Source: Pirellula sp. (GTDB lineage: Bacteria > Planctomycetota > Planctomycetia > Pirellulales > Pirellulaceae). From it: a DNA stretch of 56,316 bases. Below the pieces are notes generated by a model, which had not been told where the DNA came from, did not search any database, and saw only the letters and a program-made list of their open reading frames with translations. The first letter of the stretch is position 1; every line of letters begins with the position of its first letter. The position numbers and the translations under genes are program-made. Location of the stretch: assembly GCA_021300015.1 (NCBI GenBank), contig JAJTFB010000027.1, positions 1 to 56,316 of the forward strand. Direction: 5' to 3'. This document shows positions 1 to 56,316 of this stretch, one piece after another.

Positions 1-155
1 TATTCTGGAAAATCCAAGCTCAGGCCTCTTTGATTTGCCCGACCTACCTTGGTTGGAGGCTTGAGGCAGCACCCTCGATTGGCCGATGCACACCGGCAGA
101 CAAGTGCCGCCCTCTGGGCTAAAACCAAACAGCCACAAGCAGAACGATTGAGCAT

Positions 156-590
156 CTATAAGGCGAAAAAATCATCCTCCAGTTGAGGGTATTGCACGAG
201 TTTTTCACCGGTCTGGTTTTGGACTCTTGGGTACTTGGTCCCTTTGGCGGGTTCATTAGGACGCTTCCTGCTTCGCGAGATTTTAAAGACCCACTCATCT
301 CCCCAGTCAAAGAGGTAGAAGAGGTATCGATCCGGCGGCAGGGGGAACATGTCTTTGAGTTTTTTGGGTATGACTCGACCGTCATCGTCATCGAACATTG
401 TGCGGCTACGGCTTCTATCGGTCCTCGAAATGAAGAAGCAATAGAGATGATCGTTATCGAAGTCGACAGCGTCTTGGATGGCGTAGTGCAGGTCTTCGAG
501 CGTCGATGATTCATCGATTTCGATGTCGGCCGACCATCCATTTTTATAATACAAAGCTCGAATCAGGGTAATTTTCAGCGTGATGATCAT
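156..590 (-). CDS. Plasmid pRiA4b ORF-3-like protein
   Basis: A 144-residue protein that resembles the plasmid pRiA4b ORF-3 family (PF07929). That family is often found near mobile elements, and its molecular function is unknown. The features that fit are the opening beta-strand with LKITL, the segment LEDLHYAIQDAVDFDNDHLY near residues 31-50, and the hallmark LFDWGDEWVF near residues 93-102. There is no signal peptide or membrane segment, so it is probably cytoplasmic. It stands alone, on the same strand as the tRNA-Val gene about 475 bases upstream of its start. Family membership is fairly secure; nothing is known of its role here. Confidence 0.75.
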   Translation of the reverse strand: MIITLKITLIRALYYKNGWSADIEIDESSTLEDLHYAIQDAVDFDNDHLYCFFISRTDRSRSRTMFDDDDGRVIPKKLKDMFPLPPDRYLFYLFDWGDEWVFKISRSRKRPNEPAKGTKYPRVQNQTGEKLVQYPQLEDDFFAL

Positions 591-991
591 CGTGCCTCCT
601 TGGTAGTCAAATTTTGCGATTGGATTCTACCAGAAACGGCGGCTCAGATCAGTGCCGTACGGCGTTCTTGAAGCAGGGCGATTCCTCGCTTGGCCTCGAT
701 GATTGAGGGGGTCGAGATTGGCGGTTTCAGTGTCCAGGAAATCGTCGATCTCCTAGCCCATCAACGCAACCTGTGTGAACCTTGCATTGCTGCGCGACCG
801 AGGTGTCGCCATGCCAGTCCCACGATTCGATCTCAAAATTCCGCTCGGCTGCGCGATGCTCAAGCCTTATTCCGAGCTCTTGGACTTGGCGACCTTCGCG
901 CCTTTGCGGTGAGTTTCGCACGCTTTCCGACGGCGCACCGGCCCAAAAATCCCTAAAGAACCCGACCTAGCGAAAGCGGGTCTGCGAAACG
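591..991. other. Gene-free stretch
   Basis: No convincing gene is seen here. An 88-codon reading frame at 690-956 on the + strand has no recognisable motif and no plausible ribosome binding site. Its frame and the other strand are about equally open. The stretch separates the pRiA4b ORF-3-like gene from the tRNA terminator. Confidence 0.5.
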
Positions 992-1018
992 AAAAAACCC
1001 AAGGAATCCCTTGGGTTT
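992..1018 (-). terminator. Intrinsic terminator of tRNA-Val
   Basis: Read on the - strand, AAACCCAAGG and CCTTGGGTTT form a perfect 10-bp stem with a 4-base loop, and the T-run TTTTTT follows (complement of 992-997). It lies about 47 bases beyond the 3' end of the tRNA-Val gene, as expected for its terminator. Confidence 0.85.
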
Positions 1019-1064
1019 GTCTCGATCTGTCGTCTTTAGGCCGACGCTGGCTTTTCACTAGGAA

Positions 1065-1138
1065 TAGGCGATATTGGACTCGAACCAACGACCTCAACGA
1101 TGTCAACGTTGCGCTCTAACCAACTGAGCTAACCGCCC
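1065..1138 (-). tRNA. trnV: tRNA-Val (anticodon GAC)
   Basis: The - strand reads GGGCGGT at the 5' acceptor arm, a GCTC/GAGC D-arm around AGTTGGTTA, an anticodon arm CAACG-TTGACAT-CGTTG with anticodon GAC, and a T-arm GTTGG-TTCGAGT-CCAAT. The acceptor closes with ATCGCCT and discriminator A. The acceptor stem has G-U pairs at its first and sixth positions. The length is 74 nt, and CCA is not encoded; the bases after the discriminator are TTCC. The anticodon reads GUC and GUU codons. Confidence 0.95.
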
Positions 1139-1364
1139 GCTTTTCTTGCGTACCCGAGATTGTCTGGCTCGGACCGGGATTGTCAAGTCCAAGCCGAATC
1201 GATACCCTCGACCTTGGTTGCCCAGCCGACGCAAGAGGTGTATCCTTTTGTTCGGCTTTCGCGGCTCAACCCATCGCCCATTTTACCCGCTTTTCCTAGA
1301 TTTTTCCCAAGGCTCTCGCCTACCACGCTCCAGCGTCCAAGGCGATCAAAATTAGTTCCACACA

Positions 1365-2693
1365 ATGTCCAATACCCACCGCGTCGTTATCACCGGACTT
1401 GGCGTCATCTCCCCCCTAGGCCGCCAACTCGACGAGTTCTGGAACCACCTGGCCCTCCAAAAATCAGGGATCGGCCCCCTCTCCAGCTTGCCCCTGGACG
1501 TTATCCCTTGCAAATTCGGCGGACAAGCCTCCTGCTTTACCGGCGAAATCTCCGAATTCGGCCCCCTCGACAAAAACCTGCAACGGTCCATCAAAAAGAA
1601 CCAAAAAGTCATGTGCAGGGAAATCGAAATGGGGGTCGCCGCCTGCCAACTCGCCCTGCATGACTCCGGTCTGGCGAACCCCGAACTCCGTGACCCAGAC
1701 CGCTTCGGCATCGTCTTCGGCAGCGATTACATCATCACCCGCCCCGAAGAATTCGGCGACGGTATCGCCGCTTGCCGAGACGATTCCCACGAATTCCAAA
1801 TGCCCATGTGGCCCCAAACCGGTCGACCCCAGGTCAACCCGCTGTGGCTCCTGAAGTACCTTCCCAATATGCCCGCAAGCCACGTGGCGATCTACAACGA
1901 CCTGCGAGGACCAAGCAACTCCGTGACGATCCGAGAAGCCTCCAGCGCCGCCTCGATCGTCGAAGCCGTCTCGGCCATCCGACGAGGGGCCGCCGATGTG
2001 ATGATCGCAGGTGCCACCGGCTCGCGCATGGAACCCCTGCGGGCCTTGAACTTCATGTCCACCGAACCGATGGCCAGCCACCGCGATAACCCCGCCGAAA
2101 TGGCCCGTCCCTACGACTTGACCCGCGACGGAAACCTCGTCGGCGAAGGTGCCGGCGCCCTGGTCCTCGAATCCTTCGATCGCGCTGTGGCTCGCGGCGC
2201 GAAAATCTGGGGCGAAATCGTCGGCGGTGCAAGCTCCGCAGTCGGGGATGTCACCGGAAAAAATGCCCATCGCGATCATATCCGAACCGCGATCGCCAAC
2301 GTTACCCGAAACCTGCTCGACCAAGCCACCAAAGCCGGTGTCGACTTGGCTCCCGACCAATGGCACTTCCACGGCTGCGGCAAAAGCGATGTCCAAGGCG
2401 ATGCGAGCGAAGCGGCCGGAATCCGCGATGCGCTGGGCGATCGCGATGTCCCCGTGACCGCCGCAAAAAGCTACTTCGGGAACCTCGGTGCAGGCTCCGG
2501 TTCGGTCGAGATCATCGCCAGCCTCCTGGCCCTCGAACACCAACAACTCTTCCCAGTCCTGAACACCAAAACCGTCGACCCAAAATGCCCAATCCGCGTC
2601 GCGAAATCCTCAGACCCCGCAGGACATGCCTTCGCCCACGTGGCTTACTCCACCCAAGGCCAAGCATGCGGCGTTTTTGTCAGACGCATTTAG
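1365..2693 (+). CDS. Beta-ketoacyl synthase homologue lacking the active-site Cys
   Basis: A 442-residue protein with the thiolase fold of FabF/KAS II condensing enzymes, opening with RVVITGLGVISPLG and close to the usual family length of about 410. Aligning GPSNSVTIREASS (from Gly182) with GPSISIATACTSG of FabF puts Glu191 at the position of the catalytic Cys. The first catalytic His is kept (His336 in HFHGCG) and so is the Lys (Lys368 in KSYFGN). The second His is replaced by Asn373. Normal condensation therefore looks impossible. Known Cys-less relatives (KSQ, chain-length factors) decarboxylate malonyl-ACP or act as partner subunits, but those carry Gln; whether Glu behaves likewise is unknown. 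No acyl carrier protein or other fatty-acid gene lies beside it. The next gene, a DUF1648 protein, starts 86 bases downstream. Confidence 0.9.
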   Translation: MSNTHRVVITGLGVISPLGRQLDEFWNHLALQKSGIGPLSSLPLDVIPCKFGGQASCFTGEISEFGPLDKNLQRSIKKNQKVMCREIEMGVAACQLALHDSGLANPELRDPDRFGIVFGSDYIITRPEEFGDGIAACRDDSHEFQMPMWPQTGRPQVNPLWLLKYLPNMPASHVAIYNDLRGPSNSVTIREASSAASIVEAVSAIRRGAADVMIAGATGSRMEPLRALNFMSTEPMASHRDNPAEMARPYDLTRDGNLVGEGAGALVLESFDRAVARGAKIWGEIVGGASSAVGDVTGKNAHRDHIRTAIANVTRNLLDQATKAGVDLAPDQWHFHGCGKSDVQGDASEAAGIRDALGDRDVPVTAAKSYFGNLGAGSGSVEIIASLLALEHQQLFPVLNTKTVDPKCPIRVAKSSDPAGHAFAHVAYSTQGQACGVFVRRI

Positions 2694-2779
2694 TCCAACC
2701 GCAGTCGGGAAATTGACCCGATCGGTCCCGAAGCCGACTTTCGAGTACGAGTCCCCTCACATTCTGCGGGAGAGCCAAA

Positions 2780-3289
2780 ATGCTGAGCCTGCGGAATATC
2801 GCGATCGGCCAAGCAGTCCTCTGGTTGCTTGCACTTGCACAAAATAGCTTCTACTGGCACTACCTCCCCGAACGCGTCGCAACCCATTTCAACGGCTCGG
2901 GAAAACCCGACGGCTGGATGAGCCGCGATAACGCGACGATGACCATGATGGCCCTCCAAACCCTTATGCCGCTGATGTTCATCGGCTTGGGATACGCCAT
3001 CTACCGCATCCCGACCTCCCTGATCAATATCCCTCACCGCGAATTCTGGTTCCATCCCGATCGCCGAGATGCCGCCATCCAATTCATCGCTCGAAACACC
3101 GCCGTCTTCTCACTCGGCCTCTCGCTGTTCTTTATGGGCATCAACCACCTGACGTTCCGCGCCAATACCAACGGTGGAATCCTCGAACCTGTCGGATTCT
3201 GGATTCTCATGGGCACCTTCCTTGCCTTCACGAGCGTTTGGGTTTTCTGGCTCCTAGCACGCTTCAGCCTTCCAAAGAACCATCGATAA
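2780..3289 (+). CDS. DUF1648-domain membrane protein
   Basis: A 169-residue inner-membrane protein. The segment WHYLPERVATHFNGSGKPDG near residues 26-45 matches the DUF1648 signature also found in SdpI-type immunity proteins. Around it are about four hydrophobic segments, near residues 5-22, 55-75, 107-123 and 138-160. The start is supported by GGGAG eight bases upstream. It follows the ketoacyl-synthase homologue by 86 bases and could be cotranscribed with it. The domain's function is unknown. SdpI itself protects against a toxic peptide, but nothing here shows that role. Confidence 0.75.
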   Translation: MLSLRNIAIGQAVLWLLALAQNSFYWHYLPERVATHFNGSGKPDGWMSRDNATMTMMALQTLMPLMFIGLGYAIYRIPTSLINIPHREFWFHPDRRDAAIQFIARNTAVFSLGLSLFFMGINHLTFRANTNGGILEPVGFWILMGTFLAFTSVWVFWLLARFSLPKNHR

Positions 3290-3521
3290 GCCCCGTTCAC
3301 GCGACAGAACGAAGCAGCCACTCCCCACAGGCCCAGGACCGTCAAATCGACATTTAGAACGTTTCAAGGAAACGTGGGTTTTAAGGCTAAAGATCTCGGC
3401 TCCTAAGGGGATTTGGTAGCAGCAGCCTGACTCGCCTTGGCCTACTCGGGGATACCGGAGGAGCTCAGGGTCAGGCGGAAGTCCCCAACGGCTTCCCGAC
3501 GGCCAGCGGAGGATTTTTCCA

Positions 3522-3553
3522 GTGTAGAGCCATTGTCCCCAATGGCTCTACAC
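3522..3553. repeat. REP-like hairpin, copy 1
   Basis: GTGTAGAGCCATTG and CAATGGCTCTACAC form a perfect 14-bp stem around the loop TCCC. The inner part, ATTG-TCCC-CAAT, recurs in inverted orientation 70 bases downstream. The arm carries GTAG, the tetranucleotide found at the base of many REP hairpins. Confidence 0.8.
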
Positions 3554-3623
3554 GACGCTTTAGCGGCGGCGTCTTACGGCTGTTCGGCTGTTTGCCTTAC
3601 TAGCTGCGGTGGCTTCGGGCTCC

Positions 3624-3645
3624 GATCGATTGGGGACAATCGATC
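3624..3645. repeat. REP-like hairpin, copy 2 (inverted)
   Basis: GATCGATTG and CAATCGATC form a perfect 9-bp stem around GGGA. On the - strand it reads GTAGATCGATTG-TCCC-CAATCGATC, which is the same design as copy 1 (GTAGAGCCATTG-TCCC). The stem bases differ but pairing is kept. Confidence 0.75.
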
Positions 3646-3851
3646 TACCATCATCCACGCTCGAACACTCTAGAAACCGCTGAATATTTAGACTTGGGCT
3701 GCCCTTCGCCACCCGTCTTCGAATTGCTAGCACAAAACCCCTCTTTTCGAGCCGACGGGACCTGATTTCGGGGCCTGATTTCCGACAAGTACTACGGAAC
3801 GTTAAAGTCTCGGTAGGAGGCAGGCCGACGACACTGAAACGGATTGTAAGG

Positions 3852-5711
3852 ATGGTGACGGATTTGCTGGTTGCGACGGTTTTGAAGACAAGGGAGTCTA
3901 TGGTAGGCATCGTAGCGAAGACACAGCATGCCTACGCGCTCGATCCGAAACGGTCTTTAGGAATCCATCGCAAGTCGATCCGAGTCCTAGGATTCGCGTT
4001 TGCTTGGGTTCTAGGTTCCTTCGGAGTGGTCCTCGGACAAGAGCTTCCAACGGTCCCGCAGGTGCTCCCCAGGCCGATCGGATCGCCCAGCCCAGCCTCC
4101 GAGCCTCAGGGCAAATCCTCTGCGGTCTTGGACTTGATCTACCCGCTCTCGAACGCAGACGCCAAGCTCGAGCTTTTCATTGGACAAGCTCGGACACTGA
4201 CGCTGAAAAAACCGATCGCCGAGGGCAAGGTCGTCGGAGTGGTCGCAGTGGGAGACCCGAGCATTGCGGACTTCGAAATCCTCCCGAACCCTCGTATGTT
4301 GCGGTTATCGGGAAAGCGTGCTGGGGTGACGGACCTGACGATCATCTTGGCGGACGATTCGAGTCTGACCCTTCAGGTTTTTGTGCAGTACGATCTTGAG
4401 CTTTTACAAGCTCAGGTGCATCAGCGATTCCCCGATGCCGACATCAAAATTTCCCAGTTGCGAGAAAGCTTGATTCTCGAGGGACAAGTGCGCAGCGCTG
4501 CGGTTGCGGCCCAAATTGTTGCGATCGCCGAAGCTTGGATGCCCAAAGGTTCAGGAACATCAAGAAACGCATCGGGCAGTGGGGCTCGGCAAGGGGCCGA
4601 GCTCATGCAGTCGATCGAAGAGAAAGCGACCGTGGATCCCGACCCCAATACTCCTGAAGCGAGTCAGGACTTTGCAGGGATGGAAGTGGGAAATCGGTCC
4701 CCGTCGAGCGGTCAAGCCACCGCCGGTAGTATTCTGAATCTGCTCCGAGTCCCCGGCACGCAGCAGATCATGTTGCAGGTTCGAGTCGCGGAACTCAACC
4801 GTACAGGGATGCGTGAAGTCGGCGCGGATTGGATTTTCGCATCCAACAACGGCGACGTCATCGGTACCAACATCAGCGGCAATGTGGTGACGGCCCAGGG
4901 TACGGTCGGAAGCAATGGGCTTTCCTCGTCCGGCACCGGCAACGTGCTTGGATCCAACGGGACTGCGTTCGGAATATTCCCAAGTGCCAACTTTGACGTA
5001 CTTTTGCGAATTCTGCGAAAGAACGCCTTGCTGTCGATTCTCGCAGAACCAAACCTTGTGGCCATGAGCGGGCACGAAGCTAGTTTTCTAGCGGGCGGTC
5101 AATTTCCCGTACCGGTCGTAAGCGGGCTAGGGGGACAGGTCTCCATCCAGTACAAGGACTTTGGTGTGCAATTGAGATTCACTCCGACAATCATCGATGA
5201 GGAAACGATACGTTTGAATGTTGCGCCCGAGGTCAGCACCATCGACGAATCGATAGGAACGACCCTGGTACCCGGCGGTATCCCCACTCCTGGAATCAAC
5301 ACCCGCAAAGTCAATACGACCGTCGAGATGCGAGAGGGCGAAACGCTTGCGCTGGCCGGCTTGCTCGAAGTCGCTATCGATGCGCAAACCACCCGCATCC
5401 CCGGACTCGGCGATCTGCCTTACCTGGGCCCATTCTTCAGCAACACCACGCATCAGCGTGTCGAGAAGGAATTGCTGGTGCTCGTCACGCCATTCTTCGT
5501 CGCCGCAAGTCCGAACTGCGAGCAGTTTGCGCTACCGGGTTCGGATCTGCTAGAGCCCAACGATTTGGAGTTTTACCTACTAGGTCGCATCGAGGGAAAG
5601 ACCGGGCGTTCCTTCGGTACGACGCAGTCTTGGGAGGACCCGTGGAACTGCGTCGAGAGGATGAAGCTCGAGCGTCAGTGTATTCATGGTCCTGTAGGAT
5701 TTTCAAGGTAA
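3852..5711 (+). CDS. cpaC: Tad/Flp pilus secretin (CpaC/RcpA type)
   Basis: A 619-residue outer-membrane secretin through which the Flp pilus would emerge. A secretion signal covers residues 41-63 (hydrophobic core VLGFAFAWVLGSFGVVLG). Residues 105-178 match the pilus-assembly N-terminal domain of CpaC proteins. Residues 180-230 resemble a BON-like segment (LILEGQVRSAAVAAQIV). Residues 300-555 form the secretin domain, with FDVLLRILRKNALLSILAEP, an SGLGGQVSIQYKDFGVQLRF strand region and IPGLGDLPYLGPFF near the end. The start at 3852 leaves a long n-region. An ATG at 3900 with GGAG just upstream would give a more ordinary signal peptide and is an equally good choice. It heads a + strand unit with the next two genes and converges on the rest of the pilus operon, whereas cpaC usually sits beside cpaB. 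Confidence 0.9.
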   Translation: MVTDLLVATVLKTRESMVGIVAKTQHAYALDPKRSLGIHRKSIRVLGFAFAWVLGSFGVVLGQELPTVPQVLPRPIGSPSPASEPQGKSSAVLDLIYPLSNADAKLELFIGQARTLTLKKPIAEGKVVGVVAVGDPSIADFEILPNPRMLRLSGKRAGVTDLTIILADDSSLTLQVFVQYDLELLQAQVHQRFPDADIKISQLRESLILEGQVRSAAVAAQIVAIAEAWMPKGSGTSRNASGSGARQGAELMQSIEEKATVDPDPNTPEASQDFAGMEVGNRSPSSGQATAGSILNLLRVPGTQQIMLQVRVAELNRTGMREVGADWIFASNNGDVIGTNISGNVVTAQGTVGSNGLSSSGTGNVLGSNGTAFGIFPSANFDVLLRILRKNALLSILAEPNLVAMSGHEASFLAGGQFPVPVVSGLGGQVSIQYKDFGVQLRFTPTIIDEETIRLNVAPEVSTIDESIGTTLVPGGIPTPGINTRKVNTTVEMREGETLALAGLLEVAIDAQTTRIPGLGDLPYLGPFFSNTTHQRVEKELLVLVTPFFVAASPNCEQFALPGSDLLEPNDLEFYLLGRIEGKTGRSFGTTQSWEDPWNCVERMKLERQCIHGPVGFSR

Positions 5712-5715
5712 TCGC

Positions 5716-6450
5716 ATGCGAAAACAACCTAACTGGAATCGAGTTGCGGCGCAATCCATCGGGCTTGCCGTGATCCTTGTCTTTGCACCGGATCGTGAAC
5801 TCTTTGCGTTTCAGGAACCCTCGGTCTGCTCGCGCTGCCAAAACATTGGCTCATGCGTCCCGAAAATGCAAGACTACCCTGCCTTCCAGAGCACCTACGG
5901 GAATCCTTATCGAATCAGCGATTGCCGCAATGAGGACTGCCAGAGCTCGGCCGTCCAACGATGGAAACGGAGCATGCAGCAGAGCCATTGGGGCTATCCA
6001 GAGCACTTTCAGAAAAATGCATTTGGCGCTGCAAACCGAAACGCTTTTTCGGCAAATATCCGAGATGGAGCCCTCGAAAAAACGATCCTTTATCAAATAG
6101 ACTTCTACCCAGAAAATTCGCCACAAGCCCACATGCTCACCCCCAAGGGTCTTGAACGACTGGAAAAAGCCCTATGTGTCTCTCAAGCTTATGGAACCGG
6201 TCTGCAATTCGAGCAAGCCGAGCGCGCCGAATTGAACGACCAGCGTCGCGCGTGGTTGGCTGAACATCCCGAAGTACTTGCTGCGGGAATCTCCTCGGTC
6301 GATATCCGACAGGCAAAGCGTCCGATGGGAATCCAAGCCGCAGAGGCGATACGACGCTACCAGCAGGGCATCTCCAGTCCGGTCGGCGGGGCACCGTTAT
6401 ACCAAAATTCCGCATCGCCCGCAGGTCTTCCTCAATCGGGTGTTCGTTAA
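5716..6450 (+). CDS. Cys-rich exported protein of the Tad locus
   Basis: A 244-residue protein starting 4 bases after the secretin stop, so almost certainly cotranscribed with it. A hydrophobic stretch (residues 11-24) suggests export. It is followed by a Cys cluster (C38, C41, C47, C70, C75) in CSRCQNIGSC and CRNEDC contexts, which could be disulphides or a metal site. The part after residue 120 (TILYQIDFYP then LTPKGLERLEKAL) faintly resembles the OmpA-like peptidoglycan-binding pattern, but this is weak. Position suggests a periplasmic or envelope accessory protein of the secretin. I do not recognise the family. Confidence 0.6.
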   Translation: MRKQPNWNRVAAQSIGLAVILVFAPDRELFAFQEPSVCSRCQNIGSCVPKMQDYPAFQSTYGNPYRISDCRNEDCQSSAVQRWKRSMQQSHWGYPEHFQKNAFGAANRNAFSANIRDGALEKTILYQIDFYPENSPQAHMLTPKGLERLEKALCVSQAYGTGLQFEQAERAELNDQRRAWLAEHPEVLAAGISSVDIRQAKRPMGIQAAEAIRRYQQGISSPVGGAPLYQNSASPAGLPQSGVR

Positions 6451-6467
6451 GGACGGCTACTCTACCT

Positions 6468-7223
6468 ATGCGAAATACCTTCCAACAACTTGTGCTTCTC
6501 GCTGCAGTCTTCGTTTGGCCTGCAATCTCAGGCTGCAGTTCCTGGCGATCCTGGCAAGCCACACCTGATTCCAAATCCAAATCTTCGATCGCTCAGAAGC
6601 CTCTAGGGATATTCGGTGCAAAGCCTGACACACGCCAAGCGCAAATCGATCTGCTGATGGCTGCTGCCGAACAGGCTGAAGCAAAACGCGAGGATCCAGA
6701 GGCGATGAAAAAATACCAAGAAGTCCTCGCCATGGATCGGAAAAACACGATGGCACACCATCGACTAGCCCTGATTTCCGTCCGATTGTCCGCGAGCGAG
6801 CAAGCCAAAGAGCACTTTGAAACCGCCCTGGAGTTGTCTCCATCGGACGATTCGATCCTGGCCGACTATGCCTATTGGCACTACCTAAACGGCAGAAATC
6901 AAGACGCTCTGCACTGGGTTGATCAAGGCTTAAAAAAGTCCCCCTATTTTCAGAGGTACCACAACATCAAAGGGCTCGCCCAGGCCCGTGAACGCCAATT
7001 CGAACCTGCCGTTGCCAGCTTCCTGGCCTCGGGATGCAACCAACAAGAGGCTTGGGCAAACATCGGACACGTGCTGTTGCTCGATGGAGATGTCCAATCC
7101 GCCGAATACTGGATAGGCCACGCGGCTCAAAGCGATCAAGGATCCCAGGTCGCCAAAAAGACCCACAAGGTTATCCAAGCCTCCTACGAATCGTCGCAGC
7201 CTCAGGCTCCCATAGCTCGGTAG
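6468..7223 (+). CDS. tadD: TPR lipoprotein, TadD-like
   Basis: A 251-residue putative lipoprotein. The signal ends in the lipobox-like AISGC with Cys23. Tetratricopeptide repeats follow: KYQEVLAMDRKNTMAHHRLA, then AKEHFETALELSPSDDSILA, then further helical pairs to about residue 230. TadD proteins are TPR lipoproteins that help place the secretin in the outer membrane, and its position 17 bases after the Cys-rich gene in the secretin unit fits. Its last 22 bases overlap the 3' end of the convergent prepilin peptidase gene. Assignment as TadD rests on architecture and context, since TPRs alone are not specific. Confidence 0.75.
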   Translation: MRNTFQQLVLLAAVFVWPAISGCSSWRSWQATPDSKSKSSIAQKPLGIFGAKPDTRQAQIDLLMAAAEQAEAKREDPEAMKKYQEVLAMDRKNTMAHHRLALISVRLSASEQAKEHFETALELSPSDDSILADYAYWHYLNGRNQDALHWVDQGLKKSPYFQRYHNIKGLAQARERQFEPAVASFLASGCNQQEAWANIGHVLLLDGDVQSAEYWIGHAAQSDQGSQVAKKTHKVIQASYESSQPQAPIAR

Positions 7224-7777
7224 GATTCGATCATCAGGACCCCGATCGCGACGGGAACCGCATACGGTATCAAAACCGATCGCCGATCCGCTGAGCCATA
7301 AATATCATCGATCCGTGCCTTGTTGCAAACCGCGCTCGAGCCGAGCTCCCGGATCCCTCTGATTTCCATGGCAAGACCGGCTCGCGGTGCCTGTCGGACC
7401 ATGCCGATGTACCTGAAGGCTATCGATGCCAAGCAGAGTACTCCCAGTAGGATGCTGCTTACGAGAAACACACCGACAATGCCACGAGGGCCGTACCATG
7501 CACCCAACGCAGCCAGCCATTTGACATCTCCGGCGGTAACTCCGCCCATAGCATAAAAAGGAATAAGCAAGCCAAATCCGACCAGAACGCCCAAAAGCCC
7601 CATAGCAGTACCAGTCCAAAGCGTATTGCTTGCGCTCCAGACCAATCCCATCATCAGCGTCAGCAATACCGCACGATTGGAGATACGATAATGCAAAAGA
7701 TCGCCCCATGCGACTAGAGTCGTGATCGCCAGCACCATGGAGGACTTGAGAGAGAAAACAAAAAGGTCGTCGTGCAT
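7202..7777 (-). CDS. tadV: Prepilin peptidase, TadV/CpaA type (A24)
   Basis: A 191-residue, multi-pass aspartic peptidase that would cleave the leader of the Flp pilin and of the TadE-like pseudopilins. The first catalytic Asp is Asp26 in GDLLHYRISN. The second is Asp84 in GGVTAGDVKW. The usual GxGD there reads TAGD, so the first Gly is replaced by Thr. About six hydrophobic segments are present. The start at 7777 lies 5 bases after the tadG stop, and a longer upstream frame runs into tadG and is not needed. It is the last gene of the nine-gene pilus operon and its end overlaps the convergent tadD-like gene by 22 bases. Confidence 0.85.
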   Translation of the reverse strand: MHDDLFVFSLKSSMVLAITTLVAWGDLLHYRISNRAVLLTLMMGLVWSASNTLWTGTAMGLLGVLVGFGLLIPFYAMGGVTAGDVKWLAALGAWYGPRGIVGVFLVSSILLGVLCLASIAFRYIGMVRQAPRAGLAMEIRGIRELGSSAVCNKARIDDIYGSADRRSVLIPYAVPVAIGVLMIESYRAMGA

Positions 7778-7782
7778 CGCAA

Positions 7783-9327
7783 TCACTGAACGAGGAAAAT
7801 CGATCGTCCGATGGCTTGACTGTCCGTAGCGGGCGCTCGGATCTCGATCGAACTCCCGCCCAAAATATTCAAGCTTGAAACCACACATTTTGTACCAAGA
7901 ACACTCGTCCCGGAGATCCGCAGCGGCATCCATTTGCCATAGAAGACCCCTGATAGGTTCGGTTGGTTGGTATTCCCCGTAATGACCATGTACTGCTGGT
8001 TGTGTCGGCGTTGATAGAACGTCATCCCATTGAACTCCGAGGCCACTGCTTTGGCTCCCGGGTAAAGCGACGCATAGTCGTACTTCAGCGTATCGATCGG
8101 GTTGAATCGAAGCGATGCGACGAGCCAGATCGGCCCAAAGGTCGTCGAGGCCACCGCCGGTGGCGTCATCGCTGCGTCGTCGCGATCAGGGGCTCCTGTG
8201 TTCGCATCGTAGTTTGCTCCCGTCGAATAGAACATCAAACCGTCACCAACGACATTTCCACCCGTGATTCGAATGACCTCAGGGGACGCCACACGCGCAG
8301 TGACCACGTAAATCCCAGGAACAAAGTAGACCCTACCTCCTGAAATCCAAATACGCGTATAAACACCAGGATGAAGAATGATGTCCCCAGCACTTGCTGT
8401 ATAAAGTCCACCGGCGATGACCTCATTGTTCATGGCCACTCGATTCAGACCTGAGGTATCGTAGGCAAGCCCGTTGACGGAGGTACTTGTCACGGTGACC
8501 GATCCTCGAAATCGGTTATCGACCCCGTTGCTGGCACTCGGAGTGGCCAGCGAAAGGAATGGGTCGGCAAAGGGAGGAACCTTGGTTCGCACCGGCGAGA
8601 TGGCGTCCAGAACGCGAGGTTTGATCCCCGTGGGGTTGTCAACCCCGCCGACACTGTCGGCCACATCAGCAAAAATCCCAAAGTTTGAAGTTGGTAGTCC
8701 TACGGAGATCGCCGTGGAACTGTTGCCGTTGCCGATAGGATTGCCGTATTGGTCCAAGCCTCCTCCCTCGGAATTGACCATGATTCGACCGTGCACGCGC
8801 AGCGACGAGGTACTGCTGACAGCCAAACCAGGATGGGCTTGGGGATTGAGGGTCAAGAGACTCGGCTCAGGAATGAACATCTCATCCCCGGCAACGCTCT
8901 GGGCGGTCACCTCCATCGATGGGCTGCTGAACCAAGACCGACGGAGCATCCAAGTCCCGATTTCCCGTCGAGCGGTGACCTGGATGTAACCGGGGAGTCC
9001 AGCATACTCGCCGTTCGTCGGAGGGGTCTGTATATCTGCAAGCCTCGAATCGGTTGGATTCAAAATGGTCAGATAAGTCAGTGCGGTATTTCTGGCGCTG
9101 TTGGGCGATCGTGTCGAACCGAGCTTCCGAGCCCCGGCAAGTGCCGCCGCATCGGCAATGTTCTGGCATCGCCTCCAACCATAGTTGATCAACGCCAAAT
9201 CGTGGATCAACGCCAAAAAACCAAGAAAGAGCGTCATGCTCAATGCGAACAACACGAGATAAGCACCCCGGCGATTTGCCGTTTTTTTACACGACTTTTT
9301 CGGTCCGCAACGAGAGGCTCGCGCCAT
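7783..9327 (-). CDS. tadG: TadG-like pilus assembly protein
   Basis: A 514-residue protein with a basic N-terminus, one membrane segment (residues 19-44, RRGAYLVLFALSMTLFLGFL) and the TadG N-terminal pattern CQNIADAAALAGARKLG just after it. The long remainder (about residues 150-514) is rich in Gly, Ser, Thr and Asn with strand-like repeats, and should lie outside the inner membrane. TadG proteins anchor or stabilise the Flp fibre. It lies 18 bases after a TadE-like gene and 5 bases before the peptidase gene. The C-terminal part does not show the von Willebrand-type domain of many TadG proteins. Confidence 0.85.
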   Translation of the reverse strand: MARASRCGPKKSCKKTANRRGAYLVLFALSMTLFLGFLALIHDLALINYGWRRCQNIADAAALAGARKLGSTRSPNSARNTALTYLTILNPTDSRLADIQTPPTNGEYAGLPGYIQVTARREIGTWMLRRSWFSSPSMEVTAQSVAGDEMFIPEPSLLTLNPQAHPGLAVSSTSSLRVHGRIMVNSEGGGLDQYGNPIGNGNSSTAISVGLPTSNFGIFADVADSVGGVDNPTGIKPRVLDAISPVRTKVPPFADPFLSLATPSASNGVDNRFRGSVTVTSTSVNGLAYDTSGLNRVAMNNEVIAGGLYTASAGDIILHPGVYTRIWISGGRVYFVPGIYVVTARVASPEVIRITGGNVVGDGLMFYSTGANYDANTGAPDRDDAAMTPPAVASTTFGPIWLVASLRFNPIDTLKYDYASLYPGAKAVASEFNGMTFYQRRHNQQYMVITGNTNQPNLSGVFYGKWMPLRISGTSVLGTKCVVSSLNILGGSSIEIRAPATDSQAIGRSIFLVQ

Positions 9328-9345
9328 AGGAACAATACCGTGAAT

Positions 9346-9822
9346 CTAATGCATGATGGTGAACGTGACGCTCGCCGACGCTTTTGACAAGCGGCTTTTT
9401 AAATCCGGCGAGCCACCGATTTCGACATCGAACGGATCCGACAGGTTGAAGGACGCGATGGTCACTTCGACTCGATCTCCTCGGGATGCATCGTTCCCCC
9501 CATCGGGCCATCTCATTCGATAGTAGATATCCGTCGCTTGGCCATCACTGAACTTGTTGGCAAGCAACGTACCGATGAGACTGCCATCCCCGAGGGAACC
9601 TTGAATCGAACCAGGCCCCCAACTCCCTATTCGGTCGGCAGACTGTCCATGAACGATCGCTTGGCGAGCAAGGTATTTGGCCATCAAGGTGAACTGATGC
9701 TTCTGAAAAATGCTTACTCCACCTATGACGACCGCTGAAATAATGGTCAGGTAGATCGGAATCACGAGTGCGAACTCGAGTGTCGTGGCACCGTTGCGTG
9801 AAGAAAAATTAGTTCGCGCCAT
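9346..9822 (-). CDS. tadE: TadE-like pseudopilin, second copy
   Basis: A 158-residue pseudopilin. The N-terminus, RNGATTLEFALVIPIYLTII, has the TadE pattern: a basic n-region, Gly at the cleavage point, Glu at +5, then a hydrophobic helix. After residue 35 the protein is soluble and periplasmic. The start codon lies inside the end of the preceding TadE-like gene (14-base overlap), indicating translational coupling. TadE pseudopilins are processed by the same peptidase as Flp. Confidence 0.85.
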   Translation of the reverse strand: MARTNFSSRNGATTLEFALVIPIYLTIISAVVIGGVSIFQKHQFTLMAKYLARQAIVHGQSADRIGSWGPGSIQGSLGDGSLIGTLLANKFSDGQATDIYYRMRWPDGGNDASRGDRVEVTIASFNLSDPFDVEIGGSPDLKSRLSKASASVTFTIMH

Positions 9823-10285
9823 AAACGGTCACCTCGTGGACGATGATCGACTGCGCCGAGAGGACCAACCACGGCACATAAGCTTCGTAGGGATACTCAA
9901 CGCGGATGAAAATACGTCGCTCGTCCTGGCTGACTTGCACCATGTCGGCAACTGGGATGATCAGATCCGAGGGCTCGATCCAAGGTGATCCCACAAGCGA
10001 TCCCCTCGCAGAATCTTCAAGCCCCTGTTGCCACATCTCCATCGAATCGGAGTCAACAGGTACCATCGATGCGTAGCGACTTGCCGCACCGGCTGCATCC
10101 GAAACTAAAAAATGAAGAAAGGTTGTTTTGGAAAGGTCCAAGACCGCAACCGACAACAACATCATCAACGGCAGGGTTACGGCGAACTCAAAGAGCACAG
10201 AACCTCCGCGTGATGCAACCAAACGAGCCTGCTTTCGCGAATCCCCATGCGTGAACGTTCCCGCCAGAGGGCTTGGATATCTCAT
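9809..10285 (-). CDS. tadE: TadE-like pseudopilin, first copy
   Basis: A 158-residue protein with a 28-residue leader ending in RGGSVLFEFAVTLPLMMLLS, again Gly, then Glu at +5, then a hydrophobic helix, as in TadE pseudopilins. The C-terminal part is periplasmic. The start at 10285 overlaps the tadC stop in ATGA. A reading frame continuing far upstream lies inside tadC on the same strand and has no coding character. The two TadE-like proteins have the same length but differ in sequence, so they are probably separate subunits, TadE and TadF-like. Confidence 0.85.
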   Translation of the reverse strand: MRYPSPLAGTFTHGDSRKQARLVASRGGSVLFEFAVTLPLMMLLSVAVLDLSKTTFLHFLVSDAAGAASRYASMVPVDSDSMEMWQQGLEDSARGSLVGSPWIEPSDLIIPVADMVQVSQDERRIFIRVEYPYEAYVPWLVLSAQSIIVHEVTVYGAN

Positions 10286-11157
10286 GTTTTCCCCAAACCT
10301 CGCATGATCATGATCACTGCGGGTCCCATCGTGACTAGAAAAAGTGCTGGAAGAATGCAAAGGACCGTAGGTATGAGTATTTTCGCGACGGATTGCTGCG
10401 CATGCGCCTCGGCGATGAACATTCGCTTCTGCCTCATCGTCGCGGCGAATACCTCCATCGCATCGACCAAGCTTGAACCGTACTTTTCGGCCTGCACCAT
10501 CACCGATGACATGCTCCGTAACTCCTCGATATCGAATCGATCGGCCAAGGCCCTCATCGACTCTCCAACACTGCGCCCCAAGAGGGTTTCCCGGTTGACA
10601 ATCGCAAGCTCCGTCGCAAGCCCCGGATGCGCACCGGCTAACTCTTGAGATACCTTTGACAATGCAGCCGGCAGGCTCATGCCTGCCTCCAAGCAAATAC
10701 TCAGAACATCCAATGCATCGGGTATGGCCCGACGAATACGCAATTGCCGCTGCCTTTTGATACGATCAAGAACGAACGAAGGGCCGATCATCCCAGCGAT
10801 ACCTAATCCAAGAGCGATCGATGCAGTCCATTGGATCGACATCGATGTCAGATAGGTGACCAGCATCGCTACTGAAAGCGGAATGCACAGCGATAAGACT
10901 TTTGCGATCGACATCCAGAGCAGTGCGTTTTTTCCATAAAATCCGGCATGAACAAGACGTTTCCGCAGTTGCGCACTTTCCTGTTTTGGTCCAGGTTGCT
11001 TTCGCAAATCCTTGAGCGATTGCCGCTCGATCCCACCGGTTGGAACTTTGGAAGCTTGATTCGTATCCTTACCGGCTTTCGAAGGAACTAGAAAATACAA
11101 GCCACCGGTGATCATCACCATAACGGCCGAAATGACGAAAAGTGTTGTGGCATCCAT
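10282..11157 (-). CDS. tadC: TadC inner-membrane platform protein
   Basis: A 291-residue type II secretion F-domain protein. An N-terminal membrane segment lies at residues 5-24 and two more near 80-130. The cytoplasmic F domain at 140-250 contains IRRAIPDALDVLSICLEAGM and LADRFDIEELRSMSSVMVQA. A final membrane helix lies near residues 262-285. With TadB it should form the inner-membrane platform on which the ATPase acts. It starts 12 bases after the tadB stop and overlaps the next gene by 4 bases. Confidence 0.92.
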   Translation of the reverse strand: MDATTLFVISAVMVMITGGLYFLVPSKAGKDTNQASKVPTGGIERQSLKDLRKQPGPKQESAQLRKRLVHAGFYGKNALLWMSIAKVLSLCIPLSVAMLVTYLTSMSIQWTASIALGLGIAGMIGPSFVLDRIKRQRQLRIRRAIPDALDVLSICLEAGMSLPAALSKVSQELAGAHPGLATELAIVNRETLLGRSVGESMRALADRFDIEELRSMSSVMVQAEKYGSSLVDAMEVFAATMRQKRMFIAEAHAQQSVAKILIPTVLCILPALFLVTMGPAVIMIMRGLGKT

Positions 11158-11169
11158 CAGGCACCCCTA

Positions 11170-12138
11170 CTATTGATCAAAGTTGATAATACGCTGCATC
11201 CACAGGACTCCAACCCCCATCCACAAAATCATCCCCGCTACGACCGATTTATAGTCGAGCAACGGCAGGATATAGGTTGGATTTACCACACTGATCATCG
11301 CTGCGAGTCCAAAGGGTAGCGCTACTAGCATATAGGCCTGCATCCTACCTTCGGCGGTCATCGCCATGACCTTGTCCTGCATCTTATCGCGCTCGCGTAT
11401 CACCACCGAGAGCTTTTCAAGCAGTAGGGATAGGTTTCCCCCAGAGGATGCATTGATCGTCAATGCGACGACAAAAATTTTGATTTCCAGGATTCCCGTT
11501 CGTTTCGCAAGTTCCTTGAGGGATGCCTCAGGGGTTAGACCCAGATTCTGCTGCTCCCAGCAGTATGCAAACTCCTCGGCTAATGGGGACGAAACCTCAT
11601 CGGAAATCGCACGCATCGCCTGACCGATGGTTTGCCCCGATCGTAACCCTCGGGAAATCATTTGGTAAGCGTCCGGCAACTGCTTAAGCAGTCTCTTTTG
11701 CCTGAGCTTGCGTTTATGAAACACCCAGCGGATTGGGGCTACCCCTAAAACCACTGCCACGGGGATTCCAAAAAGGGGCTTGCCCGTCAAAAACATGGTC
11801 AACCCGGCACCAAAAATCGCCAAGCAAACCGCGAGGATTAAAATAGCCTCTGGTCCAATACCTGCAATTCCGGATTGCAAAACAACCAGTTGCCAACGGC
11901 TCAGCAGGCCGCCTTGTTCCGTTCCCCGAATGGACGGTTGTGCAGCGATCCGGTACTGCGTTTCACTTTTTTTCCATTCGGCCCGCGCTCGCTCGGCGCT
12001 GCGCAGCCTCAACTCTTCCCGCACTCGGATGGCCTGATGCTTGCGACGATCCTCGATGACATCGGCCACAAGCAAATTCAGCCCAGAGACAAAGGCAAAC
12101 CCAGCAAAAAAAGCAAGCGAAATATAGAGATAGAGCAT
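11170..12138 (-). CDS. tadB: TadB inner-membrane platform protein
   Basis: A 322-residue partner of TadC with the same type II secretion F domain, here near residues 150-270 (LLKQLPDAYQMISRGLRSGQ and AKRTGILEIKIFVVALTINA). Membrane segments lie near residues 3-22, 88-130 and 270-320. I chose the ATG at 12138: AAAGGAAGG precedes it at a normal distance and it begins 2 bases after the cpaF stop. The frame can be extended 7 codons to a TTG, but that would bury the ribosome binding site. Confidence 0.92.
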   Translation of the reverse strand: MLYLYISLAFFAGFAFVSGLNLLVADVIEDRRKHQAIRVREELRLRSAERARAEWKKSETQYRIAAQPSIRGTEQGGLLSRWQLVVLQSGIAGIGPEAILILAVCLAIFGAGLTMFLTGKPLFGIPVAVVLGVAPIRWVFHKRKLRQKRLLKQLPDAYQMISRGLRSGQTIGQAMRAISDEVSSPLAEEFAYCWEQQNLGLTPEASLKELAKRTGILEIKIFVVALTINASSGGNLSLLLEKLSVVIRERDKMQDKVMAMTAEGRMQAYMLVALPFGLAAMISVVNPTYILPLLDYKSVVAGMILWMGVGVLWMQRIINFDQ

Positions 12139-12140
12139 CC

Positions 12141-13607
12141 CTAAACCCTTCCTTTGCAATCCATCAGCATCCGGGATTGGAAGAGCCCGGGTGGCATTTC
12201 GACACCATAAGCGCTGAGTCGATCCAAATTCACAGGACGAATTCCTGTCGCCCAGAATTGCCCTTTCGTCACCCCATGTTCGTTGAGCCCCATCTGCCGA
12301 AATTCAAAAATATCATGCATGCTGACGATATCACCCTCCATCCCGGTGATCTCGGAGATACGGGTGATTTTCCTTACTCCCCCAGGCAATCGATTGACCT
12401 GCACGACCATATGAACCGCGGAAACAACCTGCTTGCGAATCACCCAAATCGGAAGATCGAATCCGGCCATCCCAACCATCATCTCCAAGCGGCTAATCGC
12501 GTCTCTCGATGTGTTGGCGTGTATCGTTGTTAAACTCCCCTCATGACCGGTATTCATCGCTTGAAGCATGTCCAATGCCTCCGGGCCTCGACACTCGCCG
12601 ATGATGATCCGATCGGGCCGCATCCGAAGTGCATTGCGAACCAAATCCCTCGCTAAAACCGCACCGTTTCCCTCGACATTGGCAACCCGTGTCTCCATCC
12701 TCGCCACATGGGGCTGCTGCAACCTTAATTCCGCGGCGTCCTCAATCGTCGCGACCCGCTCGTTCTCCGGAATATAGCCCGACAAACAATTCAATAGAGT
12801 GGTCTTACCGCTTCCTGTCCCCCCAGAGACCAACATATTGATTCGAGCTTTAACGCAACCAGACAAAAACTCAACCATCTCCTCCGTGATCGATTGATTG
12901 GCGATCAATCGATCCGCAGTCAATGGCTTGGATCCAAACCTTCGAATCGACACCAACGCTCCGTCCAACGCTAGCGGGGCGATCACCGCATTCAATCGAC
13001 TACCGTCGGATAGCCTCGCATCGACCATCGGAGTCGTTTCATCAATCCTGCGTCCAACCTCTGCAACGATCCGTTGAATTATTTGAACCAAATGCTCGTC
13101 ATCGTGAAAAATAATAGGCGTCCTGAGCAACTGACCTTGCCGCTCCACATAAACCGTTTTTGGACCGTTGATCATAATGTCCGATACCAATGGATCCGCA
13201 CGAAGGGCTTCCAAAGGTCCAAGTCCAAATACTTCGTCTAGCACTTCATCGACCAACGTCGATTGACTGACATCAAGCCCCTCTAAATCGGCGTTCCCAC
13301 ACGCTAACTCAGCCTCTCGACGCACCTCCACTCTGAGCGTATCGGTATTCCACTTGGCCATCGATCCGATATCGAGTCCACCGATGACCCGCTGATGCAA
13401 TTGTCGCTTCAAGGCCACAAGTTGTGGGTTTCCCTTCGGCTCCAGCGATTTGAGCCACGCTTGAGGCTCGGCTAAGAAAATCGGTGCAGGGGACTCCACC
13501 GGAGGATTGGTCGCTGGTATCGGTAATGGGGTCGGATCCGGTCTAAGATCAACACGACCCGATGGCAGACCGCGAGTCGGCTTGTTCGGAACCTTGAACC
13601 AATTCAT
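12141..13607 (-). CDS. cpaF: Flp pilus assembly ATPase CpaF/TadA
   Basis: A 488-residue secretion ATPase that powers pilus assembly. Walker A is GGTGSGKTT at residues 262-270, Walker B is RIIIGECRG at 333-341 with Glu338, and the His box GHEGSLTTIHAN is at 354-365. The N-terminal half holds the Asp box VSDIMINGPKTVYVERQG at 141-158. The first 50 residues are Pro-rich and disordered. It lies 26 bases after cpaB and directly before tadB. All key catalytic residues are present. Confidence 0.96.
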   Translation of the reverse strand: MNWFKVPNKPTRGLPSGRVDLRPDPTPLPIPATNPPVESPAPIFLAEPQAWLKSLEPKGNPQLVALKRQLHQRVIGGLDIGSMAKWNTDTLRVEVRREAELACGNADLEGLDVSQSTLVDEVLDEVFGLGPLEALRADPLVSDIMINGPKTVYVERQGQLLRTPIIFHDDEHLVQIIQRIVAEVGRRIDETTPMVDARLSDGSRLNAVIAPLALDGALVSIRRFGSKPLTADRLIANQSITEEMVEFLSGCVKARINMLVSGGTGSGKTTLLNCLSGYIPENERVATIEDAAELRLQQPHVARMETRVANVEGNGAVLARDLVRNALRMRPDRIIIGECRGPEALDMLQAMNTGHEGSLTTIHANTSRDAISRLEMMVGMAGFDLPIWVIRKQVVSAVHMVVQVNRLPGGVRKITRISEITGMEGDIVSMHDIFEFRQMGLNEHGVTKGQFWATGIRPVNLDRLSAYGVEMPPGLFQSRMLMDCKGRV

Positions 13608-13633
13608 AAAAACCCTTCTGCGAAGCCATCGGC

Positions 13634-14617
13634 CTATTTCGATTTGGTACGTATGGGGACAACCCCTGTACGCGAGCCACGAATCGTTCGTATCGCTCCA
13701 AAACGGGGGACCGAACGACCCGTTCCATCCCCATCGGAAATCAACGCTTGCAAATCGGAGATCGTCAAAGACTCCTCGGATTTGGACTCCGATTCAGATG
13801 CCTCAAATTCAGGAGCCTCCGATAAGCCTGAAGCTACCTTGGGATCAACCTCCGGATCGACGCTCAACGCAAACTCCTCACCGCGATCAAAAACCAGTTG
13901 TTGCAGACGATTCGTCGAATCATTCCCCTCAATCACCATTTCGTCCTCCGGATTTCGAAGCGAGAAAGAGAGTACACCCTCGCGCTGCGCTAAACTTAAC
14001 AAGGACGCCTGCTCGGGAGTTACAAGCAACGTAATCGAGGAGGATTTGGGCTCACTTCGGCTAGGCGGAGAGACGGTCGACTTCGAATTCTTACTCTCCA
14101 AAACACGGTCGATCGCGAGCACCTCGATATTCTGCAAAAGAGTCTCGGCAACACCGACCATACCTCGCGACTCCCCCGGCATCGACCGTGTCAACAAAAC
14201 ATCCACATGATCCCCAACATCGAGCAATCCAGATACCCGATCCGCAGGACTGACCGCGGAAATACTTTTCGCTCGCATCCCTGCTGGGATCAACGAGGCG
14301 ATCCCTCCAGTTGCCCTGCTGCTTGTCAATTTGCTGTTCATGACAAACTCTCCTTGGACCATCGCTGCGATCGCAACGCGACCTACAACCTGATCCACGG
14401 AACTTGCCATACCCACATGAACGAAATCCTTTGGAATATCCCTCGACTCCAAATGCTCCAACTCGATCCGAACACCACGGGAAATCGACTTCTTAACAAC
14501 CAACACCTTGGCAACTTCGCTGGCCAACGAATTTGAACGCATTTGCGTTACTCCCGCCGCAGCCAGCAAACCACTGGAGATCGCCAACAGAAAAAACAAC
14601 GAGGTACGCAGAGTCAT
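13634..14617 (-). CDS. cpaB: Flp pilus assembly protein CpaB
   Basis: A 327-residue periplasmic protein. It has an N-terminal membrane anchor (residues 4-24), an SAF-type domain near residues 37-100 (VLVVKKSISRGVRIELEHLE), and an RcpC/CpaB domain to about residue 230 (DRVSGLLDVGDHVDVLLTRS). The C-terminal tail after residue 235 is acidic and Ser-rich, longer than usual. CpaB proteins interact with the secretin. It is the first gene after the flp terminator-like hairpin. Confidence 0.92.
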   Translation of the reverse strand: MTLRTSLFFLLAISSGLLAAAGVTQMRSNSLASEVAKVLVVKKSISRGVRIELEHLESRDIPKDFVHVGMASSVDQVVGRVAIAAMVQGEFVMNSKLTSSRATGGIASLIPAGMRAKSISAVSPADRVSGLLDVGDHVDVLLTRSMPGESRGMVGVAETLLQNIEVLAIDRVLESKNSKSTVSPPSRSEPKSSSITLLVTPEQASLLSLAQREGVLSFSLRNPEDEMVIEGNDSTNRLQQLVFDRGEEFALSVDPEVDPKVASGLSEAPEFEASESESKSEESLTISDLQALISDGDGTGRSVPRFGAIRTIRGSRTGVVPIRTKSK

Positions 14618-14654
14618 ACACCCTCATCGCCGTTAAACACAACTACCGATACAA

Positions 14655-14692
14655 AAGAAGCGCTCGATATTGCGATCCATCGAGCGCTTCTT
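14655..14692 (-). terminator. Hairpin between flp and cpaB, terminator or attenuator
   Basis: AAGAAGCGCTCGAT and ATCGAGCGCTTCTT form a perfect 14-bp stem with a 10-base loop, and on the - strand the stem runs into TTTTGT. It lies 45 bases after flp and 38 before cpaB. As a partial terminator it would leave flp mRNA far more abundant than the downstream assembly genes, which suits a major pilin. Confidence 0.75.
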
Positions 14693-14737
14693 GCATTTCT
14701 ACGATGCAACAAGACAGCATCGAAAAATCAAGAGAAA

Positions 14738-14923
14738 CTACACTCCATTGAGCCCGTCGTCTGCACTTTGGAAAAAGGAATTGATGCTACCACCCAAGGT
14801 CGTGACGGCAGCGATCACCGCGACTGCAACCAACGCGACCAACAATCCATACTCAACCATCGTCGCTCCGCGTTGATCACGAACAAAACGACCGATCAGC
14901 TTTGCAGCAATGCTCTGAAACAT
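14738..14923 (-). CDS. flp: Flp-family type IVb pilin
   Basis: A 61-residue major pilin precursor. The 19-residue leader ends in RDQRG, and cleavage after Gly19 gives the mature start ATMVEYGLLVALVAVAVIAA with Glu at +5 and the Tyr that follows it, the hallmark of Flp pilins. The mature subunit is only about 42 residues. GGAG nine bases upstream supports the start at 14923. A longer frame upstream has no coding character. Transcription probably starts near 15002 from the -24/-12 promoter. The prepilin peptidase is the last gene of the same operon. Confidence 0.92.
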   Translation of the reverse strand: MFQSIAAKLIGRFVRDQRGATMVEYGLLVALVAVAVIAAVTTLGGSINSFFQSADDGLNGV

Positions 14924-15012
14924 AATAAAAACTCCAAAAAAGAAACCTTGAATCGATGCGTCCGCATGGACCAAACGTCCAGCGACCCCCGCATCGAACG
15001 TCACTACTGCAA

Positions 15013-15028
15013 AGCGAAATACGTGCCA
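15013..15028 (-). promoter_or_regulatory. Sigma-54 (-24/-12) promoter of flp
   Basis: The - strand reads TGGCACGTATTTCGCT, against the consensus TGGCACG-N4-TTGCW. The -24 element is perfect, the GG-to-GC spacing is exact, and the -12 element has one mismatch (TCGC for TTGC). The predicted start is near 15002, about 80 bases before the flp start codon. A sigma-54 activator gene lies immediately upstream. Confidence 0.75.
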
Positions 15029-15075
15029 ACTCCTCACCCTAATTTTCACGATTTGATCCATTGTGCATTTTTACG

Positions 15076-15095
15076 TAAGCCAATTTGCTGGCTTA
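15076..15095. promoter_or_regulatory. Dyad upstream of the flp promoter, possible activator site
   Basis: TAAGCCA and TGGCTTA are separated by 6 bases. The centre lies about 58 bases upstream of the -24 element, in the range where sigma-54 activators bind. No binding site for this regulator is known, so the role is a guess from position and symmetry. Confidence 0.35.
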
Positions 15096-15167
15096 TTCCC
15101 ATCAAATCGATGGATGAAACGCAAATCAACCTCGCTCGCGAATTATTTCCATTGCTGAACCCAACTT

Positions 15168-15247
15168 AGCTTGAATCATAAAAGCGATTCCAAGCTTGTC
15201 TCGCTGCGTCTACTTGTGAGACCTCTGAGACGTCTTGCCGCAGAGGT
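15168..15247. other. Two imperfect dyads between activator gene and flp promoter
   Basis: Dyad one is 15168-15196, where AGCTTGAATC pairs with GATTCCAAGCT with one extra base. Dyad two is 15221-15247, where ACCTCTG pairs with CAGAGGT. Both lie just beyond the activator stop codon, so they may help end its transcript, though neither is followed by a clear T-run. They could also be distal activator sites. Confidence 0.35.
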
Positions 15248-15267
15248 TCAGTCGCAATCTAGGATTG

Positions 15268-16737
15268 CTACGAACGATCGGTTCGGTTTTCAGGAGAGGC
15301 AGGAAAACCCTTCTCCAACTTGCGGTAGAGTGTAGCGCGGGCTATGCCAAGCAATTCCGCAGCAGCAGGTATATTCCCATGCGTGCGATGCAAAGCCTCC
15401 TTGATCAGACGCTGTTCCCAGATCGAAACATTGAGCGTGTCAAAGTCGATACCCTCCGAGGATGGATCCGACTGGGCAGGCTTGGGCTCCTGTGGCGACT
15501 GGCTCCTCTGGTCCCCATCAGGTCCGGCTTGCATACCGCCGAGGCCATTAACTACAGATCCCAATGAGGCATTTCCAGAATTCGAATTCGTTGGACCCGG
15601 CTTCACCGAAGGTGGGTCGATTCGAAGCATCAGCGAGTTGATCGTCGAACGATTGACATTCCGTAGCGAGAGGTCCCCGGGGCGAATCAACCAATCCTCA
15701 GCAAGCACCACAGCAGAGTCGATCACGTTTCGAAGCTCGCGGACATTCCCCGGCCAATCGTAATTCCGCAGCAAGTGCATCGCCTCAGGACTCATCCCCA
15801 AATAGTCCCGAGCACTCAACTGCTTGAACCGCTCAAGAAAAAATCGAACCAGCAACTCAATGTCCTCCCCTCGATGACGCAAGGGTGGGATTTCGACCTC
15901 AAAAACACTAAGCCGATAATAGAGGTCCTCTCGAAACCGACGCTCGGCAACGAACTCCCGCAGGTCGCGATTCGTGGCCGAGATCACATGCACATCGACG
16001 TTGATCTGCTTCGTGCCACCCACAGGTAAATAAGGATGTCCCTCAAGGATCCTTAGCAGCTTGGCCTGACCCTCTAGATTCAATTCCCCTACTTCATCCA
16101 AAAACAACGTCCCTCCATTGGCTTGCTGGAAGTAACCAATATGGTCGTGATCCGCACCCGTAAACGCCCCCTTGATGTGCCCAAACAACTGGCTGTCCAT
16201 CAGGTCGTGCGGAATAGCCGCGCAGTTTACACTGAGCATCGGCTTCGTTGCGCGAAGGCTGTTTCTGTGGATCGCCCTGGCAACCAACTCCTTGCCCGTA
16301 CCGCTCTCGCCTCGAACAAGGATGCATCCTGTGGCTTTCGCGATCCTCGCAATCCGCTTCTTGAGCTCCAGCATCGATTCACTCTTGCCGATCAACTCGC
16401 TGAAATCCGATGCGCTAGCCCCAGGATGCTGACCGGCCGCATCTTGCGAATCGACCAAAACAAGCTCTTCATTGCCTATTCGAATGCGATCTCCAGGGAT
16501 CAAGACCCGTGACTCAACCCTCGTACCATTGACCCAGGTCCCATCGACCGAGCCACAGTCGATCAACGACCAAACACCCTTGGAAAATAAGATCTTTGCA
16601 TGGATGGAGGATACCCGCTCGTCAGCGATCGGAATGCAACACTGCACTCCGCGCCCGATCAAGTTTTCTCCGGTTCGATTCAGCGGGTATTCCGCAGCGG
16701 GACCGGTTCCGCGAACCACTTTCAAACAAGCTGACAT
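15268..16737 (-). CDS. FHA-domain sigma-54 transcriptional activator
   Basis: A 489-residue enhancer-binding protein. Residues 5-97 form an FHA domain (NLIGRG then VSSIHAKILF and GTWVNGTRV), which binds phosphothreonine peptides. Residues 112-340 are the AAA+ domain with Walker A GESGTGKE (143-150), the sigma-54 contact loop GAFTGA (190-195) and Walker B GTLFLDE (209-215). A Fis-type helix-turn-helix ends the protein (GNIPAAAELLGIARATLYRK). I start it at 16737, 20 codons inside the longest frame, because the FHA fold begins there. There is no receiver domain, so input is probably Ser/Thr phosphorylation read by FHA. Its likely target is the flp promoter about 240 bases beyond its stop. Confidence 0.92.
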   Translation of the reverse strand: MSACLKVVRGTGPAAEYPLNRTGENLIGRGVQCCIPIADERVSSIHAKILFSKGVWSLIDCGSVDGTWVNGTRVESRVLIPGDRIRIGNEELVLVDSQDAAGQHPGASASDFSELIGKSESMLELKKRIARIAKATGCILVRGESGTGKELVARAIHRNSLRATKPMLSVNCAAIPHDLMDSQLFGHIKGAFTGADHDHIGYFQQANGGTLFLDEVGELNLEGQAKLLRILEGHPYLPVGGTKQINVDVHVISATNRDLREFVAERRFREDLYYRLSVFEVEIPPLRHRGEDIELLVRFFLERFKQLSARDYLGMSPEAMHLLRNYDWPGNVRELRNVIDSAVVLAEDWLIRPGDLSLRNVNRSTINSLMLRIDPPSVKPGPTNSNSGNASLGSVVNGLGGMQAGPDGDQRSQSPQEPKPAQSDPSSEGIDFDTLNVSIWEQRLIKEALHRTHGNIPAAAELLGIARATLYRKLEKGFPASPENRTDRS

Positions 16738-17094
16738 TGCGAAATCATCTTGCGAGCGAAGGGGGGAAGGTTGAGGAGGGCAGTTCACGCCGAGCACTCA
16801 AAATCTCTCCGACCGGGCTTCAGTGTTTGAGGTTCGACGGCGTCATCGACGCCTTTGTTTTGAGTTCGGCAATCGCCGAACCCAAACAAAACTATTCTCG
16901 AATCATATACCAAAAAAGTAACCGAACGTATCAATGATTTGCAACTGAAAGAAAATTGGGAACCATTGAGCAGTCTTACCCTAATGACTGCCCATCGATC
17001 CTCTCGCATCGCTATCAGCAAAGTCCTCTCAATCGATCCATTTTATCAGAGGACAGCTCCCGATTGCTTAGGATAACCCCCTGTTATCGTGCAG
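16738..17094. other. Gene-free stretch upstream of the activator gene
   Basis: No gene is seen. The stretch holds two compact hairpins: 16839-16853 (GGCGTC-ATC-GACGCC) followed on the + strand by TTTGTTTT, and 16864-16881 (GTTCGGC-AATC-GCCGAAC). The promoter of the activator gene should be here on the - strand, and the hairpins might act in it or end the M28 peptidase transcript. Neither role can be decided from sequence. Confidence 0.5.
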
Positions 17095-18600
17095 CTACTT
17101 TGTCTCCGGTGGTTCTTCCTTGGGCGCTGGAAACGGACCATGCTCGGCGGCCATATGGCAAGCCAAAAAGTAAAGCTTCGCAGCCGATGCAATCTTCGCA
17201 TAGTTGATCTTCGCAGGCGTGTCGCTGGTGCGATGGTAGTCGGGATGAAACCCACCAAACAGGAACGCTACCGAGGTCCCCTTCTTGAAGAAGTTGATTT
17301 GGTCACTGCGACCGAATACCCCTTCTTCATCAAACTCAAACTCGAAATTAATCGACTTGTTGGCCTCGAGAATCATCGCGTGCAACGACTGATCCCCTTT
17401 TTGGCTACCGACCAAGTGCAAGGATCGTTCGTTTTCGCTAGCCGGCTCGTTCTGCTTCTCTTCGTTCCGCCCGACCATGTCCACATTGAGCATGCAGATC
17501 ATCTTTTCTAAAGGCAAAATCGGATTGTTCACGTAGTGAGCCGAGCCGACAAGACCGATCTCTTCTGCCGCAAACCACATAAACAGAATGCTCCGCTTGG
17601 GCTTCGTCGGATTGGCCGCCACCGCCTTGGCAATGCTCAAGATCGCCGTCGAGCCAGAGCCATTGTCGTCGGCTCCAGGAAAGTACTCGCTACCGCGAGC
17701 CCCAAGGTGATCCAAGTGGGCACCGAGGACGATATACTCGTCGCGCAAGGCCGGGTCGGATCCTTCTTGCCATGCAAGTACATTCGGAACGGCGATAGGC
17801 TCCTTGCGAATCCGCAACTCCGCTTTGAGTTCCACCTCGGTCGAATGGACATCGGTCGCATTCTCCTCCGGGACGGTCAACCACTCCTCGGAGCCCCCGA
17901 CGGCTGCCAAGATGGCCTTGGCCGCATCCTTGCGAATGCTCCCGCCAATCCCATTGCCTCGCTGACGTCCATCGGGTCGCTGCTGCTGCGACGTCGAGGT
18001 CGGTTCCGATTCGACCACACGCAAAACGACCGAGGCTCGCTTTCGACTCAGTCGAGGCGCAATGGCCCCTGCGGCTTTGTCATCGGCCACAAGAATCACA
18101 AAACGATCCTCAAGAATCACATCGTCGGCCAGCTTGGCCCCTTCCCCCGACATCTGCAGAAAGACGACTTTTCCAGCAAACTCAGGTTGCTCGATAAAGC
18201 GGTCCAACCCAACATTCTTTTCAAACCCCAAGGAAAATCCATCCGGACCTGTGATTTTCGATTGCACCGCATCGACATGCATGCGACTCATCGGCAACAT
18301 CTGAAAATAAGTCCCAGCATCCCCCATGGGCTTGAGACCGAACTCGGCCACCTTACCCGAAACCCATGAAGCGGCTTTGACATAACCCTCCTGTCCGGTC
18401 CCTCGTCCCTCAAATCCAGGACCGGCCAAGATGTTCAACCATTCCTCGCATTGCTGCGAAGAGATCGACTCAAAACCCGCTCGCAACGCCTCCGGCGGTG
18501 CAGTGGCTCCCTCATACTGCGCTTCGACCGATATCGAAAAGAATGACGATAGACCAAGCGCCAACGTGGCACCTAGCGAAAAAGATCGCTTGGGATTCAT
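17095..18600 (-). CDS. Exported M28-family zinc peptidase
   Basis: A 501-residue secreted aminopeptidase-like protein with signal peptide (residues 1-27, cleavage near VEA). A protease-associated-type insert covers about residues 110-270. The M28 metal site is complete: His295 and Asp297 in GAHLDHLG, Asp311 and Asp312 in PGADDNGSGS, Glu346 and Glu347 in AAEEIGLVGS, Asp374 in NVDMVGR, and His456 in HPDYHRTSD. It should bind two zinc ions and release N-terminal amino acids from peptides in the periplasm or outside. A Gln/Arg/Gly-rich stretch at 204-222 is probably a loop. The lactonase gene starts upstream on the same strand, with about 100 bases between. Confidence 0.92.
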   Translation of the reverse strand: MNPKRSFSLGATLALGLSSFFSISVEAQYEGATAPPEALRAGFESISSQQCEEWLNILAGPGFEGRGTGQEGYVKAASWVSGKVAEFGLKPMGDAGTYFQMLPMSRMHVDAVQSKITGPDGFSLGFEKNVGLDRFIEQPEFAGKVVFLQMSGEGAKLADDVILEDRFVILVADDKAAGAIAPRLSRKRASVVLRVVESEPTSTSQQQRPDGRQRGNGIGGSIRKDAAKAILAAVGGSEEWLTVPEENATDVHSTEVELKAELRIRKEPIAVPNVLAWQEGSDPALRDEYIVLGAHLDHLGARGSEYFPGADDNGSGSTAILSIAKAVAANPTKPKRSILFMWFAAEEIGLVGSAHYVNNPILPLEKMICMLNVDMVGRNEEKQNEPASENERSLHLVGSQKGDQSLHAMILEANKSINFEFEFDEEGVFGRSDQINFFKKGTSVAFLFGGFHPDYHRTSDTPAKINYAKIASAAKLYFLACHMAAEHGPFPAPKEEPPETK

Positions 18601-18701
18601 AGAAACGGATAACCTTGATTGAATTCACGAAATGAGATGGTATCTGAAGTGCGCCTGCCAGAGCGATCAGTCTAGCAACTTCACCTCGATCAACCACTCC
18701 A

Positions 18702-19967
18702 TTAATTCTTTCCCAGGTCGACAAAGAGCACATGCGAGGGATTGCCCACCGGCAGATACTGACCCGTAAATTGCAATCGGCCCATCGCTCGGTCGACCCG
18801 AAACACCGCAACATGGTCGGCCCGCTGATTGCAACAGAACAAAAATTCGCCTGTCGGATCGAACGTAAAGCTCCTCGGGTAATTCCCCCGCGTCCACTCC
18901 TCGGTCTCGTAGCGCAAGGTACCATCCAACCCTACCGAAAAAATCGCGATGCTATCGTGCAACCGATTCCCCGCATACACATACCGACCATCCGGTGAGA
19001 CCAAAATCTCCGAACAAAAATTGCTTCCCGAATACCCTGCCGGAAGCGTCGATATCGTCTGCTTGATCGACAGTCGACCCACCTGAGAATCCCAATCATA
19101 AACAGCGACCGTCGAGCCCTCTTCCTGAATGGAATAGAACCACTGGCCATCAGGATGAAAATGGAAATGCCTAGGACCATCCCCCGGCGGCAAGGCGACA
19201 AAGGGCTGCTCGGCGGCACTGAGCTTCCCATTCGAAGAATCAAACTTCCAAATAAAGATTTTATCCAATCCCAAATCGACATGCAGCACATATCGCCCCG
19301 ACGGATCGGCGCTGATCATGTGCGCATGGGTCCGATCATGCCCACTGAACGCAAAACTCCCAGGCGCCGCATGCACCGCTCGCGTCGGACCAATCTCCCC
19401 CGAATCGACCTTCACATCGCTCGCACTCCCAAGCGTTCCGTCCGATGCGATCGGCAATACCGCGATCGAGCCACCAAAATAGTTGGCCACCAACAAGTAC
19501 TTCTGGCTCGGATGTACCGACACGTACGTCGGCCCAGCCCCGCCCGAATCGACCGTGTTCAAATGCTTAAGCTCCCCGGTCCTGCGATCGATCGAATACG
19601 AACTGACCGTCCCATGCTTTTGCTTATCCCCCGTAGCATTACCCGTAGCATTCCCTTGAGGCTCAACCCGATCGGTCTCGTTGGCGCTGTAAAGAATTGT
19701 CTGGGCTGCATTGGTCGCTAGACAACTAGGACTCGTCCCCAATACCAACTCCCCCCTGAGACTCGCTTGCCCGGTCTTGCGATCCACCTGAAAAATATGA
19801 ATCCCTCGCCCATTGCCCGGAGGCAAATCGACCTGGGTCGGTAATGGTTCGGTCAGTGGGGAACTGAAGGTCCCGACATAAGCCATCAGCGGGCCTTGTT
19901 CCGGGAGTGTCGCTTGTGCGCAAATGGTTCTTGAAAACAAGGCCCAGCACAGGCCGATGAGCAGCAT
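18702..19967 (-). CDS. Exported lactonase-type beta-propeller protein
   Basis: A 421-residue protein of the YbhE/6-phosphogluconolactonase family, a seven-bladed propeller. Typical repeats are FSGHDRTHAHMISADPSGRY, GDGPRHFHFHPDGQWFYSIQ and EILVSPDGRYVYAGNRLHDS. A signal peptide precedes it (MLLIGLCWALFSRTICA). I chose the ATG at 19967, with AGGA nine bases upstream, over a TTG 30 codons earlier. Some relatives hydrolyse 6-phosphogluconolactone in the cytoplasm, but export argues for another lactone or a binding role. It begins 137 bases after the large cytochrome c/DUF1553 gene on the same strand. Confidence 0.85.
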   Translation of the reverse strand: MLLIGLCWALFSRTICAQATLPEQGPLMAYVGTFSSPLTEPLPTQVDLPPGNGRGIHIFQVDRKTGQASLRGELVLGTSPSCLATNAAQTILYSANETDRVEPQGNATGNATGDKQKHGTVSSYSIDRRTGELKHLNTVDSGGAGPTYVSVHPSQKYLLVANYFGGSIAVLPIASDGTLGSASDVKVDSGEIGPTRAVHAAPGSFAFSGHDRTHAHMISADPSGRYVLHVDLGLDKIFIWKFDSSNGKLSAAEQPFVALPPGDGPRHFHFHPDGQWFYSIQEEGSTVAVYDWDSQVGRLSIKQTISTLPAGYSGSNFCSEILVSPDGRYVYAGNRLHDSIAIFSVGLDGTLRYETEEWTRGNYPRSFTFDPTGEFLFCCNQRADHVAVFRVDRAMGRLQFTGQYLPVGNPSHVLFVDLGKN

Positions 19968-20103
19968 GCGGATGGATCCTGACCTACGAAGAAATGATCG
20001 CTCCCGAAAGACTAAGCTCAACACGATGCGCTCCGAATGGATCCAAGGGGACTGCAAAAACTCGACGATCGAACCATCGACGCACCAACGATACGTCTAC
20101 CTG

Positions 20104-23100
20104 CTAAAAACGATAGATCGCTTCCTTGTTGTTCATCAGCATGTGAGCCAACGATCGGTAAGCATCCTGCGGGCTAGCAAAGTCCTGAGAATGGACAAAA
20201 CGATCCATCAACTCGAGCTCCTGACCCGTCGGCTCACGCGAAAAAGCGACCATCCACATCGTGCGAATCCGCTCGGTATCGCTCTGGCCATCCTGCACGA
20301 GTCTCTGTGCCCAACGGTCGGCCAATTGATGCACCAGCGGATCGTTCAACAGGATCAAGGACTGGGCCGGTACATTCGAAACGTTGCGCCGACCCATACT
20401 GCTAAACGGACTCGGTGTGTCAAACGTCGACATCATCGGGTTGAGGAAATTCCTTCGCACCTCCAAATACAAACTGCGCTTGCCCCCACCATCCAACGGT
20501 CCGTTGCGACCCGGACGCCCCCGTCCCTCAAGAAACTCCGTCAAGTGGACCGGTACACTCGGTGCATCCAGACTCGTCGCGCGATAATCGAGCTGACCGC
20601 TCATCGCCAATAACGTGTCGCGAATCGACTCGGACTCCAATCGCCTTACCCGTGCATGCGAAAGCCACTGATTATCCGGATCCTTCTCCCGAGACTCCAC
20701 GCTGGACTTGGAATCCTGCTGGTACACACTCGAAAGACATACCCTCTTGATCATCGACTTGACCGACCAACCGCTAGCGATGAGCTCCGAGGCCAGCTCG
20801 TCGAGCAGCTCCGGATGGGTCGGACGCATCCCCAGAACTCCAAAATCATCGGTCGTCGGTACGATCCCACGCCCCATCAAATGATGCCATAGGCGATTGA
20901 CAATCACTCTGGCAACCAATGGATTGTCCTTGTCAACGAGTTGCTCGGCCAACTCCAATCGACCACTGCCAGGTCCCTGGTAAATCGTCTGCTTGCCACC
21001 GAGTGCTGTCAGGTTGCGTCTGGGAACCTCCGCACCAGGCTTCGATGGATTGCCGCGGATCAAAAGCGCATCGTTGATACCGTCTCCGTCTCGCATCGCT
21101 AGAGCCAAATGGGAATGCCAAACGATGCTCTGAGCCAACTGAGCATCCAATCCGCTGGCCTGCTTGGACAAATCGACAAAAACATTCCCCTCCGATCGAT
21201 CGAGTACTTCTTGGGCCCAAGCCGCAATCTCTGCACGCTGCTTGGTGCTTAGCTCCATCGTAGGATTCTGCAACGATTGCAATGCGAGATCCCTCGTCGC
21301 ATTCCAAATTGCAAACGCCTCGGGCGGCTCGATACCTCGCACAGGTCCTATCGCTGGGGCAGGCCCCTCGATGACCTGGACCAACCCAAAGGGCTTGTCC
21401 TGCAAGGGGGATAACTCGATGTGGATCGTTTTGCCTTGATGCCGATCCAACGATTGGGTGACCCAGCGGTACTGGTTGTCGTCCCCTCCATTCTCGAATA
21501 CGGTCTCGCCATGCAAAGGGCCAGCGATCAACCGATGCGAATCGACGCTTGCAAAGGCTCGGAAGGATCCGCGAACCAAATAGGACACTTTACCAGTCTT
21601 CAATGCAAACTTCGACGTCGGCATGATCTTGCCGGCCTCGTTGATCTGCGGATGGCGATTCTGTCGATTGACCCCGTGCGAAGTCTGCGTCATCGGATTC
21701 CAAAAAGGATCCCGCCACGCCTCGGGCAAAAGATGGACTTTCCATACCGAAGCCCCCGCGCCAGCGACCAAACTGACCGAACCTGGCAACTTGGCCCCTG
21801 AACCGTAGATCACGCTATCGGATTGCCAGAGCATCCCATCGGGACGCCGTGCATCGAAGACAACCCTCGGATCCTCGCTGGGAATCATCGACTCGGCAAA
21901 CCTCGCGTAGTTTGCAATCGCATTGGCCCTAGCCACAACGGCCTGAACCTCTGCTGGGGTATCCTTCAACACCCCGAAATCCTTAGCCTCTACGCGCTCG
22001 ATCTGCTGGCCTAGTTCCCTCTGAAGTGTCGCTTCGAGAAGCTCCATTTTCTCGTTCCGGAACTTGGCGATCTCTCGATGCTGTACGTCGGTCTCGAAGC
22101 GAACCAATCGATAGTCACTGCTCTTTAAGTACCCGTAAATCGCATAGTAATCTTCCTGGGATATCGCATCGAATTTATGGTCGTGGCAGCGCGCACATGC
22201 GACGGTAACGCCCAAAAATGTCTTGCTGAATACATCGACCATGTTGTCGAATCGATCCGTCTCGTCCTTGCGGGTGTCGACCGGCGAGTGAACCCATTCC
22301 CCCAGATGCCAAAACCCCGTCCCCAAAACCGACTCGTTCCAACCAAGGGCCGGATGCACCCGAGGCGTCTTCAACAGATCTCCCGCCAAATGCTCGACGA
22401 GGAATTGATCATAAGGCACATCGGCATTCAACGCCCGAACGACATAGTCCCGATAAGGCTCCGCCGACGGGATATCCTCATCGAACTCATGACCTCGCGA
22501 TTGCGCAAAACGGACCAAGTCGAGCCAATGCCTCGCCCAACGAACTCCAAACTGAGGATTCGCAAGAAGCGAATCGACCGTTTTAGCGTACCAGTCCGGA
22601 TCGCTCGAACCGAGAGCCTCCTGGAGCTCCTCGGGAGTCGGTGGAATCCCAATCAAGTCCAAGTAAACCCGCCGCACAATCGTCGAACGCGCAGCGGCTT
22701 GGCTCGGTTCTAAACCCTGCTCACGCAGTTTGCTGATCACCAGCGTATCTATACTTCCGCTCGACCACGGATCCTGTGCCAATGGACGATCGTTAGGAAC
22801 CGGTCCGGGATTCCATACCCAGTGCGATTGACGCCTCGCCTCTAAATCGAATGCATCCTGATGCTGCTTGTCCTCAGGCAAAGGCTCGTCTGGCCAATAA
22901 GCCCCACGCGCAATCCACTCCTTGATCACCTCCACCTGGTCCTTGGGAAGCCGACCATCGGGGGGCATCTCATAGCCCTGATAACTGACAGCTTGGTAGA
23001 TCAAACTCCCATCGATATCACCACCGTGGAGCGCAGGACCCGAATCCCCTCCCTTTTTGATCCAATCGATATGGTCGAGCCGAAGCCCCCCTTTGGATTC

Positions 23101-23262
23101 CCCGGACTCTCCGCTGTGACAAGACCAACAACGCTGCGCCAGGATCGGTCGGACACGCTTCTCGAAAAACTCCACATCCTGATCTTGCCCCCAACTCGGC
23201 AAGGGACCCAAGATCCAAACACAGACGCACGATAAGAGAACCCAAATCGATCGGTATCGCAT
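20104..23262 (-). CDS. Planctomycete cytochrome c protein with DUF1549 and DUF1553
   Basis: A 1052-residue exported protein of a family largely confined to planctomycetes and relatives. After a signal peptide (residues 1-25) comes the PSCyt1 domain with the haem motif CWSCH at 45-49 and EMPPDGRLP as the likely distal part. DUF1549 follows at about 165-380 (RRVYLDLIGIPPTPEEL, RWARHWLDLVRFAQSRGHEF, CARCHDHKFD). DUF1553 covers about 755-1010 (LARVIVNRLWHHLMGRGIV, SSVYQQDS, PAQSLILLNDP). The CARCHDHKFD segment holds a second CxxCH. Its role is unproven, but these proteins are thought to work in periplasmic electron transfer or polysaccharide breakdown. The usual DUF1501 partner gene is not beside it. 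Confidence 0.95.
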   Translation of the reverse strand: MRYRSIWVLLSCVCVWILGPLPSWGQDQDVEFFEKRVRPILAQRCWSCHSGESGESKGGLRLDHIDWIKKGGDSGPALHGGDIDGSLIYQAVSYQGYEMPPDGRLPKDQVEVIKEWIARGAYWPDEPLPEDKQHQDAFDLEARRQSHWVWNPGPVPNDRPLAQDPWSSGSIDTLVISKLREQGLEPSQAAARSTIVRRVYLDLIGIPPTPEELQEALGSSDPDWYAKTVDSLLANPQFGVRWARHWLDLVRFAQSRGHEFDEDIPSAEPYRDYVVRALNADVPYDQFLVEHLAGDLLKTPRVHPALGWNESVLGTGFWHLGEWVHSPVDTRKDETDRFDNMVDVFSKTFLGVTVACARCHDHKFDAISQEDYYAIYGYLKSSDYRLVRFETDVQHREIAKFRNEKMELLEATLQRELGQQIERVEAKDFGVLKDTPAEVQAVVARANAIANYARFAESMIPSEDPRVVFDARRPDGMLWQSDSVIYGSGAKLPGSVSLVAGAGASVWKVHLLPEAWRDPFWNPMTQTSHGVNRQNRHPQINEAGKIMPTSKFALKTGKVSYLVRGSFRAFASVDSHRLIAGPLHGETVFENGGDDNQYRWVTQSLDRHQGKTIHIELSPLQDKPFGLVQVIEGPAPAIGPVRGIEPPEAFAIWNATRDLALQSLQNPTMELSTKQRAEIAAWAQEVLDRSEGNVFVDLSKQASGLDAQLAQSIVWHSHLALAMRDGDGINDALLIRGNPSKPGAEVPRRNLTALGGKQTIYQGPGSGRLELAEQLVDKDNPLVARVIVNRLWHHLMGRGIVPTTDDFGVLGMRPTHPELLDELASELIASGWSVKSMIKRVCLSSVYQQDSKSSVESREKDPDNQWLSHARVRRLESESIRDTLLAMSGQLDYRATSLDAPSVPVHLTEFLEGRGRPGRNGPLDGGGKRSLYLEVRRNFLNPMMSTFDTPSPFSSMGRRNVSNVPAQSLILLNDPLVHQLADRWAQRLVQDGQSDTERIRTMWMVAFSREPTGQELELMDRFVHSQDFASPQDAYRSLAHMLMNNKEAIYRF

Positions 23263-23347
23263 AGGTAATTCAGACAGGTCAGGAGGATGTACAGGCGGGA
23301 TTCAAACGGCAAGCCACAAACGGCCAAGACCCGCAGGGCCCAGACCA

Positions 23348-23470
23348 AATGGCGTTGAATTAGTGTAAGCGGAAGTGCGCAAGCACTCCGGTGAGTGATG
23401 GAATATCCTAGGTATAGCAATGTTTCTCACCGGACGGCTTGCGCCGTTCCGCTTTTAATTCAACGCCATT
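23348..23470 (-). repeat. 123-bp inverted-repeat element, copy A
   Basis: The element is bounded by 15-bp perfect inverted repeats (AATGGCGTTGAATTA). Inside lie two large inverted arms that each fold into a hairpin with a GCAA loop. It matches copy B at 47195-47317 in opposite orientation, with 8 differences over the first 120 aligned bases and no gaps. An imperfect 11-base duplication (GGGCCCAGACC at 23336, GGGCTCAGACC at 23472) flanks it and could be a target duplication. It encodes nothing. It sits just upstream of the DUF1553 gene. Confidence 0.9.
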
Positions 23471-23573
23471 CGGGCTCAGACCTAAGGGGGCAGGGGAGTT
23501 CCATTATAGCACCCAAAACCTTCCATCCCCACCCGTAGCCAGCCTGCGAATGAAAATCCCCAGGCTCGATATC

Positions 23574-24341
23574 TCACTCCGATCGAATCGATACCGATTC
23601 GAGTACCGAGCCGCCCCCTGGGGCCGATTTCTCATCGGCCAAGTCAACAGAATCCAAGTCTACCTTGGCCGATATTCCCGTGGCCGATCCCACCGTAGCC
23701 GATACTCCCGTAGCCGATTCAACAGGGGCCGCATCCACCAAGGCCAAATCGGGAGTGTCTGGACCGACAGGGGGCAAAGCCGCCCGAGTCATCAGATCCC
23801 CATGAGCCGAGTCGGTTCGCACCGGACGCGTCGAGAGGGGCTTGCCTCGCATCACCAAGGTCACCAAAGTCCCTTCCTGTACCTTTTCACCCTTCTGGTT
23901 GAGTAACTGTCGGTACCAATGGACTTGGCCATGCCGACGACCATGCGACTTAAGGTCCACCACTTCCGTGACGGCTCTTACGGTATCGCCTGGGAAAATC
24001 GGCTTGCAAAAACTCCAATTGCGGACTTCGATCAAGGCGGCCGTCTGGACAAGCGGAGCCGTCGAACTGAGTCCCGCCAAAATCGACATCCCCAACATCC
24101 CGTGCGCTACGGGCTTACCAAAAGGTCCTTGGCTGGCGAATTCCTCATCGGTGTGCAACCGATCGTGGTCCCCTGTCAACTGCGCAAATTGCTCGATATC
24201 GCGAATCTCGATCGTTCGCGGTTCACTTTGCCATCGATCACCGATGCTCAAATCTTCGAAAGTCAGGCCGCCTGCATGGGTGATCATCGCTAGAACCAAG
24301 GCTTTCCGAAACCGGCCCGGAGCAGGGCCCTTGAAGAACAT
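23574..24341 (-). CDS. MaoC-type hydratase with repetitive tail
   Basis: A 255-residue protein. Residues 24-165 form a MaoC hot-dog domain with GLTFEDLSIGDRW, the catalytic-type segment LTGDHDRLHTDEEFA, then FGKPVAHGMLGMSI and KPIFPGDTVRAVTEV. Such enzymes hydrate trans-2-enoyl-CoA to 3-hydroxyacyl-CoA. The tail after residue 185 is low-complexity and contains pentapeptide repeats ending in SAT (VESAT, GVSAT, VGSAT, GISAK), encoded by 15-base repeats. The start may instead be the internal ATG at 24287, which removes 18 residues ahead of the domain. No other fatty-acid gene lies nearby. Confidence 0.85.
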   Translation of the reverse strand: MFFKGPAPGRFRKALVLAMITHAGGLTFEDLSIGDRWQSEPRTIEIRDIEQFAQLTGDHDRLHTDEEFASQGPFGKPVAHGMLGMSILAGLSSTAPLVQTAALIEVRNWSFCKPIFPGDTVRAVTEVVDLKSHGRRHGQVHWYRQLLNQKGEKVQEGTLVTLVMRGKPLSTRPVRTDSAHGDLMTRAALPPVGPDTPDLALVDAAPVESATGVSATVGSATGISAKVDLDSVDLADEKSAPGGGSVLESVSIRSE

Positions 24342-24408
24342 CGTTCGAGAGGTGTGGAGTGACTTTCAAGATTGTCCAGCACTTCGGATCGCTTCGCAAG
24401 TCCTTCTG

Positions 24409-24456
24409 TGTCAATCGCAGGCTATGTCAATCGCGGGCTATGTGAGTCACAGGTTG
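24409..24456. repeat. Three tandem 16-bp repeats
   Basis: TGTCAATCGCAGGCTA is followed directly by TGTCAATCGCGGGCTA and a more diverged TGTGAGTCACAGGTTG. They fill the gap just beyond the prs stop codon. They may be a small variable-number locus. Confidence 0.75.
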
Positions 24457-24458
24457 TC

Positions 24459-25421
24459 TCAGTGAATCGAGCCCCCGGCACCGAACATCGAACTGATCGA
24501 TTGGTTCGAATGGATTCGACGGATGGCCTCGGCCAGCAAAGGGGCCACCGAGAGCACAAAGATATTGTCGAGTTTCTTCTCGGCGGGCAAGGGGATGGTG
24601 TTGGTAATCACCAAGCTCTTGATCGGTGCTTCCTTGATCGATTGAATCGCTCGACCGCACAACACTCCATGGGTCGCGGCTAAGTGAATCTCCTTGGCAC
24701 CGGCTTCATGAACAAGTTTGGCTGCCCCGCAGATCGAACCGCCTGTGCTGATCATGTCATCGAACATCAAACAAATCTTCCCCTCGACCGGACCACCGAT
24801 GATGTTCCGCTGCTTGGTCTGAAGCGGATTGTCTCGGACCTTATCGATAATGGCGAGTTTGCCACCGATGCGTTTCGAGTGCCCAAAGGCCCGTTTGATG
24901 CTGCCTTCATCGGGGCTTACCACGACGATGTCCTCGGGGTCCAAATTTTGATTTTGGAAATACCTCGTCAAGGCCGGAGCGGCATACAAATGGTCGACCG
25001 GCACGTCAAAAAAGCCTTGGATTTGCGGGGCGTGCAGGTCCATTGCCAAGACCCGATCGGCACCGGCTCGGGTGATCAAATTCGCAACCAACTTGGCCGT
25101 GATCGGAGTGCGCCCCTCGTCCTTGCGGTCCTGGCGCGCATAGCCGTAATAAGGTATCACCGCAGTGATCCTCGCTGCGCTGGCACGCTTGCACGAGTCG
25201 ATCATGATCAAGAGTTCCATCAGGTTGTCGTTGACCGGCGGACAGGTCGGTTGGACCAGATACACGTCCCGACCTCGGACGTCCTCGTCGATCTTGCAAA
25301 AGTTCTCTCCATCGGGAAATTTGCCCAATTGGATCGCGCCGGTCTTGAGATGCAAAAAATCGCAGATCTCTTTTGCCAACTGAAGATTCGCGCGTCCACT
25401 GAAAATTTTTAACTCTTGCAT
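24459..25421 (-). CDS. prs: Ribose-phosphate pyrophosphokinase
   Basis: A 320-residue enzyme making PRPP from ribose 5-phosphate and ATP for nucleotide, His and Trp synthesis. Family segments are all present: KIFSGRANLQLA at the start, the flexible loop PYYGYARQDRKDEGRTPI, MDLHAPQIQGFF, VVSPDEGSIKRA and the PRPP loop MFDDMISTGGSI, where others usually have DDMIDTAGT. The length is typical. The start codon lies within the end of the glmU-like gene (13-base overlap), so the pair is translationally coupled. Confidence 0.97.
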   Translation of the reverse strand: MQELKIFSGRANLQLAKEICDFLHLKTGAIQLGKFPDGENFCKIDEDVRGRDVYLVQPTCPPVNDNLMELLIMIDSCKRASAARITAVIPYYGYARQDRKDEGRTPITAKLVANLITRAGADRVLAMDLHAPQIQGFFDVPVDHLYAAPALTRYFQNQNLDPEDIVVVSPDEGSIKRAFGHSKRIGGKLAIIDKVRDNPLQTKQRNIIGGPVEGKICLMFDDMISTGGSICGAAKLVHEAGAKEIHLAATHGVLCGRAIQSIKEAPIKSLVITNTIPLPAEKKLDNIFVLSVAPLLAEAIRRIHSNQSISSMFGAGGSIH

Positions 25422-26251
25422 CGATAGCCCAACTCTTTCATCTTGTCTTCAACCTTTTCAAGCTCTTCGATGGTGTTGATGCTGAGGGCTTCACAAGCCT
25501 TCAACGCCGCTAGGGCATCGACCCGGTCCCCTTGCTCCTTGAGAAGCGCAGGACAGTCCGTCAGATAGTACTCGTTTTGCGCGTTGTTGTTTTTCAGCCG
25601 CTCAAGAGCCCAAATCAGCCGATCCTGCTTGAACAGATACGTGCTCATGTTGACCTCTTGGATCTTTGCCTCCTGTGCCGATGCGTCTTTTTGCTCGACG
25701 ATCCTGGAAAAGCCACCCTGAGAATCCCGAACGATGCGGCCGAGCCCCTGCGGATCGGGTTTGATCAGTGTACCGAGCAAACAGGAGAAATCCCCCGAGC
25801 CAAACGCATGGAGCAATTCGCCAAGCGACGAAGACTGAACCAGCGGTGAATCGCCGGCTACGACCATCACCGGGCCCGCAACAGAGTCCGCCTGTGCTCG
25901 AAGCGATGGGACACACATCTGGACCGCATGGCCAGTTCCTAACTGCTGCTCTTGCAAGACGAACTCAACGTTTTTCCGCCCCTGAAGCTCTCGCCTTACA
26001 TCCTCGTGACGATAGCCTACGACCACCAAAACCCGAGTCACAGCAACCTGCTCCAAAGCATCGAGCACCCAATGAATCATCGGGCGACCAAGCACCGGGA
26101 AAAGAACCTTAGGCAAATCGCTCTTCATCCTTGTCCCTTTCCCGGCTGCCATCACAATGGCCGTGGCTCCACCTAAAGCTCCCGCATTTCGAGACAAGCT
26201 TTCTGCCGAATCGATTTTTGCCGCCGAATCCGTGTTTTCCGAAGGGTTCAT
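25409..26251 (-). CDS. glmU: UDP-N-acetylglucosamine pyrophosphorylase-type nucleotidyltransferase
   Basis: A 280-residue nucleotidyltransferase matching the N-terminal half of GlmU. It has the signature AIVMAAGKGTRMKSDLPKVL at residues 31-50, VLQEQQLGTGHAVQ, VVAGDSPLV and EYYLTDCPALL. It would join GlcNAc 1-phosphate and UTP. The C-terminal left-handed helix acetyltransferase half of bifunctional GlmU is absent, so acetylation must be done elsewhere. The start at 26251 has AGGTGA five bases upstream, and a TTG 43 codons earlier is unlikely. The order glmU-prs is also known from Firmicutes. Confidence 0.88.
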   Translation of the reverse strand: MNPSENTDSAAKIDSAESLSRNAGALGGATAIVMAAGKGTRMKSDLPKVLFPVLGRPMIHWVLDALEQVAVTRVLVVVGYRHEDVRRELQGRKNVEFVLQEQQLGTGHAVQMCVPSLRAQADSVAGPVMVVAGDSPLVQSSSLGELLHAFGSGDFSCLLGTLIKPDPQGLGRIVRDSQGGFSRIVEQKDASAQEAKIQEVNMSTYLFKQDRLIWALERLKNNNAQNEYYLTDCPALLKEQGDRVDALAALKACEALSINTIEELEKVEDKMKELGYRCKS

Positions 26252-26460
26252 GGTCACCTGGGGGCTCGTCAAGCCTTTGATAAGAGTTTCTAAGGGGTTC
26301 GTAGTCGAATGATCGCGTAAGGCAAGGCTTTCCCGGGAAGGGATATCTTGCCATAAGCGACCCGAGTCGAACAGGTCCAAGATTGACGAAAAATGGAGCT
26401 TCGACTATCGTTTCGCTCTGGAAATCCACCGTACTGCCTCCAAATTCCAAAGGATTCAAC

Positions 26461-26637
26461 ATGGCCAACGAACGACCCACCGAACTGCGCCGACGCCGAC
26501 AACGCAAAGCAAAGCTCACGCTCTTGAAGAAACGCTTGGATAAAGCCAGCAAATCCGAGAAGGCTGTCATCATTGCCAAAGTCCGACGTCTGAGCCCAGG
26601 GGCCGAACAACTCCTGGCCAATTGGAAGGTCTCCTAA
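26461..26637 (+). CDS. Small basic protein, DUF6800-like
   Basis: A 58-residue, strongly basic protein beginning MANERPTELRRRRQRKAKL and ending with AKVRRLSPGAEQLLANWKV. It resembles DUF6800, a small planctomycete family of unknown function. I judged this from memory of the pattern. AAAGGA precedes the start at 26461, and a longer upstream frame is unlikely. It is divergent from the glmU-like gene and 62 bases ahead of the epimerase. The basic N-terminus might bind nucleic acid or the ribosome. Confidence 0.7.
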   Translation: MANERPTELRRRRQRKAKLTLLKKRLDKASKSEKAVIIAKVRRLSPGAEQLLANWKVS

Positions 26638-26699
26638 GTCTTCGAAGCGAAGTCTTCGAAAGCTTAGCCGTCGACAGCCGAAGGAAATCCTCCAAAGAC

Positions 26700-27926
26700 A
26701 TGCACTTGCTCATCACCGGCGGCTGCGGCTTTGTCGGCTCGAGAATCGCCAAATGGTTTCTAGCCAATGGGCCTGCAAGTTCTGGCAATGCATCCTCCGG
26801 AAGCTTCACCCCAGCGCTCCAAATCACCCTGGTCGACAATCTCATGCGACCAGGCAGCCAGACCAATCGCGCACCCCTGGAATGCCTAGGCGCTGAGGTC
26901 ATCCTCGGAGACCTTCGCCACCGAGATTTCGTCGAATCGCTCCCAGCTTGCGACTGGGTGATCGACTGCGCAGCGAACCCCAGTGTGCTTGCTGGTTTGG
27001 GCTCTTCGGCTCTCTGTGCCCCACCGAGCACCCCTTCGCAAGCAACCCAAAGTCCCTCGCAAACCCTCGTCGATCACAATCTCGGGGGGACGATCCACCT
27101 GCTAGAGTACTGCAAACGGCATCGCGCCGGGATGGTCCTTTTGAGCTCCTCGCGAGTCTACTCCATCCGGGAACTCTCGGGCATTCCCCACCAGATCAAG
27201 AACTCCGTGCTGGAGTTCGATTGGGATCGCATCGAATCGGAAAACCTCATCCCCGGACTCAGCCGCCAGGGCATCGACGAACGCTTCAGCGTCGAGCCCC
27301 CCTTGTCCCTCTACGGAGCGACCAAGCTCGCTTCGGAGTGGTTGGCCAAGGAATACTCGAGCGCCTTCGATTTCCCCCTGTGGATCAACCGCTGTGGAAT
27401 CCTTGCCGGATCAGGCCAGTTCGGAAAAGCCGACCAAGGCATCATCACGTATTGGATGCATCGGTTCCTCTACCGACATCCACTCCGAATGCTCGGTTTC
27501 CAAGGCTCAGGAGCCCAAGTCCGCGACTGCTTGCACCCTGAAGACCTCGCGCGTCTGATCCATCGGCAAATCAGTGCCTCCCAGGGACTGCAAACCCAAC
27601 ACCCCGCTCAAAACCACCCATCGTTCCGATCCAAACCTATCACGGTCAATGTCTCGGGCGGGATCGAATCGGCCTTCTCCTTACAGGAGCTCCACGAATG
27701 GTGCCTACGGCGCTGGGGCTCAGACCGATTCGGAGCGGCCTGCGAACTCCAACGCATCGACCAACCTCGCCCCTACGATGCACCTTGGATCGTCCTAGAT
27801 TCCAACAAGGCACGGCAAACGTGGGATTGGGAACCGTTGCGCGACCGACTTTCGATCTGGGAAGAAATCGCCGAGCATGCCGAGGAAAATCCCAATTGGC
27901 TACAAATCTCAGGTGGCATCGACTAA
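26700..27926 (+). CDS. NAD-dependent epimerase/dehydratase, CDP-paratose epimerase-like
   Basis: A 408-residue extended short-chain dehydrogenase. The NAD-binding GGCGFVGS is at residues 7-14. The catalytic residues appear as LLSSSRVYSI (Ser) and SLYGATKLASEW (Tyr-x-x-x-Lys). The downstream segment, GQFGKADQGIITYWM then GSGAQVRDCLHPEDLARLI, is most like CDP-paratose 2-epimerases (Tyv) among nucleotide-sugar epimerases. The likely job is modifying a nucleotide sugar for envelope polysaccharide. The start at 26700 puts the Rossmann strand at the N-terminus. Substrate cannot be told from sequence. Confidence 0.85.
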   Translation: MHLLITGGCGFVGSRIAKWFLANGPASSGNASSGSFTPALQITLVDNLMRPGSQTNRAPLECLGAEVILGDLRHRDFVESLPACDWVIDCAANPSVLAGLGSSALCAPPSTPSQATQSPSQTLVDHNLGGTIHLLEYCKRHRAGMVLLSSSRVYSIRELSGIPHQIKNSVLEFDWDRIESENLIPGLSRQGIDERFSVEPPLSLYGATKLASEWLAKEYSSAFDFPLWINRCGILAGSGQFGKADQGIITYWMHRFLYRHPLRMLGFQGSGAQVRDCLHPEDLARLIHRQISASQGLQTQHPAQNHPSFRSKPITVNVSGGIESAFSLQELHEWCLRRWGSDRFGAACELQRIDQPRPYDAPWIVLDSNKARQTWDWEPLRDRLSIWEEIAEHAEENPNWLQISGGID

Positions 27927-27973
27927 AATCCTCCCATGAAGTCCGCCCCCTTATTCTTACGATCGCAAACGCC

Positions 27974-28597
27974 ATGAGCTCTTACTCTTTTGAGTCCCCC
28001 CTGGAACCAAATACCTCCGGATCCTTTGAGCAGCCTAAAGGGCTCTCGACTGCGACGATGATCGCCACGATCCTTATGCTCATTTTTGGGCTCTCCGGAT
28101 TGATGGGAATCATCGGGCTTTTAGCCTCGTTAGCGACCATGGCCGGCGGGCCTGCTCCCGGAGCCAATCCACCCGCCGGACTCAAACTCAACGCGATTCA
28201 AATCGGATTGAGCATCTTTGACATCTTGCTCTCGATCCCGTTGGTAGTGCTGAGCATTATGGTGCTCCAACGAAAACGTTTTGCTGCCGTGTACCTCTCG
28301 TGGTTAGCCCTTGCCCTGGCTCTCCTTACCATCCCCCGCGCAATCCTGACCTATGTTCTTTCTCCGCAGATTATCGAAAGCATCAAAGCGGGCATTCAGC
28401 AAGCCCAGCAACAGCAACCCAACGGCAACATGCGAGCCGAGGATATCGATATGATCATGCAAATCGCAAAATATGCCTTACTCGGATGCTCCGGGGTCAG
28501 TCTCTTGGCCACCTTCCTGGTCTACATGTTCGGCTTCCAGCAACTTCGCAAACCTTCGACCTTGGAACGACTCTCGACGCAGACGAGCACTCCATGA
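27974..28597 (+). CDS. Four-helix membrane protein of unknown function
   Basis: A 207-residue inner-membrane protein with hydrophobic segments near residues 28-55, 75-95, 100-125 and 165-185, and a Gln/Asn-rich loop near 138-150 (QQAQQQQPNGN). I do not recognise a family. The start at 27974 gives the usual short polar N-terminus. A frame reaching back into the epimerase gene is a shadow. Its stop overlaps the coaD start in ATGA, so the two are translationally coupled. Confidence 0.75.
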   Translation: MSSYSFESPLEPNTSGSFEQPKGLSTATMIATILMLIFGLSGLMGIIGLLASLATMAGGPAPGANPPAGLKLNAIQIGLSIFDILLSIPLVVLSIMVLQRKRFAAVYLSWLALALALLTIPRAILTYVLSPQIIESIKAGIQQAQQQQPNGNMRAEDIDMIMQIAKYALLGCSGVSLLATFLVYMFGFQQLRKPSTLERLSTQTSTP

Positions 28598-29112
28598 CCA
28601 AACTCTCAGCTCGCAAAGCGGTCTATACCGGGTCATTCGATCCGATCACCCTCGGACACCTGCACATCATCGAACGCTCCTGTGTGCTGTTTGACCAACT
28701 CGTCATCGGCATCGGGGTCAACCAAGAAAAAAAACCCCTTTTTGAAATCGAGGAACGCTTAAGGCTCGTCGAAAAAGTCACTGAGCACCTCCCGAACGTC
28801 TCGGTCTGCTCTTTCGATGGACTCGCCGTCGACTTTGTCCGCAAGCTCGGAGCCAAAGTCATGGTCCGGGGCGTTCGCCCCCTGACGGATATCGCCGGCG
28901 AGTTCACGATGATGATGGCCAATCGACAACTCGATGCCGACCTCGAAACCGTCTTCCTGATGGCCGATGAGGAATTCGTCCACGTCTCGAGCAGCCTGAT
29001 CAAACAAATCGCAAGCTTAGGACATGGCCGGTCGCTCGAAAAGTTCGTCCCTGAGGCGATTATCCAACCCCTGCTCGAACGGGTAAAAGCTCCCTCCACG
29101 GATGAATCCTAG
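28594..29112 (+). CDS. coaD: Phosphopantetheine adenylyltransferase
   Basis: A 172-residue enzyme for the penultimate step of coenzyme A synthesis: 4'-phosphopantetheine plus ATP gives dephospho-CoA. It shows VYTGSFDPITLGHLHII (nucleotidyltransferase T/HxGH motif), RGVRPLTDIAGEFTM and the C-terminal VSSSLIKQIASLG. The length is slightly above the usual 160. Its start overlaps the preceding membrane-protein gene by 4 bases, and its end overlaps the aminotransferase pseudogene by 11. Confidence 0.97.
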   Translation: MTKLSARKAVYTGSFDPITLGHLHIIERSCVLFDQLVIGIGVNQEKKPLFEIEERLRLVEKVTEHLPNVSVCSFDGLAVDFVRKLGAKVMVRGVRPLTDIAGEFTMMMANRQLDADLETVFLMADEEFVHVSSSLIKQIASLGHGRSLEKFVPEAIIQPLLERVKAPSTDES

Positions 29113-30363
29113 ACGTCCGCGCGGTAGCCATCGGAGCTATGACCCACTGAGCCACCTCGTCTTCCTGCGGAGCCAAGGGGAATACGTCTGGGATGAGCAA
29201 GGCAGGAAGTACTTGGATCTGATCTGCGGTTATTCGGCCTGCAACCTCGGACACGCACACCCCCGACTGACCGCCGCAGTGTGCGAGCAAATCTCGGAGC
29301 TGACGTGGGCACACGGAGGGCAATCTCAACTGAGGTCCAGACTCGAAGAGACCCTCGGGAGCCTCTGGGACCAAAACACGCCCCCAGGTCGCAAGCCCCA
29401 TCGGTACTCCAAAGTGTGGCTGACCGTCAGCGGTGCAAGAGCCATCGAGATCGCGTGGAAACTCGCCTACGCAAAACGACCAGGAAGCACCATCGGTTTC
29501 GATCTGGCCTACCACGGACGCTCGTTGGCCAGCGCCCTCTTGAGCGATACCGAACGCTCCGAAGCGTTCGGTCCGCATGGGTCGATTGAAAACCATGCGA
29601 CAATCCCATTTCCACGCCACCTCCATGGTCTGTGTGCTCCCATCCTGATGCCTGATGCCTGCAATGATGCCAGCAGCAATCCCCAGGAAGCTCATGCGGA
29701 AAAGAGCCCCTTGTGCGCCGAATGCCAGCGGGCCCTTGAACAAGCAAGCCAGACATTTGAGAAGCTCAAGTCACGAGCCTCGATCCTTTTTGTCGAGCCG
29801 GCTATCGGTGCCCGAGGCTACTACTTCGCACCGGCAGCCTTCATGCAACGACTTGTCGCTTTGGCCCGAAGCTATGACCTGGCCATCGTCTCCGACGAAA
29901 TCCAAATGGGACTTCGCCGAACAGGCCCGATGTTCCTGTGCAAAGGGCAAGCCTGGGAACCCGATCTACTGGTACTAGGAAAGTCCCTCGGAGGCGGAAT
30001 CCTACCTATCCCATGGCCTGCCGATTGGCGCTCGAAACACTCGAAATTCTCCAAACGCCAAATCTCCGATCCGATATTGAACGCAAGGGGGATTTTTTTC
30101 GTAGTCTGCTTAGCACCCATTTGCCCGAACCGCTTGTGACTCTGGGCTCCGGACTGGCCTGCTGTGTAAGCTTCGAGAACTTTCCGAATTCGGGATCCGA
30201 ACTGGCATTCCAAGTCGTGAAAAAACTCGCCGACCAAGGGGTCTTGATCCACCTGACAGGCCCCAAACGAAACCGTATCGCCGCGATCCCATCGCTCCTG
30301 ATTCAAGAATCCAGTCTTGAGATGGCGGCTCGAAGCATCCTCCGGGCCATCGAGGAATCCTAG
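29102..30363 (+). pseudogene. Class III aminotransferase broken by a deletion and frameshift
   Basis: The first frame (29102 to about 30010) gives a good class III PLP aminotransferase: YLDLICGYSACNLGHAHPRL, FDLAYHGRSLASAL, VSDEIQMGLRRTG (cofactor Asp) and the Schiff-base Lys in VLGKSLGGGILPI. Directly after LPI the frame turns to nonsense, but the next frame continues with PMACRLALETLEIL and the normal C-terminal domain to 30363. The stretch that relatives have between these points, including the substrate-side loop before the conserved HPLAC-type segment, is missing, roughly 25-40 residues. So this is a deletion with a frameshift, not a simple base error. The family includes acetylornithine and ornithine aminotransferases. 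It overlaps coaD by 11 bases and precedes the M50 gene. An assembly error cannot be excluded. Confidence 0.8.
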
Positions 30364-30418
30364 GGTTCCGAATGCGATCCATCGACGACCTACTCCATCC
30401 AAGGACAACCATAAAGCT

Positions 30419-31246
30419 ATGATCGGCGAACCACCCCCGAGCCAATACGATTGGCGATTTAACTTTTTGGGATTCCCCATTCGCGTGACTTGGCTTTTCT
30501 GGCTCATCACCGCAGCCCTGGGCTACAGCATCGCCATGAGCGCCAACCAACTCTTCTCGCGTATCGGCCAATCCCCGGGTATCGCGCCACTGCTAGCCAT
30601 CTGGGTCGCATGCGTGATGGTCTCGGTCCTGATCCACGAACTCGGACACGCACTTGCATTCCGATACTACGGGATCGAATCGCAAATCGTGCTCTACCAT
30701 ATGGGGGGCTTAGCGATCCCCACGGCCGGCTTTTCCTTCAATCGCTCAGGGGCTCGCTACCGCCTCAAGCACATCGACCACATCGTGATCTCACTTGCCG
30801 GACCACTGCTCCAGTTCGCATCGGCGATCCTGGTCGCAGCGATCGCCTATGCCATGGGTGTATTTGTCCCAAGCGCCGCAGACTTCGTCGAGTGGATCAA
30901 ACCCCGTGGCGTCGAGAATCCATGGACCCAAGGGGACTTGGGCATCGGCAATCCGTGGACTTACACCATGCTGAATTTCTACATCCTAGTAAGCATTTGG
31001 TGGCCGCTGCTGAACCTGCTTCCGGTCTATCCCCTCGACGGAGGACATGTCGTGCAGCATACCGCTGCGATCCTTCGCAGGACCGACGGATACAACGAAG
31101 CCTACCTCATCGGCGCTGGAGTCGGATTCCTCGTCGCTTGGTGGTTCTTCCAAAGCGGCAACCCGATCAACGCGCTGCTGTTTTTGTCCCTCGCGATGAA
31201 CAATGTGCAAGCCATGCAACGCTTCGGTGGTCCTCCAGGATGGTGA
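30419..31246 (+). CDS. M50-family site-2-type protease
   Basis: A 275-residue membrane metalloprotease. About six hydrophobic segments surround the zinc site: HELGH in VLIHELGHALAFRYYGI and the third ligand in NLLPVYPLDGGHV. Such proteases cut proteins within the membrane, often anti-sigma factors, but no partner is shown by the context. The start at 30419 leaves a short cytoplasmic tail, and a frame running into the aminotransferase remnant is discounted. It is the last gene of the + strand run from coaD. Confidence 0.9.
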   Translation: MIGEPPPSQYDWRFNFLGFPIRVTWLFWLITAALGYSIAMSANQLFSRIGQSPGIAPLLAIWVACVMVSVLIHELGHALAFRYYGIESQIVLYHMGGLAIPTAGFSFNRSGARYRLKHIDHIVISLAGPLLQFASAILVAAIAYAMGVFVPSAADFVEWIKPRGVENPWTQGDLGIGNPWTYTMLNFYILVSIWWPLLNLLPVYPLDGGHVVQHTAAILRRTDGYNEAYLIGAGVGFLVAWWFFQSGNPINALLFLSLAMNNVQAMQRFGGPPGW

Positions 31247-31965
31247 TCGCGGAAAAAAAATCAAAATTTTTTTGACCTCGAAGCAACCCATTCTCGGCCT
31301 CTTGCAGGGCACTCGAGCGTACGCAAAGCGATCGCTCAAGCATCCCTCGATCGATCGCAAAAAACCAATCCAGAACCCTCCGATCCTAAGCGCCGCACTA
31401 CAGGCTTGAGCGCAACGTTTTGTTAGAAAAACCTCCCCCTTAGCGTGCGGTTGAAGCTTCCGGACTAAGGACCGATCTACTGCCTGCACCCTTTATTTTC
31501 GTTGACGAAAAAGATCTTGCGACCCTGACGCGAAACCGCAACCCTGGCTCCTAAGCAATCGCAAAACCAAAAAGCATGTTTTGCGAACATACGTTTATAG
31601 CGATTAACCTAACACTTGTTCGCACAGAAGCTCAGACACGACAAACCTTCTATTGATATCCAGTCGATAAGGCCTCTAGAGTCCAAGCCACATGCCCTCT
31701 TGAGGTTCAACATCCTGAAAAAAATCGTTTCATGTTTGTGGAAAAATTGTCGAAAAGATGTTGCATTCAAGTTCGAGTTTTATACAACTACTTGGAACTA
31801 TGGTGTCCATAGCTCAAACGTTCGATCCTGTCACGGATCGATAGGTCATACGACCAGATCGAAAGTTTGCGGCGAAGGACGTTTTGTTTCGGTTGTCGGG
31901 TTCGACCCCTTGAGTCTGCTGCTTCGGACAAAAGGTGTCGCGACAATCATCATGTTTGGTTTATT
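31247..31965. other. Long leader region before the H1-like gene
   Basis: About 720 bases with no convincing gene and a visibly higher A+T content than the flanks. The frame of the H1-like gene stays open back to 31616, but the codons there lack the Lys/Ala pattern and no good start precedes them. The region probably holds the H1-like promoter and a long untranslated leader. No tRNA, riboswitch or known small RNA was recognised. Confidence 0.5.
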
Positions 31966-31970
31966 GGAGG
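31966..31970 (+). promoter_or_regulatory. Strong Shine-Dalgarno site fixing a GTG start
   Basis: GGAGG stands 8 bases before GTG at 31979. It is the strongest ribosome binding site I saw in the window and decides the start of the H1-like gene over the upstream ATG at 31952. Confidence 0.8.
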
Positions 31971-31978
31971 ACACAACC

Positions 31979-32155
31979 GTGGCCAAGAAAAAAGCTGGAG
32001 CAACGAAGGTAGCAACCAAGAAGGTTGCAACGAAGAAAGTAGCCAAGAAGAAGGCTGCGAAGAAGGCAGCTGCTCCTAAGAAGGCTGCTACCAAGAAGAA
32101 AGTAGCCAAGAAGAAGGCTGCTGTGAAGAAGACCACCACGAAGACCCCTTCGTAA
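31979..32155 (+). CDS. Histone H1-like Lys/Ala-rich protein
   Basis: A 58-residue protein made almost wholly of Lys, Ala, Val and Thr in repeats such as VATKKVATKKVAKKKAAKKA. This is the low-complexity pattern of histone H1 tails and of bacterial H1-like proteins (Chlamydia HC1/HC2, Bordetella BpH1). It should bind DNA non-specifically and help compact the nucleoid, which suits planctomycetes. There is no folded domain. Start is GTG with a strong ribosome binding site, and a good terminator follows 59 bases after the stop, so it is probably a well-expressed single-gene unit. Confidence 0.85.
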   Translation: MAKKKAGATKVATKKVATKKVAKKKAAKKAAAPKKAATKKKVAKKKAAVKKTTTKTPS

Positions 32156-32213
32156 TCGCGTTGCTCTTCTAAGTACGACTTCCGCTTTGGCGGAGTCTCT
32201 TTTCAATCCATGC

Positions 32214-32249
32214 AACCGCTGAGCGGCCCAAGGCTCTCAGCGGTTTTTT
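32214..32249 (+). terminator. Intrinsic terminator of the H1-like gene
   Basis: AACCGCTGAG and CTCAGCGGTT form a 10-bp perfect stem with a 12-base loop, followed by TTTT. It ends the H1-like transcript. Confidence 0.9.
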
Positions 32250-32350
32250 CGTTTCTACCTATCTCCCCTAAGCTCTCCTGTTTCCATTTTCCACATCCCC
32301 ATAAACCCACACCCCATCCAAATAACCATCAACCGACCATGCGGGATTTA

Positions 32351-32420
32351 GCTCGTGCTCGTGCTCGTTGTCAAACTCCTATTTGCCGATGCTGAACTCC
32401 TTGTGAGCACGAGCACGAGC
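32351..32420. repeat. 16-bp inverted repeat built from GCTCGT units
   Basis: GCTCGTGCTCGTGCTC (32351-32366) and its exact reverse complement GAGCACGAGCACGAGC (32405-32420) are separated by 38 bases. Each arm is itself a run of the 6-base unit GCTCGT. It lies between the H1-like terminator and the alcohol dehydrogenase start, about 54 bases ahead of it. Confidence 0.85.
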
Positions 32421-32473
32421 ACCGTTTCACTGAGCACCAGTACGACGCAACCACACAACCCAAGGAAAGCCCG

Positions 32474-33577
32474 ATGAGAGAGGAATCACAAGAGGAATCA
32501 ACAGAGGTATCCCGAGCTGCCTTGTTTCACGGACCTAACTCTCCCTGGGAAATCCAAACCGCTCCTCGAAGAACACCCGAGAACTCCGAAATCCTCGTCC
32601 GAGTCGTGCTGTGCTCGATCTGCGGAAGCGACCTGCATACCATCTGCGGCCGACGACACGCCCAGACACCCGCAATCCTAGGTCACGAAATCGTCGGCCA
32701 AATCGTCCAATTCGGACCCTTAGCCCCACGCACGGATCTGGCAGGAAACCACCTTCAAATCGAAGATCGCATCGTATGGACCATCGTCGCCAACTGCGGT
32801 AAGTGCTTCTTCTGCCAACACGACCTGCCCCAAAAGTGCATCCATGGATACAAGTACGGACATCAACAAGTCCAAAACGATAGCGCATGGCACGGAGGAT
32901 TCGCCTCCCACTGCACCCTCATGGCCGGAACCCATATCGTCAAACTCCCCGAGCAGATCGACGAGCGATCGGCTGCACCCTTAAGCTGCGCAACGGCGAC
33001 CATCGCCGCTGCGATCCGTACCGCAAACCTCGTCGGCCACGAAACGGTCCTCGTCCTAGGAGCCGGGATGCTCGGCCTGACGGCCTGCGCTTTTGCCAAC
33101 AGACAATATCCCTGGAATGTGGTTTGTATCGAACGCGACCCCCATCGCCGGCAATTGGCCAAACAATTCGGTGCGACGAGCACGGCCGAACCGAACTCCA
33201 TCACGCTCGATCCAAACGACTCGATCATCCCCTACGGTTTTGATGTCGTCCTGGAATGCTCCGGTACCAACGACGGTGCCCTCGAAGCCCTCCGCCTTGC
33301 TCGTACCGGTGGACGTATCATCCTCGTCGGGGCCGTCTTTCCCTCCCAACCGGCTCCAATCGTCCTGGAAACCATCGTCCGCAAACAACTCTCGATCCAC
33401 GGCGTCCATAACTACCAAAGCCAAGATCTACTGGCCGCCGTCGAATTCATGACCAAGCACCACCGGGACTTCCCGTTCGCACAACTCATCGAACATTCCT
33501 ACGGGCTCGAGGAGATCCAAAACGCGATCAACTCGGCTCAAGACCCACGGAATATCCGAGTCGCCATCCGTCCCTAG
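32474..33577 (+). CDS. Zinc-dependent alcohol dehydrogenase, HpnZ-like
   Basis: A 367-residue medium-chain dehydrogenase. The catalytic zinc site shows CGSDLHT and GHE. The structural zinc has four Cys in NCGKCFFCQHDLPQKC. The NAD-binding motif is VLGAGMLGLTA, with the acidic end VVCIERD pointing to NAD rather than NADP. The N-terminal half closely follows the pattern of the TIGR03366 (HpnZ) group proposed for phosphonate catabolism, but no phosphonate gene is near, so the substrate is open. Its last 50 bases overlap the 3' end of the convergent DapA-family gene. Confidence 0.88.
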   Translation: MREESQEESTEVSRAALFHGPNSPWEIQTAPRRTPENSEILVRVVLCSICGSDLHTICGRRHAQTPAILGHEIVGQIVQFGPLAPRTDLAGNHLQIEDRIVWTIVANCGKCFFCQHDLPQKCIHGYKYGHQQVQNDSAWHGGFASHCTLMAGTHIVKLPEQIDERSAAPLSCATATIAAAIRTANLVGHETVLVLGAGMLGLTACAFANRQYPWNVVCIERDPHRRQLAKQFGATSTAEPNSITLDPNDSIIPYGFDVVLECSGTNDGALEALRLARTGGRIILVGAVFPSQPAPIVLETIVRKQLSIHGVHNYQSQDLLAAVEFMTKHHRDFPFAQLIEHSYGLEEIQNAINSAQDPRNIRVAIRP

Positions 33578-34481
33578 CCGCCTCGACCTCCCGAAGCACC
33601 TTTGCTACCCTTTGGCGATCCTCAGGCCGAAATCGGTGGAACGGATCGGCCAGAAAATCTTCGCAAATCCCCAGCAGCGATACTCCGCACTTGGTCCCCT
33701 TGATGTGCCTCGATGCGTACTTGCCTACGTCATAAATCCGCTGCAAGCTTTCGATCTGCCCCTGCAACAATCGACTTCCGGCTGTATCCTCTCGAACAAC
33801 CGACTCGATCAGACTCACAAACAAGTTCGGATACAAATTCGCTCCCCCTGCGACCCCTCCATCGGCTCCCAACTCCATAGCCCTGGCCAACAACGCCTCA
33901 GGACCAATCATGATCGACCAATCGGGGCGCAATCGCTTAAGCCCCACGGCACGCTGAAAGTAATCCATGTCCCCACTGCTATCCTTCAATCCAACAATCT
34001 GGGAATGCTCGCTCAAAGCCTCGAGCGTTTGTATCTCAAACCATACCTTCGTCAGCGAAGGGATGTTGTAGAGCATCACCGGCAGTGGCAACTCCGGAAC
34101 CAATTGATCGACGTAATACTTGAGCTCCGTTTGACCGGCAGGGAAATAATAAGGGGTCGATAGAACCAAACCCGACGCACCACTCGCGGCCGAATGCTCA
34201 GCCAATCGCACCGTCTCGACAAACGACGTATCGGTGATCCCGACGAGAACCGGCACCCGAGCAGCCACCGCCTCGACCGTCCTGGCAACGACCTCCTGCT
34301 GCATCCGATGACTCAAGCTCGGCGCCTCGCCGGTCGTACCCAATACAAATACCCCACCGACCCCACCCTCAATCAAATGATCAACCAATCGCCCGAGCCC
34401 CTCGGTGTCCAAACGGTCTCGACCCGTCATCGGAGTGATCATCGGAGGTATCAACCCAGAAAACTTCTGCTGTGCCATCAT
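33528..34481 (-). CDS. Dihydrodipicolinate synthase-family lyase
   Basis: A 317-residue class I aldolase of the DapA/NanA family. It keeps GTTGEAPSLS (49-58), the catalytic Tyr138 in MLYNIPS and the Schiff-base Lys166 in IVGLKDSSGD. The fold is a TIM barrel. The family covers dihydrodipicolinate synthase, N-acetylneuraminate lyase and several sugar-acid aldolases. The isolated context, beside an alcohol dehydrogenase, speaks for sugar-acid breakdown more than Lys synthesis, but this is inference. The start is the first of two adjacent ATG codons. It converges on and overlaps the dehydrogenase gene by 50 bases. Confidence 0.9.
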   Translation of the reverse strand: MMAQQKFSGLIPPMITPMTGRDRLDTEGLGRLVDHLIEGGVGGVFVLGTTGEAPSLSHRMQQEVVARTVEAVAARVPVLVGITDTSFVETVRLAEHSAASGASGLVLSTPYYFPAGQTELKYYVDQLVPELPLPVMLYNIPSLTKVWFEIQTLEALSEHSQIVGLKDSSGDMDYFQRAVGLKRLRPDWSIMIGPEALLARAMELGADGGVAGGANLYPNLFVSLIESVVREDTAGSRLLQGQIESLQRIYDVGKYASRHIKGTKCGVSLLGICEDFLADPFHRFRPEDRQRVAKVLREVEAARDGWRLGYSVGLEPS

Positions 34482-34644
34482 GCCATCTCGCGACAAAAAT
34501 AAGGTATCGTAAACCAACACTAGGACCTGACCGCCGGCCTCGATGCTCCGGCGAACAACGGCCGATCGGCTACCGACTCACGGGGGGCCAATTATAGTCC
34601 CTCTCCCAACCATTTCGGCACCCTCTTCATTTCACAATCGTCAA

Positions 34645-36717
34645 ATGCACAGCGGTATCTTGATCCTCTGCAATGCCTTCCTCCTTTTCCTCATCCAACC
34701 CATCCTAGGCAAATCCCTCCTACCCAAATGGGGCGGGACGGCACACGTTTGGACCACGTGCCTGCTGTTCTTTCAAACCGCACTGCTGGCTGGATATCTC
34801 TACGCTTGGAAAATCGACAAAAAACCGAGCCTCTCGGCCCAAGCCACCCTCCACGCAGCCCTATGGGCAATCTCCGCGACCCTCATCCCCGCTCTGGCCT
34901 TCTTCCCCACAATGCTCCCCGAACTCACAGAATTTCCAACCCTGGCTATCCTCCTGGAACTGACCCTGCGCATCGGTCTACCCTTCCTTCTGATGGCCAG
35001 CACCAGCTCACTCCTCTCGGCTTGGCATTTCCGAACCTCACACACCCAACACCCCTACGCTTGGTACGCCCTTGCCAACCTGACCTCCTTGGCCGCATGC
35101 CTGCTTTACCCCATCGCGATCGAACCTTCGATCGCCTCCTCGAGCCAACAAAACCTCTGGATGCTCCTTTACGGATTGCTCGCCCTGGGCATGATCCTGC
35201 ACTCTTTAAACATCGCCCGTCGCTCAAAAGACATCCTGCCCCGAGATCCGATCGCATCGCCTGCAAACCTACCAAGAACCCCTTGGCTTTGCCTCAGCCT
35301 GTCGGCTTGCTCCTCCATCGTTCTGGCTGCGACCACGAACCATGCAAGCCAAGCCGGCATGATCGTGCCGGGGCTCTGGGTGCTCCCTCTTGCGCTTTAC
35401 CTAGCCTCCTGGTGGCTGGCCTTCTGGCACCCGATCTTTCAATCCTGGATCGCTCAAACAGGCCTGTTTTACCTTGGCTCCCTATGTGGATTGAGCGCCG
35501 TTGTCTTGAAACTGTGGCTCCCCTGGTACGGCCTGGTCGCTTGCTGCATTGCCGCACTGGCTTGCATCGCTCTTGCATGCCATGGACTGATCTACCGACT
35601 GCGTCCCTCGGCCGAATCGATGCCCGGCTACTACCTGCAAATCGCTCTGGGCGGAGCGCTGGGCTCGCTCTTCGCCTCGGTGATCGCTCCTTGGTGCATG
35701 AACGACTACTACGAACTCCATGCAGGGATCGCCCTAGGTGCCCTGGCTCTTGCTTGGTTCCACTCCCGAGATCTTTACCCCAAACTCTTCCATGATCCGA
35801 TGGCTCGCCGGTTCTCCTGGCCCCTGACGATCCTATGCCCAACACTCCTGCTGGCCGCCATGTCCATGCTCCTGGGGACCCCAAGCATCGAAGCTTGCAT
35901 CGATAAAAAAAGGGACTTCTACGGCGTCGTGACCGTTATCGAAAACCAAAAACAAGGAATCCGTGCCATGCTCCACGGACGTATCCGACATGGCACCGAG
36001 CCCCTCGAGGGCCCCCTGCACACCGACCAAACCACCTACTACCAAAGCGACTCAGGGGCAGCCCTCGCATTCGGCTGGTGCCAGAGCCACTTCTCCCAAC
36101 CACTGAACGTCGCTGTCCTTGGACTCGGCACAGGATCGCTATCGCTCTATGCCCGCGCACAAGACTCCATGCGTTACTACGAAATCAGCCCCGCAGTATG
36201 CCAAATGGCTGAAAAACACTTTCGCTACCTAAGCTCCCATCGCGGTTTGACCGAAATCCGAGTCGGTGACGGCCGAAAACTCCTCGAACGCGAAACCCTC
36301 AAACCCGATACACCGGCACACCACCTAATCGTTGTCGACGCTTTCTCAAGCGACTCGCTTCCGATCCACCTGCTGACGACCCAAGCCCTCGAACTCTACA
36401 AACAACGCCTTGCCCCCGAAGGAATCCTGGCGCTGAACATCACCAACCGAAACCTCGACCTCGCACCGATCTTGTTTGCGACGGCTAAACAAGCCGCCCT
36501 CAAACCCCTACTGGTCGAATCAAAACTCTCACCCTTCGAACCTCCAACCAGACAAGTCCGCTGGTTGCTATTGTTCCCACAAGACGCGACCCTACCGGCC
36601 TGGCCCGGTGCTCGGGACCAACTGGCCCCCTCGATCCGCTCCTCGGGTAGCACCACCTCGAACCGACCAATATGGACCGACGATTTCGCTAGCCCCCTGC
36701 ACGCGATGCGATGGTGA
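34645..36717 (+). CDS. Fused membrane transporter-like/spermidine synthase-like protein
   Basis: A 690-residue protein. Residues 1 to about 420 hold roughly ten membrane helices of the fused MFS/spermidine-synthase family, starting with LCNAFLLFLIQPILGKSLLP. The C-terminal third is a Rossmann methyltransferase-like domain with the SAM-type motif VAVLGLGTGSLSLYA, the acidic YYEISP, VGDGRKLLE and VVDAFSSDSLPIHLLT, as in spermidine synthases. Whether it makes a polyamine is not known for this family. I started it at the ATG at 34645, just before the first helix. It ends one base from the convergent phosphatase gene. Confidence 0.85.
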   Translation: MHSGILILCNAFLLFLIQPILGKSLLPKWGGTAHVWTTCLLFFQTALLAGYLYAWKIDKKPSLSAQATLHAALWAISATLIPALAFFPTMLPELTEFPTLAILLELTLRIGLPFLLMASTSSLLSAWHFRTSHTQHPYAWYALANLTSLAACLLYPIAIEPSIASSSQQNLWMLLYGLLALGMILHSLNIARRSKDILPRDPIASPANLPRTPWLCLSLSACSSIVLAATTNHASQAGMIVPGLWVLPLALYLASWWLAFWHPIFQSWIAQTGLFYLGSLCGLSAVVLKLWLPWYGLVACCIAALACIALACHGLIYRLRPSAESMPGYYLQIALGGALGSLFASVIAPWCMNDYYELHAGIALGALALAWFHSRDLYPKLFHDPMARRFSWPLTILCPTLLLAAMSMLLGTPSIEACIDKKRDFYGVVTVIENQKQGIRAMLHGRIRHGTEPLEGPLHTDQTTYYQSDSGAALAFGWCQSHFSQPLNVAVLGLGTGSLSLYARAQDSMRYYEISPAVCQMAEKHFRYLSSHRGLTEIRVGDGRKLLERETLKPDTPAHHLIVVDAFSSDSLPIHLLTTQALELYKQRLAPEGILALNITNRNLDLAPILFATAKQAALKPLLVESKLSPFEPPTRQVRWLLLFPQDATLPAWPGARDQLAPSIRSSGSTTSNRPIWTDDFASPLHAMRW

Positions 36718-36718
36718 C

Positions 36719-38311
36719 CTAACGTATCAACTGCGGCCTATTGTGCTCGACGACAAACTCGGCTCGGGTCTGAAGTTCCGCTCCTGGACGGTCGACATAC
36801 TCGACAGTCCGGTAAAAGGTTTGCCACTGGCCCTGGGTCACCCTACACGAAACATAGCCGCGCTCCGCATTGTGGAACTTGATGAACGGATTCTCCCGAA
36901 ACAACTCGTCTTCCTGCTTGCTCTTGGCATACCCGTTGCCCCCGGATGAAATGCTCGTCCCGACAAACTCCACGGCCACCGGAGCGGCATCGAGCTTATC
37001 AAAGTCCTCATAGAGCTCATTGGCCCAATTGCTGTGAATATCGCCCGTGAGGACCACCGTATTGGCCTGCTCCATCTGCTTGAGATGACCCAAAAGCCGC
37101 TTGCGCGGCGCATCGTACCCAGACCACTGGTCCATGCTGTAAAGCTTCGACTCACCCGAACTGCGCCCCACACGACCGACCATCACCTGCTGGCCCAGTA
37201 CATTCCAACGCGCTTCGGATTCCTGAAGATGCGCAAACAACCAAGCCTCCTGCTGCGAGCCGAGCATCGTCGACCTCGGATGCATCGCTCCCCCATCGAG
37301 CTTCTTGGCACCATCCCCATTGGGCTGATCGGATCGGTACTGCCTGGTATCGAGCATCGCAAAACTCGCCAACTTCCCATAAGCGATGTCGCGATACAAC
37401 TTCATGTCCGCACCGATAGGCATGGAACCAACTCCTAGCGGCTGGTTTTCATAATAGGCCTGATACGCATTGGCGCGGCGAAGTGCAAACTCGCGAGGAT
37501 CGACCCACAACTCCTCGGAGATCAAACCCGCACAATTGTTGTCGAATTCATGATCGTCCCATACCACCAACCATGGCGCATAAGCATGAGCGGCCTTGAG
37601 CTGCTCGTCGGACTTGTACAAACCATAGCGATTGCGGTAATCATCCAGGCTGACGATCTCCGGACTGTTGTGCGTGCGCAATGAACTCCGACCAGGTGCC
37701 CCCTCGTAGATGTAGTCCCCCAAATGCAAAATCAAATCGAGCTCCTCGCTGACCATGTGCTCGTAAGCCGTATACAATCCCGACTCGTAATGCTGGCACG
37801 AGGCAAAAGCGAACCGCAACTCGTCGACCATCTGCTCGGATCCAGGAGTCGTTCGCGTCCTTCCGATCGGACTGCTCGCATCCCCACTGTGAAACCGATA
37901 CCAATACCATCGGTTCGATTCCAATCCATGCACCTGAACGTGCACCGAATGCCCCAACGCCTCGGTCGTCAAGACCTTGCCACTCTTGAGAATCGTCTTC
38001 ATCGATGGATCGTCGGATAACTCCCAAACCACCTCGATCGGCCCCTTGGGGTTTCCCCCAATGTTCACCGGATCGATCAACAACCTCGTCCATAGCACCA
38101 TGCCGCTACTGCTCGGCTCCCCCGATGCAACCCCCAAGGTAAACGGATCGCTTGCCCAAGCGGTCCTGGATCGAACCGCTCCTGGCGCGATCTGGGATGC
38201 CAATGGCAAAATCGCAAGACTCCCGCCAGCCATCAAAAAATCTCTGCGACTTGCGACGAATTTTTCCGCTAACTGCCAGTCTTTTCGGGTCCCAAAAATT
38301 CGCGGTCGCAT
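36719..38311 (-). CDS. phoD: PhoD-like alkaline phosphatase D
   Basis: A 530-residue exported phosphatase. The Tat signal is SRRDFLMAGGSLAILPLA. The N-terminal PhoD domain (FTLGVASGEPSSSGMVLWTR) and the metallophosphatase core follow, with HLGDYIYEG, VVWDDHEFDNNCAG and VVLTGDIHSNWANE as metal ligands. PhoD enzymes hydrolyse phosphodiesters and monoesters with Fe/Ca. The start at 38311 has GAGGA seven bases upstream and replaces a TTG ten codons earlier. It is divergent from deoC. Phosphate control is likely from the family, but I see no clear Pho box. Confidence 0.92.
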   Translation of the reverse strand: MRPRIFGTRKDWQLAEKFVASRRDFLMAGGSLAILPLASQIAPGAVRSRTAWASDPFTLGVASGEPSSSGMVLWTRLLIDPVNIGGNPKGPIEVVWELSDDPSMKTILKSGKVLTTEALGHSVHVQVHGLESNRWYWYRFHSGDASSPIGRTRTTPGSEQMVDELRFAFASCQHYESGLYTAYEHMVSEELDLILHLGDYIYEGAPGRSSLRTHNSPEIVSLDDYRNRYGLYKSDEQLKAAHAYAPWLVVWDDHEFDNNCAGLISEELWVDPREFALRRANAYQAYYENQPLGVGSMPIGADMKLYRDIAYGKLASFAMLDTRQYRSDQPNGDGAKKLDGGAMHPRSTMLGSQQEAWLFAHLQESEARWNVLGQQVMVGRVGRSSGESKLYSMDQWSGYDAPRKRLLGHLKQMEQANTVVLTGDIHSNWANELYEDFDKLDAAPVAVEFVGTSISSGGNGYAKSKQEDELFRENPFIKFHNAERGYVSCRVTQGQWQTFYRTVEYVDRPGAELQTRAEFVVEHNRPQLIR

Positions 38312-38424
38312 GATAAAATCCTCTAGGAAATTTCTTCTCAACAGGGCAGGGGAGTCTTACCCAAGCTACCCGACCTGTTATACCCTAACCTGTCGATCCA
38401 ATTCAAGAAACAGAAGATGAAGCT

Positions 38425-39159
38425 ATGGCCAATTATTCTTACTTAGACCTCGCCAAGATGATCGACCACTCCCTACTGGTCCCCACCTTGACGATCGAGG
38501 ACCTCGAGCGAGGAATCGATCTAGCCATCGCTTACGATGTCGCCAGCGTCTGCATCATGCCCTACTACCTCAAACGCGCCTCGAACCGTTTGGCCGGTTC
38601 CAACGTCAAATCCTCGACAACCATCGGATTCCCTCACGGCGCCAATCGCCCCTCGATCAAACGGCTCGAAACCATCGCCGCTCTGGATGACGGCTGCCAA
38701 GAACTCGATGTCGTCGTGAACATCAGCCAAGTCCTGAGCCTCCAATGGGATTTCGTCCGCGACGAAATCGCGATGCTCACCGATCTGGCACACCAAGCCG
38801 GCCAAAAAATCAAAGTCATCTTCGAAAACTGCTACCTCAAAGACTCCCACAAAATCGAACTCTGCCGCATCTGTAGCGAGCTAGACGTCGACTGGGTCAA
38901 AACCTCCACCGGCTACGGCCCCTCAGGAGCCACCATCGAGGACCTCAAACTCATGCGGGCTCACGTCTCTCCGGAGGTCCAAGTCAAAGCCGCCGGGGGC
39001 GTACGCGATCTGGCTACCCTCCTGGCCGTCCGAGATCTGGGAGTCTCTCGCTGCGGTTCGAGCCGCACGCGAGAACTACTCGACCCGGCCCGCGCTTCGC
39101 TCGGCCTAGAACCCATCGTCATGCACAATACAACCACCGGAAACAACCAAAACTACTGA
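38425..39159 (+). CDS. deoC: Deoxyribose-phosphate aldolase
   Basis: A 244-residue class I aldolase that splits 2-deoxyribose 5-phosphate into glyceraldehyde 3-phosphate and acetaldehyde. The active-site Lys is in VDWVKTSTGYG. A second Lys is in KAAGGVRD, and the Asp relay is in ELDVVVNIS. KVIFENCYL stands where most have KVILETGLL, a mild change. It is divergent from phoD, with 113 bases between the two start codons. A GC-rich hairpin follows 22 bases after its stop. Confidence 0.93.
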   Translation: MANYSYLDLAKMIDHSLLVPTLTIEDLERGIDLAIAYDVASVCIMPYYLKRASNRLAGSNVKSSTTIGFPHGANRPSIKRLETIAALDDGCQELDVVVNISQVLSLQWDFVRDEIAMLTDLAHQAGQKIKVIFENCYLKDSHKIELCRICSELDVDWVKTSTGYGPSGATIEDLKLMRAHVSPEVQVKAAGGVRDLATLLAVRDLGVSRCGSSRTRELLDPARASLGLEPIVMHNTTTGNNQNY

Positions 39160-39181
39160 TCGTACGCGAGGCCTGAGCGTA

Positions 39182-39202
39182 AGGCGGGGCTTTGACCCGC
39201 CT
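39182..39202 (+). terminator. GC-rich hairpin after deoC
   Basis: AGGCGGG and CCCGCCT pair around a 7-base loop just after the deoC stop. There is no T-run, so it could be a weak terminator or only an RNA-stabilising hairpin. Confidence 0.35.
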
Positions 39203-39266
39203 GTGAGATTGGCAGGAATAGACTCGCTCGGGTCGGAGACCCAAGCTACGTTGGCTCCTCTAGCCT

Positions 39267-39851
39267 CTATGCTCTAGCCTGCTTGGTCAAGGCTCGCTGC
39301 AGATCCAACAACGCATTGCGCTCGTCGTGCGAGGTCCGATCTCCTAAACCCAAAATACCCCCAGAAGCCTCCGCAATGCGCTTGGCTCGCTCGATCGTCG
39401 CTTGCCGCAAAACCTCCAGACTCGACTCGTCGAGCTCCCTGGAAAGCGCCTCGGCATAGGCGATCCAAGCCTCAACCATCGACTCGCTAGGACGCTCGTC
39501 GAGCCAACGGCTGAGCAAGCGGTACGATGGGGTCCCATAGACGATCCCATCCTCCTCGGCCGCCTTGAGCAACGCTGCGAACTCCCCCTGAGAAACCTTC
39601 GTGTCTGCCCATGCCAAACGGACCAACGGTAAAAGCGCAAAGGCTGTCATCGCCGAGGGGCCCACCCCAAGGCGCTCGAGCCGCGCGAGCACCTCGGGAT
39701 CCTTGACCCCTGCGGCCTGCTGCAATGCATCTTGCCTCTGCTGCTGCTCTCCGAGTTGAACTTGATCAAGAAACTCCAAGAGCTCCTGGTCCCGATCCGC
39801 AAAAAACGCATCGTGCATCGCCTGACGCTGTTTATCCAATGTCTGACTCAT
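39267..39851 (-). CDS. TerB-like helical protein
   Basis: A 194-residue, all-helical cytoplasmic protein. The segment LLPLVRLAWADTKVSQGEFA (near residues 73-92) matches the TerB-like pattern in which an acidic helix start follows a hydrophobic helix. TerB domains bind metal or sit at membranes in tellurite and stress systems, but no other ter gene is here. The start at 39851 has GGAG nine bases upstream, and a GTG 5 codons earlier is possible. It overlaps the transporter gene upstream by 20 bases. Confidence 0.6.
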   Translation of the reverse strand: MSQTLDKQRQAMHDAFFADRDQELLEFLDQVQLGEQQQRQDALQQAAGVKDPEVLARLERLGVGPSAMTAFALLPLVRLAWADTKVSQGEFAALLKAAEEDGIVYGTPSYRLLSRWLDERPSESMVEAWIAYAEALSRELDESSLEVLRQATIERAKRIAEASGGILGLGDRTSHDERNALLDLQRALTKQARA

Positions 39852-40788
39852 GACCGTCTGCTCCACGACGAGGAAAATACCTTATGCCTAAGCCCACGAG
39901 AATCATCAAACCACCGACCCAAGTCCACCAACTCGGAGCCCGATAGTCCGGATCCCCATGACGCACCCAATGCACCCACACCGGCAATAACACCGGCTCT
40001 AAAAGTGTAATCAAACTCGCGATGTGACTCGGGGTCGTTCGCAAGCCCTGCGCAAAAAGCCAATAAGGCATCCCCATCTGCAAGACCCCTATCCCAATCA
40101 AAAGCGGCCACATCCATCCAGTCGGATGCTCCACTCCAAAACTCCAAACCAACGGAAACATCACCAAAGCAGTCACCAGATGGTTCAACGCGATGAGCCA
40201 AGCCGAATCCAAATGCCTCAACGATCGCAAGGACAATATAACCCCCGCATAAAGCACACCGCTGGCTAGAGCCAACCAAGGCGACCACCACCGATCCGAT
40301 GGACTCGACTGTGCATAACTCATCTCCATGACCAATAGAAACAACACCCCTGCGATGCACCATCCCAACATCCACCAATCGCTTCTGAGCGTCGGCTCGC
40401 GAAACCAATAAACCGTCGCCAACATCACCCAAACCGGCGCTAGATTCTGTAGCCAAATCGCATTGGCCGGGGGCCCGCTGACCAACGCGGTCAAATAGGT
40501 CCAATTCATCATCGCAAAACAGATCGTCATGGGCAACAACTGCCATACCCATGTCACCCGGCGCACCAACGGCACCAAAATGCACAGCGCAAAAACCGCT
40601 CGCCAAAACGCTAAGGTCGCCCCGCGATACTCCAAGGGCCATCGATCAAACTCCGGCGATCTTGCAAAGAAAGCGCTCGTGCTCCATAGCACCGCCGCCA
40701 TCACGCATAAGAACGGACCCCAGCCAAAACCGCCAATCCAATCAGAAAACTTTGGCGTATCGCCTGATACTCGATCCGGTGGCTTCAT
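39832..40788 (-). CDS. DMT-superfamily transporter (EamA type)
   Basis: A 318-residue inner-membrane transporter with about ten helices in two EamA repeats. The first opens with GPFLCVMAAVLWSTSAFFAR. The second opens with WWSPWLALASGVLYAGVI and ends in SLITLLEPVLLPVWVHWV. Trp content is high. Family members export metabolites or sugars, and the substrate cannot be predicted. It lies 36 bases after rsmH and its end overlaps the TerB-like gene, so the three may form one unit. Confidence 0.85.
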   Translation of the reverse strand: MKPPDRVSGDTPKFSDWIGGFGWGPFLCVMAAVLWSTSAFFARSPEFDRWPLEYRGATLAFWRAVFALCILVPLVRRVTWVWQLLPMTICFAMMNWTYLTALVSGPPANAIWLQNLAPVWVMLATVYWFREPTLRSDWWMLGWCIAGVLFLLVMEMSYAQSSPSDRWWSPWLALASGVLYAGVILSLRSLRHLDSAWLIALNHLVTALVMFPLVWSFGVEHPTGWMWPLLIGIGVLQMGMPYWLFAQGLRTTPSHIASLITLLEPVLLPVWVHWVRHGDPDYRAPSWWTWVGGLMILVGLGIRYFPRRGADGHESDIG

Positions 40789-40824
40789 ACAGAATTAGCA
40801 GTCCAAAGTGCCCCTAGGAAGAAC

Positions 40825-41859
40825 TTAGTTTTCAAACGCCCGTCGCGCAATACGCAACTTGGCAGATCGACTCCGAGGATTCGCATCGGTCTCGGCTTGC
40901 GTGGCTACCAACGGTTTTTTTGTCAAATTCTCTAACCGCGAATCGTCGCGTATCGCATTTTTGACCATCCGATCCTCCAGAGAATGAAAGGAGATAACCG
41001 CCAACCTACCGGCAGGCTCAACCCCGCACGACTCGGCCGATGGGACTTCCGGGCTGGGAACCGCAAGCAACCCTGGTAGTCTGGCCAATCCAGCCTCGAC
41101 ATGCTCAAGCTCCCGATTGACCACGATCCGCAACGCCTGAAACGTCCGCGTCGCCGAATCGACCCGACCATGCACCCGACCAGGCACCACGCGATGGATC
41201 AAATCCGCAAGCTGCTTGCTGCTCATGATCGGTTCGCTGCGATTCTGCTCGACAATCGCCCTGGCGATCCTCCGACTCAAACGCTCTTCACCAAACTGAT
41301 AGATCGCATCGGCAATCTCCGTATCGCTGTGCTGCTGCAACCACTTCCAAGCCGGTACTCCCACCGTCATGTCGAAACGCAAATCCAATGGAGCATCAAG
41401 CCGAAACGAAAAACCACGCTGCGTGTCGGCTAACTGATCGCTCGATAACCCAAGATCCAACAAAATCCCATGCACCCGAGGAATCCCAAGCCCCCCGAGC
41501 AAATCCCCTAAATTGCAGTAGGAGCCGCATGCCAACGTCAATCGACATCCCGAAGGTAGCTCCAGATCCTCGAGCCCCCATCGACCTCGCTCCCCGAGAT
41601 CCATAACTCCACCGACTGATGTCCGAGGGTACTGACTATGCGCAGAAACAAATTCGCGAATCGCTCCAGGATCGCGGTCGATCCCAAGAATCCGATCCCC
41701 CGAGCCAAGTCGCTTGGCGATCTCGAGCGTATGTCCACCACCACCAAAGGTACCATCGACAATCACCAATGGGGCGCGGCCTGGAATCTCAGGACTCAAT
41801 CCCCCAAGCCACTCGCGGAGAATCGGTTCGAGTAGTACTGGGATGTGGATCGAAGGCAT
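40825..41859 (-). CDS. rsmH: 16S rRNA (cytosine1402-N4)-methyltransferase
   Basis: A 344-residue RsmH/MraW enzyme that methylates N4 of C1402 in the 16S rRNA decoding centre using SAM. It shows HIPVLLEPILREWL, the SAM motif VDGTFGGGGHTLEI, ILGIDRDPGAI, the family's GILLDLGLSSDQLADTQRGF, and near the end AVISFHSLEDRMVKNAIRD. In many bacteria this gene opens the dcw cell-division cluster with mraZ and ftsI. Here none of those neighbours is present, which fits the scattered or lost dcw cluster of planctomycetes. Confidence 0.96.
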   Translation of the reverse strand: MPSIHIPVLLEPILREWLGGLSPEIPGRAPLVIVDGTFGGGGHTLEIAKRLGSGDRILGIDRDPGAIREFVSAHSQYPRTSVGGVMDLGERGRWGLEDLELPSGCRLTLACGSYCNLGDLLGGLGIPRVHGILLDLGLSSDQLADTQRGFSFRLDAPLDLRFDMTVGVPAWKWLQQHSDTEIADAIYQFGEERLSRRIARAIVEQNRSEPIMSSKQLADLIHRVVPGRVHGRVDSATRTFQALRIVVNRELEHVEAGLARLPGLLAVPSPEVPSAESCGVEPAGRLAVISFHSLEDRMVKNAIRDDSRLENLTKKPLVATQAETDANPRSRSAKLRIARRAFEN

Positions 41860-42332
41860 AAAAGAAAAAAAAGGCCGGTCGGGGAAGATGCACTGGGTTT
41901 CAAGGTCCCGGTGGCATCAATTCCACCGCTCCCTCCATCGCAGCATGCACTCTGATATTCCATTCAACGCGCCGTGCTGGTAAACCGAACCGATGAAGTT
42001 CGATCCTCTTCGAGCGTGCGTGCTAAGCGCTTCTCGGGCAACCCCCTCTGCTCAGGAAGTTGACGCTCTGAGCCCGTGGCCGCGAGACTCAGTTGCTACC
42101 CAAAAAAAGCCTCTCACATCGCTTCGATGGTCCAAGCATCCCACCTCCCGACCGGCTGGGGTTCGAGCTGTAGTTTGTCCCCTTACGATAACCGAAAGGG
42201 GGGCAGATTGACTACCTATTTTTTCCGAATTCTCTCCCCGCAACCCCCAAAAACCCGAGCGATTTGCTAGCATTTTTATTGATAAATCGACCCTCGCCCA
42301 ATCCGGCCGTCGGCCTCTAGACTCCCTAACCA
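41860..42332. other. Gene-free divergent region
   Basis: A 473-base stretch between the divergent rsmH and acyltransferase genes. The short open frames in it are unconvincing. A run of eight A just upstream of rsmH and an A+T-rich patch at 42210-42285 may be promoter regions, but no clear -35/-10 pair stands out. No structured RNA was recognised. Confidence 0.45.
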
Positions 42333-43298
42333 ATGACCCGATATGGACTTAAGCTACATCGGGTCGAAAGCCTGATTATGGCCATTACGGCATTAAACGT
42401 ACTACTTCTGATCCTGGGTGCGATCGGATTGCTCCTGATCTGGCTACTGCTCCGCCCCGGAAAGTACTCCCCTTGGGAACGTATTCTCTACGGGCCGATC
42501 TACGTGATGGCCCGCTATCTCTGGAAAGCCGAAATCTTCCGACAAGATCCAGCGACCGGGAAATGGGAACCCTCGCCATGCCTGATCGCCGATGCGTCCG
42601 ACCTGCTCGAACCAAATCCAGCAAACCCAAACCCCTACTTCGGTACCTGCAAGCATCGTGGCGCGGTGCTCGTGGCCAACCACCGCTCTTCGGTCGACCC
42701 ATGCTTTATCCAACTAGCCGCTGGCGATCGGGTCCACTGGATGGTCGCAGGCGAGTACTTTAAAGTCCCTCTTGTCGGTCAACTGCTTCGATCCTTTCAA
42801 TGCATCCCAACCAACCGAGGGGGAATCGACACCGCGTCGACCAAACGCGCGATCGAATTGGCCAAACAAGGTCGCTTTGTGGGTATGTTTCCCGAGGGAC
42901 GCATCAACCGTACGGATCAGGATTGGATGTCGGTCCGCCCCGGAGCGGCGCTCGTGGCCCTGCGAGGACGCGTACCTTTGATACCCATCTGGATCCAAGG
43001 CGCTAGGATGGGCAAGTCGGTCGTTAGCCCCCTTTTTATGCCCACCTCGGTCAAGGTCTTTCTGGGCAACCCTGACTATTGGGGGCTCGAACAACTCGAT
43101 CTCCAAGACGGACGATCCGATCGCCAAATCGCCGACCAATGGATCCAACGCGTCCTGAACGACTGCGTTCAAAACGCTTGCGGCCGCTGCAAATCGATCG
43201 AACTGGCCGGCTCAAACTGGCTCAATGCCACGGATTCTCCAACGGATAATCCAGCCCCTCAGACGGATACACACGACTCGCAAAATCCGAACGCATGA
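42333..43298 (+). CDS. 1-acylglycerol-3-phosphate acyltransferase-type protein
   Basis: A 321-residue membrane-anchored PlsC-family acyltransferase. The catalytic motif is NHRSSVDP (HxxxxD). It is followed by IPTNRGGIDT and the substrate motif FPEGRIN. One helix, near residues 17-40, anchors it. The likely reaction is acylation of a lysophospholipid, possibly in phosphatidic acid synthesis. The C-terminal 25 residues are polar and probably disordered. An alternative start at 42378 lies right at the membrane helix. Confidence 0.88.
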   Translation: MTRYGLKLHRVESLIMAITALNVLLLILGAIGLLLIWLLLRPGKYSPWERILYGPIYVMARYLWKAEIFRQDPATGKWEPSPCLIADASDLLEPNPANPNPYFGTCKHRGAVLVANHRSSVDPCFIQLAAGDRVHWMVAGEYFKVPLVGQLLRSFQCIPTNRGGIDTASTKRAIELAKQGRFVGMFPEGRINRTDQDWMSVRPGAALVALRGRVPLIPIWIQGARMGKSVVSPLFMPTSVKVFLGNPDYWGLEQLDLQDGRSDRQIADQWIQRVLNDCVQNACGRCKSIELAGSNWLNATDSPTDNPAPQTDTHDSQNPNA

Positions 43299-43317
43299 GA
43301 CGACCGAAACGCTTCCT

Positions 43318-44160
43318 CTAGTCCCCGAGCGTCCAGTCCTCCTGGCCGTTTCTTGTGATCATCGCCGCCAAAACACTCGGCTTGCAATGATTCGACACAA
43401 AGAGCGTTCGGCCACAAGCAAACAAAACCATCGCGCCGTTGCGGTGGTGGGATCGGATCTCGTTGTCCATGGCCCAAGCCCTCGGGTCGTTGATCCCTCC
43501 GGACTGCTCGAAGATGTTGCTACCGTTGATCCACTCACCATCCGGACCGCCCGTGTCCTCGGCTACCGCCGCGGTGAACGTCAGACCATCGCGTATGTCC
43601 CGAAACTTGAACGGCTGGTTGTACACAAACACACCGTTGTCGGTGTTGATACGCGTGGTGATCCGCTGTCCGTAAAGCCCACCATAGTCGGTTTTGCCCG
43701 ATTTACCCTCAAGCGTCGGAACGCTCGGACAGACATAGGTCGCCACGTTGGTCTTGCGCGCCCTGGCATTGATCGGATGGTCGAAAGGATGATCGAAATC
43801 GACCAACGCATGGACGTTCTGCGCTTCCATGTAAGGCAAAATCAGCGCAGACCACGCGTAGTTCTTAAGAAAACTCGGGCCATTGAACGGACGCCACTGC
43901 ATGCACCCAGGTGGCAACGTCCGAAGCACCGAATGGTAGTTGTGAAGCGCTAAACCTACTTGGCGAAGGTTGTTCTGGCATTGCGCCTGACGGGCCATTT
44001 CGCGCGCACTTTGAACCGCAGGCAACAGAAGCGCAGCCAGAATGCCCATGATCGATACGACGACCAACAACTCAACGAGCGTCACACCCCTGGGCATCAC
44101 TCGTCGGTCCGCCAAACGGTTCGCCCGAAGGTTCACCCGTACTGAAATTCTAGATCCCAT
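43318..44160 (-). CDS. DUF1559 pseudopilin-like protein
   Basis: A 280-residue protein of the DUF1559 family, greatly expanded in planctomycetes. The N-terminus has a type IV prepilin leader ending in [20 protein letters not shown], with Glu at +5 and a hydrophobic helix. [20 protein letters not shown] opens the DUF1559 domain, and [20 protein letters not shown] is near its end. It is probably cleaved by a GspO/PilD-type peptidase and exported. Function is unknown. I chose the ATG at 44160, and a GTG three codons earlier is possible. Confidence 0.93.
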
Positions 44161-44327
44161 TCCAATCACAACACCCTATCGCTCAACGGCATGGACTCGC
44201 CGAAGATCTAACGTTGCGCCAAGAGGTGCAACGTGTTCTCCGGTGCACCGACGTTCCGATAGGGTATCGTAATTCGCTCAAACCGGCCAGATCCACCAAG
44301 GAATCAAATAACCGACTCGCGCCAACT

Positions 44328-44549
44328 CTAAATCACCCCGCCATGGGTCCTGTAAGGACTCATGTGGTCAGGCTGATCGAGGAACCAAAAACGTTCCCAC
44401 TCCTGAACCATCGCCCTGAGGTTTTCCGAAGTGAAAATCAACTGCTCAGCCCGTCGGCCAGGCAGTGCGGAGTAAATCGGTATGGCACATCCGACCATCG
44501 GTACGGTCGCCATCGTCAACAACAAGCACATTAGTATTCGACGTCGCAT
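44328..44549 (-). CDS. Small lipoprotein, planctomycete type
   Basis: A 73-residue protein with a lipoprotein signal (MRRRILMCLLLTMATVPMVGC, Cys21). The short mature part ends in EWERFWFLDQPDHMSPYRTH followed by GGVI, a pattern I recall from small planctomycete proteins of unknown function. It lies 22 bases beyond the HU gene on the same strand, so they may be cotranscribed. Function unknown. Confidence 0.7.
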   Translation of the reverse strand: MRRRILMCLLLTMATVPMVGCAIPIYSALPGRRAEQLIFTSENLRAMVQEWERFWFLDQPDHMSPYRTHGGVI

Positions 44550-44571
44550 CGGTTCTCACTCCGTGAACAAG

Positions 44572-44979
44572 CTATCCTTGTGTTCCTGCCTCCGATTCCC
44601 CCAGGCTCTCGTCGACCATAGACCCCTCCTCATCCTCCGACACAACCTCCAGTTGCCCAGATGCTACCGCGTCGCGAATGGCTTGGGCAAGCGGTGTAGT
44701 GCCTATGGCATTGACCCGCTCCTCCATGACCTTCCCAGGCTTGAAGCTCACCACGAACTTTTCGGGGACTTCTACCTGCCTGCCCGTCCGCGGATTTCGT
44801 GCCTTCCTGGCCGCCCTGGGACGCACCTGGAAAACCCCAAAATTCCGCAACTCGATCCGGCCCTCTTCCACCAACGTCTGAACAATCGAGTCGAACGTCT
44901 TCTGGACGACTTGCTTGATCTGCTGCTGATTGAGTCCCGTCTCATCGGAAATCGTTTTCACGATCTCTTTCTTTGTCAC
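44572..44979 (-). CDS. hup: HU-family DNA-binding protein with acidic tail
   Basis: A 135-residue protein. Residues 1-92 are an HU/IHF domain: [40 protein letters not shown], and the DNA-intercalating arm [15 protein letters not shown] with Pro. Residues 93-135 are an added tail rich in Glu, Asp and Ser. The acidic tail could modulate DNA binding. It is one of two nucleoid proteins in the window with the H1-like protein. A dyad 46-69 bases upstream may be a control site. Confidence 0.95.
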
Positions 44980-45024
44980 AACAGAATTCCCCGCACTTCA
45001 AGGCACCCTAAGTCTTTTACTAGT

Positions 45025-45048
45025 TAGACTTTAATGCCGAAAAGTCTA
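45025..45048. promoter_or_regulatory. Dyad upstream of the HU gene
   Basis: TAGACTTT and AAAGTCTA, separated by 8 bases, are centred about 57 bases before the HU start. It could be an operator. No regulator is known for it. Confidence 0.35.
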
Positions 45049-45329
45049 GGTCGCTATTCCGTAGCCGTCAAGGTATTCCCAAACGGGATCAACCCTGCCG
45101 ACCGGACAATCCAGACGATCGTTATGGGTCTTTTCGGTCATACAACCCGCAAATCTTCACTCCGAAACCAAAACCTAACCACTTTTTCCTAGTCCAGAAA
45201 AAAGCATAAGTTTTACTGTTCAAGCGATCCTGACCCCTTCTGGCCTGGAGTCCGACCCGAAGTTTTTGCTATGAATCCCTCCAAGCTTTCCCCAATCGTA
45301 CCCCACTTCATTCGATTCCCCAGGTGCGT

Positions 45330-46058
45330 ATGTTGCCCTACCAGCCTCGGCTTGCATCCCAAGGAACCCTTTCGGGTATCCTCGTCCTTGCGCTCCTCTC
45401 GCAAGGCTGCATCGATGGCCCGTTCTTCCAACTCAAAAAACTCAACCCCTACATCCAAAACCAATGGAAACAAGACCGCGAGAAAGTCGTCGTCTTCTCC
45501 GAACGCATCGAGGAACTTCGCCTCCTACGCACCCAATTTGCCTCGATGGAACCCCAGGAACAAAACGACTGGATCTCCAAACTCGGACAAATGCTCAAAA
45601 GCGAAACGAGCCCCGAAATCCGACGCGAAACCGTCCTGACTCTCGACCCCGTCAAACAAAATCCCCAAGCCCTTGAAATCCTGACCCCACTTGCCAAAGA
45701 CAAGAACGAAAAAGTTCGCTTGGCCCTCGTCTCGACCCTTCGAAACACCCAAACAGAATCCTCCACCAATACGCTCATCGCCATGGCCTCCTCAGATCCG
45801 AGCAACAACGTCAAACTCTCCGCCACACGCGCCCTGGGAAGCCACAACTCGGATGCAGTCAAACCATTCCTCGGTGCCAAACTCGACGACCGGAATATCG
45901 CGATGCGATTCCAAGCCTCCCAAGCTCTCGGGGAACTGACCGGCAAACGTTACGGAGGCGATATCGATGCCTGGCGACAGTACCTGGCCGGTCAAGATGT
46001 CCCCGAACCCGAACTCTCCCTGGCCGAAACCCTCGAATCGATGCTGCTGCTTCGATAG
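45330..46058 (+). CDS. HEAT-repeat exported protein
   Basis: A 242-residue protein. A signal covers residues 1-27 and ends in LSQGC, an imperfect lipobox. The mature part has HEAT-like helical repeats: SPEIRRETVLTLDPVKQNPQ, NEKVRLALVSTLRNTQTESS, NNVKLSATRALGSHNSDAVK and NIAMRFQASQALGELTGKRY. Such repeats form protein-binding scaffolds. The ATG at 45330 is preferred to a GTG two codons before. It lies 62 bases ahead of the Coq4-like gene on the same strand. Confidence 0.75.
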   Translation: MLPYQPRLASQGTLSGILVLALLSQGCIDGPFFQLKKLNPYIQNQWKQDREKVVVFSERIEELRLLRTQFASMEPQEQNDWISKLGQMLKSETSPEIRRETVLTLDPVKQNPQALEILTPLAKDKNEKVRLALVSTLRNTQTESSTNTLIAMASSDPSNNVKLSATRALGSHNSDAVKPFLGAKLDDRNIAMRFQASQALGELTGKRYGGDIDAWRQYLAGQDVPEPELSLAETLESMLLLR

Positions 46059-46120
46059 CACCCCCGGGTCCTTGGCCCAACCCCGGCCACATCGTAAAAT
46101 TCCCTAAAAGGAACTCACCG

Positions 46121-47176
46121 ATGCTATCGACCTGGCCCTGGCGATCCGAATCCCAAGCGGTCTTCTGGACCGACCGTCTTGACCATTTCTCATCGACCGC
46201 CAAACTCGATCCCCAAGCCGTGCGGCTCTCGGCCCACTGGTGCCTTCTGTGGGACCGACAAATCTGCATCGAACTCGTCGGAGATGCACAAGACCAATTC
46301 GAAATCGCGGCGCTTCATACCCGATCGCTCAACGCCGAATCGTCAGGCAAAACACCCTTCTGGGAACACCCCACCCTGGTCGTTCAAACCCTCGAACGCT
46401 TCGAGTCCCTCCACCCCATAACCGAGATAACCGAGGACCCCGGAAACCAAACCCGAAATGCTTTCGCCAATCTCCTTTTGGAAATCATCAAGCAGGAAAC
46501 CCAAGCATGCTTGGCCGACTCCCATCAACTCGGTCGCGACGGATTTCTCTCGCAAACGGCCAAGCTAGCCGATCCCGAATCGCTGTTCCTAACACTCGAT
46601 GGCAAAAAAGTCGATTCCAACATTCAAACCCGCTACTGGGGACACTGGTTCCCCGGCCTGTCCAATGACGATCGCAAAATTTGCGACTGGCTTGCGGCTC
46701 TCCCGGGCGCGATCGACGCCGATATCCCAGAGGTCGTCCGACGCTTGGAAAATCCATCGAGTCCCACCGCGCTGCCGGGCGCTGTAACCCTAGGACGGCA
46801 CGATGTCCTCCACATCCTCTTGGGACGTGGACTGCTCGACCAAGACGAAGCTTTCGTTATCGGCTTTACCATGGGCAATGCTTCGCAATACCGCGATGAC
46901 GATGGAATCCTCATGCGCCAAGCTCTAGCCCATTGGTACCCGGAACCCTTCCGTATCGGTGGCTCCAAACTCCAGGTCTTCGACCTAGGAGTCCAAGCTG
47001 GCAAATCCATGGGAATCCCCGACATCGCTCAGATCCCCATCGAAAATCTCGGTTCCCGGTCCCTTGCCGACGCTCGCCAAGAACTGCAAATCTCCACCGA
47101 CTTGCTGCGAAGCTTCTACCACCAGGAAAAGCAATCGATCCGAAACTCGCTCGAAAGCGGCAGACTCCCGGGATAA
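46121..47176 (+). CDS. Coq4-like protein with HDxxH-x11-E site
   Basis: A 351-residue cytoplasmic protein. His227, Asp228 and His231 (LGRHDVLHILLGRGL) and Glu243 spell HDxxH-x11-E, the metal-binding signature of Coq4, the ubiquinone-synthesis scaffold. DEAFVIGFTMGNASQYRDDD follows, also in the Coq4 style. The N-terminal 200 residues are unlike Coq4 and I do not recognise them. AAGGA eight bases upstream supports the start. No quinone gene is nearby, so a role in quinone synthesis is only suggested by the motif. Confidence 0.65.
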   Translation: MLSTWPWRSESQAVFWTDRLDHFSSTAKLDPQAVRLSAHWCLLWDRQICIELVGDAQDQFEIAALHTRSLNAESSGKTPFWEHPTLVVQTLERFESLHPITEITEDPGNQTRNAFANLLLEIIKQETQACLADSHQLGRDGFLSQTAKLADPESLFLTLDGKKVDSNIQTRYWGHWFPGLSNDDRKICDWLAALPGAIDADIPEVVRRLENPSSPTALPGAVTLGRHDVLHILLGRGLLDQDEAFVIGFTMGNASQYRDDDGILMRQALAHWYPEPFRIGGSKLQVFDLGVQAGKSMGIPDIAQIPIENLGSRSLADARQELQISTDLLRSFYHQEKQSIRNSLESGRLPG

Positions 47177-47194
47177 AACGCCGAATCAGCCCCG

Positions 47195-47317
47195 AATGGC
47201 GTTGAATTAAAAGCGGAACGGCGCAAGCCGTCCGGTGAAAAACATTGCGATATCGAGGACATTCCATCGCTCACCGGAGTGCTTGCGCACTTCCGCATCC
47301 ACTAATTCAACGCCCCA
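47195..47317 (+). repeat. 123-bp inverted-repeat element, copy B
   Basis: It matches copy A (23348-23470) in opposite orientation. The left terminal repeat AATGGCGTTGAATTA is intact. The right one is intact for 12 bases and then diverges (CCA for ATT). The two inner hairpins are the same as in copy A. It fills the space between the Coq4-like gene, ending at 47176, and apbE. Its right end lies inside the 3' end of apbE and supplies that gene's stop codon. Confidence 0.9.
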
Positions 47318-48312
47318 CCCGGATCGCCCGGCCTTGAGCCCAAACCAGGAATCCAAGTCCCCTCATCGAGATTGCTCGTGAGTATCTCAACCTCCCCATC
47401 CCTGGGCCCGGGCAAGATCGCCAGAAAACCGATCTCAGGTCGAGTGGCACAAAACTCCAAGGCCCCCTGGACTCCCATGACATACAACCCCGTAGCCAAG
47501 GCGTCTGCCCAAGCCGCATGAGGATGCAGCACCGTGATGCTCAAAGCTCCCTTCGCAGGCCTGCCTGTCCTCGGGTCGATGATGTGGCCATACCGCTGCC
47601 CCTTAAAATAAAAGAACTGGTTGGCCGGTCCACTTGTTCCCAAAGCCCGATCCCTGAGGACCAGCGTACCGAGAATCCGCTCGGATTGCTCCGGATGACG
47701 TACCGCAATCTTCCAACCCGACTCGGAACCTTCAAGCAACTGCTTGCCATATGCGCTGATGCTGCTCTTGCCACCATGGATCGCAAAATCCTCGACCCCC
47801 CGATCCCGCAACATCGAAACCGCCTGGTCGATCGCATACCCCTTGCCGATCCCCCCAGGATTCACAGCCACCGGTCCGGAAAACCTCACCCTTCGACCCT
47901 GGCGATCCATTTCGATTTGCTCCGATCCTACCCCCGAAAGCAAATCGGCAATCTCCTGCTCGCCGGGTAGGCGCCCCCGACGACTCGAAAAACCCCAAGC
48001 CTCCGATAGCTTCGCCGCCGTCATGTCGAAACAACCGGCCGTTTGCTGATGGATCTGAATTCCTAACTCGAGCATCTCAAAGGTCGGCAACGAGACGTCA
48101 ACCCAAGTCTCATGCCCCCTGGCATTCAATCGGCTCAGGTCGCTCGTCGGGATATAGATGCTCAAGAGCCGCTCGAGCCATTCGATCAACTCCAATGCCT
48201 CGACGGCGACCTCTGGACCATGCTCGGGACGCTCGGGATGAAGCAGCACGTCGAACTGACATGCCATGGCTCTGCGGGTGAACTCCAACCAAATCGGTTC
48301 GCGACGATGCAT
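47302..48312 (-). CDS. apbE: FAD:protein FMN transferase
   Basis: A 336-residue ApbE-family enzyme that attaches FMN to a Thr of target proteins, such as Na+-pumping NADH dehydrogenase (Nqr) subunits. Family marks are TRRAMACQFDVLL, DLSRLNARG, GGIGKGYAIDQAV, FAIHGGKSSISAYG, ALGTSGPANQFF, HIIDPRTGRPA and the Asp of WADALATGLYVMG. No signal or lipobox is seen, so it may act in the cytoplasm, unlike many ApbE proteins. Its last three sense codons and stop (ALN then TAG) lie within element copy B. It follows the anti-sigma gene by 12 bases. Confidence 0.93.
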   Translation of the reverse strand: MHRREPIWLEFTRRAMACQFDVLLHPERPEHGPEVAVEALELIEWLERLLSIYIPTSDLSRLNARGHETWVDVSLPTFEMLELGIQIHQQTAGCFDMTAAKLSEAWGFSSRRGRLPGEQEIADLLSGVGSEQIEMDRQGRRVRFSGPVAVNPGGIGKGYAIDQAVSMLRDRGVEDFAIHGGKSSISAYGKQLLEGSESGWKIAVRHPEQSERILGTLVLRDRALGTSGPANQFFYFKGQRYGHIIDPRTGRPAKGALSITVLHPHAAWADALATGLYVMGVQGALEFCATRPEIGFLAILPGPRDGEVEILTSNLDEGTWIPGLGSRPGDPGGALN

Positions 48313-48324
48313 CGATTCTCTTGC

Positions 48325-49623
48325 CTAACGATTCGGACGGTTCGAGTTCCCAGGGCGGCGACTGCGTTCTCTTAACACCCTGCGAATCTCCTTGGGATCC
48401 AACAAATCGATTTCATCCTGTGTTTCTCGACGCTGCCGCTCGTAAATCTCCAACAACCGCGATGTGCTGTTGACTCCCTCGGGAATCATCCATGTCGAAA
48501 TCACAAGCAACTGATCGCTCTGGTCGATCGATTCGAGCAATCGCTTTGGAAACGAGGAGAGCCGACCGGCTAAATCGCTGATCAGCGCATCCTGATTGTC
48601 GAGCCTAAAACCCTCTTCGACAGGCCGCGCAGAGTTCAAGGTCATCAACGCGGATTTGACGTCCGTCTCGCGTCGCAAAAAGGGCATATTCGCCATGATC
48701 GATGGAAGCAACATGGTCTTGCTCCACTCGTCGAGCACCTCAGCATCGGCCCCTTGAAGGTCCGCTGCATAAAAGGTCGCTGCACGAAACGATAACTGCT
48801 CCTGAATAAACCGGATCCTTGCGGCCGTCTTGAGCTCCTCCAAAAGCCGACGCTTGCTCGTGGGCATCGTGTCGAGCACGACACCGACCATGCGGGCCGC
48901 CAAATTCAAATCCTCGGCGTTGGGCTGCAAATCGATTTGCTCCTGGACAGCCTCGAGTCGCTCACGCACCTCCGGCGGATACTTGCCCACCATTTCGCGC
49001 GCTCCGTCCAACTTGGCCATCTGAATCGAATTGAGACTCCGTACCCAACTCCGCCGCTCATCGTACGACCTTGGTACCATCGGAATCAAAACATCTCGAA
49101 AATGCTGCTGCAAGTACTCCATGAGTTCCCGATCCTTGGCCAACTCCTCGATCACGGCCATCTCCCCAGCATCGTAGAGCCCGGGCATGTTCGAAGCCAC
49201 ATCCAACCTACCTAACTCACGCCGCCCCTGAAGCCGAGATGCGGTCGCCCCGAGCCCGACCCCGATCGCCAAGGCAAGGGCCAGAGGGACCCACGCATAA
49301 GGCATCGTAAACCATCGCTCTAACCGCTTCGAAATCGGAAACTTGCCCCCAAGACTCTCCGACGATGTCACCGCCGTCGCTCCCGAACGCTTCACATCGG
49401 CCACGACCATCTCGATCGTCGTCTGCGTGAAACTTTTGCTATGCGACACCTCAGGCAACTCGTCGAGCAAATCGTAAGCCCTCCGAAGTTCGGCAAGCCG
49501 CATCCGAAGCGACTCTTGACCTACGAGCCTTCCCTCGAGCGCAGCAGAATCCTCGGCCGATAATTCTCCATCAAGATACGCAGTCAACTCCTCATCGATC
49601 GCGTCCGTATCGCGGTCGCTCAT
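48325..49623 (-). CDS. Membrane anti-sigma-factor-like protein
   Basis: A 432-residue protein directly downstream of the ECF sigma gene (92 bases). The N-terminus, IDEELTAYLDGELSAEDSAA, has the pattern of anti-sigma domains. The Cys/His zinc residues of zinc-type anti-sigma factors are absent. One helix lies near residues 108-127, and about 300 residues then lie outside, unusually large, with many charged helices. It most likely holds the sigma factor at the membrane and senses an envelope signal. This rests on context and topology. Confidence 0.75.
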   Translation of the reverse strand: MSDRDTDAIDEELTAYLDGELSAEDSAALEGRLVGQESLRMRLAELRRAYDLLDELPEVSHSKSFTQTTIEMVVADVKRSGATAVTSSESLGGKFPISKRLERWFTMPYAWVPLALALAIGVGLGATASRLQGRRELGRLDVASNMPGLYDAGEMAVIEELAKDRELMEYLQQHFRDVLIPMVPRSYDERRSWVRSLNSIQMAKLDGAREMVGKYPPEVRERLEAVQEQIDLQPNAEDLNLAARMVGVVLDTMPTSKRRLLEELKTAARIRFIQEQLSFRAATFYAADLQGADAEVLDEWSKTMLLPSIMANMPFLRRETDVKSALMTLNSARPVEEGFRLDNQDALISDLAGRLSSFPKRLLESIDQSDQLLVISTWMIPEGVNSTSRLLEIYERQRRETQDEIDLLDPKEIRRVLRERSRRPGNSNRPNR

Positions 49624-49715
49624 ACTCTTTTCCCAAAACCTTCCCCGCTCTAACGGTTGCTCGCTTCCATTTCCTTACCAAGTCTTGGCATTACCAAGGT
49701 CGTTCGTCGCTCGGG

Positions 49716-50417
49716 CTACTCGTCCACATCGGATTCAGGCTCGCTTCCAGGTACAAGCCCCTCGTGCAAATAGGGCTCCAAAAGATTCTTGAGATTCACC
49801 CGTGCTCGCATCAACAACGACTTGACCGCCTGGACAGTCAAACCCATCGTCTCGCCGATCTCTTGATAACTCATCCCCTCGAACTTACTGAGCAAAATCG
49901 CTGTTCGCTGACGCTCTCCGAGCGCCTCCAAGGCCAACATTATAACGCGCGATCGCTCCTGGTGATCCATGTTTCTCGTCGGTTGGTAACCGCTGGAGGA
50001 AACGGCGATGTTCTCGAGCAACAAACCCGATGTCGACCCATTTTGAGCCTTGGACAACTGATATTCCTTGCGAATCGACAAGTCCCGAATATGGTTGGCC
50101 GCCACGTTGTGCGCGATCCGATACAACCAAGTGGAAAATTTGGCGGTGGGAACGTACGTTTTTCGCGACTTATAAATCCTCAAAAACACCTCCTGGGCTA
50201 AATCCTCGGCATACTCTGCATTCCGTGTCCACCCATTCATAAACCGAATAATCTTTCGCTGAAAACGATCGATGAGGTACTCAAACGCAACCGCGTCGTC
50301 CTCCTTGACACGCAGCATCAACGCAACATCAGGATCCGAATGCATCCTGCACTCAGGTACTTCGCTAAGCCCCAATTCCGTGGAGTCGTTTTCAGTAGAC
50401 ACAGGCGTGGCCTTCAT
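49716..50417 (-). CDS. ECF-type RNA polymerase sigma factor
   Basis: A 233-residue ECF sigma factor. Region 2 is near residues 40-110 (FEYLIDRFQRKIIRFMNGWT, EDLAQEVFLRIYKSR, FSTWLYRIAHNVAANHIRDL). Region 4 is near residues 160-220 (LEALGERQRTAILLSKFEGM, SYQEIGETMGLTVQAVKSLL). The first 24 residues precede the domain and are polar. An ATG at codon 25 is an alternative start. It is the first gene of a sigma, anti-sigma, apbE series. Confidence 0.95.
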   Translation of the reverse strand: MKATPVSTENDSTELGLSEVPECRMHSDPDVALMLRVKEDDAVAFEYLIDRFQRKIIRFMNGWTRNAEYAEDLAQEVFLRIYKSRKTYVPTAKFSTWLYRIAHNVAANHIRDLSIRKEYQLSKAQNGSTSGLLLENIAVSSSGYQPTRNMDHQERSRVIMLALEALGERQRTAILLSKFEGMSYQEIGETMGLTVQAVKSLLMRARVNLKNLLEPYLHEGLVPGSEPESDVDE

Positions 50418-50664
50418 TACGTGTAACTCGATGTAGTTGAACCCAAGAACGCTCGATTTGTTCCGGGGGCATTCTCTTCGGAGATGATTTCATGATAGCA
50501 CTCAGCGCGATGGCCGTGTGCTCGCATTCATCCATCCGAAAAATTACGCCTCTAGACTAACTCATCGCATCGATAGAACGAAAGGCAATCATCGCTCCAT
50601 GAATCATTTGATATCCACACAAAACGATAAGAATGATTCGCTCGGAATCTCCATTACTGCTTCG

Positions 50665-51639
50665 TCAGATTGGCTCATCGAAAACGGGCAAAAAATTGCG
50701 CAAAACCACATCCCGAGATAACACGCCTGTTAGGCATCGATAAAGACAGCCCGCGTTGGGTGCACCGACTCGACGATCGCTTGCCATATGCTCGACGGCC
50801 GTTGTGATCACAAGCACCAACTGACCACCCAACTCAACCCACTGTGGACAAGTCGCCTGCGGACTACCGACGGTTTGCCACTCGCGCTCCAACATCCCAC
50901 TGGCTATCCCAACCTGAATGGTTCGCCCGAAGGCGGCCTCATCGGGATTATACAACGAGATGATCAAACTCTTGCCATCGAGAGTCATCGTCATCCCATC
51001 AGGAACCCCAATCTGATCCTTCAGATCGACGACCAAACGACCCTCGTCGATGGTCCCCGCAGCGATGTCGAGCCGATAAGCCACCACCTTGCGGGTCGGT
51101 GAATCGATATCCAACAAATCGACCGCGCCGTCGTCACGCGGCAGGACCACCTTGCCGTTGCTGCAGATCTGATCGCTTCGCAAAGAGATCAATTTGCGGT
51201 CGCTGCGCCGCCAAAGATACAAACCCGCCTTCTTGGTCTTAAACTCCAAGTCCTTCGTGCCGAAGATCAAATTCCCATCCCAAACCAGACCGTCGTTGAT
51301 GATCGTCCCTTGGACATGGGAATCGACCCCATCGATCAACGGCCTCCAACTCCCATCCATCGGGGAGAATATCCCAACGCTCCGCTCGCAACCGACCACG
51401 AAATTCCCGCGATCGGTAGGGAACGCAAATCCAGGCCGGCCCGCCAAAGCATAGCTCTGGTTGACCCCCGACTTCGCATCGTAGATGTTCAACGATCCTA
51501 CCGACGCTTGCGCACCATGCTGGATCGCTACCCACGAAAATCGATCGGGCCCCAACGGATAAGGCCCCTCAGGAAGGAACCTCAAGGACTCGTTTCCTGG
51601 ATCGAAAAACAACTCGGCTTGCTCGACAATCACGCTCAC
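50665..51639 (-). CDS. SMP-30/gluconolactonase-family protein
   Basis: A 324-residue six-bladed propeller lactonase-type protein without signal. It matches the family at [56 protein letters not shown] and [20 protein letters not shown]. Family members hydrolyse sugar lactones with a divalent metal. The start overlaps the sugar-isomerase stop in ATGA, so the two are coupled and probably act on one sugar pathway. Confidence 0.88.
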
Positions 51640-52640
51640 GCTTGCTCCTTGTCAAAGGCCGAATCGAAGGCCCGGTGGCTCGGAGAAAAATCCATCCGCT
51701 TGACAAAGGCTGCCGCCTCGCGAGCCCCGAACTCGCGATCCATCCCACTGTCTTCCCACTCGACACTCAATGGACCTTCATAGCCCACGCGATTGAGCTC
51801 CCGAATGATCTCCTCAAAATTCACTCCACCTCGACCCGGGCTGCGGAAGTCCCATCCGCGACGCGAATCGCCAAAGTTGATATGGCTCGACAATATCCCC
51901 GACTTGCCGTTGAGCGTCACCTTCGCATCCTTGATGTGCACGTGGTAAATCCGGTCGGGAAACTCCCGGATAAACTCCACAGGATCAACCCCCTGCCATA
52001 TCAAATGGCTCGGGTCGAAATTGAACCCAAACTCGGGCCGATGCTTCAGAGCCTCCAAAGCCATCTTGGCCGAGTAAATGTCAAAGGCGATCTCGGTCGG
52101 ATGGACCTCCAAGGCAAATCGTACCCCGCATGCCTTGAACTCATCGAGGATGGGATTGAAACGGTCCGCAAACAACTTGAACCCATCGTCGATCATCGAC
52201 TGCGGGACCGGCGGGAACGAATAGTTCATGTGCCAAATGCTCGAACCTGTAAACCCATTGACCACCTTGACCCCAAACTTCTTGGCCGCATGCGCCGTCT
52301 TCTTCAACTCGTCGGCTGCCCGCTGATTGACCCCCGCCGGATTCCCATCCCCCCAAACATATCCCGGCAAAATCGACTTGTGACGAATGTCGATCGGGTC
52401 GCATACGGCCTGTCCGACCAAGTGCGCACTGATCGCATGGCACTCAAGCCCCACCTTCTCCAAAAGATCCCGTTTGGACTTGCAATACCCTGGGTCCGAA
52501 TGCGCTTTGTCGACCTCGAAGTGGTCCCCCCAACAAGCCAACTCAATACCGTCGTAACCCGCATCCTTGGTAAACTGAGCCATCTTGCTCAACGGTAAAT
52601 CTGCCCATTGGCCAGTAAACAAAGTTACAGGTCGTGCCAT
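51636..52640 (-). CDS. Sugar phosphate isomerase/epimerase
   Basis: A 334-residue TIM-barrel protein of the xylose isomerase-like family. The metal-binding residues are in the pattern of [39 protein letters not shown] and [14 protein letters not shown]. Close relatives are common in planctomycetes and act on inositols or ketoses. I start it at 52640, since the frame upstream of this point has no coding character. The next gene (SMP-30) overlaps it by 4 bases. Confidence 0.9.
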
Positions 52641-52798
52641 CTTGCAAAGTCTCCAATTCCAAAGGAAGGTGTGACAAAATAATGAGGACCAAAACCGCTT
52701 AAGATAGCATCCAAAGGACGAATGTGACAACCATCCTCGGTTAGAATTGTGCCAATACTCATGTGGCAATCCCCAACCCACCTAAGCCCGCTGAACCG

Positions 52799-55753
52799 AT
52801 GCTGACTCGAACCAACCCAACCCACTGGCCAACCAACGCGTTGAACTCAACGCGGATTCCTCAACCGATAACCCTCGGCTTGCTCCTGGCACTCCTGGCC
52901 CTGATCCTCACCGAAGGATCCTACGCCCAAAATCCACCTGAAAATCCAGGGCCCTCCAAGGCCTTGCCAACCCAAGACCCAAACCCCTATGCCGATCGGA
53001 TCCAACCCATCCTGGCTAAATACTGCGTCGCTTGCCATAGCCACGACGCACCTGAGTCGAACCTCAAACTACTCTCCCTGGCCTCCATGATCACAGGCGG
53101 AGACTCCGGACCCGCACTGATCCCAGGCAAACCCTCCGAGTCCCTCATCCTGCGACGCATCCTCGGTCTCGATGAACCGAAGATGCCCCCCGAAGACTCC
53201 GCTCAACCAACCCCCGAAGAGATCGAAACCATCCAGCGATGGATCGAACAAGGTGCCCTCGGGAGCGATCCGTCGAACTCCCTTGCCGACCGATGGAAAC
53301 GAATCGCTCCGAACTCCAAACCGAACTCGGCGATCACCGCCGCTGCACCCCTGAACCCCAAGCAATCGCTTGTCGGGAAATTCGCACAGATCGAACTCGT
53401 CGAACGGTCGGATAACCCCTCGAATCCCACCCGTATCCTTTCGGTCCCGTTCCTCGGAAAAATCTCTCAAATCCGATTGGACCGCGACGCCAAACACGCC
53501 GCGATCGCAGGCGGAATCCCCGGACTCGGGGGTATCGTCCATGTCCTGGAACTCGATCGAATCGCAAACCTAGACCAAGACTCCTCCTCCGGAAAAAGAA
53601 TCGAAGCCCACTCGGATGTCCTCTACTGCGCCGCGTTGCACCCGAAGCAACCCTGGGTCGCCACCGCAGGCTACGACCGGACCATTCGACTCTGGGACTA
53701 CAACTCAGGAAAACTCCTGCGCAGCTTCGAAGGACACAACGGCGCTGTCTATGACCTGGACTTCGATCCCTCCGGAGATGTCCTGGCCAGCGCAAGCGCC
53801 GACGAAACGATCAAAGTATGGCGCACCGACTCAGGCCTCCGGCTCGATACTCTAGGACAAGGCGAAGCCGAACAAATTCGAGTCCGATTCCTGGATCCTA
53901 CCACAACCAACAACCCCACTGAAAACGACCGCTCGGTTTGCCTTATCGCCACCGGCGCCGACCGCCGGATCCGTCAATGGAGACTCCCCTCACTCGATCA
54001 ACCCTCCGTCAGCCCCATGCTCCACTCGGTCTTCGCCCACGAAGCGACCATCCACCAACTGGCCCTCTCCCCAAACCACCTCTATGCATGCACCGCCGCT
54101 CAGGACGGGACCATCAAAGTCTGGAATACCCAAGACTGGCAACTCATCGATGACCTCCCACCCTCGAAGGAACTACTAACCTCCCTGGCTTGGACCCACG
54201 ACTCGACTGCCATCGAATGGACCACCCTCGAAGGCTCCATCCAAGAGCATTCGATCGCCGATGCAATCCGATCCTTTCAAGAAAAGAAACGCTCCATGGC
54301 CCAAGCCACGTCGCCCCCCCCACAAAGCACGCTACCCCCAATCCAACCCGATGCACCCTCGATCCAAGAATCCGACGCAGGACCTCGCTCGATCCAAAAC
54401 CCACAGCTCGTCCTACCACCAGTCCGAGTCCAAGCCACCCTCGAACCACAGGACCTAGCCCAAGGAGGCGACTGGTATGCCTTCGAGAGCAAAAAAGGTC
54501 AAGTCTGGTCGATCGCTGTCTCCGCCGCAAAAGACAAAAGCCCCCTGGATAGCTACCTGGAAATCACCGACCCTCAAGCCAACCCAATCCTGCGCACGCG
54601 ACTCCAAGCCGTCCGCGAATCCTACTACACCTTCCGCGGAAAGGACTCGCTGTCGATCGACGATTTCCGACTCCATCGATGGGAAGACATGCAATTGAAC
54701 GAATGGCTCTACTCAGGGGGCGAAGTCGTCCGACTCTGGCTCTATCCTCGCGGCCCAGACTCAGGGTTCAAAGTCTACCCAGGATTCGGTAACCGTTTCA
54801 CCTACTTCGGTACCTCGCCGATCGCTCACGCTCTGAACGAACCGGCCTGGATCGTACGCGAACTGGCTCCCGATCAACCCCCGGTGTCCAACGGCCTGCC
54901 AGTCTTTCCTATCTTCTACTCCAACGATGATGACCCCATGCGCAAGTCTGGGAAAGACTCCAGCATCGAATTCCTCACCCCCTACGACGGGCGTTTCCTT
55001 ATCCGACTCCGAGATACCCGAGGCCAATCTGGCACCGACTACCACTACCGACTCTCCATCGTACCTCCGAACCCCAGATTCGACTTCAAACTCGAAACCA
55101 ACGAACTGACCCTCCGCCCCGATGTGGGCTCCGAGTTCATCGTCTCGATCGACCGCTTCGATGGACTCGACGAGGACGTCCAAATCGAATTCGAAGATCT
55201 CCCCGAAGGAATCCGCGTGATCCAACCCCTGACGATCGAAAAAGGACAACTCAAAGCCATCGGCCAAATCCGCGCACTGTCGAACCAGCTCTCGGAATTA
55301 CCCAAAGAATTCGAAATCACCCTCAAAGCCAAATGCCAACTCGGAAATCAAGAACGCATCGCCGACCAAAAGCCCAAACTCAAAATCAAAGTCAACCCAA
55401 AGCCCACCATGACCCTCAAAATCGTCGGCAAAGACGATCCCGATGAAGCACCACCGATCGAAAAACTCCATATCCGTCCCGGTCAAACCGTCTCGGCTAA
55501 ACTCGTCATCCAACGCGGAGAACTCGCCGGCGATATCGCCTTCGGCGGCGATGACAGCGGTCGGAATCTTCCCCACGGTTGCTTTGTCGATAACATTGGT
55601 CTCAACGGACTCCTGATCCCCGCCGGACAATCGACCCGAGAAGTCTTCATCACCGCCGCTCCGATCGTCCAACCCCAACGAAGGGTCTTCCACCTGCGAG
55701 GCAATGTCGACGGCAACCCAACCTCCCTGCCGGTCGAACTGATCGTCGAATAA
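52799..55753 (+). CDS. Cytochrome c/WD40 planctomycete protein
   Basis: A 984-residue exported protein. A membrane or signal segment lies at about residues 24-42. PSCyt1 follows, with haem motif CVACH at 76-80 and KMPPEDSAQP as the distal part. WD40 repeats cover about 230-510 (HPKQPWVATAGYDRTIRLWD, DPSGDVLASASADETIKVW, ACTAAQDGTIKVWN). The last 430 residues are beta-rich with a pre-peptidase-like region near 560-700. Such proteins are characteristic of planctomycetes, and the function is unproven. A GTG 12 codons upstream is another start. The next gene begins 6 bases after its stop, so the two are one unit. Confidence 0.88.
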   Translation: MLTRTNPTHWPTNALNSTRIPQPITLGLLLALLALILTEGSYAQNPPENPGPSKALPTQDPNPYADRIQPILAKYCVACHSHDAPESNLKLLSLASMITGGDSGPALIPGKPSESLILRRILGLDEPKMPPEDSAQPTPEEIETIQRWIEQGALGSDPSNSLADRWKRIAPNSKPNSAITAAAPLNPKQSLVGKFAQIELVERSDNPSNPTRILSVPFLGKISQIRLDRDAKHAAIAGGIPGLGGIVHVLELDRIANLDQDSSSGKRIEAHSDVLYCAALHPKQPWVATAGYDRTIRLWDYNSGKLLRSFEGHNGAVYDLDFDPSGDVLASASADETIKVWRTDSGLRLDTLGQGEAEQIRVRFLDPTTTNNPTENDRSVCLIATGADRRIRQWRLPSLDQPSVSPMLHSVFAHEATIHQLALSPNHLYACTAAQDGTIKVWNTQDWQLIDDLPPSKELLTSLAWTHDSTAIEWTTLEGSIQEHSIADAIRSFQEKKRSMAQATSPPPQSTLPPIQPDAPSIQESDAGPRSIQNPQLVLPPVRVQATLEPQDLAQGGDWYAFESKKGQVWSIAVSAAKDKSPLDSYLEITDPQANPILRTRLQAVRESYYTFRGKDSLSIDDFRLHRWEDMQLNEWLYSGGEVVRLWLYPRGPDSGFKVYPGFGNRFTYFGTSPIAHALNEPAWIVRELAPDQPPVSNGLPVFPIFYSNDDDPMRKSGKDSSIEFLTPYDGRFLIRLRDTRGQSGTDYHYRLSIVPPNPRFDFKLETNELTLRPDVGSEFIVSIDRFDGLDEDVQIEFEDLPEGIRVIQPLTIEKGQLKAIGQIRALSNQLSELPKEFEITLKAKCQLGNQERIADQKPKLKIKVNPKPTMTLKIVGKDDPDEAPPIEKLHIRPGQTVSAKLVIQRGELAGDIAFGGDDSGRNLPHGCFVDNIGLNGLLIPAGQSTREVFITAAPIVQPQRRVFHLRGNVDGNPTSLPVELIVE

Positions 55754-55759
55754 CAACTC

Positions 55760-56316
55760 ATGCCCAATCCAAAAATGCTCAAACCCTTTCTTACCTGCTG
55801 CCTCTGTGCGTTGCTTCTTGCCCAAAGTGCCCTCGGCGGTACCTCGGCAAGCCAATGGATCCTTGTCGTCAACGGCCAATCCCAAAACTCCCTTACCCTC
55901 GCAAACCACTACTGCCTACTCCGGGACATCCCCGCCCGCAACGTGGTCATCCTCAACGATATCCCCAATGCCAACTCGATCTCCATCGACGAGTTCCGAA
56001 AACTGATTCTCGCGCCGGTGCTCGAGCAAATCGAAGCCCGCCAACTGACCAACCACATCCAAGGCATCGCCTACTCCTGCGACCTACCGACGGCAATCGA
56101 TCTGCAAAGCGACCTCAAGAACGTCAAAGATCTCCCCAAAGTCCTGACTCCTACAGGCTCGATCAATGGCATGACCTACCTGTTCCGATGGGTCATGCAA
56201 AACGACCCGTCCTACATCGGCCCGGATTCGAATTGGTATGCCACCCACGATGCTGCCTCACTATTGAAGATCTATCACGGTACCCCGGAATCCATCGAAG
56301 AACTCCGAAAATGGAT
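55760..56316 (+). CDS. TIGR03790-family exported protein, 3' end beyond window
   Basis: The first 185 codons are visible, then the frame runs off the window. Signal peptide: MLKPFLTCCLCALLLAQSAL. The mature start, NSLTLANHYCLLRDIPARNV then VILNDIPN, matches the TIGR03790 family, exported proteins of unknown function found in planctomycetes and relatives. It lies 6 bases after the cytochrome c/WD40 gene. The gene is incomplete only because the window ends. Confidence 0.75.
   Translation, partial: MPNPKMLKPFLTCCLCALLLAQSALGGTSASQWILVVNGQSQNSLTLANHYCLLRDIPARNVVILNDIPNANSISIDEFRKLILAPVLEQIEARQLTNHIQGIAYSCDLPTAIDLQSDLKNVKDLPKVLTPTGSINGMTYLFRWVMQNDPSYIGPDSNWYATHDAASLLKIYHGTPESIEELRKW

Follow-up and report, generated by a model that had tools for sequence, protein, structure and literature searches.

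A 123-bp repeat of Pirellula sp. is very probably a non-autonomous MITE that belongs with an IS of the IS4 family (IS4 subgroup), with an interior made of a head-to-head, REPIN-like REP doublet. It appears to unite two systems of mobile DNA, because IS ends surround a REP pair of the kind for which another, very different transposase is normally held responsible. At the level of sequence, this reading is supported by ends shared with a complete IS4-family IS, 11-bp duplications in a fixed register, empty target palindromes and hairpin covariation. Two copies of the element, A and B, lie in the stretch of DNA that we analysed (the window, 56,316 bases of contig JAJTFB010000027.1, assembly GCA_021300015.1), which belongs to a 4.26-Mb draft genome (G000, the own genome below) that is 80.8% complete.

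Results

Two copies of the element in the window

The features of both copies are as follows.

23347-23471, plus strand: probable MITE copy A, 123 bp (23348-23470) and one variable terminal base on either side
23348-23362, plus strand: left terminal inverted repeat of copy A, AATGGCGTTGAATTA, then GTG
23456-23470, minus strand: right terminal inverted repeat of copy A, AATGGCGTTGAATTA on the minus strand, then AAA
23370-23390, plus strand: left REP-like hairpin of copy A, CGG-A-AGTGC-GCAA-GCACT-CCG
23431-23451, minus strand: right REP-like hairpin of copy A, inverted, CGG-A-ACGGC-GCAA-GCCGT-CCG
23391-23430, plus strand: stretch between the hairpins of copy A, spacer included
23336-23346, plus strand: left putative target duplication of copy A, 11 bp, GGGCCCAGACC
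23472-23482, plus strand: right putative target duplication of copy A, 11 bp, GGGCTCAGACC, 10 of 11 bases identical to the left
47195-47317, minus strand: probable MITE copy B, inverted, with a degenerate outer end
47214-47238, plus strand: REP-like hairpin of copy B, ACGGC stem (25-base pattern match)
47271-47295, minus strand: REP-like hairpin of copy B, AGTGC stem (25-base pattern match)
47302-47304, minus strand: in-frame TAG from the outer end of copy B, closing the ApbE-family ORF at 47302-48312

Copy A and the inverted copy B agree at 112 of 123 positions without a gap, in keeping with the roughly 91% identity of the original prediction, and the two GCAA hairpins it described, with stems AGTGC and ACGGC, were located in A and are both present again in B. 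The 15-bp terminal repeats that it assigned to each copy are perfect at both ends of A (AATGGCGTTGAATTA) and at the inner end of B, but not at the degenerate outer end of B (TGGGGCGTTGAATTA). The 11-base flanking duplication it had noted at 23336 and 23472 corresponds to a target duplication, whereas at the fixed register around B no such duplication is recognisable (3 of 11 bases).

The expectation of a mobile repeat is borne out by copy number. A nucleotide search with the 123-bp query returned more than the two initial copies: 17 near-full-length copies (at least 120 positions covered) in the own genome and others in four congeners, with identity of up to 93-96%. In G014 the element also occurs as a tandem array (L071). 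The hairpin pattern matches 35 times in the own genome and never in the reversed control, and the 123-bp unit folds well below its dinucleotide shuffles (z = -9.75 with DNA parameters and -10.35 with RNA parameters). Copy count, hairpin pattern and fold z-scores together set the element apart from chance.

Target duplications and GC-rich palindromes

Across 39 copies the 11-base flanks match at a mean of 7.26 positions, compared with 5.06 ± 0.27 after re-pairing (maximum of 2000, 6.18), and no duplication signal appears at four shifted registers. A match of at least 9 of 11 bases is seen in 17 of these copies and in 5% of re-paired flanks; the other 22, B included, fall below 9 of 11. Judged from its flanks, the element leaves an 11-bp target duplication on insertion. 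In many cases the target is a palindrome rich in GC, which occurs empty as well. The form GG[CG]-N5-[GC]CC is present in 22 of 78 flanks, against a background of 73 such sites over the 56,316 bases of the window, and the strict form is found in both flanks of only 6 of the 39 copies and in at least one flank of 16. Uninterrupted 36-bp target palindromes number 3 in the own genome, 12 in G010, 28 in G014 and 14 in G019, with none in three other genomes and none in the reversed control. Insertion would prefer GC-rich palindromes of 11 bp, either GGC-N5-GCC or GGG-N5-CCC, and would duplicate those 11 bp.

A probable autonomous partner of the IS4 family

The congener G010 carries on contig C219 a 1539-bp IS (L336) with perfect ends that are the same as those of the MITE, and with a 474-aa ORF that matches NCBIfam IS4_1 (190 bits, cut-off 115) and Pfam DDE_Tnp_1. 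This IS bears out the earlier suggestion that the terminal repeats look like those of a MITE, and it supplies the DDE transposase gene with the same ends for which a search had been proposed. As given in PMC2266710, members of the IS4 subgroup have ends of the form -AATR--------WTW and target duplications of 10-13 bp; the end consensus, an autonomous partner of about 1.5 kb and the YREK motif are all common to the Pirellula system, and the 11-bp duplication of the MITE lies within that range. The length of L336, terminal bases included, lies inside the 1400-1650 bp of the subgroup, and its transposase, encoded in a single ORF, has the motif Y-2-R-3-E-6-K (YGLRWEAELDIRCLK at residue 336). Both of its ends read G AATG GCGTTGAA TTA, in agreement with the consensus, as is the variable outermost base of copy A, and its own flanks, GGCTTTATGCC and GGCGTAAAGCC, match at 8 of 11 bases. 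Comparison of the transposase with solved structures gave no match up to E 0.1.

Beyond the 15-bp repeat, the GTG at the left of copy A is also present at one end of the IS (...TTAGTG). At the other end, the AAA of copy A stands against AGG in the IS (TTAAAA versus TTAAGG), with only one base in common, and past 16-18 bp no IS remnant was seen in the MITE by eye. A search of 60 genomes, the own genome included, yielded only one complete IS with such ends, and the own draft contains no assembled one. Because two contigs of the own assembly, C103 and C115, stop within sequence of these IS ends (96% and 92% identity, respectively), the own genome probably has an unassembled copy. It also has a related IS4 element on C52 (1539 bp, protein 42% identical) with an exact 11-bp duplication, GGGACGAGCCC.

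In the mechanism that we propose, an IS4-type DDE transposase would recognise the AATGGCGTTGAATTA ends and move the unit by cut and paste, with the transposase of a G010-type IS probably acting on the MITE in trans. The hairpins would be passengers or helpers within the MITE, not its transposition ends.

Several observations are counted against the IS4 reading, namely the weak flank matches in 22 of 39 copies, the small number of copies with the strict target form, the single full IS in 60 genomes and its absence from the own assembly, the match of its own flanks at only 8 of 11 bases, the mismatch at the right end and the tandem array in G014, which is more like REP/BIME amplification than cut and paste.

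Location and transcription

The element could instead be mainly a transcription element that strongly terminates transcripts in both directions or stabilises mRNA ends and that has spread and been retained for this function, a role that would be compatible with movement as a MITE. Its RNA fold is very stable (-70.4 kcal/mol, z = -10.35), 9 of the 16 own copies that have a called neighbour to either side are placed between convergent ORFs, and 16 of 17 own copies lie outside ORFs, all counted with crude, ATG-only ORFs of at least 150 aa; in addition, copy B supplies the stop codon of the ApbE gene. We nevertheless consider this unlikely as the main explanation, since it leaves the target duplications and IS ends unexplained, and selection against gene disruption gives an intergenic location too.

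Folding and covariation of the hairpins

The interior consists of a pair of GNRA-loop hairpins in inverted orientation, of a REP type that is widespread across the Pirellulaceae; a comparison of three loci with Rfam gave no matching family. Folded as a whole at minimum energy, the strand forms a single long hairpin, in which the positions where the arms differ sit in two 2x2 internal loops, and each local hairpin is perfectly paired. The two local hairpins show an excess of covariation, with 0 of 500 shuffles as high, in a test where related sequences can exceed shuffles without structure. As a selected structure, the long hairpin was rejected, having no such excess (58 of 500 shuffles equally high). 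Within the 123-bp family, changes on both sides of a stem occur in two of 32 copies only; the broader set includes several stem types that pair and retain the GNRA loop, and of 146 instances of a single anchor blind to loop and stem, 141 have a GCAA or GCGA loop (the loci were partly collected with a GCAA pattern). The compensatory changes and folded strand of the original prediction hold up in the form of REP-like hairpins, because the hairpins covary in the wider family. There, selection would keep them folded, probably via REP-binding factors. RAYT, gyrase and RNA-processing enzymes are known to bind REPs.

Paired stems might also arise through template-switch (quasi-palindrome) repair that copies one arm onto the other, which yields perfect palindromes without selection. 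Such repair would account for the hairpins only, and the rarity of both-side changes in the 123-bp family is in its favour. It is a quite unlikely source of the pairing, since copying alone cannot keep the loop, and the GNRA loop is kept across several paired stem types, even if the loci were partly biased towards GCAA.

Search for a RAYT

The main idea of the original prediction was movement by a Y1 (RAYT) transposase, in which case the element would be a REPIN/BIME and its terminal repeats a mere extension of the REP arms. Following a search with the PF01797 profile, 65 Y1 loci were scanned for the hairpin, with one gene covered twice in some cases. Three loci had a hit, which was about 4 kb off at L097, chance-like at L284 and adjacent only at L301 (G044), where such REPs lie about 67 bp past the RAYT stop. 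In the own genome, the scanned flanks of the three Y1 genes found contain none of these hairpins. When the L301 RAYT was used as a query in 40 genomes, the own included, neither the own genome nor G010 yielded a REP-type RAYT, and G014, G019 and G001 gave only weak matches (E 1.7e-5 to 4.8e-4), all of these genomes being drafts. A scan of 31 loci (L301, L306-L335) for GTAG hairpins located two related RAYTs, L321 and L322, with a GTAG doublet of a different stem sequence about 30 bp past the RAYT stop. The hairpin foot in the 123-bp family is GTAAG or AAAAG, not GTAG, which many relatives retain; a 111-bp MITE retains it on either arm in 7 of 9 aligned copies.

Movement by a RAYT is therefore very unlikely: head-to-head hairpins with GNRA loops and compensatory changes, the G014 array, the spread of this hairpin type in the Pirellulaceae, and the L301 and L321/L322 loci favour it, but the GTAG foot is lost, the terminal 15 bp are DDE IS ends, an 11-bp duplication of fixed length suits DDE and not Y1 chemistry, and L301 is alone among the scanned Y1 loci. 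Ends, duplication, target palindrome and autonomous IS point to an IS4-family DDE transposase, and the own genome and G010 gave no REP-type RAYT in the search with L301.

Discussion

Our IS4-family reading places the element in two classes at once. As a MITE, it is short and non-coding, has terminal repeats shared with an IS, and is present in many copies with a duplication that is clear in 17 of 39. As in a REPIN, two inverted REP hairpins flank a spacer, while the GTAG at each foot that marks REPINs and GTAG REPs is absent from the 123-bp family, and the REP-flanked cognate RAYT of a REPIN was not found in the own draft genome, with L301 as the one candidate elsewhere.

According to PMC3116915 and PMC3733652, REPIN/BIME elements and GTAG REPs have inverted hairpins, a spacer, compensatory changes, tandem clusters and a mostly intergenic location in common with the 123-bp element, which differs by its DDE-transposon ends, its 11-bp duplication and its degenerate GTAG foot, and which had no RAYT adjoining it in its hosts. 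PMC3733652 names R. baltica, and it describes double inverted repeats around RAYT genes of P. putida and P. fluorescens that combine degenerate GTAG units with unrelated stem-loops. REP units are fused to unrelated inverted repeats in both cases, but those of the pseudomonads accompany a tyrosine (Y1) transposase gene, and the partner in Pirellula is probably a DDE IS4-family IS. A palindromic target is also common to ISRm22, an IS4-family element with nine copies located in REPs (PMC1525189). Compared with MITEs of DDE ISs, a folded REP doublet here replaces a plain internal IS deletion. A literature search of titles and abstract openings, in which subscription journals are little covered, found no account of IS4-type MITEs enclosing REP doublets, and a word search of PMC2817692 found no planctomycete term. 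The earlier statement that no description was known thus stands for the chimera, although both of its halves are of known kinds.

Enclosure of this sort may have happened repeatedly. The 111-bp MITE has the same ends as the 123-bp element around a different REP-type doublet, and a MITE of about 250 bp encloses a REP-type doublet with other ends, which fit -AATR and not the WTW part. The latter is inserted in a hairpin of a 123-bp element and has a duplication of 10 bp, GGCTTGCGCC. On the basis of these three cases, we tentatively suggest that REP doublets of the Pirellulaceae have recurrently come to lie between IS4-type ends and now owe their spread to a DDE transposase rather than to a RAYT, with the hairpins serving as landing sites for the same class of element. 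With GC-rich hairpins as landing sites, each insertion would bring new targets and lead to nested elements.

REPINs are believed to rely on a RAYT of their own. REP doublets that ride DDE-type MITEs would represent a second route of REP spread and would help to account for REPs in genomes without a detected RAYT. In addition, the family would offer a natural test of selection on REP hairpins once their own transposase no longer moves them.

Distribution of the 123-bp element

The two 123-bp elements of the window, copies A and B, are identical at 112 of 123 positions and each carries two inverted hairpins with GCAA loops, bearing out the original prediction's description of repeat ends enclosing such hairpins.

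Copy A, 123-bp element: 23348-23470, 15-bp terminal repeats perfect
Copy B, 123-bp element: 47195-47317, inverted relative to copy A, outer end degenerate

A count of further copies, which had been proposed as a check, goes far beyond two. The element's own genome (G000; an assembly of 4.26 Mb in 160 contigs, 80.8% complete) holds 17 places spanning at least 120 of the 123 positions, together with several partial copies, and near-full copies occur in four congeners (G010, G014, G019 and G001), the best of them 93-96% identical. Some match to the unit is present in at least 19 of 40 genomes, own genome counted. Judged against crude ATG-only ORFs of at least 150 aa, 16 of the 17 own-genome copies lie outside ORFs, and 9 of the 16 with both neighbours called sit between convergent ORFs. 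Copy A has a PSCyt1/DUF1549/DUF1553 gene on one side and a MaoC-like gene on the other, and copy B overlaps the 3′ end of an ApbE-family gene, for which the MITE end (47302-47317) provides the stop codon.

An IS4-family insertion sequence with the same ends

The end pattern GGCGTTGAATTA recovers the ends of the 123-bp element and also two inverted copies 1.5 kb apart on contig C219 of G010. Between these lies a 474-aa ORF that scores 190 bits against NCBIfam IS4_1, above the cut-off of 115, matches Pfam DDE_Tnp_1 and contains a Y-2-R-3-E-6-K motif; a DDE transposase gene carrying the same ends, for which a search had been suggested, is thereby found. The insertion sequence (IS) measures 1539 bp, counting one variable base on each side, and its ends match the -AATR--------WTW form of the IS4 subgroup, whose length range it also shares, as given in PMC2266710. 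One of its ends runs on as TTAGTG, just like the left end of the MITE, and the other as TTAAGG, where the MITE counterpart has TTAAAA.

Searching 60 genomes, own genome included, with the transposase (E 1e-60) gave matches in 5, and the same IS was recovered from G010 only. The single match in the own genome is a 42% relative, which belongs to a second element:

Second IS4-type IS, own genome: L357 1325-2863 (contig C52), 1539 bp, ends AATGTCGCAAGG, unlike those of the G010 IS

This IS is flanked by an exact 11-bp duplication, GGGACGAGCCC, within another palindrome. Two own-genome contigs, C103 and C115, terminate within the ends of the G010-type IS (96% and 92% identity), suggesting that the own genome contains an unassembled copy of it.

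Target duplication and target site

The 11-base flanking duplication reported at 23336 and 23472 is exactly the target duplication of this family. Across 39 copies of the 123-bp family, a related 111-bp family and length variants, with the one variable base counted as element and after exclusion of tandem-array copies and of those mismatched at more than 4 end positions, the two flanks agree at a mean of 7.26 of 11 positions, as against 5.06 +- 0.27 for re-paired flanks (highest of 2000 shuffles, 6.18). Agreement at 9 or more of 11 positions is seen in 17 of the 39 copies versus 5.4% of random pairings, and four shifted registers gave no signal. With nothing dropped and 13 bp compared, 46 copies average 7.11 versus 5.59 +- 0.29. 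Copy B is among the 22 copies that fall short of 9 of 11, as are copies whose two flanks come from different palindromes, and we infer that decay or recombination between copies accounts for the shortfall.

The strict form GG[CG]-N5-[GC]CC is found in 22 of 78 flanks, 16 of the 39 copies having it on one or both sides and 6 on both, against a background of 73 such sites in the 56,316 bases of the window; the preference for this target is therefore strong, and not exclusive. The 11 bp often sit at the centre of a 36-bp palindrome, CTTGGCCCCGCCGGCATAAAGCCGACGGAGGCCAAG, a repeat in its own right. Uninterrupted copies of it (at most 3 mismatches) number 3 in G000, 12 in G010, 28 in G014 and 14 in G019, with none in G001, G009, G020 or a reversed control. 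The dropped array, on contig C97 of G014 (L071, 2000-3080), is an uneven one in which eight unit matches fall within 1.1 kb, most commonly 138 bp apart, and the outer palindrome is now part of the repeated unit.

The interior as a REP doublet

Hairpins of the form GCGGAA-N4-GCAA-N4-TCCGGTGA are widespread, with at least 115 stretches in the genome collection. Among the first 80 loci examined (by title, 71 planctomycete and 9 not), with a search pattern that fixed one inner pair and left 4 of 5 free, the first hairpin forms all five inner pairs, G-U allowed, at 61 of 71 planctomycete loci and at least four at all 71, while all five form at none of the 9 others. In 294 hairpin instances the stems vary (ACGGC, AGTGC, ACAGC, AGGGC and others), each with its matching partner, and the 72 distinct stem types average 4.07 of 5 pairs versus 3.25 +- 0.08 when shuffled. 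The anchor TAGCGG-15-CCGGTGA, which is blind to stem and loop, gives full pairing in 133 of 146 cases and a GCAA or GCGA loop in 141; an AAGCGG-foot anchor gives 78 and 104 of 109, respectively, the loop counts being biased toward GCAA since the loci were partly collected with GCAA patterns.

Within the 123-bp family itself (32 copies) the arms are nearly invariant, and both-side changes are confined to 3 cells in two copies. The two local hairpins nevertheless score 0.037 versus 0.019 in shuffles (0 of 500 as high), and a single long hairpin shows no excess (58 of 500 as high). The structural claim of paired, compensating arms was right. In relatives, many of these hairpins have the REP foot GTAG or TTAG; the feet of the 123-bp family are GTAAG and AAAAG. 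In PMC3733652, GTAG REPs form sub-families by alternative complementary stem residues, occur as dimers with GTAG outside and are listed for R. baltica; in PMC3116915, Pseudomonas REPINs show compensatory changes. Regular tandem arrays of REP hairpins occur at L200, L209, L213 and L226, in Pirellulaceae-type genomes, with steps of about 83, 84, 210 and 131 bp.

RAYT genes and the REP hairpins

Y1 transposase genes are present in 36 of 40 genomes, own genome counted, which itself has three. When 65 Y1 loci were scanned, some genes being covered twice, a GCAA-type hairpin lay beside the gene at one, L301; at two others the hairpin was distant or a chance match.

RAYT gene, L301 (G044): 1085-1875, GCAA-type REP doublet about 67 bp past the stop
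Related RAYT genes in G023 and G020, loci L321 and L322: 1397-2187, head-to-head GTAG doublet with a different stem about 30 bp past the stop

Such doublets beside RAYT genes mean that REPs broadly of this type may be the product of a RAYT. The L301 protein scores 57 bits against NF047646, below the cut-off of 80; it has no match in the drafts of G000 or G010 and matches only weakly in G014, G019 and G001. The 123-bp unit therefore exists without a RAYT as far as these drafts show, and the Y1 (RAYT) transposase once proposed as its mover is left unsupported, given this distribution and the single hairpin among 65 loci.

Other MITEs enclosing REP pairs

The same architecture recurs. In G020 and G023 (L342-L352), a 111-bp MITE has the ends of the 123-bp element around a different GTAG REP doublet, with arms GTAG-CGGAAGTT-GTAA-AACTTCC and GTAG-TGGAATCTC-GTGA-GAGTTCC, both with GNRA loops; of the 9 copies aligned, 7 retain GTAG on either arm. 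L351, a copy cut to 71 bp by an internal deletion, has a clean 11-bp target duplication. A MITE of about 250 bp with ends AATACCGTCAAATCG and two inverted GCAA hairpins inside (G001, contig C25; L078 1111-1360) lies within the right-hand hairpin of a 123-bp element and is flanked on both sides by GGCTTGCGCC, a 10-bp duplication. Own-genome contigs C116 (1-113) and C66 (5-112) resemble the two sides of that nested composite at another site, flanked by GGCATGACGCC and GGCATGAAGCC, and presumably belong together as one composite. At L162, apparently from G010, the start of the 123-bp ends is joined to the interior of the 250-bp element.

In the literature searched, neither the combination of an IS4-subgroup MITE with a REP doublet nor its recurrence was described. 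Both halves are already known kinds, and the 123-bp element is very probably an IS4-subgroup MITE with a REP doublet enclosed between its ends.
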